Shown piece by piece: positions 1 through 64,000 of a stretch of DNA of 64,000 nucleotides. Source of the stretch: Macrocystis pyrifera (Eukaryota; Sar; Phaeophyceae; Laminariales; Laminariaceae); the NCBI GenBank assembly GCA_031763025.1, contig JASSKH010000044.1, positions 2,163,608 to 2,227,607 of the forward strand, read 5' to 3'. Every line of letters starts with the position of its first letter. Positions within the stretch are counted from its first letter, which is position 1. The notes below the pieces were generated by a model. That model saw only the letters and a program-made list of their open reading frames with translations. It was not told the origin of the DNA and made no database searches. Both the position numbers and the translations under genes were made by a program.

Positions 1-3000
1 TCTTGGTCGAGTCCGTGTCTCACCAGTTCGCCCACTTCAGGCAGGGGTTCATGCGAGTCATGTCCGGTGCCGCCTCCATCTCTCTACTGAGGTGAGAGCT
101 GCTCGAAATGCTGAGCCATGCTGTGGTACTGGGGAGGGGCGGGGCGTACCCATGTTCATGTATTGCCGTAGTCGTATGACCATCGGAACGGAGCACGTCG
201 GGTTTTCACCGACTAGGCAGAAATTAAGCACGAAACGCCGTAGAGGTGTTCGGCGAGTCGCATGAAGAGTGACCTGCACCCTACTAAGAACCGCTTGTGA
301 GGCGGACTTTCTTGCATATGGAAGACACCGTCGAATTAATGGATAAGGGGGGGGGGGGGGGGGGGGGGGGGGAGGGGTTCGGGTCAAACATTTTCTGGCT
401 GATGGATGTAAGAGGCTTAAGAGATCGCAACCTTTGGATGAATCTGAGGTCCAGGCTTAACAGCCCTTTTTGGGCCCCAAATCGTGCTGTTGCAAGGGAT
501 ACGCCGCAACCATTGAACTATACAGCAGTTTATACTAGCGCCGCGGTAACAATGGATAGTTGTGTCACTACAACACTTCACACCCCGGGACAGATCATCT
601 GCAGATAATCTACAGATGTATCATGATCTAGATCTTTCATGGCAGATGATCTCTATGATTTATATGATCTACTGTGGCTCAAATTTGGCGGGTGAGAGCC
701 ATATAGCCTTCATTTTCTAGAGCATATTCGCTGGGTTGGATCTGTACTATGCAGATCCTGCACAGCACCGCCTCGAAGCGGAAGGGTAGGATCTAGATGA
801 TCTATCTGTAGGTGATTTGTGTGTCCGACGTGTCCAGCCCTCCCTATTGTAGAGGTACAGCTATAGTCTACCGGTATATCAGTACTTGCGTATCGGTTAT
901 CTATTGCGTAGTAGCATAGCGGTGGCTATTGATTTTGTTTTCACACCGGACTAAAGGGAAGTCGAAGTGCAGACCACAGGTCGCCCGCAGCGCGGGGGGG
1001 GGGGGGGGGGGGGTGTGCTCGATAGGAGAGATGTACTCGATCTCATGCATGGCCGTAGTCGTATGACCATAGACCCTCGCATCCCTACAATGCCGGGACG
1101 GAGCATGTCGGGTTTTCACCGACCAGGCAGACATTGCTTGCACCAAGCGCGAAGCGCCGTGAGGTGTCCGGCGAGTCGCATGAAGGGTGAGCTGCACCCT
1201 ATTAAGAGCCGCTTGTGAGGGGGGGGGGGGGGGGGGGCAAGCAGGCGGAAGTGTACAATGCTGACGTACGCACGCGGCCGTAATTGTTTTGCTGTCAAGG
1301 CTCGCCTGGTCGTCCCGCTCGAACACACAAACACTGATGGAGACGTTCTCACATTAGCTCATTTCCTTGAAATCTGGCCAGTCTGTGGTCGCAAACCAGG
1401 CTAATAAATATACATATATATATATTCATACCGTACATACCAGAGTATCGTACTGGTGCGTTGTATTTTGTCGCGCCCCCCCCCCCTCGCCCTCGTCCCC
1501 TCCCACGCCGCGCCCTTTTCTGAAGCTTCACGTCCTGCCCCTTGCATTGTTTTCTCCCCGCCAAGGGCCGAGGAGCTAGACGTACTTGTCACGGGAACGC
1601 CAGAGCTTGACTTCGGTGAGCTAGCGAAGGCCACGCAATACTTCGGTGGATTCCGCGCGGAGCACCCAACCATCATGGCGTTTTGGTGGGCCGTGGAGGA
1701 CATGCCCCCGGAGGAGCAGAGGCGCCTCCTGATGTTCGTCACCGGCTCTAAGAAGGTCGGGGGTTAGCGATCTCGTTTTTTTTTCTGTTGGTGTTGAATT
1801 TGTGGTGTGTGGTGGTGGTGGTGGCGGTGGTGGTGGTGACGGTGTTACTGATGTCGATGTTTTTTTTTTTGCTGCTGCTCCTGATGCTTGTTTTGTTCTT
1901 GCTGGTGCTGGTGACGTCAGGCGGCGCTGGTGCTGGTGCTGGTTCCTTTTACTCCATTGATTTGTCTACTGAGGTGTTTTATATATATTTGTGTGAGATT
2001 CGGCCCCCATTTGCGTCCCCGGCGGGCTCGGCTTGTAGAAGGGTACACTCTGCGAAAAAAGTCCAACGCATGAAAGAGGCTCAGCAGCACACCTGACCGT
2101 GGCTCCTTACCGCCACGTCACCGCCGCACTCATTCCGCGGCGGCTTCGTTGTCCCTTCGCGGGGGGGGGGGGGGGGGTGCAATAACATTGTACAAGCAAC
2201 AAAAAAATGCCCACGGATATCCGCGAAACTGGACAGTCCCCCACCGTGGACCACGACGTTTTCGGTGTCGCTCTGCGTTGCTAAAATATCACACCAGGTA
2301 CATGCTTCCATGCCGGTCTGGATTTCTGAATTGGAGCATGCTACGGTAGGGCTCCACCTGTTTTTGCTGCGACTCCTCCCCTCCAACCCCCCCCCCCCAA
2401 AAAAAAAAACGAACCTTCAAGAAAATTTGTACGTGTAACCCGATGGACAATTCTCCTGGTGTAGTAGGCCGTTGGCGAACAATGACACTGGGTAGTTTGA
2501 GAGTTGAGCAGCTCCGTTCGCTGGTCAGAAAACTTTTTCGCCGAAGATGGGGCTACGCCTACGGTAGTAACACGGGTCAATTACGGTTCCGGAATGCGTT
2601 GTTGTCCGGATCGTTCTGCATGTCTCATGCGCATTTCGAGGCGTAAAGGGGTGAGAACACATGGGTGTTGTGGACCCCCCCCCCCCCCCCCGCCCCGGGG
2701 GGGAAATCCTCTCGATATCGAATGCAACCGTATTCCGTGCCTCTTCCCTTCCAGGAAGACGAAGCGGCAGTGCCGTGGTTTTTTCACGCACCAGCGCTCC
2801 TGATCGTCGGATCGGTAACCGTCCATTCTGTTTTTTGTCCCGTGCTACTGTTTGTGCCTACTGTTTGTGCTACGTGTACGTTCCTTCGCCTCCGCGTTTT
2901 GTTGTTTTGTGCATGAGGACAGGCTCCTCTCGGAGGGCTGGGAAAGCTGTCGTTCAAGGTGAGAGCCTGGTATGTGGATGGGGTCAAGGCAGCGGTGGTG

Positions 3001-3952
3001 GTCACACAATGACCTGAAGCGCGCGTGCTGGTGTTCTCTACCTCTCTGCATGCCACCGTCGTGTGTGTAAATGCGGTTTGGGTTGACATGGTCGAGCACA
3101 CAGAGGGGTCACGTTTTCATATCCATGCGCGCGCATCTGCTCGTATACATTTATCCTCAACGAAAAACTATTATCGTCTCCCCAAAAAAAATAGTTGATG
3201 TATTTGGTTGTTTCGCCCACCACTTTGTGAAGGATAGGCACTGTCTTGTCGTCTCCCTTGGGTGTGAAACTATAATTTTGTGGCTTGGATTGCAGTATTA
3301 ATGGTGTGGGTTGTTTGTTTTTTTCATAACCCTTTTTGTTGTGGGGCACGAAACCATGTGCCCGAAGACAAGTTGGGTAACGCCGACGGGGAGGTTTTGA
3401 CGCCGTCCTTCAGAATTATGTCGGCATCCTTTGCGTCGCCTTTGGGTCGTGCTGTAGAGGTAAGCGCTATTCGGATGAGCGTGTCGCACTGCCGCCTTGG
3501 GCAGTATTTTTGCTTTTTTTCCTCGGCGTAGTTCGAGCCTTGGCACTCGCTGTCTTCCCACCCCCCCCCGCCACTGCACGCCCTGCGTTTTGAGCGGAAT
3601 CGTGGTTTGCCCCGCCTGACGGGCCAGGCCTGCTGGACTGGCATCGAGCGGCACCGAAAGGAACCGAACCGAGCCGAAACGAAATGAACCGAATTGAAAC
3701 GAAACCAAACGAACAGAACCGAAACGAAATGAACCGATTGGAGTGGAACCATCATGTCAACATTCACGCTGTTTTCCGCTCATAAAATGCTCTCAAAAAC
3801 AGATCCAGCGGGCGGGGCCCGACACCGACCACTTGCCGACCTCTCACACGTGCTTCAACGTGCTCATGCTGCCGGAGTACGACGGAGAGGAGAAGCTAAA
3901 AAGGCTCCTCAAGAAGGCCATCACGGAGTGCGAAGGCTTCGGTCTCAAATGA
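1..3952 (+). CDS. HECT-domain E3 ubiquitin ligase, C-terminal part (5' end outside window)
   Basis: HECT ligases take ubiquitin from an E2 onto a catalytic Cys and pass it to substrate. I read four exons: <1-91, 1566-1755, 2923-2958 and 3803-3952 (stop TGA). Phases agree at every junction: the AG at 90-91 joins G1566, and the other two junctions are phase 0. The joined product of about 154 residues follows the HECT C-lobe in order: [16 protein letters not shown], then [46 protein letters not shown] (the whole 36-nt exon), and LPTSHTCFN, with the catalytic Cys codon at 3851-3853, ending GEGFGLK. The extreme C-terminus has the usual family form, so the enzyme looks intact here. The N-lobe and substrate-binding region lie upstream of base 1, so the subfamily cannot be named. 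Introns carry poly-G repeats (1) and T- or G-rich low-complexity DNA. Confidence 0.93.
140..345 (+). repeat. Poly-G-bounded dispersed repeat (family P), partial copy
   Basis: Copy in HECT intron 1. It carries the family core GTCGTATGACCAT, GGTTTTCACCGAC, GGCGAGTCGCATGAAG and AAGAACCGCTTGTGAGGC and ends near a poly-G run at 347-372. Other copies lie near 1.0, 26.2, 27.1, 27.5, 30.7, 56.8, 60.9, 62.0 and 63.8 kb. It has no coding capacity. Confidence 0.75.
590..830 (+). repeat. GATCTG-rich dispersed repeat, copy 1
   Basis: It holds many GATCTG/GATCAT steps, then GGTTGGATCTGTACTATGCA, AGATCCTGCACA and GATGATCTATCTGTAGG. The same order of blocks recurs at 23460-23900 in the same orientation and at 6660-7080 inverted, so this is a dispersed family rather than a simple repeat. 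Confidence 0.6.
992..1236 (+). repeat. Family P repeat, copy flanked by poly-G on both sides
   Basis: Core of the family running from TGTGCTCGATAGGAG to AAGAGCCGCTTGTGAGG, with a run of about 18 G before it and about 18 G after it. It lies in HECT intron 1, about 650 bp from another copy in the same orientation. Confidence 0.8.
3645..3745 (+). repeat. GAACC/GAAAC pentanucleotide minisatellite
   Basis: Units such as GAACCGAACCGAGCCGAAAC repeat with drift just upstream of the last HECT exon (3803). The array is within the intron, about 60 bp from the splice acceptor. Confidence 0.75.
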
Positions 3953-5900
3953 TCGTACAGGAATGCGTGCCGGGTAGACTCTGGTAGCAACGTGGGACTC
4001 CAGCAGTAACATCTTCGTCGTTGTATGGTCCCCGTGTATGTACGTAGCACGGCTGTGTAGAGTATACCAGGTATGTACGTATTCCAGCGAGAGTACACGA
4101 AACGAAAGAGAAAACATGCAACACTCCTCACAAGGTCAGAACGAGGATCGGACCAGAATGGTGATCTGTCTGCGCGAGCTGAGAAAAAAAAATGTTTGTT
4201 TTCATAATTGTGTTGCGACTTGATTTTAGTATACTTTCCCTGTCTGGGACTCGAGATGAAAAAAGTGGTGTCGATTTTGTTTTTTCGAATACACCCCTGA
4301 TTCCAGGTATTGCCTTTTTTTTTCTCCCATGTTGGGCCAGGCTGAAATGGTTTTGTGAGGCAGGGAGTTTATTACACTAGTTTCAGTATTAGCGATACGT
4401 TGGGTGCAAAAGCAACGAGCCACAATTTCTCAAGAACTTGCCAATTTGTTCATGTAGTGCTGTCGCGGGCCGCAGTGACGTGTACAGCCCTAGGGTTTCC
4501 ACGTGTATCGCTCGGCTGTGTATCTAGGTTTGTTTTGTGTTGTGTTTCGCTTCCAGCGGCATGCTTGGAGCCTGGTTTGCGACCACGGGCTCGCAGATCT
4601 CAGGAAAAAGAGCTTGTGCGAAGAGATCGATCCTTGTTTTTATCCTCGCCATCCTCATCGCGGTAGAAGAGTCCGTACGTGTGGTTGATCTTGCTCTTCA
4701 CCCTGCTTCGTTCGTTACATCAGACGCCTACTGCGATAGGGGAATCGTTTTTTTTTTGCTCAAAAAACAGATCTGACTGCCGTGGTGCTCCCTGGCTGAG
4801 GAACGCCACCCAATTTTGTTAGAGCACCCATCGTTGTGTTTTATGTGTTATTCGTAACATACCGGGGCTAGTACCGGGTGTCGCACTTTCATGTCTTCTC
4901 CAAGCTAATTTCTGGGTGACCCACGAATGACTGACTGATAGTATAGAGTTCCTCAAATCAGGAGCCCCAGAAGGCAAAAGTAGGTGCACTCCAATCGTAG
5001 CACGTGTTTGAACGAGTACCTGGTAGTCTCTTTTTGGTCTACTTGCGAGGCGACAGATATGTAGCTGCTGCGGTAATTGTTTTTTTTTGTTTTACGCATT
5101 GCAACGGGTGCTGGAACGTGCGAGAGGGAGCATGGGGAAGCTAAAGGAAAATATGTGCCATATATACCTATCCCCTGTGTTTTTTTGGGAGAAGTTATGT
5201 GTACAGCGACCCCCCCCGCCCGGATCCCAGGGGTAGGGTTGACGTTCGGTCCCGGGGGGATCGCGATAGTCGGATTCAGCTGCGGTGAACGGGGGGTTGG
5301 TGCATCCCAGGAGGACCACATTGTTAGATGCGTACTGTAGTCTATGTGCGTTGTATGTGATTATATGTGATTGGGTTTGACCGGGAGGGAATTATGGAGT
5401 GGCCCCGTCTTGAGCCGGAAAGGTTTCCAGCCGAGAGACGGTATCGAACCTGAAAAACGGCAACCAGAACCGGACGGCCCTTTGCTATAGTACTTGCTAC
5501 CGGAGAGCGTGTGGAGCTTAACCCATACGGAACCCGCTAAGTAATCGCTCAAAAAATATCAAACTAAATCAACCCGTTGGGGACTGTTCAGACAGCGACG
5601 GAAACGAAACGATATAGTTGGTGTTGTCGGCCTACCGCGAGTGGTGAGCGCCCAGCAGTATGGGTTGATCATGCCTCGCCCGGGCCCTACATCTCCTTGC
5701 ATTCAGCCACTGTGAATCGGACACCATGTTGCAGAATTTCATCCCCCAATCACGCGGTGGTCGTTGCTGTACTCGTCTTTTTATTACCGTCAGGCTTCTC
5801 CTCTGAAGTCCTAAGAGGGTTGGTTGACCTGCCACCTGAATTGAGACCGCGGGTGCTCACAGGACAGCGAACGCACGTCCGTGCGCACGACCCAAGCTTG
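3953..5900. other. Intergenic, no gene recognised
   Basis: 3' flank of the HECT gene. Short open frames exist on both strands, but none shows domain similarity, phase-consistent exons or convincing splice borders. A GTACCAGGTATG-type motif occurs at about 4066. Confidence 0.5.
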
Positions 5901-5911
5901 TTAGTGGTAGA

Positions 5912-6262
5912 CCCAACCCATTATCGCATCGCGTGGTTTTCCGCGTGTTCCCAGTCGCCAATAGTTGACATCATCATCTTGTCCATTGGTGCTACCGCGA
6001 GAGACTTACTTACAAGAGCCGCCTGAGCGCGAAGAATGCAATTTGAAGTGACTGGGCAGTCCCGCCGCGCGCAGATGCCCCTGCAGCGCTGCGACCATGC
6101 TCGGTACAAACAGCGCTCCGTCTCCACGGCTCACGTCTAGCAAGACTACCGGAAACATTTGTCCATTGGCGAGATCCCACCCGATGCCATGTGTGGCCGA
6201 GATATATTCCGTGACCCCCCGAAACGCGCAATCTCGTGGGCACTCCTTGTTCTTCGGCACTA
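5912..6262 (-). pseudogene. Decayed tyrosine recombinase (DIRS/Crypton-like) fragment
   Basis: Reading the minus strand gives a run resembling the catalytic end of transposon tyrosine recombinases: YISATHGIGWDLANGQMFP, HLRAAGLPSHFKLHSSRSGG (the H-x-x-R box), then, after a frame break, PMDKMMMSTIGDWEHAE (the later H/W box). Stops and a frameshift between the R box and the W box mean it is not functional. No terminal repeats, reverse transcriptase or RNase H were found beside it, so DIRS-type and Crypton-type origins cannot be separated. The similarity is from family pattern memory, not a search. Confidence 0.6.
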
Positions 6263-6659
6263 CGACCGCCTCGCTAGACTTTCACCACAACGTTTTCTTG
6301 AGCTTTTCCCTCATTCATGGTGTTCGATCGAGGTTTTCAGGGGGCTGCGGCGCCGATGACGTATGTTCGTACGGTTCTCCAAGTGAAAATTATCACAGGT
6401 GTGGTTACTAGCTTTGTTCCAGTTTTGGAACCACAGGAGGGGCGCCCCCGTGAGGCGGTCTGAGTAAGATATCCCGATATACGGCGGTCAAAATCGCATG
6501 GCGCGACTGCTGTGGAATTGCACTCGAATTAACAAGGCGGCTTCACCTAAACAAGCAGGCGGTCATATTGCTCTGGCACATCATCGCCTTACTGCGGAGA
6601 CCCCTCCGAGTATACTGCTGCACCTTCTTGGGATGTCGATTTTACGTCGCGACTCAAAA

Positions 6660-7080
6660 AACAGACCGAGTCGCCAGCATAAATATAGCAGGACTAGCAG
6701 GACTACACGCATCAGCACCCGCAAGATCAGTGCGGAAGCCAATCCTATCCAGGTGGGGTGAGTGAGAGTAAAAATACTCTCAACGATTCACAAAAATTTA
6801 CAAGGATCAACACGTCGGACAGATCAGATCTACAGCAGTAGCAGATCAATCTGGATCCTAACCTGCCGATACGATGTTTTGCGCAGGATCTGTCGAGTAC
6901 AGATCCGACTCAGGAAGCATCTGCCCCAGTGGATTATGCAGATTATGCGGCTCCCACCCGGCGACATGAGCTAGATCATACAGATCATACATATCTTATC
7001 TGCCCTGAAAGATGTACCACTGTAGATGATGCAGTGCGAATCGATCATCTGCTCGACGTGTGCAAGGACCCAACGTGCAG
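6660..7080 (-). repeat. GATCTG-rich dispersed repeat, copy 2 (inverted)
   Basis: Reverse-complement counterpart of the elements at 590-830 and 23460-23900. It has AGATCAGATCTACAGC, CAGGATCTGTCGAGTACAG, GCTCCCACCCGGC, CAGATCATACATATC and ATCTGCCCTGAAAG in mirrored order. Confidence 0.6.
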
Positions 7081-7443
7081 GGTTAGTGAGCAAGCATACA
7101 GCAGTCGTGGTATGGCAAACACTAGGCGTTGAACAACCAATGGAATCGATTCCTCGATCCCACGTGCCTCTTGCGGAAAAGAAAGGAAAACCCTCGCGGG
7201 TAATGGTAACTAGCGATGACCAGCGCGGCTATTTATACCTGTCCGTTGGTTGGAGGAACTCGATAATGCCCGTCGGGGCCAGCCAAGCTTAGAATTCAAG
7301 TACAGATACGTAAAACGATACTGCAGTATTTAGCAAAGGGTCAAATATTATTAGCCACGCGCACAGCTTCCTGCTTCTCCGCCAACACCCCCAACCCCGG
7401 TTACGCTACTTCCGTGGCGCCCGCCGCCGCCGCCGCGCCACTC

Positions 7444-10400
7444 CTAGCTTCCCCCTTTTTGTCGATCTATGGAGTCATTGACGTTTCTCAGAGTTTGTCT
7501 CGTCTGCGCCATCGCCGCCTTCAACAACACGTTGCACCGGAAGGGCGGGAGGGTTAATGTAATGAAAACGTATGAATAGGCATTGCTATGAACGGGCAAA
7601 AAAAAGGGGGGGGGGGGGGGGGGCAGCCTACTACTATGTTGCCTGCCATAGTCCTTCGACCATTGACCAAGCTCCACTTTCGAGACGGAGGGGGGGGGGG
7701 GGGGTGGGTGTAACGTACATATGAGGGGGGGGTCCACGATATAGCAAGTACAGCTCGCATGTGCGCTTTTTACCCTTGCGATCGACGCGGCGCGGCCTTC
7801 CGCCCTTACGTGCTGTTGCTCCGTCCCACGATAATGTAACGACAAAAACAAACTGCCCTGTTGCACGTTTTACTAGAAATCACCTTCGCGGCGCCAACAC
7901 GAGGACGCCCCCCCAACAAAACCTGCTTGATCAACCCAACCACGCAACCACCCACCACCCACCCATCCACGAACACCCTGTCGCACCCATCTAACGACAC
8001 CAACCCACCCCACTCGTCAACACGCCCACCTATCCACACACACCTACCAACCTTCCAACTACCCGCTCACACATCCGACACACCCACCCTAGCCGACCAA
8101 CACACCCACCCCCTCCACTCCCCCCATCCACACACACCCACCCTACTCCACCAACCCACCCACGAACCTGCTCGAAGGTGCAACGTAAATATACATGATG
8201 GATGATGTAGTAATAGGGAGCGGGGAGTCAACGACACAAAAAAAATACAGCTCGCGGGCGCGCTTGTTACCCTTGCGGTTGACGCGGCGCGGCCTTCCGC
8301 CCCTACGTACTTGGTACTCCGCCCCACGATAACGCAACAGCAACAACAAAACGTGCCCTGGCGCACCTTTTACCAGAACAACGCCTTCCCGGCGCCAACA
8401 CGGCGGCTGCCAAAGCGGGGACACTCCCCCCCAAACCCTGCGGCTGTAGATCAACCCACCCACGCAACCATCCAACCACCGACCCACCCATCCACACACC
8501 CCCCCAACCCCCCGACTATCCACACTCACCCACCCACCCACCTACAAGTACACCGGCCCAAATACCAAACTAACCCACCCACCGAGGCTCTCAACAACAC
8601 ACCCACCCCCCCACGCCCCCCATCCCCCCACATGCTACCCCAACCAACCTGCTCGACGGTCTTGCTAAGCTTTGCGATCTCGTCGTCCAGCCTTCTCAGG
8701 TCCTCCTTGGTGACCGCCCGAGGCCCCAGCCCCCCCCGCCCTCCCGACGCCCCCGAGCATCGCCCCGGACAAGGCCCAACCCCTACGACTCTCCGAGCAT
8801 AGCCGCTCCCGCCGCCGCCGCCCCCGCTCACGTCACTCCGGCTAACGCCACCCCCTAGACGCGCCCCGAGATCAAACGTTGTCCTAGGGGCCGATAGCCA
8901 GTCGTCCCCTCTCGAAAAAAGTCGGCTCTTCGAATCGTTCCCTTTCGAATATAGCCTACTCTTCTCGTCCTCTCTTGAAGAAAGTCTCCTCTTCCAGTCG
9001 TCTCCTCTCGAAAAAAGCCTACTCTTCGATGAAACCGGCACAGCCCCGCTAGCCCCACCTCTTGTGGCCGCAACCCCGACCCTTGCCTCCACCCTCCGAT
9101 CGCGATCGCGTAGGGGTGTGCTTCCAGGATCTCGGCGGTCCCGCCATCCTGAATGTGTCTTGCCGGCGGTGGAGGTAGCAGCGGCAACGACTGTTGTGGC
9201 CGGGGCCAGGACGGGGGGTGGAGCGAGCTCCGCAGAGAAGAGGCGCCTGTGGGCGGCGCCGGCAGGCGACAACGGCCCCGGAGCGTGCGAATCCCTCCTT
9301 TGTGAATCGAAACCCCACCCGCCACTCCCACCACCGCCGCCACCACCACTGCCACCATCAACACCACCACCGCAACCGTCGCCGCTGATACCCGCAGAGT
9401 AAATCGTTCGTGCCCCTCTCCCCCCCCTTCCTCCGCCTTCGCCGCCTCCCCCCCCGTATATCCGCCCATTCACATCTACCGCCGCCGTCGTTTCAGCGAC
9501 CGTGGCTCGAGGTACAGTCAACGGTGGCGTGGCGGCGGCAGCTGGTGGGACAGCAGGCGGGGGGGGCAAGGGGGGGGGGGACACGGTTGCCCCAGCCCCG
9601 CGATTTCGCTGGCGGACGACGTCGCCCAGCGCCGCGGTAAGCGCACGGGTGGCAGTCGTGTGCTGATTTCGCTGCTGGGGTAAAAGACAGAGGCGTTTGT
9701 TGAGTCAGGGGTGGGGGGGGGGTGGAAGTCGCTGCTGGGGAAAAGGCACGGGAGTTTATTACGACTGGGAGTGGTACTGGTGTTCTGATTTCGCTGCTCA
9801 GAACAAAAGTTTGTTAAGTCGGGGGGACTGGGGGTGAGGTAAACTGACAGCGGTGGGCTTTGGGGGTGCCGTCGTCTGCTGAATTCACTGCTGGGGAACA
9901 GAAAGTGACGTGTGGGCGGGGGGGGGTTTCTGACAGCGATGGGTTTGGGGCTGCCATCGTGCACTGATTTCAATGCTGGGGAAAAGTGGAGGGAAGGTAG
10001 AGATGCGCAAATGTCCTCTACGCAAGCACATGCGCCAGCAAGCACATACTTCGAAGGATGAGGCTCAAAAACACAAGAGCGCAAGACCCAACTCAACTCT
10101 CCCAAAATAAAAAGAGAGGCCTCTATTTTTTTCTTACTGTTGACATAGGCTCGCCGCGGAAGCCGGGCCAGGTACCCAGCGATTCACCGTCCAATGTCCG
10201 TGGCGCAATCAAGGGGAACAGCGCGGCCCGGCTCCACGACGGGCGCATGGCACGGGCCGTCGTGGAGCCGGGTCACGCTGTCACCTTGCCTTCACCAGAC
10301 ACATTGGACGGTGAATCGCTGGAAGCATGACCCGTTCACGGCGGCAAACCTATATAAACACGAAAAGCGCATAACGTATATACAATGTTGTATGGCGGTA

Positions 10401-13369
10401 CATACTGGGCTTCGACAAAACACACACGCACACAAGAACCACAAACGAAAAAAAACGACCGATTTTATTTTTTTGCATACTAAATAAACACAATCGTGAT
10501 TTCAAACGCAACGACTACACACGAGTTTACTATAGTGAAAAAAAAATAGAAGAGAAAAAAGAGAGACAACATAGAAAAGTGAAGGGTCGTGCCCCCCGTT
10601 CCCCGAGGACGTACAACAAAAAAAACTTACCGCGGCCGCCTCATCTCTCTCACGCTTCGCCCCCTTGAGCATCACTTCCAGCCTTCGGCGATGGTCGTCG
10701 GCGGCCGCTACTTTAGCCGTCAAGCCCTCTACCTCTTGCTCTAGCCCGCGGCAGCGCAGCTCTTCCTGCGTAAGAAAACACCAAAAAACAACAAAAACAA
10801 AGAAAGGCGCACACGTCGGCACGGGCGGGGGGGCGCGCGAGAGAGTAGAGAGACGTCGGACAGGCGTGGCGCTGAAGGCACGACGCCGAAGGCACGCGAG
10901 GCCCAAGCAGCAACGCCGGCAGGGGAGGCCAAAAATTCGCCACCAGAGCCTCCTATCCTACCGAGTCCACCATTATAGCAACCCTACAACACCGCTTCCA
11001 CCATCACCAGCGCTGCCGCCGACATCACCACCAGCAGCAAAAACTATCAATACAAACAGCAACGCCAACGCCACCACCACTACAACCACGGCCACCACAA
11101 CTACGGTCACCACCAACACTATCAACACCACCAGCACCACAACAACCACCGCCACCACAGCTACGAACACCACACGTCGCCACCATCACCACCGCCACCA
11201 ACCACCGCCGCTACCGCCACCACCACCACGACCACCCCCCCCCCCCCACACTCTCACCTGCTCCGCCCTCTCCCCCGCAGATCTCGACGCCTCCCTCTCT
11301 CCTCGCAGCCTCTCCCTGGCCGCCTTGAGCTGAGCGGTCAGCTTCGTCACCGCCAGCCGATACGCCCACTCCGTCGAAAAACCCACCCCCGCCGCCCCCT
11401 TCTTCTCCTCGTGATCCAAAAATTCTTCTAGGCTACCGCCGCTGCCACCGCTACCACCGCCACCGCTGCCAATGTCAGCGCCACTGCCACCACCACCACC
11501 ACCACCACCACAACCACCACCGTCTTTGGCGCCCAAGAAAGCGTAAGCCCCCCGGTTTCCCGCTTGCCCCGCATCGTCCGTAACTTCGTAAAAACTTGGC
11601 GCGCCTTTGTTAACCCGCTCCTCCCCCTCCTTATAGACATCGTCATCTTCACGGTCGTGGTCTAAAAAAACGGTGCCCCCTGCGGTGGACGCTCCCTCGT
11701 CTCGTCGTCGTCCTCGACGTCGCCATCGCCCCTCCCCGCGCGTCTCTCTGCTACCGCTGCCGCCACCGCCGCCACTGCCACTAGCCGGGAAAACCCCTCC
11801 TGCTCCTGCTCCTGTCCCCTCTCCGGCTACCGCCCTTCCTCGTGCTCCTCGTCCTAGCCCTCCCCCCTCCCCTTCGCCTCTACGGCCAAGACGATTTTCT
11901 CCATTCCCTTCACCGCCATCATTTGCCACTCTTGAAACCTCCGCCCCCGCCCCCGCCCCTGCCGCCGTGATTGGCGGGGAGGCGGAGGGAGAGGAGCGGG
12001 AAGAAGGGGCGCCGCCGGGGTGTGAATAGCGCCGGGGGGGCAGCTTCGCCTCAGCGTCTTGTCTAGCGAGGCATTCGAAGAGCTGGTCTATGAGCTGGAA
12101 GGCCGTAAAGGAAGGGGCCGAGTGTTGGCCGCGCTGAATGTGCCTGCAGAGGGACTCCAGAAGCGCTCGGAAGCACTTTTTTTTTTGTGTGTTTGTGTTT
12201 TTTTTTGTGATTTTTTAGTGCGTTTTTGTATGTTTTCGTTTTTTTTTTTTGGAGGGGGGTTGCAATTCGGTTTCAGTTTTGGTTTTTCGTTTGTTTTGAA
12301 TTTTTTTTTTTTTCATTTTTTTATTGTTTAGTGCATGTGGTTATATCGTCATTCGTTTGAGACGGCAGCGGCGCGCACGCGGGCAGGGGCCAGTGGGAAG
12401 AAGAGGCACGACGAAGGCGAGGACGGGGTTAGGATAGGTTACGCTTTGGTCTCGGCTGCTTTGCATTCCAGTTGGCCTTGAGATACGATATCAAAACAAA
12501 ACATCAAGACGAAAACGACAATATAGGAAGAACTCGATGAAACGCGGTCATCCTAGCACAACGATTTTACTCGAAGGGGGAACAGCTGTGTCCAGCTACT
12601 ATAGCTACTTCTAATGATATTGCTGATGCTACGACTACTGTTACACTGCTGTTTATACTGCAACGCTCAAGTGTCAGTACTGCTACAACTACTGCTTCTA
12701 CTGCAGCTGCGGCTGCTACTACCGCTACTACTTCTACTGCTGCTGCTACGTCCACCACTACACTACTGCCACTACCGTTAAAACTGCTACTGAAACTGGC
12801 TCTACTGCTGCTATTTATACTACAACCACCACTACCACTACAGTACTACAACTACTGACACCACACCTTCTACTCGCACCACTATTGCTATTATTTATAC
12901 TACTACCCGTACAAGAGTACACACCAGGCTCAACACAGCAAAACAACCCCCCCACACACACACCTTAGTCGTCGCGCGCCACCTCTGGCACCGCGCTCTC
13001 TGCCCTTCCTCTAGCTCCCGAAGTGCCGACCGCAGCGTCGACAGGGATTGCCGCGACTTAATCTCGGTCTGCTGCGCCCCAACCGTCGCGGCTTTTAGAT
13101 CTCGTCGCAGACGCAAGGTGTCACCCTCAAGCTCGCGTACTCGAAGCTGCCGATGAGGAGATGGGGTCCGGGTGGAGGGAATGTAGATATGTTGTGGATA
13201 GTTTCTATTGCTGTAGGACTGCGAGATATCTGATAGTTGACTACCGGTACTTGGTACCTGATATCACATAGGTCGCCGGCTATTACTGAACTACTGTAGT
13301 TGGCTGGGGATTGCAGCTAGGTGCGCAACAAAAACGAGGCATATTCATACCGGGGGGGGGGGGGGGGGT

Positions 13370-13422
<53 letters not shown>

Positions 13423-16400
13423 CGTACTCATTTGTTGCTTGCCTCAGTCCTTTGACCATTGACCACGCATCCCTTTCGAGACGGAGCACCGTTCCTACTC
13501 CTGATAGAGACACCTCCAACAATTGGGCGCTCAATACGTTGTTTCCATATATTACATAGAAACTTTTTGCTAATCTTATCCCCTTCCTGTTTGGCCTCCT
13601 ATGGCCACCATCTATCTCCTAGGATAGCGATCGTTTTCTCGCCACTATTCATTGTATCAAACTCCTCCATGTCACATTCGTGTATTTTCCTCATCTCCTC
13701 TTCCAACACATCCCGTTCCTCCTTGTATATTTCACATTCTCCTACTATGTGAGCTCTACTCTCTATTGCTTTGCCACACGGGCACATCCGTGCTTCTACT
13801 TCCTCCTCCTCCCGGCTACTGGTGTACCTCTTTCTTCTTTCTGGCAGGTCCAGGTCTCCTACACGAAAGCGCAGTTTCAGCGTTTTCGCGAAGTCCATTG
13901 GGCCATGCAAATACGTTTTCATTCCTATTCCTTCCCTCAATCCCCCGTATATCTCCAAGTGTTTTTCCGATTCCACCTTGTTTCTTAGCGCTAGCCTTTC
14001 CCTTCTTTCTATCATTTCTTCTACTTCTGCCTTGTACCTCCCAAACTTCCCGGCGGACATAATCTCTTCTTGGTTTCCCCCTAAGTCCTTCCATACTTTC
14101 TCAACTACGCCATCCCACCTTGTTCCAGTTCGCCCTTTTGTTACTTTCTCCCATACAGCTCTATCAACTATGGCTGGCAACCTCGTTTTTGGCATGTTCC
14201 TTACTTTATATTGCCAGTTCAACTTTCTCATGCCTCTATTTGTCTTGAGTGGGCGCATTCCCAGTTCTGCTCTAAATACTGTATTACTAGTCGTACTTGA
14301 GCATCTCAGGAGTTTTTTAGCTGCTGTCACTTGTACTGTTTCCAACTGTTTAACGAGTTTCGCGTTCCCTTCCCATACTTCTCCTGCATATTCTAGCTTT
14401 GGTACTATCACATTCATCAAGATACATATCTTAATCCTAGTGTCAAGGCTATGGTCTGATAGGATCGCATCCATCTTGCCTACTTGTGCCTTACCTTTTC
14501 CTATTACTTTTGCTATATGTGTATCCCAAGAGCAGTCTTTTGAGATCTCTACGCCAAGGTATGTATACTGGTCTACGATCGGCAATTCATCTTCTCCCCA
14601 CTTCCAACTGAAATTTACCGGGTTTACCTTATCTTCGTTGCAAACAACTACTGCGCATTTCTTGACGTTCGCCGTCACCCTCCATTTCCTGGTGTATTCT
14701 AGCGCCTTCTCTATTTGTTTCTGCAATCCTTCGGGTGGGGGGCTTAAAAGCCATAGTGTACATACACATGTATCTCAGTGTAATTCCAACTAATCTGTCC
14801 CCAACGGCAGTTCTAAACGAGGTTAAGGGGCGTCACCGAGCGTAGAAACAATCGTGCGAGTTGAGCTGGATAAGTACAACGTGATGACCAGAAACGTGAA
14901 AATGGAAGATCGATCGAAGGAAGCGATATAAAATCGTGCTATATAGGGCTATATAGGAGGCGTGATTCGGTTAGGGGATAGGGGGTATATGTTGGATAGA
15001 GCTACGTGGCATGGTTGGGATTGAACGCAGGAGATAAAATCAAGGGTTATTAAAGAAATGATACCCTCTTCAATATATACCAGGTATATTACTAGAGCTG
15101 TACAAATAGGTTAGGGTTAGGTGTGCATCTATTTGAAGCTGTGCAGTACGCTGGTGTATCGCTTTTTTGCGCACCTCGCTTTGGGAGAGCTCGCGCGCGG
15201 TGCGTTCCGCTTTCTCCGCTCCCTTCCGAGCCGCCCTCAGCGCGTCGCGCAGCAGCTGTCCGGCACCCTCTTGAAGTCTGCCTCGTCGTGTCGTATATAT
15301 CATACGCATGTTTCATGTATGGAGACATGTTCGAGTACAAGCACAGCAGTCGGTTAGTTCAGAGCTGAAACTACGCGAGATACTCCCGTTTTTCGTTGAA
15401 CAACAGCAACGGCTGAACTGCAGTACATGCGATGCGATACAGCATTGCCTTGACCAACGAGCGCTGAAGACATATGGCGCCTTCTGCTTTCTGTGGCGGA
15501 TTTGCTCTATGCCTCGAAGTGGCGCAGGACAACCGAGGTGTACACCGTTTTACAGAAAATGCACCTGAAAAAACGTCGGTTACTCATATGATATTGAACG
15601 TATGTATAGTACGAGCGTATTTAAGAAAATAGACACAAAGGAGTGCACCCCCAAAACTTATTGACGTAAAGGGTGACACTGCCTTTCGCTGACGGCGAGG
15701 TGGTCGAGATACAGGTGGTCGTCAACATCAATCCTACAGCCCAGCACGAAGTGTGTGCTTTCATGTCGCTGTTGTGCACATATTCGCCACCACTCCCTCC
15801 GACCAGCCAACATCACCTGGTATGTACGCACCAGGTACGTACGTGGTACGGGTGACGATATCTGCGCACCGTGTGCGTGCGAGGGTGCGCTTACTCCAAG
15901 AAGGGCCATCCCTAATAAGAGCCTTGCCATAATAATATGTAGCCAGTAAAGAATGTTCTGGACAAGACGAAGCTGCAGCGGTATTTGAGCCACACATGAC
16001 CTGCCCGGTCTAATCGTGGCACAATAGTACATTCATACAGCAGTATGTACCAAGTATTAGCCATCAGTAGTACGTATGTATTTGGTACCGGTACCTGGGG
16101 TGCAGTACGTACGTCGTCACGTAATTAAAGCATTTCAAACCGCATGGTGTGTGGTACGATATGTGGTATGGTGATGTGCCGATCACGTCTAAGCGGGTTT
16201 GGGGCGTTGGTCTGTTCGAGGTGAGACGTTGTCTATTCGGCCTGCCACAACAACCACGAGCGAGAACCGTGGCCCGGCGGCGGTCTTTCGTAGCCAGTCC
16301 GGGGCACATCCATACGCAAGGAGACAAAAAGGGGTAAAGGTAAAGTCACCAAAACGAGGACATCCCAAACTGACTACTGTGAGGATTTTTCCTATGAGAT

Positions 16401-17480
16401 TCAATTTCGAGCTTCAGATGCCAGGTATGTACTTTTCGATCCCAAAATGAAAGAATCTGCCTAGGCAGTCCGAATATGCAAAATCTGACCGGAAAAAAAT
16501 GATTCGAGAATCCGATGACCCAAGTCGCCAGATTTTGGCCCGAAACCCGACGACTTGGCCCATCAGATTTTCAAACCGAAAACTGGCATGGTCTCTAATT
16601 CAACATGTTATCCAGTTTCCAGTAAAACACTGGATGTTTGGAAAGGCCATGGGAGTTCGTCGAACGCTGGAGATTTTTCGTTTAGAGCATGTTGAAGTAC
16701 CCGTCGACGAAGAGCACTACTCTGTCCCTTTTTTTATCAATTTTTGGGGCAGTGTACCCTTTTTTGTCATTTAAAAAAAAAAAAGTAAACCCCAAACCCT
16801 GTAGAAACGTTATGTAGCCAATCCCCATTTTCCATACTTTATCCGAGATGTTAATTTAGTACAGTTCAAAATCGCTGCCTCTACGTACGAGTTACTCTTC
16901 CCGAAGCTATTTTTTGAAAAAAAAAAAACATGGCACCAGGTACCAGGTCACGACACATGGATGCTTGCAACACGGCGTGCTTCAGAGCAAGGTGCTAGGA
17001 GCGCCTAAGGGTGTCACAAAAGCAACGCATCCTTGAACTGGGCCATTGCCTTCTCCTGACAGTCAGGCCATGGCCCTTCATATTCGAAACAACAAGCACT
17101 CGGCATTCGGAGTCTCGGCATCGCATCTCGCACCATGATCCGCCAAAACAACAACGCGAAGGCTTGCTCCAGAAACAGAATGGTGCCCTTGGACTCTCTC
17201 ACCGGGAAGCTTTCGCCTGGGCCGCCAAGGTCCTAGCTCGTGAGGCCCGAAGGGCAGCAGCGAGGGCTGGCAAGGCCAGTGCCCCTGAGGGAACGTCGCC
17301 ATCGCCACCGGCGCCAACGCTGCTGTAGACACCACCAGCGTCGCCTGCTAAGGCCCGACCAGAAGAAGTTGGCGCAAGGGTTGTCCAACAACGCCCGCTT
17401 GAGTCATCGCTGCTTGAATCGGAAGAGTAGTCCGCCGAGCTGAAGAGCCTCGTGCCGGCCGACCACGGACGCCTCGGCAT
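7444..17480 (-). CDS. Coiled-coil protein of unknown family, seven coding exons
   Basis: Minus-strand exons, in transcript order: 17480-17203, 15277-15175, 13146-12964, 12175-11258, 10765-10631, 9674-8649 and 7518-7444 (stop TAG). Lengths sum to 2718 nt (905 aa). Junctions are phase 2, then 0 throughout. Good splice sites include acceptor TTTTCTTACGCAG with donor GTAAGT around exon 5. Residues 1-70 are Ser/Asp-rich. About 70-215 is heptad-like (LLRDALRAARKGAEKAERTA, LRLRRDLKAA, LRSALRELEEGQRAR). Exon 4 starts with a helical block (FRALLESLCRHIQRG) followed by a Gly/Pro/Ser-rich linker, then more coiled coil through exon 5. Exon 6 is low complexity with a repeated SRLFSRGDDW peptide. The end is coiled coil again (EDLRRLDDEIAKLSKTVEQ). 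I recognise no domain; a structural or cytoskeletal role is only a guess. Exon 4's acceptor is A-rich and less certain. The start ATG (17480-17478) follows an AG, so a 5' intron is possible. Confidence 0.78.
7606..7705 (+). repeat. Second poly-G-associated repeat (family Q), short copy
   Basis: Between two G runs (about 7606-7623 and 7691-7704) lies TTGCCTGCCATAGTCCTTCG, ACCATTGACCA and TTTCGAGACGGAG. It matches 13423-13565, 34868-35015 and, inverted, 30407-30475. Confidence 0.65.
7760..8440 (+). repeat. Two diverged direct copies of a ~200-bp repeat with CCACC minisatellite between
   Basis: Copies at about 7755-7960 and 8250-8440 share GACGCGGCGCGGCCTTCCGC, CCCACGATAA, GGCGCCAACACG and other blocks. 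Each is followed by CCCACCCACCCA-type minisatellite (7930-8160, 8445-8600). All lie in the last intron of the minus-strand coiled-coil gene. Confidence 0.7.
8900..9035 (-). repeat. In-frame minisatellite in exon 6 of the coiled-coil gene
   Basis: About four units of 33-36 bp, each containing TCTCGAAAAAAG- and CTACTCTTC-like blocks. Translated on the minus strand they give SRLFSRGDDW, RRLSSREDEK, SRLYSKGNDS and SRLFSRGDDW. The unit length keeps the reading frame. Confidence 0.8.
9660..9990 (-). repeat. Minisatellite containing repeated splice-acceptor sequence
   Basis: Five imperfect units, each with plus-strand CTGATTTCGCTGCTGGGGAA, near 9664, 9729, 9787, 9880 and 9965. On the minus strand this reads TTCCCCAGCAGCGAAATCAG. 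The copy nearest the coding region supplies the acceptor of exon 6 (exon starts 9674). Confidence 0.7.
10176..10322. repeat. Perfect-ended palindromic element (hairpin MITE-like)
   Basis: The left end CCAGCGATTCACCGTCCAAT is the reverse complement of the right end ATTGGACGGTGAATCGCTGG. An inner arm GGCCCGGCTCCACGAC is mirrored by GTCGTGGAGCCGGGTC. No ORF. It sits in intron 5 of the coiled-coil gene. Confidence 0.85.
13352..13422 (+). repeat. ~70-bp poly-G tract
   Basis: An almost pure G run, interrupted once by T near 13369, immediately followed by a family Q repeat. It is in an intron of the coiled-coil gene. Length may be limited or distorted by sequencing. Confidence 0.95.
13423..13565 (+). 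repeat. Family Q repeat, long copy
   Basis: Starts directly after the poly-G tract: TTGTTGCTTGCCTCAGTCC, TTTGACCATTGACCACGCA, CCCTTTCGAGACGGAGCACC, then CATATATTACATAGAA. It aligns block by block with 34868-35015. Confidence 0.75.
13599..14726 (-). pseudogene. 5'-truncated non-LTR retrotransposon (LINE): RT end and C-terminal zinc-finger region
   Basis: A 375-codon open frame on the minus strand. It begins just after where the YxDD motif should be: LQKQIEKALEYTRKWRVTAN and KCAVVVC, then YTYLGVEISKDCSWDTHI (RT thumb region), MNVIVPKLEYAGEVW, and near the end a zinc finger CPCGKAIESRAHIVGECEIY. It ends at a natural-looking stop. No endonuclease or catalytic RT motifs lie upstream; the sequence changes character at 14727 onward. 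Such 5' truncation is typical of LINE insertions. The frame is unbroken, so the insertion is probably fairly recent. It lies inside an intron of the coiled-coil gene on the same strand. Confidence 0.85.
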
Positions 17481-17926
17481 TTCCTGTGCGAGGATACAGC
17501 AGTGCACGAACGTGTCACGGCCTCTCGCATACGCCTTGCATTGGGCTGCTAGCTTCTTAGTGCAGGCTGCAGCAATGCAAAGCAGTGCTACGCGTAAAAA
17601 AAACGTGTGCGCGAGAAAGAAAACAACGGCAGAAGAAAAATGCGGCGGAACTCTGACCGATTCTTACAGCAGTGAAACCGTCCAAAGCAGAAAACAACGA
17701 AAGACGAGAGGGCTATTCGCCACGAACCTGTATAATGGCTACTAGGTACCACGGTATCGGATATCGGTTTGGATTTGGGATTAGGATATCTTGGATCTTC
17801 ATCATGATCGCGTGATCGGTACGGGATCGTGTGCCCGTCGACTCTTCGACGTTTGTCACGGGCCACGAGGTCCACCTTCGACCAGGTGCACCCGTGTTAC
17901 CGTCGCGTTCAGTGGGCGAAGAAGGT
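17481..17926. promoter_or_regulatory. Divergent intergenic region between two unknown genes
   Basis: 446 bp separate the two proposed ATG codons (minus-strand gene at 17480, plus-strand gene at 17927). Any shared promoter must lie here unless 5' untranslated exons interleave. Both ATGs sit just inside an acceptor-like AG (17484-17485 on minus, 17911-17912 on plus), so 5' UTR introns are possible. I see no clear TATA box. Confidence 0.4.
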
Positions 17927-20900
17927 ATGGCGGTCGTCGAAGGAGAGGACGACTCCACCGTCATGGCCGATAACTCCGATAAGGAGCTTTACGACCGTCT
18001 ACGAAAAGCGAAAACCAGGCCGACCTCAGGTGGGTAATGTCAAGACTAAGATTTGGAGCTTGCCAACGTGAGCTTACGAGCAGGGATCGTGACCTCGTAC
18101 GTACTCTTTGTTTGAGAGGTTTTGAGCTTTTCTTCGTCTGGCGACGTGGAGCGCGAAGTTGGGGGTTACTGGCCTGCCAACATGAGCCTTGAGGGCAGGA
18201 TCGTGTACTCGTTCTCTTACTGTTCGGTATCATAGGGCGTTTTTTTTCTCGTCGAAGGGACCGTGGCAGCGCGAAACTGGAGAATAGCTGGCCAGACTCG
18301 CGAATAAGAGTCAGCGCGCCGCCGCGCCGAACACTATTCGCGGGGTTGGTGATACAGCAGTCTCCAGCTGAAATATTATTCGTACCTTGAACGTTACTTC
18401 TAGCAGTTTTTGTTTGTTTCTTGTTGAGTTGTTCAATTGAGGGGGGAGCGACAGCGACAGTACGGACACTTGCTTGACAATGCTATTGACTACATTTGGA
18501 AGGAGACGGCAGAGGGTGTGGCCAGGATCCCGAACAGGTTTTCTGGCAGAGACGGGCACCCATGATACTGTCACCGCCTGGAGTACGGTTTCTCTTGTAT
18601 TTTCTCCCTTCTCTCTTACTTCTTGCTTTTTGTCTCTCCCAATGGTTCCTTTCCCCGCCCCGCCGTCCTTGTGTCGATATCTTCCTCTCCATCGTGTTTC
18701 TTCGTCCGTGCAGCAGCTATCTGTCCTTCTTGAGTACGTATGCTTTCCTTCTATCACGGGGGTCCATAGTTAATAAGACCTACGGTATAGATAAAAAACT
18801 ATACATTCCCTAGTTTTACTAACAATATTTGGTCCTATTTACTATGGTCCCCCGTAATACCAGCCTTTCTGATCTCCTTGCGTCATTTGGATCTTGTTTC
18901 ATTTCAGCTTTTTTAAATTCAAAATTTCTTTTCTGGTCTTGCTTGTGTTGTGTTGCTTGTGTTGTGTTCTCGTACCCTGTACGCTGGCATTTCACTTGCT
19001 TTACCCATGACTTTGGGATTATCTTTTGCTTTTGGTGTATCTCTGTCTCAAAGTCTGACCACATAACTAATATCTCTCTAGGATAAGGAATCAAGACGGA
19101 GACTGGGTGTACTGATGAAGCTGGGTAGAAGGACGATTCAATTTTCAGACAACACACAGAGGTCTTGTGTAGAGTGCTTCGCACGTCGTATATTCGATAC
19201 CTGGTATGCTTGCACAGTACAACAGTAGAAGCTCGTATCTATACTGATATGCCAGGTTTATATCAGACACGCGTACGTAGTACCTGTACGGTCTTCCTGG
19301 CGCTCGGGTTGCGATTCAAGTACAACAGTGCGGCGCCAATAATCCAAGCACTTCAGGAATTGTATACGTTAAGCCCGTTTCAAAGTTCTGAATCTGGAAC
19401 CTGGAATCTCGGTTTTTAAATCACGTAAACGAGCGTCTAATCAACGTGAAAGTTATTTGAAATAATATCACGCTCTACGGGGGGGGGGGAGGGGGTACTC
19501 GATATCAAGTGGGGGGCGAGATGCCAGATACCAGATTCCGAAAAGCTATCACGAACAGGCTTGTACTACTGTATTGTAGCTCAGAACAGCAACTATGTCC
19601 TGGCTCTCTCAGCTGGCCCTCTCAGCATGCTGGAGTATTATCGGCCTATGGTACAACACATCACCACCCCCCGATCTCCCCCCAAACCGCTCGAACCATC
19701 GTATTTTTTCCGCCGCCACTTCTAGCTGCCGAGAACAAGACGCTCGTCCTCCCTTCTACGTCACCCTCCTGTACCTCCTCCTCCCCCTCCTGCTCCTCCC
19801 CGTCTTCTTCCACGTGGTCGTCTTCATTGTCCCGGTCTTCCTATTCGCCCACATCGGCATCCCCCCATCGCCGCTCTTCGGTTAAGTCTGCCTCTCGATC
19901 CAGCTCAACGATCTCGAGCTTCTCCAACTCTGAAGCTGGCCAACGCGGTGGCCGTCGTCGTGGTCAGCGCAATTCCGACACCGAAGAGCCCACCCGTCCT
20001 GCTCGCGCGAGCGGCCATCATAGCACTACTCCCGAGGGAGGCCCTGCTGGAGCGTCCCGACGACCCGTGTTGCCCACGAAAAATGGCATCACTCCTGTCA
20101 GCGCCAAAGAAGGAAATTACCGTAAGGGAGAAAAGCATGCCGTTGACGCAAGCAGACCTTTCGAGGACGGAAGGATGTCTTCTGTGACCGAAAGAGAGGG
20201 AAACAGAGAGGAACGTCGTCGCCAAAGGTCTCATGGTGGCTACGAGAAGCAGCACGACTATCGGAGATCGAGAGGGATCGACACCGACCATGGGCGTCAC
20301 AAGCACCATCGGCCGCCACGCGAGCGCCGAAAAGGGCATCGGAGTGGTAGCCATGGCGTCAATCGTGGCGACCGCAGATACTCTCGGCGGCATGGAAGCC
20401 ACGACGAGGAGAGGTGAGCTTCTCCGTGGTATTAAAGAAACGGCACGATGTTACCGCTCTATCAACTGCGCCCTCGAGTTAGGGACAAATTAGGCGGAGT
20501 TAGAGACTACTTGGAGTTAGAGACGGATAGTGTTGACAGTATCACTCTGGCCCTAAATGTAAGGACCATTTAGTATTCATAATAATGCGTAAACGGTCCT
20601 CATATTTGCTCCCAAAGCGGGATCTACCAAAGTAAAACGGTTAACGCCTGTTTCAACTGCACCCCAGGTTTTTAGGACAAACTGTTACTCGTATATACCA
20701 AGTGGGAGTTTCGTAGAGTTGGAGAACGTTTGGCAGCCCATCTGTGTCAAAAGGAGCTAGTCCGGCGGGCAGTACAACTGCACGACACGTTTTGGGGGAC
20801 GGTTGGCTTGGAACGAGTGTTGGCTAGCGGCATCTCTGGCAAAAAAGGTGCACCAAGAGGCTTGTAATCCGTTGCCGCAGCCGTGCACGTATTGTGGCTT

Positions 20901-23900
20901 GGCCAATATTGGACAAAAAAGGCTGATAGTCCCCACAAAGTTCTCATGCTAGCTTCATCCGAGAATTTTCCCAGGCGGTCGGAGAAAGGGCTGGGGTTAG
21001 GGATAGGGTAGGTAAATGTTGATCGATCCCTATGGGTATTGACGCAGCTGGCACGGGAACGCGTGGTGGTGACTCAAGGCAGTAACATGGAACTCCCTTT
21101 CTTGTATTGTTCCCGAGCTGTCGAGTTGACTCGGTTTCACAAGGAGCTAAACAACGAGTGACATCGGTAGGCTCGCACATTATCCCGATATCCCACTGCC
21201 AGAATCCCTATCCAGTATAGAACTCTTCAATCTACGATGGATCGACGTGTTCCTGAGTGCAATCAACAGTGATCGAGTCGAATGTATTTAGATCGAAGCT
21301 CGGTCAAGTTCGGAAAATCAAGTCAAGTAAGTAATATCGTACACACGGTTAGTTACTGGGAGGGTATGCGCCGGTTTAAGATAAAAAAAAACGGCGAGGA
21401 CGAAACACTACATCGGTTTGAGGGATTCCTCAGTCCGCGCCCATCCCCCAACGTATATTTCACTTCTTCCAACTGCTACTTGCGTAGGTACGCATTAGGA
21501 ATCTAACACGGCGCATTTTAACTTCCAAAATGGAGGAAGGGATGAGCCTCGCAGACTAGAGAGACACCCGCAATTATCACTGAGCTAACAGTCAGCGACT
21601 GGCTGTCCGCTCAGTGGCTGTGTTGTATCTCCAACGAAAGCAGCACCGACTGCTCGCTGACTGCTAGCTCAGTGGTTTTGGTGCATCTCTAACAAACTCG
21701 TGCTGCGGACTGCTAGCTGAGTGGTGTAGCTGTGGCATCGCTGCCGACGCGAAACTCAAACCCAAACCCCCACCCAACCCTCCCTCGCCGTCGGCCTTCA
21801 GTCGTGCTCGTCGTGGCGAAGGTGATGACCAGTCCGGACGTGAGTACGACCGTCGATCGTCCGGAGACCGCGGGGGAAGGAGGGGGATCATGGAGCGCAT
21901 GGGAAAGAAACAAGGAGAGACGTCGGCGTGAAACTCGGTGAGTGGATGTATTTATGTATATATGTAAATATATAGCTTTTCTGGCGTTCTTCTATTACGA
22001 GAGACCACAGTAATGATAACCACATATGATGTGCGAACATATTTTAGGGGGGTACTTGGTTTTTGGGTTTATCGCGGGTTCTAAGTACCAAATACCAAGG
22101 CTTTTCGCGGGTCATGACCCGACCCGCGGGTCGGGTCGCAAGGTGTTCAAAATGTCACGGGTCGGGTCGGGTCGGGTCAAGAAGTGTTCAAAATCTCACG
22201 GGTCGGGTCTGGTTGGGTTAAGAGGTTTTCAAATCTCGTGAGTCGGGTCAGGTCGGGTCAAGAGTTTGTCAAATCTCATGGGTCGGGTCGGGTCGGGTCA
22301 AGAAGTTTTCTAATCTCACGGGTCGGGTCAGGTAGGGCCAAGAGGTGATGAAAAGCTCACGGGCCGGATCGGGTCATGACATGCGAGAAACGGGTCACTC
22401 GGTCACTCGCGGGTCGGGCCAGCATGATCCACGAGTTGTTTTCTGCTGATCCGCGGGTCGGACCCGCGCATCCGGCTCGTGGATCCGACACTTGAAACAC
22501 ATCCCGCTCTCTTACCCTAAAGCTTGTCTCGTACCAATACTCAACAATACTCCTGTGGTATCATATTCAAACATTCAAACACTTAAACACCGCCAAAAAC
22601 ATATACATATGCCCACATCTATCTATACCGACTACAGCTAGGCCATATGTGGCTGCGGGACACAAAAAAGAAAATGAAATTGTTTTGAAAGTGTCGACCC
22701 ACAGGCCGGATCCGCGGGTCGAACCTGCGGGTCAAGATAAATGGTCTCGCGGGTCAAGGTGACCCGACCCGCATGAATCCCGTGTCTCACGGGTCAATCC
22801 GAAGGTGGCGGGTCGGGTCAGGTCTGGTCAGGAAGTTTTGAAATCTCGCGGATCGGGTTTGGTTGGGTCAGAAGATTTACAAATCTCACGGGTCGGGTCG
22901 GGTCGGGTCGGGTCGGATCAAAAGTTTTTTAAATCTCGCGGGTCGGATCGGGTCGGGTCGAAAGGCTTTCAAAATCTCGCGGGTCGGGTCGGGTCAAGTC
23001 AACGCACCTCAGTTTGTTTGCGGGTCGGGCAGGGTCAGCTGACCCGACCCGACCCGAGCCGTGATGTTTGGCCTGACCCGCGAAAAGCCCTGCTATGTAC
23101 GACCCCCTGTAATAGGGCCGCAGCCCCGCTGGTGTTCACACGTTTACACTTGGAGGTTCTCAATTTGATGAATGGGCCAAGATCACGGCAGGTGGGGCCT
23201 TTTCAGGTCTCGCACTTCAGCGGCTCAAGGCAGCTCCTTCCTGAAAATAACAAAAACATAAATATGAAGCGCTTCGTCGCCAGCAAGGAAGAGGGAAGAA
23301 TAGGCATGCCTAATTGAATTCAGCCACACGCCCCGCACAGAAAATCTCAAACCGGTACCTTTCCGTCCGTAGATGCAAGGACCGTTTGGCCATATGTAGA
23401 AATAGCCGAACGGTCCTTACGCTGCTGGGTGTACTGGTGCTGTATACCAAAACGAAGCTTACTAGCTAAACGAATCACGCCTCGGACAGATCGTGGATTC
23501 TCATTTGATGATCTAGATACTTCAGGGCAGATAGATAACCTATTCCTGGTATCAATGATTTGTATGGCCTGTATGGTCTGTATGATCTGTATGATCTGAA
23601 TGATCTGAATGATCTGTATGATCTGTATGAGCTGTATGATCTGTGTGATCTGTATTATCTGTATAATCTGTATGATCTGTATGATCTGTATGATCTGTAG
23701 CTCATGGTGCCGGATGGGAGCCGGATAACCTGCATGATCTCGGAGGACAGATTTCTTGGGCTGGATCTGTACTGTAGTGTACAGATCCTGTACGACACAT
23801 AGTAACGGAACTATAGGATCGAGATGATCTATCTGTAGATAGATGGATAGATCGTCATCTGTCCGATGTGTGGAACAAATGTAGTGCCTCTCAGCAGTAC

Positions 23901-26900
23901 TCGACCCCACTTGAGAAGCGCCTACATATGCTGGGTCAGGCTCTCAAAACTCGCATGTAAGGTAGGGCGGGCGCGTCTCTTAGCTAATTTCAGCAGCAAG
24001 CGATGGTTTTATTATGTTTCCCGCTAAAACATCGAGACGAAAAAATAGTTAACTCCCGAATTTATGAAGTATCACTGCTGTATATCGAAGGAAGACTTGA
24101 ACAGCTGGACATGGATGAGAAAGTACCCCCGATAGCACAATGTAACACACTCCAAGTTACACCCGCGAAACCATCGAACACCACTTACGTTTTCCATCGC
24201 GGCTGGGGTAAACAGCTTGGCGGGTTTGGACCGCGACTAGTTTTCCCGAAACGAAAACTCCGAGATTGAATAGGGATTGGGATAGGGGATTTGGGATCGA
24301 TGCGAGTACTTGCCAGCTTCGAGGCGAGCATGTTTCCAAAGCAAGTCTGTTCGCTGGTATGCCTGTATGCCCCCCCACACGTACAGGCATGCTGATGATG
24401 CACGCGGCGACGGCGCGGACACAAATACCCATCAACCCCAGCGCCACCGTGTTAGAGGTAGCGAGAGCTGCCGACGAGTCCGCGAAGCTGAAAAAATCAG
24501 CGAACGCAAGCACGGTCGCGAGGTTCAAAATGATGTGAGCAAGCACGGCCGTGATCATCATCGCCGCCGCCTCTCTCGGGGCGGCACAGGCGGTGCCAAG
24601 AGAAAAGAAACCAGCGGCGCGGGAAGCGGTGGATATACTGGCGATTTCGGCAACCCGCGGAAAGAGGTACGAAGCAACGAACAATCGATAGAACAGAGGG
24701 ACGAGCCATCGAACGAACGAACCAACGCTAACGAATCTACGCGAACGCAAGGGCGAAGTGGGCCCCAATCGTACAAATCTGCGGCCTTTGTGGACACCAA
24801 CGCTAAACTCTGTACGACCTTCTTAGACGCCAACCGAAAAAAAAGAAACTGCGGAAAAAATATAGACGCTAACGGTCTGTGCAGATTTTCTAGACGCCAA
24901 CATCAAAAATTGAAAACCTGCGGTGCCTTCACGCCAGAGACTATACTCGGTGAGGGTCTAACTTAACACCCACGGTAAAATCGGGGTCATTTATCGGCGC
25001 CAAAGGTAAAATCTACCAGTACCTTTAGTGGCGGCAACGGAAAAATCGGCGGTATTTTTCCACGCCAACCGCAAAATCGACGAAGTTTATGGAAGCCTGC
25101 TGTGTTGTACTTTGCTGTATGCTACATGCTGTGCTGTGCTGTGGTGTACTGTACTGTACCGTGTCGCGCTATGCCGTACTGCACTCACGCCACCGCGACG
25201 GCCTTCAGGTAAAAACAGCTTGGTCCAGCTTGAGGGGCTTTTTACCGTGCGCGTGATGTTACACCCTTCGTGTGTATGAGCATAGTTTATGCGTTTGTTT
25301 CGGCTTTCCCGCGTTTTGGTGAGACAAAGTGTTACCGTTATAGTCCACATTTGAGTAGTAGAAGAAGAAGTTTGCACTGCGTACGTGGTAAAATGGCTTA
25401 GGCCCCACGAAACCCAGAACCACCACAAACACGTTATCGCGCTGAATTACGTTTTTTTCACCGCACTCTGCTGCTCGCGCGACCGCAGCAGGTTGTGGCG
25501 GCTTCGTCAGACCCGTCGGGACTGGCGGCGTGGGCGGGGAGAGATCGCCTCGACGATGACGACGAGAAAGTCGAGATTGTCTTTGGAAAGTAAGTGAGCG
25601 GTCTACAAGCAGGCGTTTTTTTTTACTCGGCCAGCGGGTTGTTCCGAGCAATAGTATTGATTACTGGTGCGAGCAATGTGAGTTGCCAATTTACAACTTA
25701 CTTATTTTTGAGACATCATCAGTGTTATAGTTTACCTGAAAAGCTCAAACCACACTCTAAAACGAAGTAAAACGACCTCTTCCCTCGGAAAAAATCCCGA
25801 TAATTTATTGCCTTGTCAAATATTCCCCAGGTACAGGCTCGCAGCCCATTTTCGACCGCGTAAGACAAAATGACAAAAGGAGTGGGGTGGTATTTCTGGA
25901 CGAATTCACAAATAGCGATATCTTTCGAAGTTGTATTGGCATTAGCATGCCCCCCCCTTCCCCTGCCCCCCCATATATGGGTTGGGTTGGCGTCGGTTGG
26001 CAACGACACTGTAAAACATGCCGCTCACTACGTGAGCTAGACATCCAGGGTACCGTTTTTTTTTGTTTTTGTTTTTTATTTTTTTTTGGCGGTCGCCCAC
26101 AGCTGATCGTCGAGTTAGATCATTTGTGCGAGGTAAAGAACTTTTACTCTGCACAAGGGAATTGATCGTATCACGTAGTGTTCAAGGTAAGGCACCCAAG
26201 AGGCAGTTACATAGTACTCCCATTGCTGTCTCTGGGAGTGGCCACACCGGAAATTAAACTAACTCATTGAGCTGTCATCCATATGCAAGCTCGCCTTACA
26301 AGCGGTTCTTAGTAGGATGCAGCTCACCCTTCATGCGACTCGCCGGACACCTCACGGCGCTTCGCGCTTGGTGCAAGCAATGTCTGCCTGGTCGGTGAAA
26401 ACCCGACATGCTCCGTCCCGGCATTGTAGGGATGCATGGTCATACGACTACGGCCATGCATGAGATCGAGTACATTCTCTCCTATCGAGTACACACCCCC
26501 CCCCCCTTCCCCTGGCTGGGTCTCGAAATTGGATAGTGAGGTGCCGGGTTTTGATTTTTATGTGCCGTCCCTGTGTCGGCGATGAAATAAGCATGCAGGT
26601 TGAGCTGGACCTGACTGGACCGTCTAAACGATGGCAAAACACATAATTAAAAACACGTATGTCAGCGCAACAGTATGCGATGACGTCTGCTAGAGTGAAA
26701 GGGAGGTTGCACCTATATGCGTCGTGTTTTCTTGGTGAGAGCCCTCACTTGAAGAGCTTAACCCCTTTAGTACCGCAGTCCCGATTTGGGGACAAACCCG
26801 TCTAATTCCAAGTGATTTGTCCCCAAAACGGGACTGCGGTACTAAAGGGCTTAATACCTCACCCCACAAAGGTGTTTTTGAGATACATGTGCAAGATTAA

Positions 26901-29900
26901 CTCCGATAAATATGAGTGGGCTAGGTGTACCACGACTAATACTAAAATTTAGACGGCATGGGTGGATTTCTTAATTAATTTAATATTTACTTGAGTGCAT
27001 GTGGATGAAATCTCTCTCCCCCTGGAGCTTGGTGCAAGCAATGTCTGCCTGGTCGGTGAAAACCCGACATGCTCCGTCCCGGCATTGTAGGGATGCAAGG
27101 GTCTATGGTCATACGACTACGGCCATGCATGAGATTGAGTACATCTCTCCTATCGAGTACACCCCCCCCCTCCAGGCCCCCCATACCTAGTATATATAGG
27201 TTGAGGATGCGTCCGGTGGAGACGACGCTGTAAAACACGCCTCACTGCGTGAGCTAGACAACCAGGGTACCGTTTTTTTTATCGGGGGGGGGGCAGTCAC
27301 CACGGCTGGCGGTCGAGTTAAATCATTTTTGTGCGCGGAGAACCTAGACTCCGCACAAGGGGGATGATCGTATCACGTACAGTAGTGTGTACTTGGTAAG
27401 GCACCCACGAGGCAATTACCTACCGTAGTATTCCCATTGCTGTCTTTGGAAGCGGCCACACCAGAAAATAAATCAACTCATGGCGTTGACATCCATATGC
27501 AAGAAATCCGCCTCACAACTGGTTCTTAGTAAGATACAGCTCACCGTCCATGCGACTCGCCGAACTCCTCACGGCGCTTCGCGCTTTTTGCAAGCAATGT
27601 CTGCCTGATCGGTGAAAAGCCGACGTGCTCCGTCCGGGCATTGTAGGGATGCGAGGGTCTATGGCCATTACCATGCATGATAATGATGATTGTACACCCC
27701 CCCAGGCCATGCATGACATCGAGTGCACCCTCCCCCCCCTTCCGGTCGGTGAAAACACGACGTGCTCCGTCCCGGCATTGTACCGGCATTGTAGGGATGT
27801 TAAGGTCTATGGTCATACGACCACGGCCATGCTCGACAAGAGTGTATACCTCCCTCCCCCCCCCCCCCCCTCGTCATCAAAGAGGGACTGCCATAAAATC
27901 ATGCGTGTATTTGTGTCATTGTTGTGCTTGCCATCCGACGGCAAAAGGCGTGGTATGATACTTGAGCTGTAGATAGTGTAAAGCTATTCATTTTGTTTTG
28001 TAGGAGACGACGCATCTTTTTACTTTCGAGGCCCGGCACATGATAAATGGTAAGTTACTGGCGGTATTCCAAGGGTGTTGAGTGTATACGTAGTTCCTCG
28101 GTCTATTCAGTCGAAGAGACCCGGCACTCAGAAGCATTTTGAACAAAAAAAGGGACAATAGTACCCCTATCGTAGCACGCGTCTGTGCCTTATTTTTGGA
28201 AACTAAAACTGAGGACAGAAGCAAGGGTAACACAGCTGTCATCCTTCACTGACAGACGCTGTTTCAGTAAGTAGGCCCTCTTTCTCGAGCGTCCACCGCA
28301 ATAACCGAATGTGCTGTCGCTGTGGCTGTGGCTGTCATTGCTACTCCTCATTCCACGGTATGGACAGATAGATAAGCCGGAAGCCTTCCCTCATGAAACC
28401 TGGTAGCATGAACTAATGCTGCTGAACCACGAGCATTTATAGCTGTTGCGACTGCTGCTGCTGCTGTTGCTGCTACTACTACTGCTGCTACTGCTGCTGC
28501 TTGCAAAGGTACACGAGGGCCGTGGTAACCGTCCAGCGTCTCGTCAGAGGATTCCGGGACCGCGGTCGGGTTTCGAGAAGACGCCACGCCCGCGTGACCC
28601 TTAGGGACGCCTGCCTCGAGGTTGGGATGGACATCATGGAAGATTGTATCCGCCAGGTATGTGTTTTGCAAGGTGTCATTGATCTACCCACGAGTGAGAC
28701 GTTAGCGATCCGCTGAAGGCGAGAAAGAGGCCGTGAGAGCTCACGCTGCCTGATCACCACAGTTTGGTACTTTTTTGGGTGTTCACTCTTTAGGGTAGCA
28801 GTATATGGCAGGGATGGGGGGGGGTTCGGGGGCGGGGAGGTGGAAGGGGGGGAGTATACCCGACTTCAGGCGGTTCTGGGAGATCGACATGAAAAACACT
28901 ACCAGTATCAGACAACGCCAACACCACCAACACCAATAACAACTCCAACTCCAACACCAACACCACAACCATCACCACTACCACTACCACCCCCAGCAAC
29001 AAATCGGCATCCTTGCCCCTTCGCTCTCTTGCACCCTCCTTTACCCGCATTAACCCACAATCTCAAGGTCATGGCCCCTGGTGTGATCGCCAGTGTCTTG
29101 GCCGAGGGAGTGGAAGGCGTTATAGCGCCGAGCAGGAGGGCGGGAGCACCCATCGCCGCGCAGGCTCTCATGGAGGAGGTTGGTGCAGTCGTCGTTTTGC
29201 TAAAGGACAGGCTACTTCTATGCCGTCTCCTGATTAAACCATTGTATGTAATTCTCTCACCTCTGTTGTACATCACTCTGGACTAAAATATAAGGATTGT
29301 ATATACACTACTATGAAAACCAATTGGTCCTTATATTTGTGTCCAGAGTGCGACGAGAGTGCACACAAAAAGAAAAGGTTACCCGACAGTCCTACAAAGG
29401 TCAGAGCGATGAACAAAACCAGCGGGTATATAGTACCAGGTAGCTTCATATATTGGTGAACAGCGTTTGCACTTCTTCATGCTTCACATTTCGGGTGGGC
29501 AAATGTGATAAGCAAAAAAGCAGCAGGTCGAAATCATGCGGGATGTGGGTACAGCAACGAAAGGAGAAAGAGGTGGTACAATGGGGTTCCTTTCTCTTAG
29601 TTTCCACAGCCTGTCTTCTTCGTTTCTGCGCCTGTGTGCCTGCTGCAAGGCAAGGTATGTCCGACGCCAATGCCAGCGTATAGCCGTATTTTCGTTTGTT
29701 TCGTGAACAAAAAGCCGAGCCAAGGTTTTTTAAAACTCCCAAATTGTTAACCCCATTAGGACTGCACTCCACTTTGGGGGCCAACTGACGTGGAATTAAA
29801 GTCAAAAGTCTGTGTACAGTAAAAGGGGTAAGGGCCGTCCAGCACTCTATAGCAGCGGCCGAAGGAAGCAGCCCGGGCTGTTGCGGGTTTGTAAAAAGTG

Positions 29901-30144
29901 CCCGACCTGAACGCCAACGGAAATGAGCTGCACGACAAACGCGCAGCTAGATGATACTGGTCTTGCCCTGCTGCGCGTTGACACTAAAACTAGACGGCTG
30001 ATAGGACCGGCCTCGTCATCGTTGTGGCCGCTATGACTTTGGGCCCCAAAAGTGTTAGCAGAGGAACGGACCAACAGACGAAGACACGAGTCTATGATGG
30101 GTTTTTATGTTCGGCAACTTGACAGCCAGGTCGCCGAAATGCGG

Positions 30145-30185
<41 letters not shown>

Positions 30186-33100
30186 CCCCTGTTCTACACC
30201 CTTCCTAAAATTCTTCCAATACTGCGTGCAATCGGGGTACTTCTTCAACCCACCCCACCGCCCATCCCCCCCCCCCCACCACACCGTCCCCCACCCCCGC
30301 CCCACCCCGCCTCACTCCCCCGCCCTCACCCCCCTCCCCACTTCCGACTCCTCCTCACCCACCCACGCCCACCACCCTTCTTCACCCCCCCCCACTCCCT
30401 ATAAGCGGTGCTCCATCTCGAAAAGGATGCGTGGTCAATGGTCAAATGACTAAGGCAAACAACAAATAAGTACGTCCCTACCCTCTATATTACATATAGG
30501 TTGGGTTGGCGTTTGTTCGCAACGACACTGCATAACATGCCGCTCACTACGTGAGCTGGACGACCAGGGTACTTTTTTTTTTGGCGGTCGGTGACACATG
30601 GTGGTCGAGTTAGATCATTTGTGCCGGGTGGAGAACCTTCACTGCGCACAAGGGATATTATCTCATCATGTAGTCTTTATAGTGAGACAGCCACGAAGCA
30701 TTTACATAGTACCCCTATTGCTGTCTCTGGAAGTGGCCACACCGGAAGATCAATCAACTCATTGAAGCTGTCGCCCATGTGCAAGACCGCCTCACCGCCT
30801 CACAAGCGGTTTTTAGCAGGATGCAGCTCACTCTTCATGAGACTCGCCAAACACCTCACGGCGCTTCGCGCTTCGTGCAAGCAACATCTGCCTGGTCGGT
30901 GAAAACCCGATGTGCTCCGTCCCGGCATCGTAGGGATGCCAGGGTCTATGATCGTACGACTATACAGCCATGCATGATATCGAGTACCCCCATCCCCACC
31001 CACCCCCACCTCCACCCCCCCACGCCTACGCCCCCCCCCCCCTCTCCCGAACCCCGCCCAACCCCCCACCCTTATGTGACAGACCATTGCGTCGATGGTC
31101 GCCGAGACTGCGAAGCTTGCCGTTCGGGAGGAAACTAACAGGTAAGCAAATGGCATCCGCACAAGACACGTGTTTGACTCGTACATGGCGAAAGGAGACT
31201 ACGTAGAGGTATGGCATAAGCATGGACGCGAGAGAAACAAAAAGGGCACTCATCAAACGGCGCGTGGTTTGGCTCTTGCACATTTCATCTAGGGGGGACA
31301 CAAGCAGGTACGGTAGGCATGTGGAGGCGAGCAATAACGCTAGTGCTCATCAAAATCCGCGTGTTTGGCTTGGTACAAATCATGTGTATATTGAAAAATA
31401 CATACGATCAGTTTTTCTAAAAACTAATTACCTAGTTTTGTCGGTATTCTTTGCACACACGTAGGACATTGTCTTCTCGACTAAACCAGGTATATTGCAA
31501 CTTTCTCGAGTAAAACACGCAATGTTCCCAAACATACCAGACGAATCGAAATTCTCTCGAATATACCAGGTAAGATATGATTTTCTCGAATGTACCAAGT
31601 AAGACACGACAAGCTCGAATATGTCAATTGGAGCTACTCACTCGAGTAAAATATGCATTATACTAGGAAGCGACGCAATTTTCTCGAATAACATATTCAG
31701 TTCGCTCGAATATGCCAACACAAAACGCGATTTTCTCGAACATTCCTCAAACCCAATAAGCCCGCACATTTTCGCGGCTGGCAAATATCCGGTCTCCCAT
31801 CCTCTCGTGACCAAGGGGAAACTTTGGGACAGACCCAGCTCTCGCAAAGTCATTCCCCGGGTGCCTCGCCCATCCCTAACTACAGCACAGTAGATGGCTA
31901 ACTGGACGTTACCTTACTGCTCCCCCGGTTTTCTCTCCCTCTCTTCTCCTCCCCCCCCCTCCCCCCTAATTCCTCCTTCTACCCCCCTCTCCGCTACCCC
32001 CCTCTGCGTTCCCCTTCCTCACTCCCTCCCCCTCCCTCCCCTCCTCAACCCTTTACTCCGTCCGTCCCTCACCTGTCTATCCCCCCTCTCCTCTTCCGTC
32101 CGCCTACTTACACACCTGGTATACTATATTCTCCTATGCTACCCTACGCCCGAGACTAGCCACCTGGACGTAATTTTTGTGAGAGATCGAAGGAACCCTC
32201 TCCTTGCTTTGGTGGACGATATCGTCTCCGACACGCTCAGGGTCTGCATGAAGGAGGTGAGGACTCAAAACAAAAAAACATTGTGGGCACAGAAAGTCTG
32301 CGTATCCATCTGATGGTGGTGGCGGCGGCGGCGGCGGCGGTGATGGTCGTGGTGGTGATGGCGGTAGTCGTAGCGACAGTGGTCGTGATGGTGGTGGTGT
32401 CGTTGTTGATGGTGGTGGCGGCGGCGGTGGTGATGGGGGTGCCTGTCTGCAAGGTCAATCGCAAGTCATAATCTCAACCAACACGCCTCACTATATCTTG
32501 AAAAAAAAACACGAATTAGTTTCGGTTCGGCTCCGGATCTCTATTGATCTTATTTTTCATCTGGTGGTGGCGGTGGTGGTGGTGGTGGCGGCCGTGGTTG
32601 TTTTTAGTTTTTGGCCCTAGCTGCTGTGAACGCCATAAACCGACAGCGAACACCAAAACGAAAACGCAGGGGGTGGTGGAGGCCGTGAGAGAGTGCACGG
32701 AAGACTTCATGTTCGGGCGACGCCTATTCGCGCTGGTAGAGGAGCTGATCGAGGAGGAGGTGGTCGGGTCGGCGGTGCCTATCGCGCACGGGGTATACTA
32801 CAGCTCCTCGGTAAGAGTTGGAGAAAAAACAAAATTGTGCGCATAGACTACAAGTAGGACGGTAGTGAAAATGGGTGCGAATTATGACGATGAAGCTCGC
32901 CAGGAGCCGCCATTGCCTACTGTAACATACGTAGCGAATTCGTTGCGTACAAAAACTGTTCAGATTTTTGTAGACCACTCTAAAACCCACACACTCCGTA
33001 CTACAGCATGCGCGATCAAGGTGTCGCACTACGCTTGACACTATGAGTTGTTGCCTGAAAGTTTCGATCTCGCAGCTGAGTTTTGTTTTTTCTCCTTCTT

Positions 33101-36100
33101 TCAATCCTGCGACACCCGGCGCCCGTTTGGCACATGCCACTATATTTACCAAAGCCTACGTTACACCACCATTTTTTTAATTAATCCATGCTATTTCAAG
33201 ACATTAATTTATTTTCATCCACGAGGCATACGATATACAGAAGAATATTGTGAAGGGCGGGTACGACTTAGGGATTGGTTGATAACTAACGATTGTAGGA
33301 ATTAGAGGACGAGAATTGTTAGAGTCTCTTATTTTTATTTGGTATTATTAGTGCGAAAGATCATGCGATAAAAACGACGGTTAAAATGTTTTTTTGCAAC
33401 CGTCACCTAAAACACCGCTTTTAGGTTGACTCGCTGTGATAAGACGGCTTCCTTGAGTTTCGCCAACCGTCATATAAAACGTCGTTTTCTTATTGTTTGG
33501 CTTTGGCTCGATACGCTTGGCCTGGGGCAATCAGCAACAAAAACCTTCGCTGACAGGCTACACCTACATAAGTACGATGGTTACATAAGTACGATGGTTA
33601 CCTTGAATCCCACCAACTGCCATCTGTAACACCTTCTTCTGTTTGATTCACTGTAATCAAAACGACGCTTACATTGGGTTCCGTCAACCGCCATCTGAAA
33701 CACCGCGTTTTAGTTTTTTCACTCGCTGTACTTGGCCTGGAGCAATCAACCATCAACCTCTTCGATGACAGGATACAAAAACGGCGGTCACATTGACTTT
33801 CGCCAACCGTCTCCTGTAAAAGCCATTTTTTTATTCTGTCGCTGTGCTTAACCTCGGGTAATCAGCCAACAATGGATCTATTTCGCTGACAGGCCCTTGC
33901 CACCTTTTGGGAGCTGGAGCAGGAGGTTTGCGCAGAGGAGGCGGTGTCGGTGGTGGCTGAAACCATGGCCCCTTTTGAGGACCACCTGGTGCATCTGCAG
34001 AGAAGGAAGGACGTGGCGGCAATACAGGCGCGTCGAACATTATTTTTACTGGCGGGACGGGATGGGATGAGATAGGATGGTATAGGAGGGGCTGCGAATT
34101 GGATGGAGTGGAATGGAGTGGGTTGGGGTGGGACGGAACGGGGTGGGATGAGATAATATCGTATGGTGTGGGATGGGATTGGATAGGATAATATGGGATG
34201 GGATGGGATGGAATATCCGACAACTGGGGATAATGCGTTGGATTTGAATATGCTTTGCACCTTTTCGGATGGTAAAAGAAATGCGATGTTTTCCCTTGCG
34301 TAGAGGGATACGGTAGGAGGGACACTGCACTCCAAGTAAAGAGGGCTCTCGATTCACTAAATATCGGGCTGAAGCAGCGCTGAATCTTTTCAGACAAACA
34401 AACGAAAGCAACAATGCTACAATCCTTGTTTGTTTTCCCTGGGGTTTCTTCTTCACTCTGTGCCCGTTTGCGGGTGATTGGCCTCAAAGCGTGTGCTGGA
34501 CATGGTCAGATGGCCAAACGAAATAACAACTCATACCTGGTACTTCGTACAAGAGCTACTGACTTAACTGTTACTGGTCTCGATACCACACATTTTTGTT
34601 TTCTGTGTGGCAGTCTGCGGCGCAGAGCGTGGTCGTGAAGGGTCTACAGCTTCAACACGCCGCGCGAACTTTGGGACAGAGGGGCAGGCTGGTCATCATG
34701 AGCGACATCAACGGGAAAACGCTTAATCTCCTCTTGGCAGGAAGGTGAGTGACCTCTCACCGCCTAGGTTAAACTCTAACCTCTTAGTGTAGCAGGGTGG
34801 TTTGCGCTACTGCTACTACTGCTGCTGCGGGAGAGGGGGGCGGGGGTGAGGGGGAAGAGGGAGGGCGCACGCATTAGTTGCTGTTGCTTGCCTTAGTCAT
34901 CTGGTCATTGACAACGCAACCCTTTCGAGACGAAGCACCGTTCCTACTTCTAATAGACACCCCCAACAGTCGGGCGCTCTTTAGGATGCTTTCATATATT
35001 ACGTAGAAGCGTTTATCCTCCGTGCGTGATTGTTTCAATTTCTCCGTGCAATAGTTGTCAATGAGTGGACGGCGCTGTAGTTTATTCTTGTACCTTTGTC
35101 GGATGGCAAACGCGACAAAACATGTCATACCAGCACGTGGCGGTATTTGCCGCCCCCCCCTCCTCCCTGACTTCCACAGCTTCATACTTTGTTCCCCAAT
35201 GCGATAAACAAGGGATATACATCCTGCATGAGGTCAGATACAACCCATAGTTCACGCGATCGAAGAGCTACACACAACTTGCAAGCATGAGTTTCGATGA
35301 AATCCTCGATCTCATCGCAGCTGTCGTTTTGGTTTCAACAATTTGTAAGTATAAACCCGGTAACTAAATCTCTTCTCTTGTTTTTTTGTTTTGTTCCTTT
35401 CCCAAACGCCTGTCAGGTTTCTGGCCATTCTGCGAGCCGCCGAGACCAACCGCGTGCGAGTCGCCGCGAGCCCCCTGCTCTCCTTGCTCTTCCGAAGGCT
35501 AGTGGTCAGGTGACTACAAATTTGGCCGTCGAGCAGCGCCAACGATATGCGTTGCCGTGCCGTTCCCTAGGTGTTTGTATTTAAGGTTGTATGGGCGAGT
35601 GAGGCACATGATGACTGGAGCAAGCGCCACACACCGTCAAATGGCACACGGGAAAATGGTAATGATTCTGGAATTGGACAGCCACGCACCTTAAGACGTT
35701 TTCGTCGCTGAAGCTCCCAGGTAAAGCTAGGGGATTGAAAATTCAGTAGAAGACCGGTAGGGCCCACCGAAACACCCTGATCGTACCCCTCACCAAAATC
35801 GAGAGTGGGCCGCAGCAAAACATCGAGGCTCGGTCGCTGCCAGCAAACAATTTTTGTCGAATGCTGTAAAAAAAACTACACCCTCGCACAGCAGTGTTCA
35901 AGAAGTACTCTGCTGGATGTACTCTTAGTGCTGCAAGTATTCCGGACGTTGAAACCGCGGGTCGAACTGCTTGTACTCGGAGTTTAGGACTGCTCGTACT
36001 CCCAGTACCTCGCAGCATTTGGACCTTCAGTACTGCCGCAGCCGTATCCGCATATCACGGCATCCCTTGGCACGCAGCCTCAGCCGCACCACAGAATAAT

Positions 36101-36397
36101 CTGACCCCCCGTCCTCACACCCCTGCGGGCGTTGCGTTACCCCCCCCCCCCCCCCCCGACCGCATGTTCCTACATTACCCATCTGAAACAAAATCACAAA
36201 AAAACAATAGGACCGGACGTAGCGTCCTCCTCGACGAGCTTTCGAGAGAGTTAGACCGTGACGAGACCGCACTTCACGAGCTCGAGCTAGAGCGCATAGA
36301 CGAGGTCGACCGGCAGCGAAGGGCCGTGCGCGACCGTGCTGCGGAGGGCATCATCTCTTCCTCGTCCTCTTCTTCCTCATTCGTCGCCAAGTCATGA
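17927..36397 (+). CDS. IQ-motif protein with Ser/Arg-rich N-terminus, fourteen coding exons, family unknown
   Basis: Exons: 17927-18029, 19726-20413, 24387-24666, 25492-25589, 25831-25859, 28004-28049, 28509-28656, 29068-29178, 32155-32256, 32670-32810, 33893-34027, 34614-34744, 35417-35509 and 36211-36397 (TGA). All phases agree and the sum is 2292 nt (763 aa). Residues 1-34 are acidic (VVEGEDDSTVMADN). Exons 2-3 are Ser-rich, then Arg/His/Gly-rich (RS-like; HDYRRSRGIDTDHGRHKHHR). Exon 4 ends DDDDEKVEIVFG. Exon 7 has an IQ motif VQRLVRGFRDR, matching [IVL]QxxxRGxxx[RK], which usually binds calmodulin or a relative. Exons 8-14 are mostly helical, ending with acidic helices (LLDELSRELDRDETALHELE) and a poly-Ser tail. 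The end of exon 11 is uncertain: it needs a GC donor at 34028 or a weak GT at 34013. Upstream coding exons cannot be excluded. Cytoskeletal or ciliary use is possible but unproven. Confidence 0.76.
18753..18858. mobile_element. Short inverted-repeat MITE (family M), copy 1
   Basis: Ends ACGGGGGTCCATAGTTAATA and ACTATGGTCCCCCGTAAT are inverted repeats. The centre has TTTTACTAACAATATTTGGTC. About 105 bp, no ORF. It lies in intron 1 of the IQ gene. Further copies at 54082, 57137, 58656, 58844 and 63030. Confidence 0.88.
22090..23090 (+). repeat. GGGTCGGGTC satellite-like array
   Basis: Blocks of (GGGTC)n alternate with a spacer like AAGTTTTCAAATCTCACG, period about 45-60 bp, in two stretches (22130-22380, 22800-23010) separated by unrelated DNA. 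The outer ends are inverted (GGTCATGACCCGACCCGCGG near 22110; GACCCGACCCGACCCGAGCC near 23040), suggesting an element with inverted termini. It lies in intron 2 of the IQ gene. Confidence 0.85.
23460..23900 (+). repeat. GATCTG-rich dispersed repeat, copy 3, with TGTATGATC decamer array
   Basis: Matches 590-830 in block order (GGGCAGATAGAT, GGCTGGATCTGTACTGTAG, AGATCCTGTAC, GATGATCTATCTGTAGA). Inside, 23565-23700 is a tandem array of the 10-mer TGTATGATCT with drift. Confidence 0.7.
24770..25090 (+). repeat. Degenerate tandem array around GACGCCAACGGTAAAATC
   Basis: Loosely repeated modules of about 40-50 bp (GACGCCAACCG, GGTAAAATCG, GGCGGT, TTT). It lies in intron 3 of the IQ gene. A similar GGTAAAAC module recurs at the 3' end of the copia element (44680-44885). 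Confidence 0.55.
25940..26515 (-). repeat. Family P repeat, near full-length copy
   Basis: The longest clear copy, about 570 bp, between poly-C runs at about 25950 and 26500. The proximal part has GGCAACGACACTGTAAAACA, CACTACGTGAGCTAGACA, GGGTACCG plus poly-T, and GTCGAGTTAGATCATTTGTG. The distal part has CAGCTCACCCTTCATGCGAC, CACGGCGCTTCGCGCTTGGT, GGTCGGTGAAAACCCGACAT and CATGCATGAGATCGAGTAC. No ORF of note. It is inside the long intron between exons 5 and 6 of the IQ gene. Confidence 0.85.
26766..26846. mobile_element. Short TIR element (family T): TAGTACCGCAGTCCCG...CGGGACTGCGGTACTA
   Basis: 81 bp with inverted ends TTTAGTACCGCAGTCCCG and CGGGACTGCGGTACTAAA and an inner TGGGGACAAAC / GTTTGTCCCC-type arm. 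Related sequence at 41164-41387 and a half copy at 58770-58812. Confidence 0.85.
27003..27175 (-). repeat. Family P repeat, truncated copy
   Basis: Begins inside the element (CTTGGTGCAAGCAATGTCTG) and runs to the poly-C end at about 27160-27170. Immediately followed by a second, longer copy. Confidence 0.8.
27183..27870 (-). repeat. Family P repeat, long copy with duplicated distal end
   Basis: Starts GAGACGACGCTGTAAAACAC and proceeds through GTCGAGTTAAATCATTTTTG. The distal ends CATGCATG and GGTCGGTGAAAACACGACGT are duplicated, with a second partial distal unit at 27740-27830. It ends in poly-C at about 27860-27870. Confidence 0.75.
29274..29350. mobile_element. 77-bp inverted-repeat element
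   Basis: Left CACTCTGGACTAAAATATAA and right TTATATTTGTGTCCAGAGTG are inverted repeats with one or two mismatches. Too short to code; MITE-like. In the intron after exon 8 of the IQ gene. Confidence 0.8.
30146..30184 (+). repeat. Poly-C tract (~38 bp)
   Basis: A pure C run in the IQ gene intron, followed by C-rich DNA to about 30405. Confidence 0.95.
30407..30475 (-). repeat. Family Q repeat, inverted copy
   Basis: Contains CGGTGCTCCATCTCGAAAAG, GATGCGTGGTCAATGGTCAA and ATGACTAAGGCAAACAAC, the reverse complement of the block at 13423-13500. It directly follows a C-rich stretch. Confidence 0.7.
30490..31035 (-). repeat. Family P repeat, near full-length copy
   Basis: Same order as 25940-26515: CGCAACGACACTGCATAACA, CTACGTGAGCTGGACGACCA, GTCGAGTTAGATCATTTGTG, CTCACGGCGCTTCGCGCTTC and GGTCGGTGAAAACCCGATGT, ending in C-rich DNA from about 30990. 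Confidence 0.85.
31470..31745 (+). repeat. Tandem array of CTCGAATATACCAGGTAA-like units
   Basis: Roughly nine degenerate units of about 25-35 bp sharing TTTCTCGAATATACCAG. It lies in the IQ gene intron before exon 9. Confidence 0.75.
33380..33890 (+). repeat. Degenerate ~130-bp tandem repeats ending at a coding exon
   Basis: Modules such as CAACCGTCACCTAAAACACC, CGCTGTGATAA, TTGGCCTGGGGCAATCAGC and TTCGCTGACAGG recur about three to four times. The last CGCTGACAG is the splice acceptor used for exon 11 (33893) of the IQ gene, and the motif occurs earlier in the array as GCTGACAGG (33550) and GATGACAGG (33765). Confidence 0.7.
34060..34215 (+). repeat. GGATG/GGAT pentamer minisatellite
   Basis: GGGATGGGATGAGATAGGAT-type units with drift, immediately after exon 11 of the IQ gene. 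Confidence 0.85.
34868..35015 (+). repeat. Family Q repeat, long copy
   Basis: GTTGCTTGCCTTAGTCATCT, GGTCATTGACAACGCAACCC, TTTCGAGACGAAGCACCGTT and CATATATTACGTAGAAGCG. Preceded by a G-rich stretch (34828-34865). Confidence 0.75.
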
Positions 36398-39300
36398 TGG
36401 CTTACTTAAGTGTACAAAGCAGCACAAACAGTGCTCGTAGGTTTGGGATACATGAGTATTGGAGTGAGGTGGGTGGAACAATGATGCATGTCTAGGCTCT
36501 CTGTCTCCAGCGTGAGAAAAATAGATGCAGGAGTGGCACCGAAGCGTCTTGTGGAGATCACTTGGTGAGGGAGAAAAAAATCGTTTTTTTTGTTTTTAAA
36601 AGGCGTTTATGTGGCCAAATGCGGACGGCCCTTGGGCGACCGCGGTTCGGAGGGCTCCCCCTCTTCGATCGCCGTCAGTCAATGGTTGCGTGGAGCGTAG
36701 GAGCCATACTTGCGGCAGAGGAAGTACTTCATTTAGGCCCTCCAAGACTATCTGACTGACGTGCGGGCTATACCGACCGGGAAAAAACTGCCCGATATAT
36801 CAGCAGAGTTCGCCACATATTCAGCTCTATGGTTGAAGCACGCTGTGTAGGAGACAAAGGGACTATTGCTAAGCAAGTATTGATTGGGTCTGATCGGCTT
36901 AGAGTTAGGCTTAGGGTTGAGGGGTTCAGGGTTAGCTCTATTCGTATCATGCACACAGCGACCCTCAATCACGGTGTAGAATGAAAGTGGTGGACCCCCC
37001 CCCCCCCCTCCTTCTGAGGCATTGGCAATCCCATTAGATATTCACATCAGAGTGCAGACGGGGACACACTGATCCCCGTTTCGAAAAATCCCGCTTGGAC
37101 TGTGACGTGAATATCAAGCGGGGATTGTACTCTCGGCAGAGTGGTATGCTCTAGCGCGGAGAACGGACAGCAAGGAGATCGACGGTAACCCCTTGAGGAC
37201 TGCCCTCTCGTTTGAGGGACATGTTACTTGGAAGGAGACTGATACATTGTTTCCGTATGGTGCAGTTCTAAAAGGGTGATTAGGCTGAAAAGAAGTAGGT
37301 ACAGACGGGAGTTTGACTCTTATGCAGAATATTCGTTTCTCCTTTTCTGTTTTTCTTGTGCTTTTGTTTGTTTCCCTATTCTATTGGTTATGTTGTCTCT
37401 GAGAATGTTTATCAGTATTTTCGATGTTGAAGCTCACCATGCTGCCTATTTGTCGGATGTGGCCACCATTTGTTTTGGTGTCCCTTGGTTTTTTTCCTTC
37501 GGGGCAATGTTAATGTTTCCTGAGCGATCAGCAGTGGAGATCATGCTGCACATTGAGCTTCTTTCCTACCGTCAAAAGGCGTGAAAACCACCGGAGATGT
37601 GTATATGGGTGGCTCTTGGTTATGGAGACCCTATTTCGGGGAACCGACCGTAGTAACCAGGACCCATCATACACACAAAAACCTCTATGTTCCGGTTTTT
37701 TTTCCTGAAGCATATTGGGTCCCGATTACTATGTTCTTCCGCAATAGCTAAATCAATGAATAGTGAACTTCGTACATATAGCGCACACGGGTTCCAAAGC
37801 AGAGAGGATGGAGGAGACATTGGGTGCTCAGGTACGCAGTAGGTGGTAAAAATCACGGTGGAGGTGGGGCCTGGATAGATGCGTTGCCGTGCTGTGCCCT
37901 AGCTGCGATTACTGAAGGGTGGCTCTCGGGTATGGAGACCCCAGGCAGACCTAGGGAACTTCGTATAACGCATACAGGTTCAAGTCGAGAGGGTGGAGGA
38001 AACATTGTGTTCGGTATTCCGTGGGGCAAATCGCGGCGGGGGTGGGGCCTGGCGTGCGTCTCCTTGGCCTGTCGAGAAGGGCGTTTGTCGAGCCCAGTAC
38101 CTATCGATCCAACCTCCACCACCGGCACTCACAACTAATCCCGCACAAAACATCAACCGTAGTTCCTTCTAAATCGTGGGTGCGGATGTAAAGCGGTTGC
38201 TCGAACAGACCGCTTGACGCTGCCTGGGAAAGGGGCTTGCCGATGGACGCGCAATATGCTTATTGACAGGAACAGAGTTCACATTACTGAGGAGGTGTTG
38301 GCTAGAGAGCCTGGAACGTTCGACAGTAGCAGGCAGCAAAGAAAAAGCGGCAGAAGCAGCAGCAGCAGCAGCAGCAGCAGCCGCAGTCAAACCCGCAGGA
38401 AGCACCAGCAAACGCAGCAGTCAAAGCAGTAACAACAACAGCAGAAATAAGCAAAGGCAGGAGCAGCAGGGAGCACCAGCAGTGACAGTGTCCGTCCAAA
38501 ACGTATCACCTTCGACGGCTCGCTGGCACACCTTCTCTCTTTCGCCTCCAGATACCGGCACCGGTTAGTCTTAATATTATTCCTGTAGGATACATGACCC
38601 CCTCCACCCCACCCCACCCCACCCCACTCCGCCCCGCCCCACCCGATCCCACGCTACCTCATCCCACCCCCTCCCATCCCCAAAAATGCCTCCATAAAAT
38701 ACCGGGGCACAACCTGTGCCCCGTTCCCCTTCCCTCAACCAACCGAAATGCAAGCGCGCAGGCGCTTCACACCAAATACCATCTCGACAACGCCACGCAT
38801 TACGCGCACCAGGTTGCACGCCCGATATTGATAGTAGCCTTGGGTTGTTCGCCTCGGTTTACGTCCATCGTGATGCGCGGGGCAGGCACAGCGCGAAAAC
38901 AAATTTGCAGAAAAAATATGCGAGAGCAGGCCAGATACCAAACAAATAGCGCTACGAACAGACGCCAATTGTTACGGCAGGAATAGGACACATCTTTGTT
39001 TGTACTGCCTTACCGACCCACAGTACAGTGACTTGGGGGGGGGGGGGAGGGGACACAACGCGAAACATCTATATATACCACTCGGTTGTTCTGTCCTAGA
39101 AGGAAACGACCATTTTAATATCAATACGAACACCCAAAACTGGCCCTAACATTTCCGGAGAGAGTGGTAAAAAAGTAGACAAACCTCGCAAAAAGAACGC
39201 AAAGAAAAAAGGAAACGTCGAGCCGATCCTCTGCCTTAAATCTACTGTACGCCGTTGGTTCGGTTATCAGCCGACTATCCCAAAACACGCAAAAATATTC

Positions 39301-40084
39301 TTGTAGAAAACTGAAATGCCCTCTCGTCGCTCGGTCTTAATCTGGTAGTCAGCCAACGATGGCACCACCACCGACGAGGGGACGCAGGGGGGGCAGCGGC
39401 ATCTTACCCTTTCAGCAGCGAATTCATAGCGTCTCTGTACTTGTGATGTGGGGGGTCTCCCCAGGAAGAGGTGATCGTGCTCTCTTCCAGCAAAAAGGGT
39501 CGCTGTGACAGGCGCTATCCGATATCCCCCAAGGAACCCAGTCTACTGTAGAGCAGCAGCTAACAACCAGAAGGGAATGTCGTCAACACGCGGTACTGCG
39601 CAGGCATGCGACTTATCTCCCCGGGGAAATAACCGCGGTAGTAACTGCAACGACAGCAGCAGCAGCAGGGACAGCAGCAGCAGGGACAGCAGCAGCGACA
39701 GCAGTAGCGACACCAACGCAACAGCAGCAGCAGACGCAGCTGCAGAAACAGCAGCGATGGCATGGCGATGGAGCCCTCAAAGTGGTCCACGGCGGTACCG
39801 GCCTACCATCAACCAGGAGAATGCAGTCAACGCCCCATCGCGACACGTAAGCGATTAGCTTCGCCAGGGCAGCAACCGAAGCAGCAACACCAGCCATAGC
39901 ATCAGCAGCAGCAATGACAGCAGCAACACCACCAACAAACTTAGCAGCGGCAGCAGCAACAGAAGCAGCAGCAGCAGCAGCAGCAGCGGGGGTAATGGTA
40001 GCGGCGGCTTCCCAGCGATCCACAGGACAGGCGTACGAGCAACCAGGAGGATGTAGCGAACGCCCTATCGCGAATGATTACGAT
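36398..40084. repeat. Intergenic repeats between the IQ gene and the nucleoredoxin-like gene
   Basis: No gene recognised. Two diverged direct units, about 37605-37870 and 37915-38055, share GGGTGGCTCT, TATGGAGACC, GAGAGG(A/G)TGGAGGA and GTGGGGCCTGG. CAG-type trinucleotide tracts lie at 38340-38480 and 39640-39985, with poly-G at 39035-39050. The CAG tracts open long frames on both strands, which I do not take as genes. Confidence 0.6.
39640..40030 (-). repeat. CAG/CTG tracts plus duplicated piece of the neighbouring gene's last exon
   Basis: GTGGATCGCTGGGAAGCCGC (minus, about 40010-40030) copies the coding block GTGGATCGCTGGGAGGCCGC of the nucleoredoxin-like gene. CTCCTGGTTG-containing modules recur at about 39810-39845 and 40035-40075. 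Between them are CTG runs. Probably tandem duplication debris 3' of the gene. Confidence 0.6.
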
Positions 40085-43000
40085 TTAATTCGCCGGGGTA
40101 GAAGCAGCTGCAGCAGAAGCGGCGGCGGCCTCCCAGCGATCCACAGCGCCGGCCCCGGCTTGGTTGACGTCAGAAACGCCGTCCATGGTTAGAAGAGCCC
40201 CGTCTGAAGAGCGGAACACGACCAGCGTCGGCACCCCCCCTTTCCGATCGGCAGAGGTCATGCCTAGCTGTGACCTTTCTGACCCAGCGCAAACTCCGTA
40301 ACGCCTTCCATACACGTTGGCGGGGGGGGGGGGGGGGGAGGGAAGGGGAGGGGACGGGGTGTGTACGCTCACGTCAATCATTGGCCGAAGTCGTATATAC
40401 CATGGTATGACCATAGAGAAGAATCGAGGTGGGGCGCTAGGGAGGTGTGGGGGGGAGGGGGTGGGGGGGGGGGGGGCAGAAAAAACGTTAAGCGGGAAGG
40501 GGTTCGAGCAACCGTTCGGGGGGAGCATGTGGTGTACGGATACATACAAGACGGAAACAACCAGATCGCATGATACATATATGTAATTTCTGTTGTCGAG
40601 GCGCACTGTACAAGGGGCGTATTCTTGTTGTCGCTGCTCTCACATTAGCTTATTGCCATGGCTTACTAGTCCGTGGTCAGGAGACAACACCAAAAGCTCC
40701 GATAGCTCAAACCACCTAGAGGGGGAGAGTTAAAAACTACGTATAAAGGGGGGAAAAAAGCTACAACAAAACACACGCAGGTGTGACACTGCCGACTATA
40801 GTATGAGAAACTTTTTTCCCCCCGAACTTTTAACATTGTTACGATCACGCTTGCCACCTGGCAATAGGCAAACATCATAACAGACGTCTAATACTCACAT
40901 TACAGCTATCGATATACTCGTACGATATATGATGAAAACCTCAGGAAAGCAAACAAGGAGAGGCCTATTGCTGTCTACTGCAGCAGGCTAATCATAGCTC
41001 ATTTCGTTACCTTATCTATACTGCTGTACAACAGTACTTCCTAATGGAACTGCATCCACGTTTTTGGGGACAAAACTACACGAAAATAATCGTGAGATAT
41101 TTTTGTTGTTTCAAATAGTCGTGATTTTTTTTTCTTGTTGCATACCAGGTATGGGATATATCCCTTTTAGGACTGCAGTCCTGTTTTGGAGACAGCCCAC
41201 TGAAATTCCAAGCAGTTTGTCCCCAGAACGTTTTGTGGACAAACTGCTTAGAATTTGAGTGAGTAGTCAATCCGTTTTGGGGGAAAACTACCTAGAATTT
41301 GAGTGGTTTGTCCCCAAAACGTTCTGGGGACAAACTACTTGGAATTTGAGTGGGTTGTCCCCAAAAACGGGACTGCGGTCCTAAAAGCGTTAACATCGAC
41401 ACAATAGTCTGTACTCCGAACAAACGGAGCGCAAAAAACATATAGGGCTGTTCATGGGTCGGGTCAAACCTCGCGGGTCAGGTCGGGTTGGGTCGGGTCG
41501 GGTAACGGTGACCGGATCCGATCCATGATAATTTGGAAAACCTCCTTGCCCGACCCTATCCGACCCTACCCGACCCAACCCGACCCGCGAGGTGGGACGT
41601 GACCTCGCGAAGACCCGCAAAGAAAAATAGATGCATGTCTCGCGCTACACCTGCGTGAGGCAGCAATAGGTCATACACGACGGCAATACGAGCGTGTGGC
41701 AGCAGTTACACCGCGGGCCGCAGCCCAAACCAATAGGAGACCTTACGTTCCCAAAATCTGACAGCTCATGAGTGTTATAACCCTGACAGGTCATGGGTTA
41801 CATAGAGAGTAGGTATGTCCCCACGAGTAAGAACGTCAGGATCAAATCACTATTTTGGGAGACGACAAAAAAAAAGGGTTATCGTATTAACTCTTGCGCA
41901 TCAGCGGCGAGCGTTGCTCTAAACCCCATGTATGTAGAATAGGTTGTGCTCAAGGTTGTTCAAGGACGGTGTCAAGCTAAGGTTCCAAGCGTTCCCCTTC
42001 ATTGGTGTTTTTTTGTTGACGGGGCCCCACACTGTGCTGCACTTGTGACTAATGTTGTCCGTGCACCACCGCACCTTTTGAGATCAGCCCGGAAGTCGCC
42101 TTCGAAGCTCACGGCAGGCCAGTCGGGATGATGCTCTGTAAAAAAATGAGCCAATCAGGACACGAGACAAAACAAGAAACACAGACATGCGCGCAAAAAC
42201 AAAAACGGAGAATCGTTTCATGGTACGTCGTACCTGGTGTACAGTGAAGAGTCGTGGTGAACCAGGAGCGATATATGGGGTTTAACGTGGAAATAGACAA
42301 AACATCATAGCACATGGGGCCTGGTATTTGCGAATTGTAGTAAAGTCAATCCCTTTCTCAAACATATTTTAATCCCGCATAGTTTCGAGACAAACTTCTC
42401 AAGAGTAGGCCAGGGCCTAGGGCTGAGACTACAGTAGGATTAGGTCTCACAATGATGTTGTGTGTGTGTTTTTTTTTAGCCATCCGAACATGAGCAGCGC
42501 ATTTGTTTCGGTCGGAAAATTCTACAGTTATATGTAGATTACTTCGATATTCTTCACCGTAGGGCAGATTCCTGAACCAGCTATTCGACACTATGGTTTA
42601 GGGTCACTATGTTCGAGACGAATATAACCAACACTGATCCTAACCCTCACCGAATCAACAATGGTTGGGAATAGCCCAACCAACAACGGGTCGGTATAGC
42701 TCAGTCAACAATGGTTGGGGATAAACCAGTCAACAATGGTTGGATATAGCCAGTCAAAAATGGTTAGGGATACTCCCCCAGTCAACAGTTGGTTGGGGAT
42801 AACCCAGCCAAAAAGGGGATAACCCGAATAATTCCTATGGGGGACATATCTCTTAGTCTCTTCCTCAGCGTGCGTCAACCATAGTGTCGAATAAGCGGCA
42901 AGCTCTGCTGCTGTACTGCGCTGGGTACTCCGAGGTAAGAGCGACTGAATTGAGAGCCTTCGGGACGCAACAGCGGTCAGATCGGCATGAATCGCCTACA

Positions 43001-43229
43001 CAAACGCTATACATTATCCACTACAGATAAGAGCCTTGTGCAGACAAGAGCGCCTGTTTTGGCGGGGCGCGCTCTTGACTCGGGGCACCCGCTGTACTGT
43101 ACTAACCTTCTTCCATGTTTTTCCGCTGCAGGGCCTCACTCCTATCCGAGCTCACGAAGACCACGTCGGCCTGGCCAGGCTTGAAGCCCTTGTAGGCCTC
43201 CATCAGGGAAGGCAAAAAAAGGACGCAGT
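40085..43229 (-). CDS. Nucleoredoxin/thioredoxin-like protein, three C-terminal exons (N-terminal part not found)
   Basis: Thioredoxin-fold oxidoreductases of the nucleoredoxin/tryparedoxin type reduce protein disulfides. Minus-strand exons 43229-43107, 42135-42075 and 40274-40085 (stop TAA) join with agreeing phases (1, then 2). The product reads LPSLMEAYKGFKPGQADVVF, VSSDRSEALQRKNMEE, then HHPDWPAVSFEGDFRADLKR, then GGVPTLVVFRSSDGALLTMD and GVSDV. This is the order of the nucleoredoxin fold after the WCxxC site (SSD strand, xxWxAVPF helix, cis-Pro VPTLV, NGR/DGxxDV turn). The C-terminus is Ala-rich. The exon with WCPPC is not in the 670 bp before the copia element, nor recognised beyond it. 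The first exon reads CVLFLPSL where the family usually has CRGFTPxL, so its border is uncertain. Either the catalytic exon lies past the retrotransposon or the gene is truncated. Confidence 0.75.
41164..41387. mobile_element. Family T inverted-repeat element, expanded copy
   Basis: Outer ends CTTTTAGGACTGCAGTCC and GGGACTGCGGTCCTAAAAG are inverted repeats. Inside are four modules GTTTGTCCCCA(A/G)AACG with GGAATTTGAGTG spacers. It lies in an intron of the nucleoredoxin-like gene. Confidence 0.8.
41455..41615. repeat. Inverted GGGTC / GACCC element
   Basis: GGTCAGGTCGGGTTGGGTCG on the left is mirrored by ACCCGACCCAACCCGACCCG on the right about 60 bp apart. Related to the array at 22090-23090. 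Confidence 0.75.
42582..42893. mobile_element. 312-bp TIR element with internal minisatellite
   Basis: Perfect 17-bp terminal inverted repeats TATTCGACACTATGGTT and AACCATAGTGTCGAATA. Internally, GTCAACAATGGTTGGGGATA-like units repeat about six times (42655-42830). No ORF. Flanked by TA-containing sequence, so a TA target site is possible but not shown. Confidence 0.85.
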
Positions 43230-43900
43230 CTGCGTGGCAAAAGCGGCAGCATGGAAGTAACCGGCGAGTGAACGTGACGGACAAAAAAACAATCAAATTA
43301 ACGTCAGTCCGTGATACCAAAAAATCAGGTAAAACAGTGATTCCGAAGGTGGGATACAGCACCATACAGGATGCCTACATACGAGAAGTAATACTAATGA
43401 AACGAGCACTACTTACTAAGAAAGGAAGACAGGCTCAAATTTTACAGGGAAATAATAAATGCCGACGGGATTATCTTGAATTTATCTTGAAGTTAGTGTA
43501 GCACACTACCCTTTCCGGCGCGTAAGACACCCAGGCTGGGCGAGCAGTCTACTCCCGTTTCGTAGCATGGGCAGGTGTCATGTACTGTATGAGGCATCGT
43601 AACGCCTCTTGGAACCAAAGGGCGGGTGGTTTCCTTCTGGAAAGGCGTGGAGCATCACGTGCGCCCGTAACACAGACTCGCGCACTCCGGGTCAATTCCT
43701 TGGATGGCGTTTTTGGGGATGTAATATGACATGCTTCAGCTTTGGATACACCTTTGGGGGAAAGTTGTTTACAGCAGTGCGCAGTCTTTTCGCTGATGCG
43801 TCGTCTTTTTGCTGTGTGCATACGAACTTCTGCTCGTATCGTGCGTACCAATCTGTCCGGGAATGAAAGAACCTTTTTGGTACTAATATTATACCAAACG

Positions 43901-44414
43901 TGTTGAGTAGCCCCTGTGCTCCGGGCGCCCTTGTTGTTGTTGCCGAGGGGGATAGCCCGATGCTCGGCGGAAAAGAAAGACGAAATAAACCCTATAAACA
44001 ACCCGTACCCTTGTCGTGGCTGAGGAGCCCTGTTGATGATATGAAATGTATTGAAGCTGGACTTGATAGCAGCGGTGGCGGTGGCGTGTTAGCCCCTGGG
44101 TGGACGGACCCCCTTTTGTACGGTGGCTGATTAACCCCGGTTTAGTAGTTTGGATTGAAGGACGCGGAGTCCTGGACACGGAGTCCTCGACACGGAGTCG
44201 TCGACACGGAGTCGGGAAAGGAAGTAGATTACAAGAAGAAGTAGCAAGCCACAGCGTACGTCACAGACACATGCGGCCTAAAACACAATTCAGGGGTAAA
44301 GATGGTATCCCGATCGTAGATCCACTCAGACACGAAACCCCCCCGAATCTCCGCAATACCTCACGGGATATTTCCTCTCAAGATAATCTGACAATGCTGT
44401 GAGTATACTTTTCA
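43901..44414 (-). repeat. 3' LTR of the copia element
   Basis: Begins TGTTGAG and ends TTTTCA on the plus strand. Identical over 514 bp, as far as compared, to 51283-51796. A GACACGGAGTCGTCGACACG repeat cluster lies near 44175-44220. Confidence 0.97.
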
Positions 44415-45023
44415 GCCCCCCTGCTCGCGACATTGTCATGATTTCGACCCGAATCTTCAACTCCTCGTCAAATTGTCATACCGGAAATCATACTTGTACT
44501 CATTCAATACAGAAAACAACGTTCTCACTATCATTCAAATCATTCCTCAATCAATACCAAAAATAAATTCCAAGAAAATCAAACCATCCTCGCATCCTGG
44601 AATTCAAAAATATTTCGAACAGAGAAAATAACTCCAACGATTCAAACATTGTTTTCGAAACCTACCCAAATCGTCAATGTAAAACGGCAATTCTGCGAGG
44701 TTTCATCAATCCTAAAATGTAGTCCCTTTTCAAAATCGCCAGGGTAAAACGGCAATTCTTCATTTCTTCAAATATCCAATTTCGTGAAATCGCATGGTAA
44801 AACGCCAATTTCACGTCAAGGTATCAAAACTAAAAAATATAGATTGCGCAGTGGAAACCACCCTTGTAAAACGGTAATTTCATGTTATCCTCCACAAACT
44901 GCGCTCCAACAGAACCAGAAAAAACATGCGGTGTCACCAAGTGAAAACGGTGAACCCGACAAACTCCATAAAATCACGAACACTTAATCCTCCATCTGAA
45001 AACAAAAACTGTCATCCGAAAAA

Positions 45024-46565
45024 TCACCTCAAATTCATCACAAAATTCCGGTGGAACTCAAACTCTCTCTCAGGCAACGGCTTCGTGAGAAAGTCTGCGT
45101 GCTGGTACCTCGAAGCTACGTGAATAATTTCCAATTCCTTCCTCTCCACTAGCTCCCTCAGAAAGTGGTGCCGCACGTCAATGTGCTTCGAGTTCGAATT
45201 CGAAATCGGATGCTTCGCGATCTGAATCGCCCCCTCGTTATCCTCAAACAAAGGAATGCACGGCATACCAGCCTTCGGCAACATGAACCGCCATACCTGC
45301 CTCAGAAACAAAATATCGTGCGCAACCATAGCCATGCTCACATACTCTGCCTGCGTCGTAGATGTTGTCACACAATTCTGCGTCTTCGAGATACAGCTGA
45401 CCGGCCCCCCCGCACACAGAATCACTCCTCCTGACACCGACCTCCTGTCTGCTGCCTTGCTTGCGTAGTCAGCGTCTGCAAATGCAACCAAGTTCAGCCC
45501 CTCGACAGTACCTCTCTGAAATGAAATACCAAAATGGCTCGTCCTCACTGCATACCCCAGGATATTGAGCGCCGCATTCCAGTGAATCAGTTTCGGCGAA
45601 CTGCAATACCTCGCTACTGCCCGTACTGCGTTCAAAAGATCGGGTCTGGTCAACCGAGCGACCCACAGAAGCGATCCGACCAATTGTCGAAAAGGTTCGT
45701 TCACCTCCGGCTCATCTACATCAAACTCCCAAAGTCTGTACGTCGTGCTCAACGGCGTACTTTTCCCCCACGTAACACCGTATTCTCCTGCCAGGTTGTC
45801 GACGTATGTCTTCTGGGAAATCGTCAATCTTCCTGCCTCCCTGTCTCTCTCGTAATAGCACCCGGAATACCACGTCAAATCCCCCAAGTTCTTCACTGGA
45901 ACCAATTTGTTCAGGTCTTCCTTGAACTGATCACACCTTGCCTGTTCTCCCACTGCAAAAATGTCGTCGACGTGAACCACCAAGAGCAAAACGACTTTTC
46001 CTTCCTCAATCAGACGAAACACACATGGATCTGCCAGGCACTGTTCGAAACTCAGACGCAAAAGACATTTCTTCAACTTCGCAAACCACTGCCTGGATGC
46101 CTGCCTCAACCCGTAAAGACTCTTGCCCAAATTCACGATCTTCCCCGACAACGCACCACATCCCTGCGGTAAACGCATGAACACCTCTTCCTCGAGTTCC
46201 GCTCGGACGAAAGCCTGATCAACATCCAGGTGAAACAACCCCAAGTCAAGCTCACACGCCAAGGCTGCCAGCAAACGAACACACGACACATCTACAGTAG
46301 GTGCATACAGTTCCCCAAAATCCAAGAATTCTCTCTGCATATCACCTCTGGCAACAAGTCTCGCCTTCGCTTTCACAGGCCAACCGAACGCATCAACCTT
46401 CCAGTCAAACACCCATTTCGACCCGATACAATTGTCTATCTGCTGTTGCTCCGGCACAGGCTCGAAAACCTGTCCTTCAGCCAACCCGTGAATTTCTCTC
46501 TGCATGGCATCTGAAAACTGCACCGAATGATCACCCTGCACGGCATCCCTGTAACTTTTCGGCAC
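45024..46565 (-). CDS. Copia pol, reverse transcriptase and RNase H
   Basis: 513 codons, minus strand. RT_2-type core: KWVFDWKVDAFGWPVKAKAR, LVARGD, the LFHLDVDQAFVRAELEEEVF palm block, LPQGCG, LYGLRQASRQW, and the catalytic VHVDD at LLLVVHVDDIFAVGE. RNase H follows: FADADYASKAADRRSVSGG, TTSTTQAEYVSMA, DNEGAIQIAKHP and KHIDVRHHFLRE, then ADFLTKPLPE near the end. Complete for this domain pair. It is in the same frame as the upstream pol segment (46584-47603), separated from it only by the TGA at 46584-46586. Confidence 0.95.
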   Translation of the reverse strand: MPKSYRDAVQGDHSVQFSDAMQREIHGLAEGQVFEPVPEQQQIDNCIGSKWVFDWKVDAFGWPVKAKARLVARGDMQREFLDFGELYAPTVDVSCVRLLAALACELDLGLFHLDVDQAFVRAELEEEVFMRLPQGCGALSGKIVNLGKSLYGLRQASRQWFAKLKKCLLRLSFEQCLADPCVFRLIEEGKVVLLLVVHVDDIFAVGEQARCDQFKEDLNKLVPVKNLGDLTWYSGCYYERDREAGRLTISQKTYVDNLAGEYGVTWGKSTPLSTTYRLWEFDVDEPEVNEPFRQLVGSLLWVARLTRPDLLNAVRAVARYCSSPKLIHWNAALNILGYAVRTSHFGISFQRGTVEGLNLVAFADADYASKAADRRSVSGGVILCAGGPVSCISKTQNCVTTSTTQAEYVSMAMVAHDILFLRQVWRFMLPKAGMPCIPLFEDNEGAIQIAKHPISNSNSKHIDVRHHFLRELVERKELEIIHVASRYQHADFLTKPLPEREFEFHRNFVMNLR

Positions 46566-46583
46566 GTGAAGGTCACTCGCGTG

Positions 46584-47603
46584 TCAAGTGGGCATTTCGG
46601 GACGCTGAAGAGGCGGAACCTCGTCACGAATGACCGCATCGATATGCTCCCTCGTCGCACAGGCAGTCCTCTCCCACGCCGCCATCACGTTCGGCCCGAC
46701 CTGAGAAGCAAGACCCAAACGGTGCCCATCTCCCGGCGAAGACTCCGGCAGCGGCGAGTTTACGGCCCCATCCACCATCGGGGAAAGCATCCTCTGCTCC
46801 GCGATCGCCCGTGCTTGCAGCCGAGTGCGCCCTTGAATCCGACGATCCCCTTCACCCCCGACCTGTCTCATAGCATGCGGAGTGAGAGGCGGAAATCTCG
46901 CGGCAGCTGCCGGCGGCGGGCGCTGTTGCCGCGACGACGCCGCCGGCGTCGGCTCAGATGATGATGAACCACCAAGCGAAGAAGCTCCATGGATCGGGGA
47001 CGGAGACCATGCCGGAAGCGGGTGCGAGCCGGACGACGGCGCTCCCGATGCTTGCTGCGGCGACGGCGCCGGCGATGACGCGGCCGGCGCAGAAGACGGC
47101 GAAGCTCCTCTGGGCAGCGGCATGGCTCCGAACCTGGGCGGCTCCACGGACAACGGCGACGGCGCGGCGGCCCTGAACGGCGGCGGAGCGGCAGGCCCTT
47201 GCGGCGGCACGAACTGGATCTGGAAACCTGGGTGCGGGGGCGGCGCAGGCGCGGAAGGGGAGAGAGGGACACCGACTCCACGTGAATTCCCCCCCCCCCC
47301 GACGACGGCAGCGACGCCCACGATACGTTGCTCGTGTAGCAAACATGCCCCGTGCGCGCCTTCACGACCTTGACGCAGCAGTCCGCGTGGTTGTCGCCTC
47401 CGTTCAGGTAGTGGCAGACGACGGCCTGGTCCTCCATCTTGTTCCGCCGCTCGACGCGCATGTATCCTCGCTGGAAAAACGGCAGGACACGGAAAGGCCC
47501 CTTCTTCCCGGTGAACAGCTCCTGCGGCGACCGGCGGCCCTCGTTTGCGGTCGTCCCCGACTGGTTGAACGCCTCCGTCGCCCATTTTGCAGACTCGGCC
47601 CAC
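46584..47603 (-). CDS. Copia pol linker between integrase and RT (frame-shifted from integrase)
   Basis: Low-complexity Pro/Ser/Ala-rich connector (SPAPSPQQASGAPSSGSHPL, FPPLTPHAMRQ) that runs to PLQRPEMPT before TGA. It is read from about 47290 down, after a ten-C homopolymer (47288-47299) where the integrase frame ends. Confidence 0.7.
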   Translation of the reverse strand: MGRVCKMGDGGVQPVGDDRKRGPPVAAGAVHREEGAFPCPAVFPARIHARRAAEQDGGPGRRLPLPERRRQPRGLLRQGREGAHGACLLHEQRIVGVAAVVGGGGNSRGVGVPLSPSAPAPPPHPGFQIQFVPPQGPAAPPPFRAAAPSPLSVEPPRFGAMPLPRGASPSSAPAASSPAPSPQQASGAPSSGSHPLPAWSPSPIHGASSLGGSSSSEPTPAASSRQQRPPPAAAARFPPLTPHAMRQVGGEGDRRIQGRTRLQARAIAEQRMLSPMVDGAVNSPLPESSPGDGHRLGLASQVGPNVMAAWERTACATREHIDAVIRDEVPPLQRPEMPT

Positions 47604-48721
47604 AGCTTGTCGCCGCGCTCGTCGAGGCCGGGGATGTTCGAGAAACCCCCAGGCCCGAGAAGACGGGCGGCACAGCGCCGCGCAGCCATCCCCGCCTTGT
47701 TCGCCCGCCAGATCGCGCTTTCGGCCACTCCGTTGTACTGCTGGACGCCGGGCGGAGAAAACTCGACGGCGATGCCCGCGCTCGCGCAGAAATCGCGGAA
47801 AGCGACGCTGGTCCAGACGGCGTCGTTGTCCACGCGAATGCAGCGGACGGGGCGCTTGGCGATGCGAGCGAGATCCACGATGAGACGCTTGAACACCACG
47901 AGACCCTCCGATCGCCGCCGCAAAGCGTACGACTTGGAAAACCGCGTCGCGCTATCCACGGCGTACAGCATGTAGCAATTGCCGCCGAGGGAAGCGCTGT
48001 ACGGCCCGCAGAAGTCGAGGTGCACGAGGTCGTTCGGCTCCTCCGCCCGCGAGCCCGCCCTTTTTCTCACGGGTGTGTTCCTCCCCTTCGCTGCCATGCA
48101 ATCCCCACACGGCTGCATCACACCTGTGAGAGTGATACCCTGTTGGCGGGCGGTCTCTCGCAACAGAAATTCGGAAAGGTGGCCATTCGCACGGTGGAAG
48201 TCGTTAACGTCGATGTGTGACGTGCGGTTTCCCACAAAGAACGGATTCGAACCGGGACCCAAAACAGCATTCGCCTGCTCATGCTCTATTCTGTCAAACT
48301 GTCGCGCGTCCATTTCTGCTTCACTCTCTGGGATCACTTCAGGCGAGAAACACCAACTGGAACTCTCATCACAACCACCGTCAGGCCTCACGTCACTCAG
48401 AACTCCCTCGACTTCCCGACCGAGGTGCATGTCGGGATGCGTTTCTGCACACAAAGACAAGTCGAAAAACGAATTCGCAACATCACGTACGTCATCTGAT
48501 GCAGGCGGGCAAGACGGAGTCGGAAACAATCGGGGAACACTGATCACCTGCCTGCTTGGGTCGTTGGGCAAACGTGTGGCATACAAGAAATCGCTCGATT
48601 TACCACGTGCAAAGTTGAGTTGCCCTTCCATGAGGTGGGTACCCGTGGGATCGAGGGTAACGACCTGGCGGTGAGAAGCTTTCCACGCGGAAAAAAAGGT
48701 TGAAGCCGATCTGTGGTGCAT
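47290..48721 (-). CDS. Copia pol, GAG-pre-integrase zinc finger and integrase core
   Basis: Minus strand. HHCC finger: FHRANGHLSEFLLRETARQQ followed by CGDCMAAKG. DDE core: LVHLDFCGPYSASLGG (first D), CIRVDNDAVWTS (second D) and PGVQQYNGVAESAIWRANKA (E). Spacing fits D-x(n)-D-x(35)-E. The open frame extends to 46868, but beyond the C homopolymer near 47290 it turns Arg/Pro-rich and is the wrong frame. At the upstream side another frame change near an A/T homopolymer (48693-48699) separates it from the protease. Confidence 0.93.
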
Positions 48722-49279
48722 ACAAAACTTCCTTCAATTGCACGTCAAAATCCTTCACGAATCCGTCTTCATCATACATGTGGAATCGCAAGTTGATGCT
48801 TCCTACCCCTACCACGGGAATCATGCCTGTGTTTCCAATCTGGATGAACTCGCGGTTTGGCTCAACGTCACGCAAATCGTACATGAGAGTCTTGTCGTTC
48901 GTTACGTACGACGTGGATCCAGAATCAGACGTCCATTTCTCACTTCCGGGAGGGGAGGGAGTGAGCGAGGATTGGGGTTCGCACAGCAAAGCAGCACTCA
49001 CAGCAGATTCCGTCACATGCGCACTCACAAGCACAGTTTCACTCTCCTTAGTCACACCAGACTTGCACTCAGAAGCAGGAGATTCCACACCGAAATCAAT
49101 CAAGTCAGACGCCGAATCAGACACCAAATCGGACACCAAATCAAACTTGCCTCGAGACACATTCAATGCCACACAGCTACGAAGAGGCCCTTGAGACGAC
49201 GGCGATCCGGAAGAGGGAGACGACGAAGTGAGAGAGAATGAGGCGGCGCTGGCGGGCTGCTGAACTCCGTATTGCTGTT

Positions 49280-49324
<45 letters not shown>

Positions 49325-49592
49325 TGCTGCTGTGACGCGCCGTTCGGTTCCAGATACCGCATCGGCTGAAAGGCGTCTGGTCCAGCTGGAGAGTATCCTG
49401 CGTAAGAGCCGTATGTGCCATCGCCATGAACGGCGGGCTGCGGCGGGTAAACTCCCCCCGCCGCCGGAGAAATAGCCTGAGCCGTATCCTCCGCTCACGT
49501 CTCCGTAGCCTTCCCGAGAGCCGCTCGCTTGAGCTGCGAGGCCGTACTCTTGCGTCTCGGGGGAGTACTGCTGCTCCTCGTAGGATTGCCAT
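48700..49592 (-). CDS. Copia aspartic protease region
   Basis: Contains KWTSDSGSTSYVTND, the DSG-type active site of copia proteases, at about 48895-48945, then IQIGNTGMIPVVGVGSINL and VLYAPQIGFNLF. Upstream is a Ser/Gln low-complexity segment from a CTG run (49279-49330), where a different frame gives poly-Gln after MRYLEPNGAS. Confidence 0.85.
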
Positions 49593-51237
49593 TCCGAAGC
49601 AGCCCAGCGCTCGTCCGCAGTAGCGTTGTACCCGTAGCCGTCGTTGTGCCCAGCGTAGTTCGCGTAACGCGGGGGCCCGTTGTGGGTGGCAGAGCGAGGT
49701 GGAAAATTAGGGCGGAAATTCGGTGCTCTGCTCGCCCCCCTGCCGCCGGAGGAGGAAGGACGCCCGTCCGCGAAACCTCTCCCCCCCGGTTGGCGACCCG
49801 TGTACCCTGCAGGCCCGCGTCCACGACCAGGTGCCTGCCTTGGCGGGAGGCCTCGACCCCAATTCCCGTCTGAACGTTGTGGCTGCTCCCTGGGTCGATC
49901 TTGCACGAAGTCCGGGCGGCGAATTCCGTCAATTTCCCGCCCCGTCTGTCGGCCTTCATGCGCAAATCCCTGGGCTCCTCTCTGCTCGCGGAAGGCCAAG
50001 AATTCCTCGAACTCCCGTCGAAGGGCCACGCAGTCCGCGGTGTTGTGGGAGTCGTTCGGGCCGTGTCGTCTGCAGAACATCGGTGACTGTTGGTGAGGGC
50101 CTCGCTCGCCTGCTCCGCCACGTTCCATCCGGCAGCGCCTGCTCCTCCACCGTTCCATCCTGCAGCGCGTGCTCCTCCACCGTTCCATCCTGCAGCGCGT
50201 GCTCCACCATCATCCTGGCCCCTGCCGTAGGATGGTCCACTCCGACCCATGCCGCCAGTGTAGAGCGCGTGCCTCGTCTCCTCACTTCGGTGTCCCTCTC
50301 CCCCGGACTGCCGACGCTCGTGCTGGGCCTGTGTCAAGGTAAACTCCAGGTGTTTCCTCGAGAGATTCGGAAAAAAAATAAGGGATTCCCGAGCGCGGGT
50401 AAAAGAGGTGTTTAGACGTCGGGCGATATGACGACATACAACATCTTCAGGCTTTTTACCGTGGCCACTAGGGCCCAAGCGGGAGTTCATGTTCATCACG
50501 ATAGTCTCCCCACGACGAAGGTATTCCAAGACATCTTCACCATCGCCCTGCCACAACTCGTTCCATTCCCTCTCTAAACGCTCTCCCTCCATGTCATATC
50601 CTTCTCTGTACTGTGACACAAAAATCCTCCATCCTTGCTGAGGGCTCCCAGACGCGACGATTCGGTTTTGAGTCGGACCGTCGGTGATTTTTGTCAGCAG
50701 CAAGTTCCATACTCTCAAAGACTTCTCCACTCTTTCTGCACCTCTGTTCAATTTGAGCATTTCCAAATCCACGTCAGGCAACCCTACGGGAATGTCCTCG
50801 TACCCAAGAACGTCAGACAATTTCTCAGCTGCCAGATATGCACGAAATGAACTCTCAAACACCCTAAACTTAGTGTGAAGGCTTTCTCCTTTTCCTACCA
50901 TACCAGTCCACTCTCTAATCTCAAGTTTAGTTCGTACTTCTACAGTTGTAGACATGCCTGAAGGGTGGGCGGGCCCGCTCTGTTGCCCAACCCCTTGACG
51001 TATCAGATCCGCCAGGATTGTCAGCCGCCGGATGTCCTCTGGACTCGGCAGGTCCTGTCGTGCATCCTCCCTCCTTTCCTCTGAGGCCACCCCTCGCTGA
51101 TCAGCCTCATCCTGACCAGAATCCTGAGGAGATGCTGCTGCTCCTCCTCCTCCTCCCATCGCCATGTCTCCATCGATGACCGGCGTAATCCAAGTCCCCA
51201 GATAAGGAATCCTAAACGGGAAGAACCTCATCCTCAC
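49495..51237 (-). CDS. Copia gag (capsid) with downstream nucleocapsid in a shifted frame
   Basis: 580-codon open frame, minus strand. It opens MRMRFFPFRIPYLGTWITP. The capsid-like core has VEVRTKLEIREWTGMVGKGE, LRVWNLLLTKITDGPTQNRI, FVSQYREGYDMEGERLEREW, LWQGDGEDVLEYLRRGE and LEFTLTQAQHERRQ, typical of UBN2-like copia gags. A tandem peptide AAGWNGGGARAAGWNGGG follows. In the last unit a base appears missing (CCACGTT against CCACCGTT elsewhere, near 50118-50125). Beyond it the sensible frame is another one, holding a zinc-knuckle-like CRRHGPNDSHNTADC. Confidence 0.85.
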   Translation of the reverse strand: MRMRFFPFRIPYLGTWITPVIDGDMAMGGGGGAAASPQDSGQDEADQRGVASEERREDARQDLPSPEDIRRLTILADLIRQGVGQQSGPAHPSGMSTTVEVRTKLEIREWTGMVGKGESLHTKFRVFESSFRAYLAAEKLSDVLGYEDIPVGLPDVDLEMLKLNRGAERVEKSLRVWNLLLTKITDGPTQNRIVASGSPQQGWRIFVSQYREGYDMEGERLEREWNELWQGDGEDVLEYLRRGETIVMNMNSRLGPSGHGKKPEDVVCRHIARRLNTSFTRARESLIFFPNLSRKHLEFTLTQAQHERRQSGGEGHRSEETRHALYTGGMGRSGPSYGRGQDDGGARAAGWNGGGARAAGWNGGGAGAAGWNVAEQASEALTNSHRCSADDTARTTPTTPRTAWPFDGSSRNSWPSASREEPRDLRMKADRRGGKLTEFAARTSCKIDPGSSHNVQTGIGVEASRQGRHLVVDAGLQGTRVANRGGEVSRTGVLPPPAAGGRAEHRISALIFHLALPPTTGPRVTRTTLGTTTATGTTLLRTSAGLLRNGNPTRSSSTPPRRKSTASQLKRAALGKATET

Positions 51238-51282
51238 AGCCCTTTTGCACAGAAGCGTGGACGACTCGTACCAACGCTAGCG

Positions 51283-51796
51283 TGTTGAGTAGCCCCTGTG
51301 CTCCGGGCGCCCTTGTTGTTGTTGCCGAGGGGGATAGCCCGATGCTCGGCGGAAAAGAAAGACGAAATAAACCCTATAAACAACCCGTACCCTTGTCGTG
51401 GCTGAGGAGCCCTGTTGATGATATGAAATGTATTGAAGCTGGACTTGATAGCAGCGGTGGCGGTGGCGTGTTAGCCCCTGGGTGGACGGACCCCCTTTTG
51501 TACGGTGGCTGATTAACCCCGGTTTAGTAGTTTGGATTGAAGGACGCGGAGTCCTGGACACGGAGTCCTCGACACGGAGTCGTCGACACGGAGTCGGGAA
51601 AGGAAGTAGATTACAAGAAGAAGTAGCAAGCCACAGCGTACGTCACAGACACATGCGGCCTAAAACACAATTCAGGGGTAAAGATGGTATCCCGATCGTA
51701 GATCCACTCAGACACGAAACCCCCCCGAATCTCCGCAATACCTCACGGGATATTTCCTCTCAAGATAATCTGACAATGCTGTGAGTATACTTTTCA
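51283..51796 (-). repeat. 5' LTR of the copia element
   Basis: Direct repeat of 43901-44414, TG...CA ends, followed by the AAACG target duplication at 51797-51801. Confidence 0.97.
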
Positions 51797-52060
51797 AAAC
51801 GTTCCTTAGCGTTACGGACAAAGTGTTTACCTGATGAAAGATGTACTCATGACATCACTCTCCTTGTGACAGCAAAATCTTAATTATTCGGAGATTTGGT
51901 ACGGAGATCTGGGTTTGATACGGAGATATGGCGGGATATTGCATTGCAGGATACGTGTGGGAATTAACTTTGAGTTCTGAATACAGCCTGCTGACCGAAG
52001 TGGGCCCCTTTTCGTGTTGGGGTGGGCACGCGCCGTGCCCACTCCACCTTGCCCTTGATA

Positions 52061-52282
52061 TTCCCTTCAAGGCCCACTATAATATACATGAACGAACCGG
52101 CCGGTCTTGGCCGCCTGCCTTTATTCTGAGAGCCCCGTCAACTGGGCTGACAGCACCGTTCATGATTTACCTTCCCTTCAAGGTCCACTATAATATACAT
52201 GAACGAACCGGCCGGTCTTGGCCGCCTGCCTTTATTCTGAGAGCCCCGTCAACTGGGCTGACAGCACCGTTCATGACTTGCC
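52061..52282 (+). repeat. 111-bp direct tandem duplication
   Basis: Two nearly identical units starting TTCCCTTCAAGG(C/T)CCACTA, both with ACGAACCGGCCGGTCTTGGC and GAGAGCCCCGTCAACTGGGC, ending CAGCACCGTTCATGA. The second begins at 52172. Confidence 0.9.
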
Positions 52283-54081
52283 TATTACCTGATATATTGA
52301 TAGTGCACCTGGCAGAGTCGAGTGCAATTATGAACCAATACAGCAGCAGCAGTATGATATAATACGCGTGATATGTGGCAGGGTCGGTGCGGGATGCCGT
52401 CTGAGACAAGAGGTCACCGCGCTTGTTGAAGTTTGACCCTTCTCTGTTGTCTGTACTCGTACACTCGTTTCATACCAGTACAAACCAATAATAATAAGAG
52501 TACGTCCTACTTCCTTGTGTGATAGCGGTGTATGCTACTACTGCTACTACTACTGTTGTGCGTACATTGATGCCTGTTTGTCACCGGTTGGCCCGCCTAC
52601 CTGTGGGCCGTTTCAAGCAGCGCCTTTCGACGTGGGCCAGAAGCATGTGGCACAACAAGCGAAAACCATGCTCCCAGACCACGCCGACCCGCAATCGGCG
52701 CTCGGCACAGGCACGAAGCACGAAACACGAACCCACCAAAAAATGCGGCGCAACCTCTAAGCTACTTGCGCAAGAACAAACGACAACTTCTAATATTAAT
52801 ACCAGGTATATATGTTCTCAGACAGAGTGGTACGCATGAATACGTTTATGCATGCGTATCCACTACTGCTACGGTACTCAGTACCAGGTATATCATACAG
52901 CAATCGTCGGCGGGCAGACGGGAATGGGCGCCACTCAGAGGCAGTGACAGGTGGGTGTGCTGCAGCTAGTGTGCGACTTTTTATCTATGCGTCGATGCAC
53001 AACGTGGGGGAGTTCTTGGCGAGTGGTGCGATGGTGGTGGTTGGCAGAAGGGTCGTTCGACTCCCAGTGTGGAAGGTGGACGGTCGGTCGGCCGGGCTGG
53101 CATGCACGCAACACTCAAGCATCCAGCAATAACACACGTACGTACAGACAGTGGTTCGAGCGCTTGACTTATGTACGTACGGGAGTGTCATGGTGCCGGC
53201 GTGCCAGCTACATACATGCATTATCCCGTAAGGAGCGCCACCCAGAGGGTCGTCGCGCAAGTTCAACATCCAATAATCAGAGAGAAGCGCTGGTGGCCTA
53301 GGTCGTATATTACTGCTACTTCTACACTGCTGCTGCTGTACTCTCTTTACTGCTGTATTACGTAGCACATAGAAGACGCAGGGGCGGAAAGGGAATACGT
53401 ACTTGAAGCAACAAAGTAAAACGCATATCATACAGCAGCAAATAGATATGATGCTGTATCAGCTACTTACAGCAGGCTGTGACTGCAACAAAACCAAGAT
53501 AAACCCTGTACTCTCAGTACATGTACGCTGCTGCTGCTACCATACCTGGACACCACTGAGCTGAGAAAAAGAGGCAGAGCAGGGGCGCCGAGGGCGTCGG
53601 CGTCGCCGGCGACCCAGCAACTGCTCCCGCCGAGCAGAGGGGAATGCCATCCAAGATGCCCATCTTCTTCTTCTATTCAATGCGCGGGGAGGTAGAATAA
53701 GGTGGTACAGCTACAGTAGGCAAGTAAGAGAACCGCCTTTGATGCACCTGATATCCTGCAGCAGAGCTCGCTAGTTTCGGGGCGGACCAGCTGGCGGGGA
53801 ACTGGGGAGCGGTGCCCCGAAACCCGAAACTCGAAACCTCCAAGGAAGCCACGTGAACGAAACCGTCAAATATAAAAAAGAACAAAAAACGCAAAAACGG
53901 CGATGGGCGCGAGCGAGCCGTTCGGCTGCTGTTTTGTTTGTTGTGTAGTACGTACCTGGTACAAGGCATACGCACAGCGGTAGTTACGTAGGCGCTGGTC
54001 ACACGGCCGGCTTTGCAGCTCCTGATTTGTAACATACTCCAAAGCTGCCAATCACGGGCCAAACGCTTACTTGCGTTTTTT

Positions 54082-54189
54082 ATTACGGGGGTCCATAGTT
54101 AACGGGACCAAATATTGTTAGTAAAAATGGGCAAATATATAGTTTTTCACGTATACCATAGGTCCTATTAACTATGAACCCCCGCAATA
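54082..54189. mobile_element. Family M MITE, copy 2
   Basis: ATTACGGGGGTCCATAGTTA at the left, AACTATGAACCCCCGCAATA at the right, with AATATTGTTAGTAAAAATGG inside. Confidence 0.88.
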
Positions 54190-54270
54190 ATAATAGTTAT
54201 TCGTTATATATCACACATTCATTGATTGTCGTTGACAATGTTCATATCCAGTCCCCGTCCCCAGTCCCTC

Positions 54271-54752
54271 GTCCTCGGTGGCTTGGTAGGTGGTCCGCGA
54301 GCCTGTCAAGATCAATTTCGTGAGTTCGAGTCTCACCGAGTGCATGCTCATAGGGACTTTTTCTTGCATAAAAAATTGATAAGCGGAAAGCGCGAAAGCG
54401 TGAGTTGGCTACATTCGATGAAAATCGACGAGCAGTGGGAATGCTGAACCCTATGCGCGACAAAAACTAAAGGCACGTACCGGGGGGGGGCAGGGACGAC
54501 ACCTGTGACCACGGCTTGTCCAGAAGATCGTCGAGGGTAAAACCTCCTACGAGTGGGCTAGAAAGTAAAAGTGATGGATAAAAATAAATAAATAAAAAAA
54601 TATATATCGGGGATCCATGCTACGGTAGGTACCGGGGGGGAGCAGGGACGACACCTGTGACCACGGCTTGTCCAGAAGATCGTCGAGGGTAAAACCTCCT
54701 ACGAGTGGGCTAGAAAGTAAAAGTGATGATTAAAAAAAAAAAAAAAAAAAAG
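54271..54752 (+). mobile_element. SINE-like element: tRNA-like head, duplicated body, poly-A tail
   Basis: 54279-54290 TGGCTTGGTAGG resembles a pol III box A, and 54324-54333 GTTCGAGTCT with a perfect GTGAG/CTCAC stem resembles box B and the T arm. The anticodon and acceptor stems do not fold well, so it is not a working tRNA. A 150-bp body unit (CAGGGACGACACCTGTGACC ... GTAAAAGTGATG) occurs twice, at 54478 and 54630. The first is followed by an A-rich tract, the second by about 20 A. Confidence 0.5.
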
Positions 54753-56749
54753 TCCCTAGCATCCTGGTCAAAAAGCCTTCTTGTTCCGCTAAAACCCAAC
54801 ATCACAACATATCCCCACAGAGCAGAGGGAGTCCCGCGCGCGCCACTCTCTAGCTGCACGGATTCCGCGCTTTTAGCTGCCTGAAGACCAAGGCTCGTCT
54901 TCTGGACTCCCCCGACGACTATTTTGGCGTGAACCCAGTCCCTACCATCAGCATGTGAGGTCTGCGGGAGCAGTGCATTGGATGTATCCATCCACCAAAA
55001 TTGCGAAGTCAGTCAGCAAATTTGCCCCGCTCCGAGGGCGTTGGCCAGTTCAGGCGAAAAGGTCGAGCTATATAGATACCAGCCTCTCCCGGTCTGCTGA
55101 TATGTATAAGCGATTTCCTGGCTTACTTGTGGTGTAATACCGACCCTGTCGTCCTATGCTCGATTGAGTTCAGCCGTGTGCAGATATTATCCATGCATTG
55201 CTCTTGCGAATGCCAGCAAGCAAATTCAAATTTGCTTTTGAACTGAAAACCCAAACCGGGTGCTACCAAGGCTGCTGCTGGTGCTGCTGGTGCTGCTGCT
55301 GAGCGAAAAACAGAGCTTCAACATCTGTCTTGGCCACTATTATAGCTATTGGCCACGCCCTCCCCAGTTACGCCATGGCCATGACGCCATGAAGTTGTCG
55401 GTGGGTCCTGATATTGCGTGCTACCAGTATACCAGTATACTGCTACTGCTGTGTGACGGGATCTGTTCAGACGTTTATCCCATCCCCCGCAAAGAACATG
55501 TGACATTTTCTGCTTTTGCGCCAATTTTCACTATTTTCAAATTTCGCCTTCTCCGTTTTTTGTGTATACTACTATTAATATTAATCTACTGCTGTACCAG
55601 TGAAACAGACAGAGTGCAGTGTTAATACCTGGCGTACTGATGCTGCACCTGTGGTGGAGAGGTCTGAATTCTGAGTATGAGTATACCGGTACAAGCACAT
55701 GGGGGGCTGTCAATAGTGCCACTGCTCTATATTAATAGAGTGCCGGTTCAATCGCTCGGCAGGCTGGAACTCGCTTTAAAGTGCCGGCGCCGGTGCTACC
55801 GAGAGAGGGCTCTCAATGGCAATGGTGAGGGTTCAACCTCTCCACGTCATTACAAAACCCTACACCCAGCCTGGGTGTGTGTGTGTGTTCTTCACATTAA
55901 ACCGTTCTTTCTACCCGTCGACCAGCCTGGGTCCCCATCTATGAATAGCTGTATACACGAGGGTATTTGTTGAGAGGCTGTGAGGGGAGGAGGGGAGTAC
56001 AGCACGGCCCAAGAAACGTCAAGCCTACTTTAGTACTACTACTGTACAGCCGCCGATCATGTTTTACTCTCAACAAGTAATTACAGACTACGACACCGAC
56101 GGCGGCACCAGCACCTTCACCACCACCACCGCCGCCACCTACCATCTTTGTCTAAAATAGTTATCTGTGTTCTCGTACCCGGTACGTTGGCATTTAACTT
56201 GTTCTCGCCTCGATTTAATTCGTGCCAAGTATGCGGTTATTTTCGGTCTTCTCTGTCTCACAGCAGTCTTCCGATTTGTTATTTAATTACCGAGATCGTA
56301 TCGATTACGATAGTTTGGTTTATCGATACCGCGTCGAACTTGATACTCGTTCGATATCCAACACTACCGGTGATCATCGTACTGCTGCGCTCGTATATAC
56401 ACTCTTCCTACATACCTGGTACGTACGTAGGTGCTTGTCAAGTTGGCTATTGCGAGGAATAGGAATCAGGACCAAATATCGAGCACGAGTACGAGTGTGA
56501 GCCCAGGGGGGATACATGATTTTTTAATTATCCATCCTGGGTTCTGACTATGTCCTCCGGTTAAATTTTTGGGCACCTGTCGCCTTTTGCGGTAGGAGGA
56601 CATGGGTGCCTAAAAGCTTACGGCATACCTGGTACCTGGTACAAGAGAGCGCCACGATCTAAGTACCACTGCTGGACTTTGTACCGTGAACCCCTCCCCC
56701 CCGCCCTCCCTCCCCAACAAATCAGTTGACTGGACGCTGTCAATGTCCA

Positions 56750-56960
56750 CCTCACAGGCGGGTGGTAGCAGGGTGCAGCTCACCCTTGATGCGACTCGCC
56801 AAACACCTCACGGCGCTTCGCGCTTGGTGCAAGCGATGTCTGCCTGGTCGGTGAAAACCCGACGTGCTCCGTCCCGGCGTTGTAGGGATGCGAGGGTCTA
56901 TGGTCATACGACTACGGCCATATGCATAACTTGAGTACCCTCCCCTCCCCTCGGTCCCCA
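56750..56960 (-). repeat. Family P repeat, distal partial copy
   Basis: GTGCAGCTCACCCTTGATGC, CACGGCGCTTCGCGCTTGGT and GGTCGGTGAAAACCCGACGT, to C-rich DNA from 56937. Confidence 0.8.
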
Positions 56961-57039
56961 CCTCCCCCCCTCCTGTGCTAACGACCGCCCCCGTCCCCGA
57001 CCCCCTTGTGCCGACATCCTCGGTGTGCCGATGACGCAG

Positions 57040-60000
57040 GTCCGAGAATGAAAGCCTCAGTATCTTGGTGGCAACGGATAGCCATCTGGGGTGAGACCTT
57101 CCTTGCATGGGACAACCCTGCACTATGCGCCACCACTATTACGGGGGACCATATGAAACAGGACCAAATTTTGTTAGTCAAAATAGTTTAATACGTAGGT
57201 TTTTGTGTTTACTGTAGGTCCTATTTACTATGGTCCCCCGTAATAGAGACGGGATTAAAGTATTCATCTGAATTAAAGGTTGCGTATATTACCGGACGGG
57301 GTGGGGTCTGGTACCTGGCACTGGTACGGGTGAACGTATGAACGCTTCGGGGGCATTTTATATTTTGTTTCCTCTTCTTTCGTTGTTAGTTCGTTTGTTT
57401 CTCTTTTCTCTCCTGCAGATTCGAATCGCTTGTGCGTTTGTGCATGTGGTTCCCTATCTCTACTGTAGTCGCAAAGGGGTTAATATCTCGGACGTCCATA
57501 GTGATACATAGTAATGCATAGTAATTCATAGTAATGCATAGTAATTCATAGTAATACATAGTAGTACATAGTAATACATAGTAATACATAGTAATACAGG
57601 GCAGTACATAGTAATACAGGGCAGTACATAGTATACACAGTACTACATAGTAATACATAGTAATACATGGTAATCAGAACCCAAGATGGGCCCAAAAAAC
57701 AGGTATTCCCCGACCTTAAGACACCATATTTCGGTTCTGAGTATTTTGTTCCCCCGTAACAGCGATATCACGATACCGTTGTGTATACTATTTGGTATCC
57801 TCTGGTATACGATATTCCGTGATGTGACGTCAACCGGTATCCAAAATGCATCCTTGTTTTTTTTTGTGCGTGCAGGTACATGGAGCGAGACCCCGTGAGA
57901 GGCAAGGACTCGTTCGCTGCTTTCGAGGAGATGCTCCTCATCGCCAAGAAGAAGAAGGCGAGTGTCGACTGCTCTGCACGTGCAGTCGTTGTATGTACCT
58001 GGTGGTGCAAAACAGACGTGCACCCCACGAACGAGAAAGGACGTACCGCTCTGTCCCTCAACTCTGAAGATAAGCACCGTTTTTGTATGGACTATGATTT
58101 CATCCATAAGTTCCTTGTACTCAGCCATATCGTGGTGTTACAATAAGAACTTGGAGGCTCAATGTCTTGGCGGACGCTTAAGAAATTGGAGTGAGAAACC
58201 GTGCTCAGCGATATAGTAAGAACGTGAAGGATCACTTTCTTGGGAGGCGCTAAGAAATTGGATTGAGGTACCGTGCTCAGCGGCGAGCGCTACACTAGGC
58301 CCTGAACAATAGCCTATCATGCTCAACGTTGTTCAGGGATGGTGTCGCACACAAGGTTTCCGAGGCTTGCTCAAACTATTACGTGTTTTGCTGTTGGCGG
58401 ACCCAGCCCATGATGCTATGCTGTACCAACAGCAGTGCTTGGAACGTGAGAAAAGCATGTGCTACTGCTGTACGCACGAAACAAAATACGCATAGAAACA
58501 CAATACGGAGGGGTGACTTAACTCATGATCACCAAAAAGAGGGAAGTTCATAGAGCTGTAGTAGGTCGGCGCGCCCTTGACCCTTTCAAGGCAAGCTGCG
58601 GTCAGTCCCGTTTTGCGAGAAAACCCACTCAAAGTCTTTTGTATTGAGGGGGATTTGTATTGAGGGGGATCATAGTAAATAGGACCAACTATTGCTAGTA
58701 AAAATAGGTAAATATGTAGGTTTTTTATGTATACCATAGGTCCTGTTAACTATGGACCCCCGCAATAGTTTGTCCCCAAAACGGGACTGAAGTCCTCCTA
58801 AAAGGGTTTAGTCACCAACTACCACTGTACTTATTAGTCGGACTATTTACGGGGGACCATAGATAATAGGACCTACGGTACACGCAAAAAACCAATATAT
58901 TTACCTATTTTTTACTAACAATATTTGGTCCTATTTACTATGGCCCCCCCCCGTAATAGTATTTATAGTGAGCCGTTTCCCGAGTTTGCCGATTATCCGA
59001 CCATATTCGGTTTTCATGCTCGCAAGAAGGATTGTTGAATTTGATGCGGGATTACAATTTCTTCCATTTTTCGGCGGGCGCCCTCGGCTGATTTTGACTC
59101 GCTTCTCGCTTCGCCTGACTTGAGTCGTCAAGGTCAGTCAGTCAGTCGGCTGGCCCTCGGCTGGCTTCGCCCGGCTTCTTTCCGACTGGGGTCTGCTATT
59201 AACAGTCGGCCAACAGCACCAACCGAATTGTTTTCAAGTCTTGGAATCCTGCCGACCCGCCGCTCTAGAAATGGACGATCCGACGTATGCAAAGAAAGGG
59301 TTATAGCTTTTTTTAGGCCAAAACTGTAGCTGGGGCTGACTGACGAGGGTTTCCCAACTGAGGAACTAACAACAACTCAGTACCCAATGTCACTGGGAAT
59401 ATCATTTGCGTTTTTCGATACAGTAGCTCGAACAATAAATATACCTGCGATAAGCCGAGGGCCAGCGTCCACCAGGTTTTTTTCTAAGAACAGCAGGTTT
59501 CGGGGGAGAGATGGTAGAGCTCCTGCTCAAAGTGAGCCTGAGCCTGCAGAACGGGAAAAAAAAAAAAAGGCGCTACGCGTACTCGAACCTCATCATCTGC
59601 CGCAGAGCAGGCGACGGAATTTTTGACGGTATGTGTCTTGCTTGGTGGTGGTTTCGTTTGTTCATGTGTGCCGTGGCGGTCACAGGTGGACTTCGTTCTC
59701 CTCGGAGGAGACCTGTTTCACGAGAACAAGCCCTCCCGGCGCACCCTGTACCGCACGATGGACATACTGCGTCGCCACTGCATGAGCGACGACCCTGTCG
59801 GGTTCCAGATCATCAGCGAGCAGTCGCAGAACTTCAAGGACAGGTGCGTCACAGGCGACCGACGGGATGAGAACGAGGGGGGGGGGTATACCGTATAGCC
59901 CGTGTGATGAGATGACTCACCCTCCTCTAGGGACGACATTTCCGAATTTTTTTTATTTTTCTGGTCTCGACCAGCGGGAGGGTGCAACAAGCCCCCGAGC

Positions 60001-61842
60001 GACAGCGTCTTATGGCAAGATGTGTATCTGGACGAGATCCTCTCGAGTCCACCTGGTTTTCTGGAGAAGATGCGAGGCTTATGGAGTTCATCCCAGCTTG
60101 GGGTTTGTGTTGTCCTGTCTCACGTGTTTATACGGTATGACGGTATGCATGCGGTGGGTGTGCGATAGGAAAGGAGAGGCGCCTGAGCGCGTAGTGGAGA
60201 CCAGCGCCTGAATCCTCAAGCACGGGGAGTTATATGTTGCATCTTTGGCAAAAAAAAACTTGCGGGAGGGGGGAGTTGAATGGTGGGAGAGGATGGGGGT
60301 GTGTGGAGGGAGGGGGGGGGGCATCGTGCGCCACCACTGCATGAGCGACGACCCCGTCGGCTTCCTGATTATCATCGGGCAGTGGCAGAAATTCGAGGAC
60401 AGGTGCGTTGCGAGGGAGGGAGGGAAGGCGGGCGGGAGGGTCGGTTTGCGGTGGGCAAGGCGGAGGAGATGTTAGGAGAAGTGTGGCTGTGTGTCTTCTT
60501 TTTTTTCTCCTTGTACCTGGTAGGTGTTTTGTAGTGAGGGTGGGAATGGAGGGGGGGGGCGGGGGGGGGGGCTATCGGGGGTGTTCAGCGGGGAGGGGGG
60601 GAGCCACAGTGCACGATTTTTCGCTACTCTTCATGTACTGTAGTTTGTTTTGGTTCTCTTGAAACCTCACGTGGCACATACTTGTGTTTTTTAGACCTGA
60701 ATTGATCTTTTTTCGTGTTTCTGTCCCGTAATGGAGCCAATATACAGGGTATATGGCGGTTACGGCTCCTTTGCGTCCCCCCCCCCCCCCATCCCAATGT
60801 CTGCCTGGTCGGTGAAAACCCGACGTGCTCCGTCCCGGCATTGTAGGGATGCGAGGGTCTATTGGTCACACGACGCCGTGCATGGTATCGAGTATCCCCC
60901 CCCGTATCGTAGGAATGCGACGGTCAACGGTCATACGACAACGGCCATGCATGATGTCGAGTACCCCCCCCCCCCCCCTTAACGACAGAGTACTTTGTCC
61001 CCCCCCCCTCCCCGGCATTGTAGGGATGCGAGGGTCTATGGTCATACGCCTACGGCCTTGCATGATATCGAATACACCCCCCCCCCTTGTTCCCGCTTCC
61101 TTGATGGCTTCGCACCCTGCCGAACGAAACCACAAACACCAGGTTCGGGCACGTGAACTACGAGGACCCTTACTTCTCTGTGGGGCTGCCTGTCTTCAGC
61201 ATCCATGGCAACCATGACGATCCTACCCGGGAGGGAGGGGTGGAGGCGCTCGCGGCGCTTGACCTGCTGCACGTGGCAAACCTCGTTAACTATTTCGGCA
61301 AGAGTGACAAGGTGCTCGATTTTTTTTGGCGGGGTGCCGTTTTTTTCAGGCTTCATTTTATGTGGGCTTCTTTGTTCAGGCTTCGTTTTTGTGTAGGCTT
61401 CATTTTTGTGTAGGCTTCATTTTTGTGTAGGCTTCATTTTTTGTAGGCTTCATTTTTGTGTAGGCTTCATTTGTTGTAGGCTTTATTTTTGTGTAGGCTT
61501 CATTTTTTGTAGGCTTCATTTTTGTGTAGGCTTCATTTTTTGTAGGCTTCTTTGTGTAGGCGTCATTTTTTGTAGGCTTCGGTTTTGTAGGCTTCTTTGT
61601 GTAGGCTTCATTTTTTGTAGGCTGCTTTGTGTAGGCGTCATTTTTTGTAGGCTGCTTTGTGTAGGCGTCATGTTCGTAGGCTAGGCTGGTTTCAAGCTCT
61701 GGTCTATACATGTAGTATTAAAACATGCCGATACACCAGTATTGTTCGGTGTAGATTTTTTTTAAAAAAGATTGTCCGCGTCGAGATGGGAGGCGAAGGG
61801 AGGGGGTAGGGGAGATAGGGGTGGCGGGAAGGGGGCAGGGTA

Positions 61843-61873
<31 letters not shown>

Positions 61874-62845
61874 ACATTCATGTCATGTATGGCCGTGGTC
61901 TAATGACTGAATGGCCATAGACCAGTATGTGGAGGGGGTACCGTACTCATTATCATGCATGGCAGTATGGCAGCAGTCGTATGACCATAGACCCTCGCAT
62001 CCCTACAATGCCGGGACGGAGCATGTTGGGTTTCACCGCACCGACTAGGCAGACACTGCTTGCTTGCACCAAGCGCGAAGCGCCGTGAGGTGTTCGGCGA
62101 GGGGGGCTAGGTGGGAAAAGAGCGGGGGGCAGGGCTGGGGGGATTAGGGGGACTGGAGTTGGGGGGGTTGGGGGTTGGGGAGATGGGGGGGGGTAGGGGG
62201 AGTGGGAGGGGGGGGTAGAAAAAAAAAAGGGGGGAGGGGGCGGCGTCGGCGCAGCGATGGCGAGGATGTTTTCGGAGTTCGGTTTTGTGAAGCGCCGTTT
62301 GGTGTGTCGTGTCTCCTTGTCATAAGTTCCTCGTTGTACGTACGTACGCTTTAATTGTATGTTACGCCGCGCTGCAGGTAGATGATGTGGAAGTGAACCC
62401 CATCTTGATACAAAAGGGGCTGACGAAGCTAGCTCTTTACGGAATGGGCAGCATGAGGGACGAGAGGCTCAACCGAATGTGGCAGCAGAAGAAGGTATGA
62501 TAGCATGTAGGATGAGGGGGGCATATGGAGGGGACGGGGGGGGGGGGGGGGGGGGGGTTGTCAGAACCTCCGTTTTTCGTGTCCGGTGCGTGTCCGATTG
62601 TTAGCCTTTGATCGATGAAACGTGGCTATTAATGGCTGGGAGCGTAACGTGGAACGTAGATGACTAGTTTATTATGCTGACGAAGTTTTGTGTTTTGCCC
62701 TCCGATAGTGTTGGTGAGATCTATGTACTGGTTCCACGCGAAAGCTGTCACTGATGTACGGCTGCGTGACCGGCAGGTGAGGTTTCTCCGCCCCCTGGAG
62801 GATGACGGGGGCAAGGACTTCTTCAACGTCTTTGTGATTCACCAG
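57040..62845 (+). CDS. MRE11: MRE11 double-strand-break repair nuclease, N-terminal part (starts upstream, continues past window)
   Basis: MRE11, with RAD50 and NBS1, resects DNA double-strand breaks; it is a manganese-dependent phosphoesterase. Exons: 57040-57090, 57876-57957, 59686-59843, 61143-61311, 62378-62494 and 62777-62845. Junction phases agree (2, 0, 2, 0, 0). Motifs in order: [12 protein letters not shown] (motif I, D and H), [38 protein letters not shown] (motif II GD), [25 protein letters not shown] (motif III GNHD), [41 protein letters not shown] and FFNVFVIHQ. The later histidine motifs, DNA-binding and RAD50-binding parts are beyond the window. The exon 57876-57957 must end at AAG before GCGAGT, i.e. 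a GC-AG intron. The initiator codon is not located: the frame upstream of 57040 hits TGA behind an acceptor AG (57038-57039). Confidence 0.95.
57137..57245. mobile_element. Family M MITE, copy 3
   Basis: TATTACGGGGGACCATATGA and ACTATGGTCCCCCGTAATA. It lies in the MRE11 intron directly after the exon ending at 57090. Confidence 0.9.
57497..57672 (+). repeat. Decamer tandem array CATAGTAATA
   Basis: About seventeen units of CATAGTAATA with variants (CATAGTAATG, CATAGTAATT, CAGGGCAGTA). In an MRE11 intron. Confidence 0.93.
58656..58768. mobile_element. Family M MITE, copy 4
   Basis: Starts TATTGAGGGGGATCATAGTA (diverged end, preceded by a duplicated TGTATTGAGGGGGAT) and ends AACTATGGACCCCCGCAATA. 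MRE11 intron. Confidence 0.85.
58770..58812 (+). mobile_element. Half copy of family T element
   Basis: TTTGTCCCCAAAACGGGACT then GAAGTCCTCCTAAAAGGG, abutting MITE copy 4; matches the right half of 26766-26846 and 41164-41387. Confidence 0.7.
58844..58959. mobile_element. Family M MITE, copy 5
   Basis: TATTTACGGGGGACCATAGA and ACTATGGCCCCCCCCCGTAA. Only 75 bp from copy 4, in the same MRE11 intron. Confidence 0.88.
60325..60402 (+). pseudogene. Partial duplicate of an MRE11 exon
   Basis: Reads [20 protein letters not shown] then KFEDR with GTGCGTT after it, copying the last 25 codons of exon 59686-59843 ([32 protein letters not shown] donor). The upstream half of the exon, with the GD motif, is absent and a G run precedes it, so no normal acceptor is seen. 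Retained donor and open frame are notable; most likely a non-functional duplication about 560 bp downstream of its source. Confidence 0.85.
60790..61090 (-). repeat. Family P distal ends, three tandem partial copies
   Basis: Three C-run-bounded pieces (60795-60905, 60906-60980, 61010-61088), each with GTAGG(G/A)ATGCGA, GTCATACG and GCATGATATCGAGTA-like ends. In the MRE11 intron before exon 61143. Confidence 0.75.
61370..61685 (+). repeat. 17-bp tandem array TAGGCTTCATTTTTGTG
   Basis: About eighteen units of GTAGGCTTCATTTTTGT with length variants of 14-19 bp, in an MRE11 intron. Open frames through it on both strands are by-products of the repeat. Confidence 0.95.
61875..62105 (+). repeat. 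Family P repeat, partial copy after a poly-G run
   Basis: A poly-G run (61844-61871) precedes it; then CATGTATGGCCGTGGTC, ATGACCATAGACCCTCGCAT, GCGCGAAGCGCCGTGAGGTG and GTTCGGCGAGG. MRE11 intron. Confidence 0.8.
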
Positions 62846-63029
62846 GTGACTACATACATCAGCAACGTTGACACAAGTAAAACATAAAAAAAAACAAAAA
62901 GCTAGAAACTACTGTGGAGCACGCACGTGCGTTCGTTCGTTCGTTCGTTCGTCATAAGCAGCGTTGCTGCTGTACTTACTTTTTTTCCGGCTCCGACGAT
63001 CCAGCCTTGGATCAGCCGGGGATCCAGCC

Positions 63030-63141
63030 TATTTACGGGGGGTCCATAGTTAATAGGACCTATGGTATACATAAAAACCTACATATTTACCTATTTTTAC
63101 TAACAAAATTTGGTCCCGTTAACTTTGGACCCCCGGCATAG
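63030..63141. mobile_element. Family M MITE, copy 6
   Basis: TATTTACGGGGGGTCCATAG and AACTTTGGACCCCCGGCATA. In the MRE11 intron after the last exon seen. Confidence 0.88.
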
Positions 63142-63759
63142 TATGTACCAGGTACTTTTTTTTGTGTGTAGGTGACCTAAAGCTGCCGTCCTTCTGCGGC
63201 AAGTAGGTAGTAAGCCGAGCGGTTTATGCTATTAATAGGCCGACCTTCCGATTGCGACAACGAGGACGAAGAGTGGAAGAGTGAAATTCGATCTGGAACG
63301 TGTTGGTTTGTCCGTTCGTTCGTTGTCGTATGCCGCGTTGCGCCGAGTCGTTTTTTTTGGCCCCACAGTACGCGCCGACCTTTTCGACTGCTGACACGGT
63401 GATTGGCCAAAAGCCAGCGTTCTTGTTCCTTCTCGGGGGGGAGGGGGGGGGGGGGGGGGGCTATGCTCAGCCAATCGGCGATCGACCGCGCGTTTCGTGG
63501 GGCTCCTCCTCACCCCGAACTTTGTATTTTGTTTGAGAAAAATATGGTACGGCACAGCAGTCCCTCCCGTGGCCTACGTAGGTTTTGGTACGAACAACGT
63601 TCAAGACACAACACAGAAAGGCGAACATTCCGTCGGTATGTTCCGTCGGTAGCTCCCCAGCTTGAGGAGGAGCATGGCTTAAGGTCAGAAACCCAAAGGG
63701 GGACAAAACGTGATGCGCCCCTATCGTGAGCACGCGTCCGGTCTGATCCTTGTACCCCC

Positions 63760-63953
63760 CCCCCGGCCTCAGTGACCCCTTGTAGCTTCAGCCCTACCTG
63801 CCCCCAACCACAGCCCGGGGGGCTGGCGACGACGCTGTAAAAAACACGCCTCCCGCTGCGTAGGCCGTAAGACAAGCAGGGTACAGTTTTTTTTTTGTTT
63901 TTGTTTTGGCGGTCTTGACCACGGCTGGCGGTCGGGTTAGTAGATCATTTGTG

Positions 63954-64000
<47 letters not shown>
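63760..64000 (-). repeat. Family P repeat, proximal part, ending in poly-G at the window edge
   Basis: CGACGACGCTGTAAAAAACA, CTGCGTAGGCCGTAAGACA, GGGTACAG plus poly-T, GGTCGGGTTAGTAGATCATT and TGTGC, then at least 44 G to the end. In other copies the element continues past this point, so here it is truncated by, or interrupted at, the G run. Confidence 0.75.

Follow-up and report, generated by a model that had tools for sequence, protein, structure and literature searches.

A divergent pair of apparently single-copy genes, candidate scaffold-protein genes, in the giant kelp genome

Two multi-exon reading frames, rebuilt from the sequence, run in opposite directions within a 64,000-nucleotide stretch of the Macrocystis pyrifera genome (the window), each ending in phase with a stop codon. 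With a probability of about 0.55, we favour the reading that they are two unrelated, apparently single-copy nuclear scaffold-type genes, which diverge from a shared open promoter region and are regulated independently.

The start codons are ATG 17927 on the plus strand and ATG 17480 on the minus strand, leaving 446 bp between them, in agreement with the roughly 450 bp of an earlier, sequence-only reading. The plus gene model spans 17927-36397 and comprises 16 exons and 824 codons; the minus gene model spans 17480-7444, with 7 exons and 898 codons. Both close in phase, as had been claimed for frames built from splice signals and phase. Both genes are large, as had been suggested, with lengths that differ from the 763 (plus) and 905 (minus) codons given before. 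The gap is shorter than the approximately 600 bp between diverging starts that serves as criterion for divergent pairs in brown algae, on condition that minus exon 1 is correct and that no plus exon lies upstream, because minus exon 1 is weakly supported and an exon-chaining predictor proposes an upstream plus exon. If the plus gene started with the predictor chain at 16394, inside minus intron 1, the clean gap would vanish. The recognizable neighbours lie on alternating strands, in the order HECT (plus), the pair (minus and plus), thioredoxin-like (minus) and MRE11-like (plus).

The plus gene is well supported. A codon-usage model was trained on the HECT and MRE11-like exons, with 2771 stop-free 30-codon segments from elsewhere in the window as the null. 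From codon 466 onward, 20 of 22 segments reach the 5% level; further segments at this level lie within codons 1-45, 271-315 and 406-450, and those in the R/S-rich part are confined to 166-210. On the plus strand, the predictor returned one 12-exon chain with a score of 50.5, compared with a mean of 6.5 and a maximum of 14.0 for 20 shuffles, 19.7 for the reversed sequence and 9.9 for the antisense of 18-37 kb. The chain spans 16394 to 38432 and has 10 of its 24 exon ends in common with the rebuilt model; it contains extra exons beyond that model, and eight rebuilt exons are missing from it.

Plus exon 1 (17927..18029) is in phase and coding-like, with a predictor-chosen donor; the predictor lets this exon begin at 17913 and places another one, 16394-16424, before it. 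Exon 2 (19726..20413) is R/S-rich and of low complexity, a 229-codon open frame in phase with little codon-usage support, and exon 4 (24387..24666), basic and of low complexity, is in phase and finds no support in codon usage by either test. Exon 3 (21802..21927) is coding-like with a weak donor, GGC|GTGAAA, and exon 5 (25489..25589; predictor variant 25492-25589) has both phase and codon usage in its favour. Micro-exon 6 (25831..25859) and exon 7 (28004..28049) are uncertain, with strong-looking splice sites. Exon 8 (28509..28656), which carries the IQ motif VQRLVRGFRDR and which the own-genome search matched at this place alone, is followed by the helical exons 9 (29068..29178), 10 (31083..31141), 11 (32160..32256) and 12 (32670..32810); all five are in phase, and codon usage argues for exons 8, 9, 11 and 12, in the last case by both tests. 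In the synonymous-codon test, exons 2, 4, 6, 7 and 10 are without support. Exon 13 (33893..34027) ends at a GC donor, CAG|GCGCGT, or at a GT donor 15 nt upstream with equal phase. Exons 14 (34614..34744) and 15 (35417..35509) have both ends chosen by the predictor, and exon 16 (36211..36397), with a charged helix, a serine run and the stop codon, is absent from the predictor chain; codon usage points to coding in exons 13 to 16, and all four are in phase. Exon 3 (126 nt, divisible by three) and exons 6 and 7 jointly (29 and 46 nt) are phase-neutral and optional, and the plus protein would have 757, 782 or 799 residues without them.

The minus gene is less well supported: its helical islands look coding, and its linkers mostly do not. 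Exon 1 (17203..17480) contains the start codon and has the donor CCG|GTGAGA; its frame is open and joins that of exon 2 in phase, but fails the 5% codon-usage level. The coiled-coil exons 2 (15175..15277), 3 (12964..13146) and 5 (10631..10765) are in phase, with codon usage in favour of exons 2 and 5 and marginal in exon 3; the donor end of exon 2 also occurs in a minor predictor chain, and both ends of exon 5 are predictor-chosen. Exon 4 (11258..12154; predictor-chosen donor) has coding-like helical ends around a long Gly/Ser-rich linker that mostly does not look coding, and exon 6 (8649..9674), in phase and coding-like mainly at its 3' end, has a Pro/Gly/Ser-rich linker followed by a helical carboxy-terminal island. 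Exon 7 (7444..7518), with the stop codon, is the least certain, and the preceding intron contains a local duplication. Segments at the 5% level lie at about codons 91-150, 181-240, 421-540 and 841-885, with single linker segments at 361-390, 661-690 and 766-795. The helical moment is high at codons 76-240 and 847-898, each equalled by 1 of 300 shuffles, and not significant at codons 431-555, where 120 of 300 shuffles are as high. In the synonymous-codon test, the total for the minus frame falls below zero and ranks last among the three frames with either model.

It is possible, if less probable than our preferred reading, that the minus gene is misdrawn, with a real coiled-coil core at about 13.1-10.6 kb and chance frames for the first exon (around 17.4 kb) and the last (around 7.5 kb), in which case the head-to-head spacing would not be 446 bp. 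Consistent with this are the lack of codon support in exon 1 and its weakness elsewhere, the minus introns of 1.9 and 2.0 kb, one of which contains a retrotransposon-like frame, the duplicated stretch of 69 nt in the last intron, and the upstream beginning of the predictor plus chain. On the minus strand, the predictor found only a 4-exon chain, with three ends in common with the rebuilt model; its score of 31.0 exceeds the shuffles (maximum 18.3, n=20) and the opposite strand (1.3), but is lower than that of the reversed control (52.5). Arguing for the complete model instead, all six junctions are GT-AG and in phase, albeit at sites picked with phase in view, and the segment at codons 856-885, across the exon 6/7 junction, is coding-like.

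The amino-terminal half of the plus protein as modelled is long, rich in R and S and probably disordered; a single IQ motif is present, and amphipathic segments make up the carboxy-terminal half, which is helical. Codons 35-400 contain 17% R and 16% S, and are of low hydrophobicity, like SR/RS-domain proteins. In contrast to those proteins, RS/SR dipeptides are not enriched: the region has 15, shuffled sequences average 19.6, and 1843 of 2000 shuffles equal or exceed the observed count. By its sequence the region is not an RS domain, and the plus protein has no Pfam match over cut-off; the description of the protein as RS-rich holds for composition, and not for the dipeptides. The pattern [FILV]Qxxx[RK]Gxxx[RK] occurs once, at codons 466-476, as a full match to the IQxxxRGxxxR type of calmodulin- and centrin-binding proteins (PF00612). 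The claimed motif is present as a pattern, but differs from PF00612 proteins in its score (14.6 bits for the exon piece, under the cut-off of 20.3, and unlisted for the whole protein), in being single and in the absence of any other domain found; an IQ-family search of the kelp genome gave no match anywhere, with the controls equally silent, and carries no weight here. The amphipathic-helix signal at codons 481-660 is equalled by 3 of 300 shuffles.

Neither protein reaches the cut-off of any Pfam family, either whole or in pieces. The minus coiled-coil stretch resembles the PUMA coiled-coil family (PF24627) with 21.5 bits, under the cut-off of 30.1, and five other Pfam families also match this piece at E up to 1. 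Among solved structures, the plus carboxy-terminal half and the amino-terminal 234 residues of the minus protein gave chance-level matches (best E 0.47 of two listed and 0.082 of four listed, respectively). The searches agree with the sequence-only reading, which recognized no family beyond the IQ motif and the coiled coil. No Rfam family reached its gathering score, and ten more open frames of the window have no Pfam match. Relatives of the plus second half were not found among viral contigs or bacterial and archaeal genomes, as expected because this is a kelp gene; this result is silent on other eukaryotes.

The kelp genome itself (537,376,219 bases in 223 contigs) was searched with the second half of the plus protein and with the minus protein without its linkers. 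All nine plus matches are the gene's own exons, as are 9 of the 11 minus matches; the remaining two have E values of 0.27 and 0.77. Since below E 0.27 the queries match their own exons alone, both genes look single-copy for the parts searched. Multiple genomic copies of these parts were not found, and the genes are apparently not transposons.

An unlikely alternative is that the pair forms a functionally linked, co-regulated module, for example a calmodulin-regulated flagellar or centriolar one, held together by a bidirectional promoter. The 446-bp spacing, the IQ pattern in the plus protein and the helical coiled-coil signal in the minus protein would fit such a module, and flagella are present on brown algal gametes and spores. 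However, solved structures yielded no convincing cytoskeletal or ciliary relative of either piece used as a query (the one candidate, a kinetochore protein, is at chance level with E 7.8). Because of this and the sub-cut-off IQ score, the calmodulin-regulated cytoskeletal or ciliary role proposed before stays a guess. The Ectocarpus study also argues against linkage: transcript levels of divergent partners are uncorrelated there (Pearson 0.042), even when they are closer than 600 bp (0.054; PMC7784034).

According to the same study, 61.7% of the Ectocarpus genes that border a start-adjacent intergenic region belong to divergent pairs, with a median gap of 409 bp (PMC7784034). The kelp pair resembles the close Ectocarpus pairs in its opposite strands, its gap of less than 600 bp and its neighbours on alternating strands, and differs in belonging to another brown alga and in being known from sequence alone. 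By this analogy, divergent placement is common in brown algae and gives little clue to gene function, and should not be taken as a sign of shared function. Of the earlier suggestion that divergent pairs share a promoter and sometimes a process, the first part is likely to apply, if minus exon 1 is correct, and the second is not borne out by the Ectocarpus data (PMC7784034). The gap at 17481..17926 is the presumed shared promoter region, a role assigned by comparison with Ectocarpus (PMC7784034).

In the favoured reading of two unrelated genes, both probably share one nucleosome-depleted promoter region within the 446-bp gap, and would be regulated independently, as the Ectocarpus analogy suggests. 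The plus protein would most likely act as a scaffold, in which calmodulin or centrin holds the IQ helix and the other helices bind partners. The minus protein, predicted to consist of short coiled-coil islands on disordered Gly/Ser/Pro linkers, is most likely a structural scaffold. We consider it very improbable that the plus gene is the founder of a new family of EF-hand-regulated scaffolds in brown algae (an IQ helix, then acidic amphipathic helices, with a long R/S-rich tail) and that the plus protein and the minus coiled-coil product are partners in an assembly peculiar to kelp, either cytoskeletal or nuclear. Least probable of all is a diverged Sac3/GANP-like (TREX-2) scaffold that binds centrin through its helices, a putative resemblance suggested by the IQ-like helix adjoining acidic amphipathic helices; it was dropped, as there was no match of any kind (up to E 1, Pfam gave neither SAC3 nor CID for the whole protein or its pieces). 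The lack of RS-dipeptide enrichment also speaks against it.

The analysis provides two gene models of unassigned family in the giant kelp genome and corrects the inference of shared function from head-to-head placement. The helical half of the plus protein would be a candidate new domain family, provided that orthologues bear out the exons. Internal repeats in this half are suggestive only, the best pair scoring 36, a value reached by 1 of 100 shuffles.

The plus gene (17927-36397, + strand; 824 codons in 16 exons) and the minus gene (17480-7444, - strand; 898 codons in 7 exons) form a head-to-head pair, with start codons separated by 446 bp. Both models were assembled by hand, guided by splice signals and phase, and each closes with an in-phase stop. 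All 21 introns end in AG, and 20 begin with GT; the intron after plus exon 13 begins with GC, unless the same-phase GT 15 nt upstream is used. Since phase was taken into account in picking the splice sites, phase agreement alone is weaker evidence than it appears. Exon 3 of the plus gene, and exons 6 and 7 jointly, are dispensable for phase, and the protein without phase-neutral exons has 757 to 799 residues. The 763 (plus) and 905 (minus) codons of the sequence-only reading are close to these rebuilt lengths (757-824 and 898). We assign a probability of about 0.55 to the overall reading of the pair as divergently arranged, unassigned genes.

A simple exon-chaining predictor scored the plus strand at 50.5. 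Its controls reached 19.7 (reversed sequence), 9.9 (antisense strand of 18-37 kb) and at most 14.0 (dinucleotide shuffles in 1-kb blocks, n=20). The single 12-exon plus-strand chain (start 16394, end 38432) shares 10 of its 24 ends with the hand-built model, adds exons absent from it and misses eight that it contains. The minus-strand score (31.0) exceeds the shuffles (at most 18.3, n=20) and the opposite strand (1.3), but lies below the reversed-sequence control (52.5), and low complexity therefore confounds the minus-strand test.

Codon usage was modelled on 352 codons from exons of the HECT ligase and MRE11-like neighbours and scored in 30-codon windows against 2771 stop-free windows from the remainder of the stretch. 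From codon 466 onward, 20 of 22 windows of the plus gene exceed the 5% threshold. Further passing windows lie in 1-45, 271-315 and 406-450; in the R/S-rich part only those in 166-210 pass. Passing windows of the minus gene fall in about 91-150, 181-240, 421-540 and 841-885, with single ones in the linkers (361-390, 661-690, 766-795). A per-exon score from synonymous codons alone, trained on those 352 codons, is positive in frame and above both other frames for plus exons 8, 9 and 11-16, is 0.9 for exon 3 and falls below zero for exons 1, 2, 4-7 and 10; the plus gene total is the highest of three frames. For the minus gene the summed score is below zero and trails both other frames, although these are stop-rich. 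We accept the plus gene as real, though both its ends and its R/S-rich part are open to doubt; the minus gene core is probably real, with exons 1 and 7 uncertain.

Pfam assigns no family to the plus protein, and to the minus protein only a coiled-coil model below its cut-off. With pieces searched singly, the IQ family reaches 14.6 bits (cut-off 20.3), and assorted other families likewise stay below their respective cut-offs. The IQ pattern occurs once in the plus protein (VQRLVRGFRDR, codons 466-476). Hydrophobic residues make up 35% of codons 466-824, and the amphipathic-helix signal is equalled by 8 of 300 shuffles for 481-824 and by 3 of 300 for 481-660. Codons 35-400 are R-, S- and charge-rich (10% hydrophobic); an RS domain was ruled out there, since RS/SR dipeptides are rarer than in shuffles. 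We hypothesize that the plus protein is most likely a scaffold in which calmodulin or centrin would grip the IQ helix and the amphipathic helices would bind partners. Our confidence in the specific EF-hand scaffold role is low. The minus protein, a few helical islands strung along Gly/Ser/Pro linkers, would most likely act as a coiled-coil scaffold.

The published giant kelp assembly totals 537 Mb and consists of 35 scaffolds plus 188 contigs, listed as 223 contigs in Table 1 (PMC10498591). In the genome that contains the window (537,376,219 bases, 223 contigs), all nine matches to the second half of the plus protein are the gene's own exons, as are nine of eleven matches to the minus protein without its linkers; the other two lie elsewhere at E 0.27 and 0.77, which argues that both genes are single-copy within the parts searched. 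Some brown-algal genes are known to lack orthologues in the other species studied (PMC6374913).

In Ectocarpus, neighbouring genes tend toward opposite strands, and of the genes that border start-adjacent intergenic regions 61.7% are members of divergent pairs. The median gap of these pairs is 409 bp, and starts closer than about 600 bp have a common nucleosome-depleted region (PMC7784034). The recognisable genes of the kelp window similarly alternate: HECT (+), minus gene, plus gene, thioredoxin-like (-), MRE11-like (+). The pairing is therefore ordinary, and predicts a shared promoter region, not a shared process. Of the two suggestions made in the sequence-only reading, a common promoter region is likely if minus exon 1 is correct, and a common process is not supported, as transcript levels of Ectocarpus divergent partners are uncorrelated (0.042 overall, 0.054 below 600 bp; PMC7784034).

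At 1-3952 (+) lies the 3' end of the HECT ubiquitin ligase gene, split into at least four exons; its joined pieces match Pfam HECT at 1.2e-49. Exons at 57877-62845 (+) belong to a gene that we take to be MRE11-like (Metallophos 8.3e-05, pieces joined); part of one has a similar copy near 60330-60400, by eye. Thioredoxin/nucleoredoxin-like exons lie at 42070-43220 (-; Thioredoxin_8 20.1 bits with two pieces joined, below the 27-bit cut-off). Upstream of them is a Copia-type retrotransposon (about 43880-51800, -; RVT_2, rve, Pol_BBD), flanked by near-identical repeats at about 43.9-44.4 and 51.3-51.8 kb (by eye), so the insertion is probably young.

Intron 2 of the minus gene contains, in the same orientation, a 391-codon frame (13602-14774, -) that by eye resembles the end of a reverse transcriptase from a non-LTR retrotransposon and has no Pfam match. 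A dispersed repeat family (25975-27700, 30494-30967, near 1030-1230, 56750-56930, 60800-61060, 61880-62110; copies outside 7-37 kb identified by eye) has several copies of 61-88% identity within plus gene introns. An element of about 110 bp, also found by eye (18760-18860, 54080-54195, 57140-57250, 58665-58770, 58850-58965), has inverted-repeat-like ends (TATTACGGGGGTCCATAGTTAA...) and looks like a miniature transposon family. Plus gene intron 3 holds two CGGGT-rich arrays of 40- to 50-bp units (22127-22375 and 22808-22995), and minus gene intron 5 an imperfect inverted repeat (10138-10360; 80-nt arms, 73% complementary, 63-nt spacer). The 69-nt direct repeat in the last minus intron (7746-7814 and 8243-8311; 87% identical, 497 bp apart) is a local duplication.
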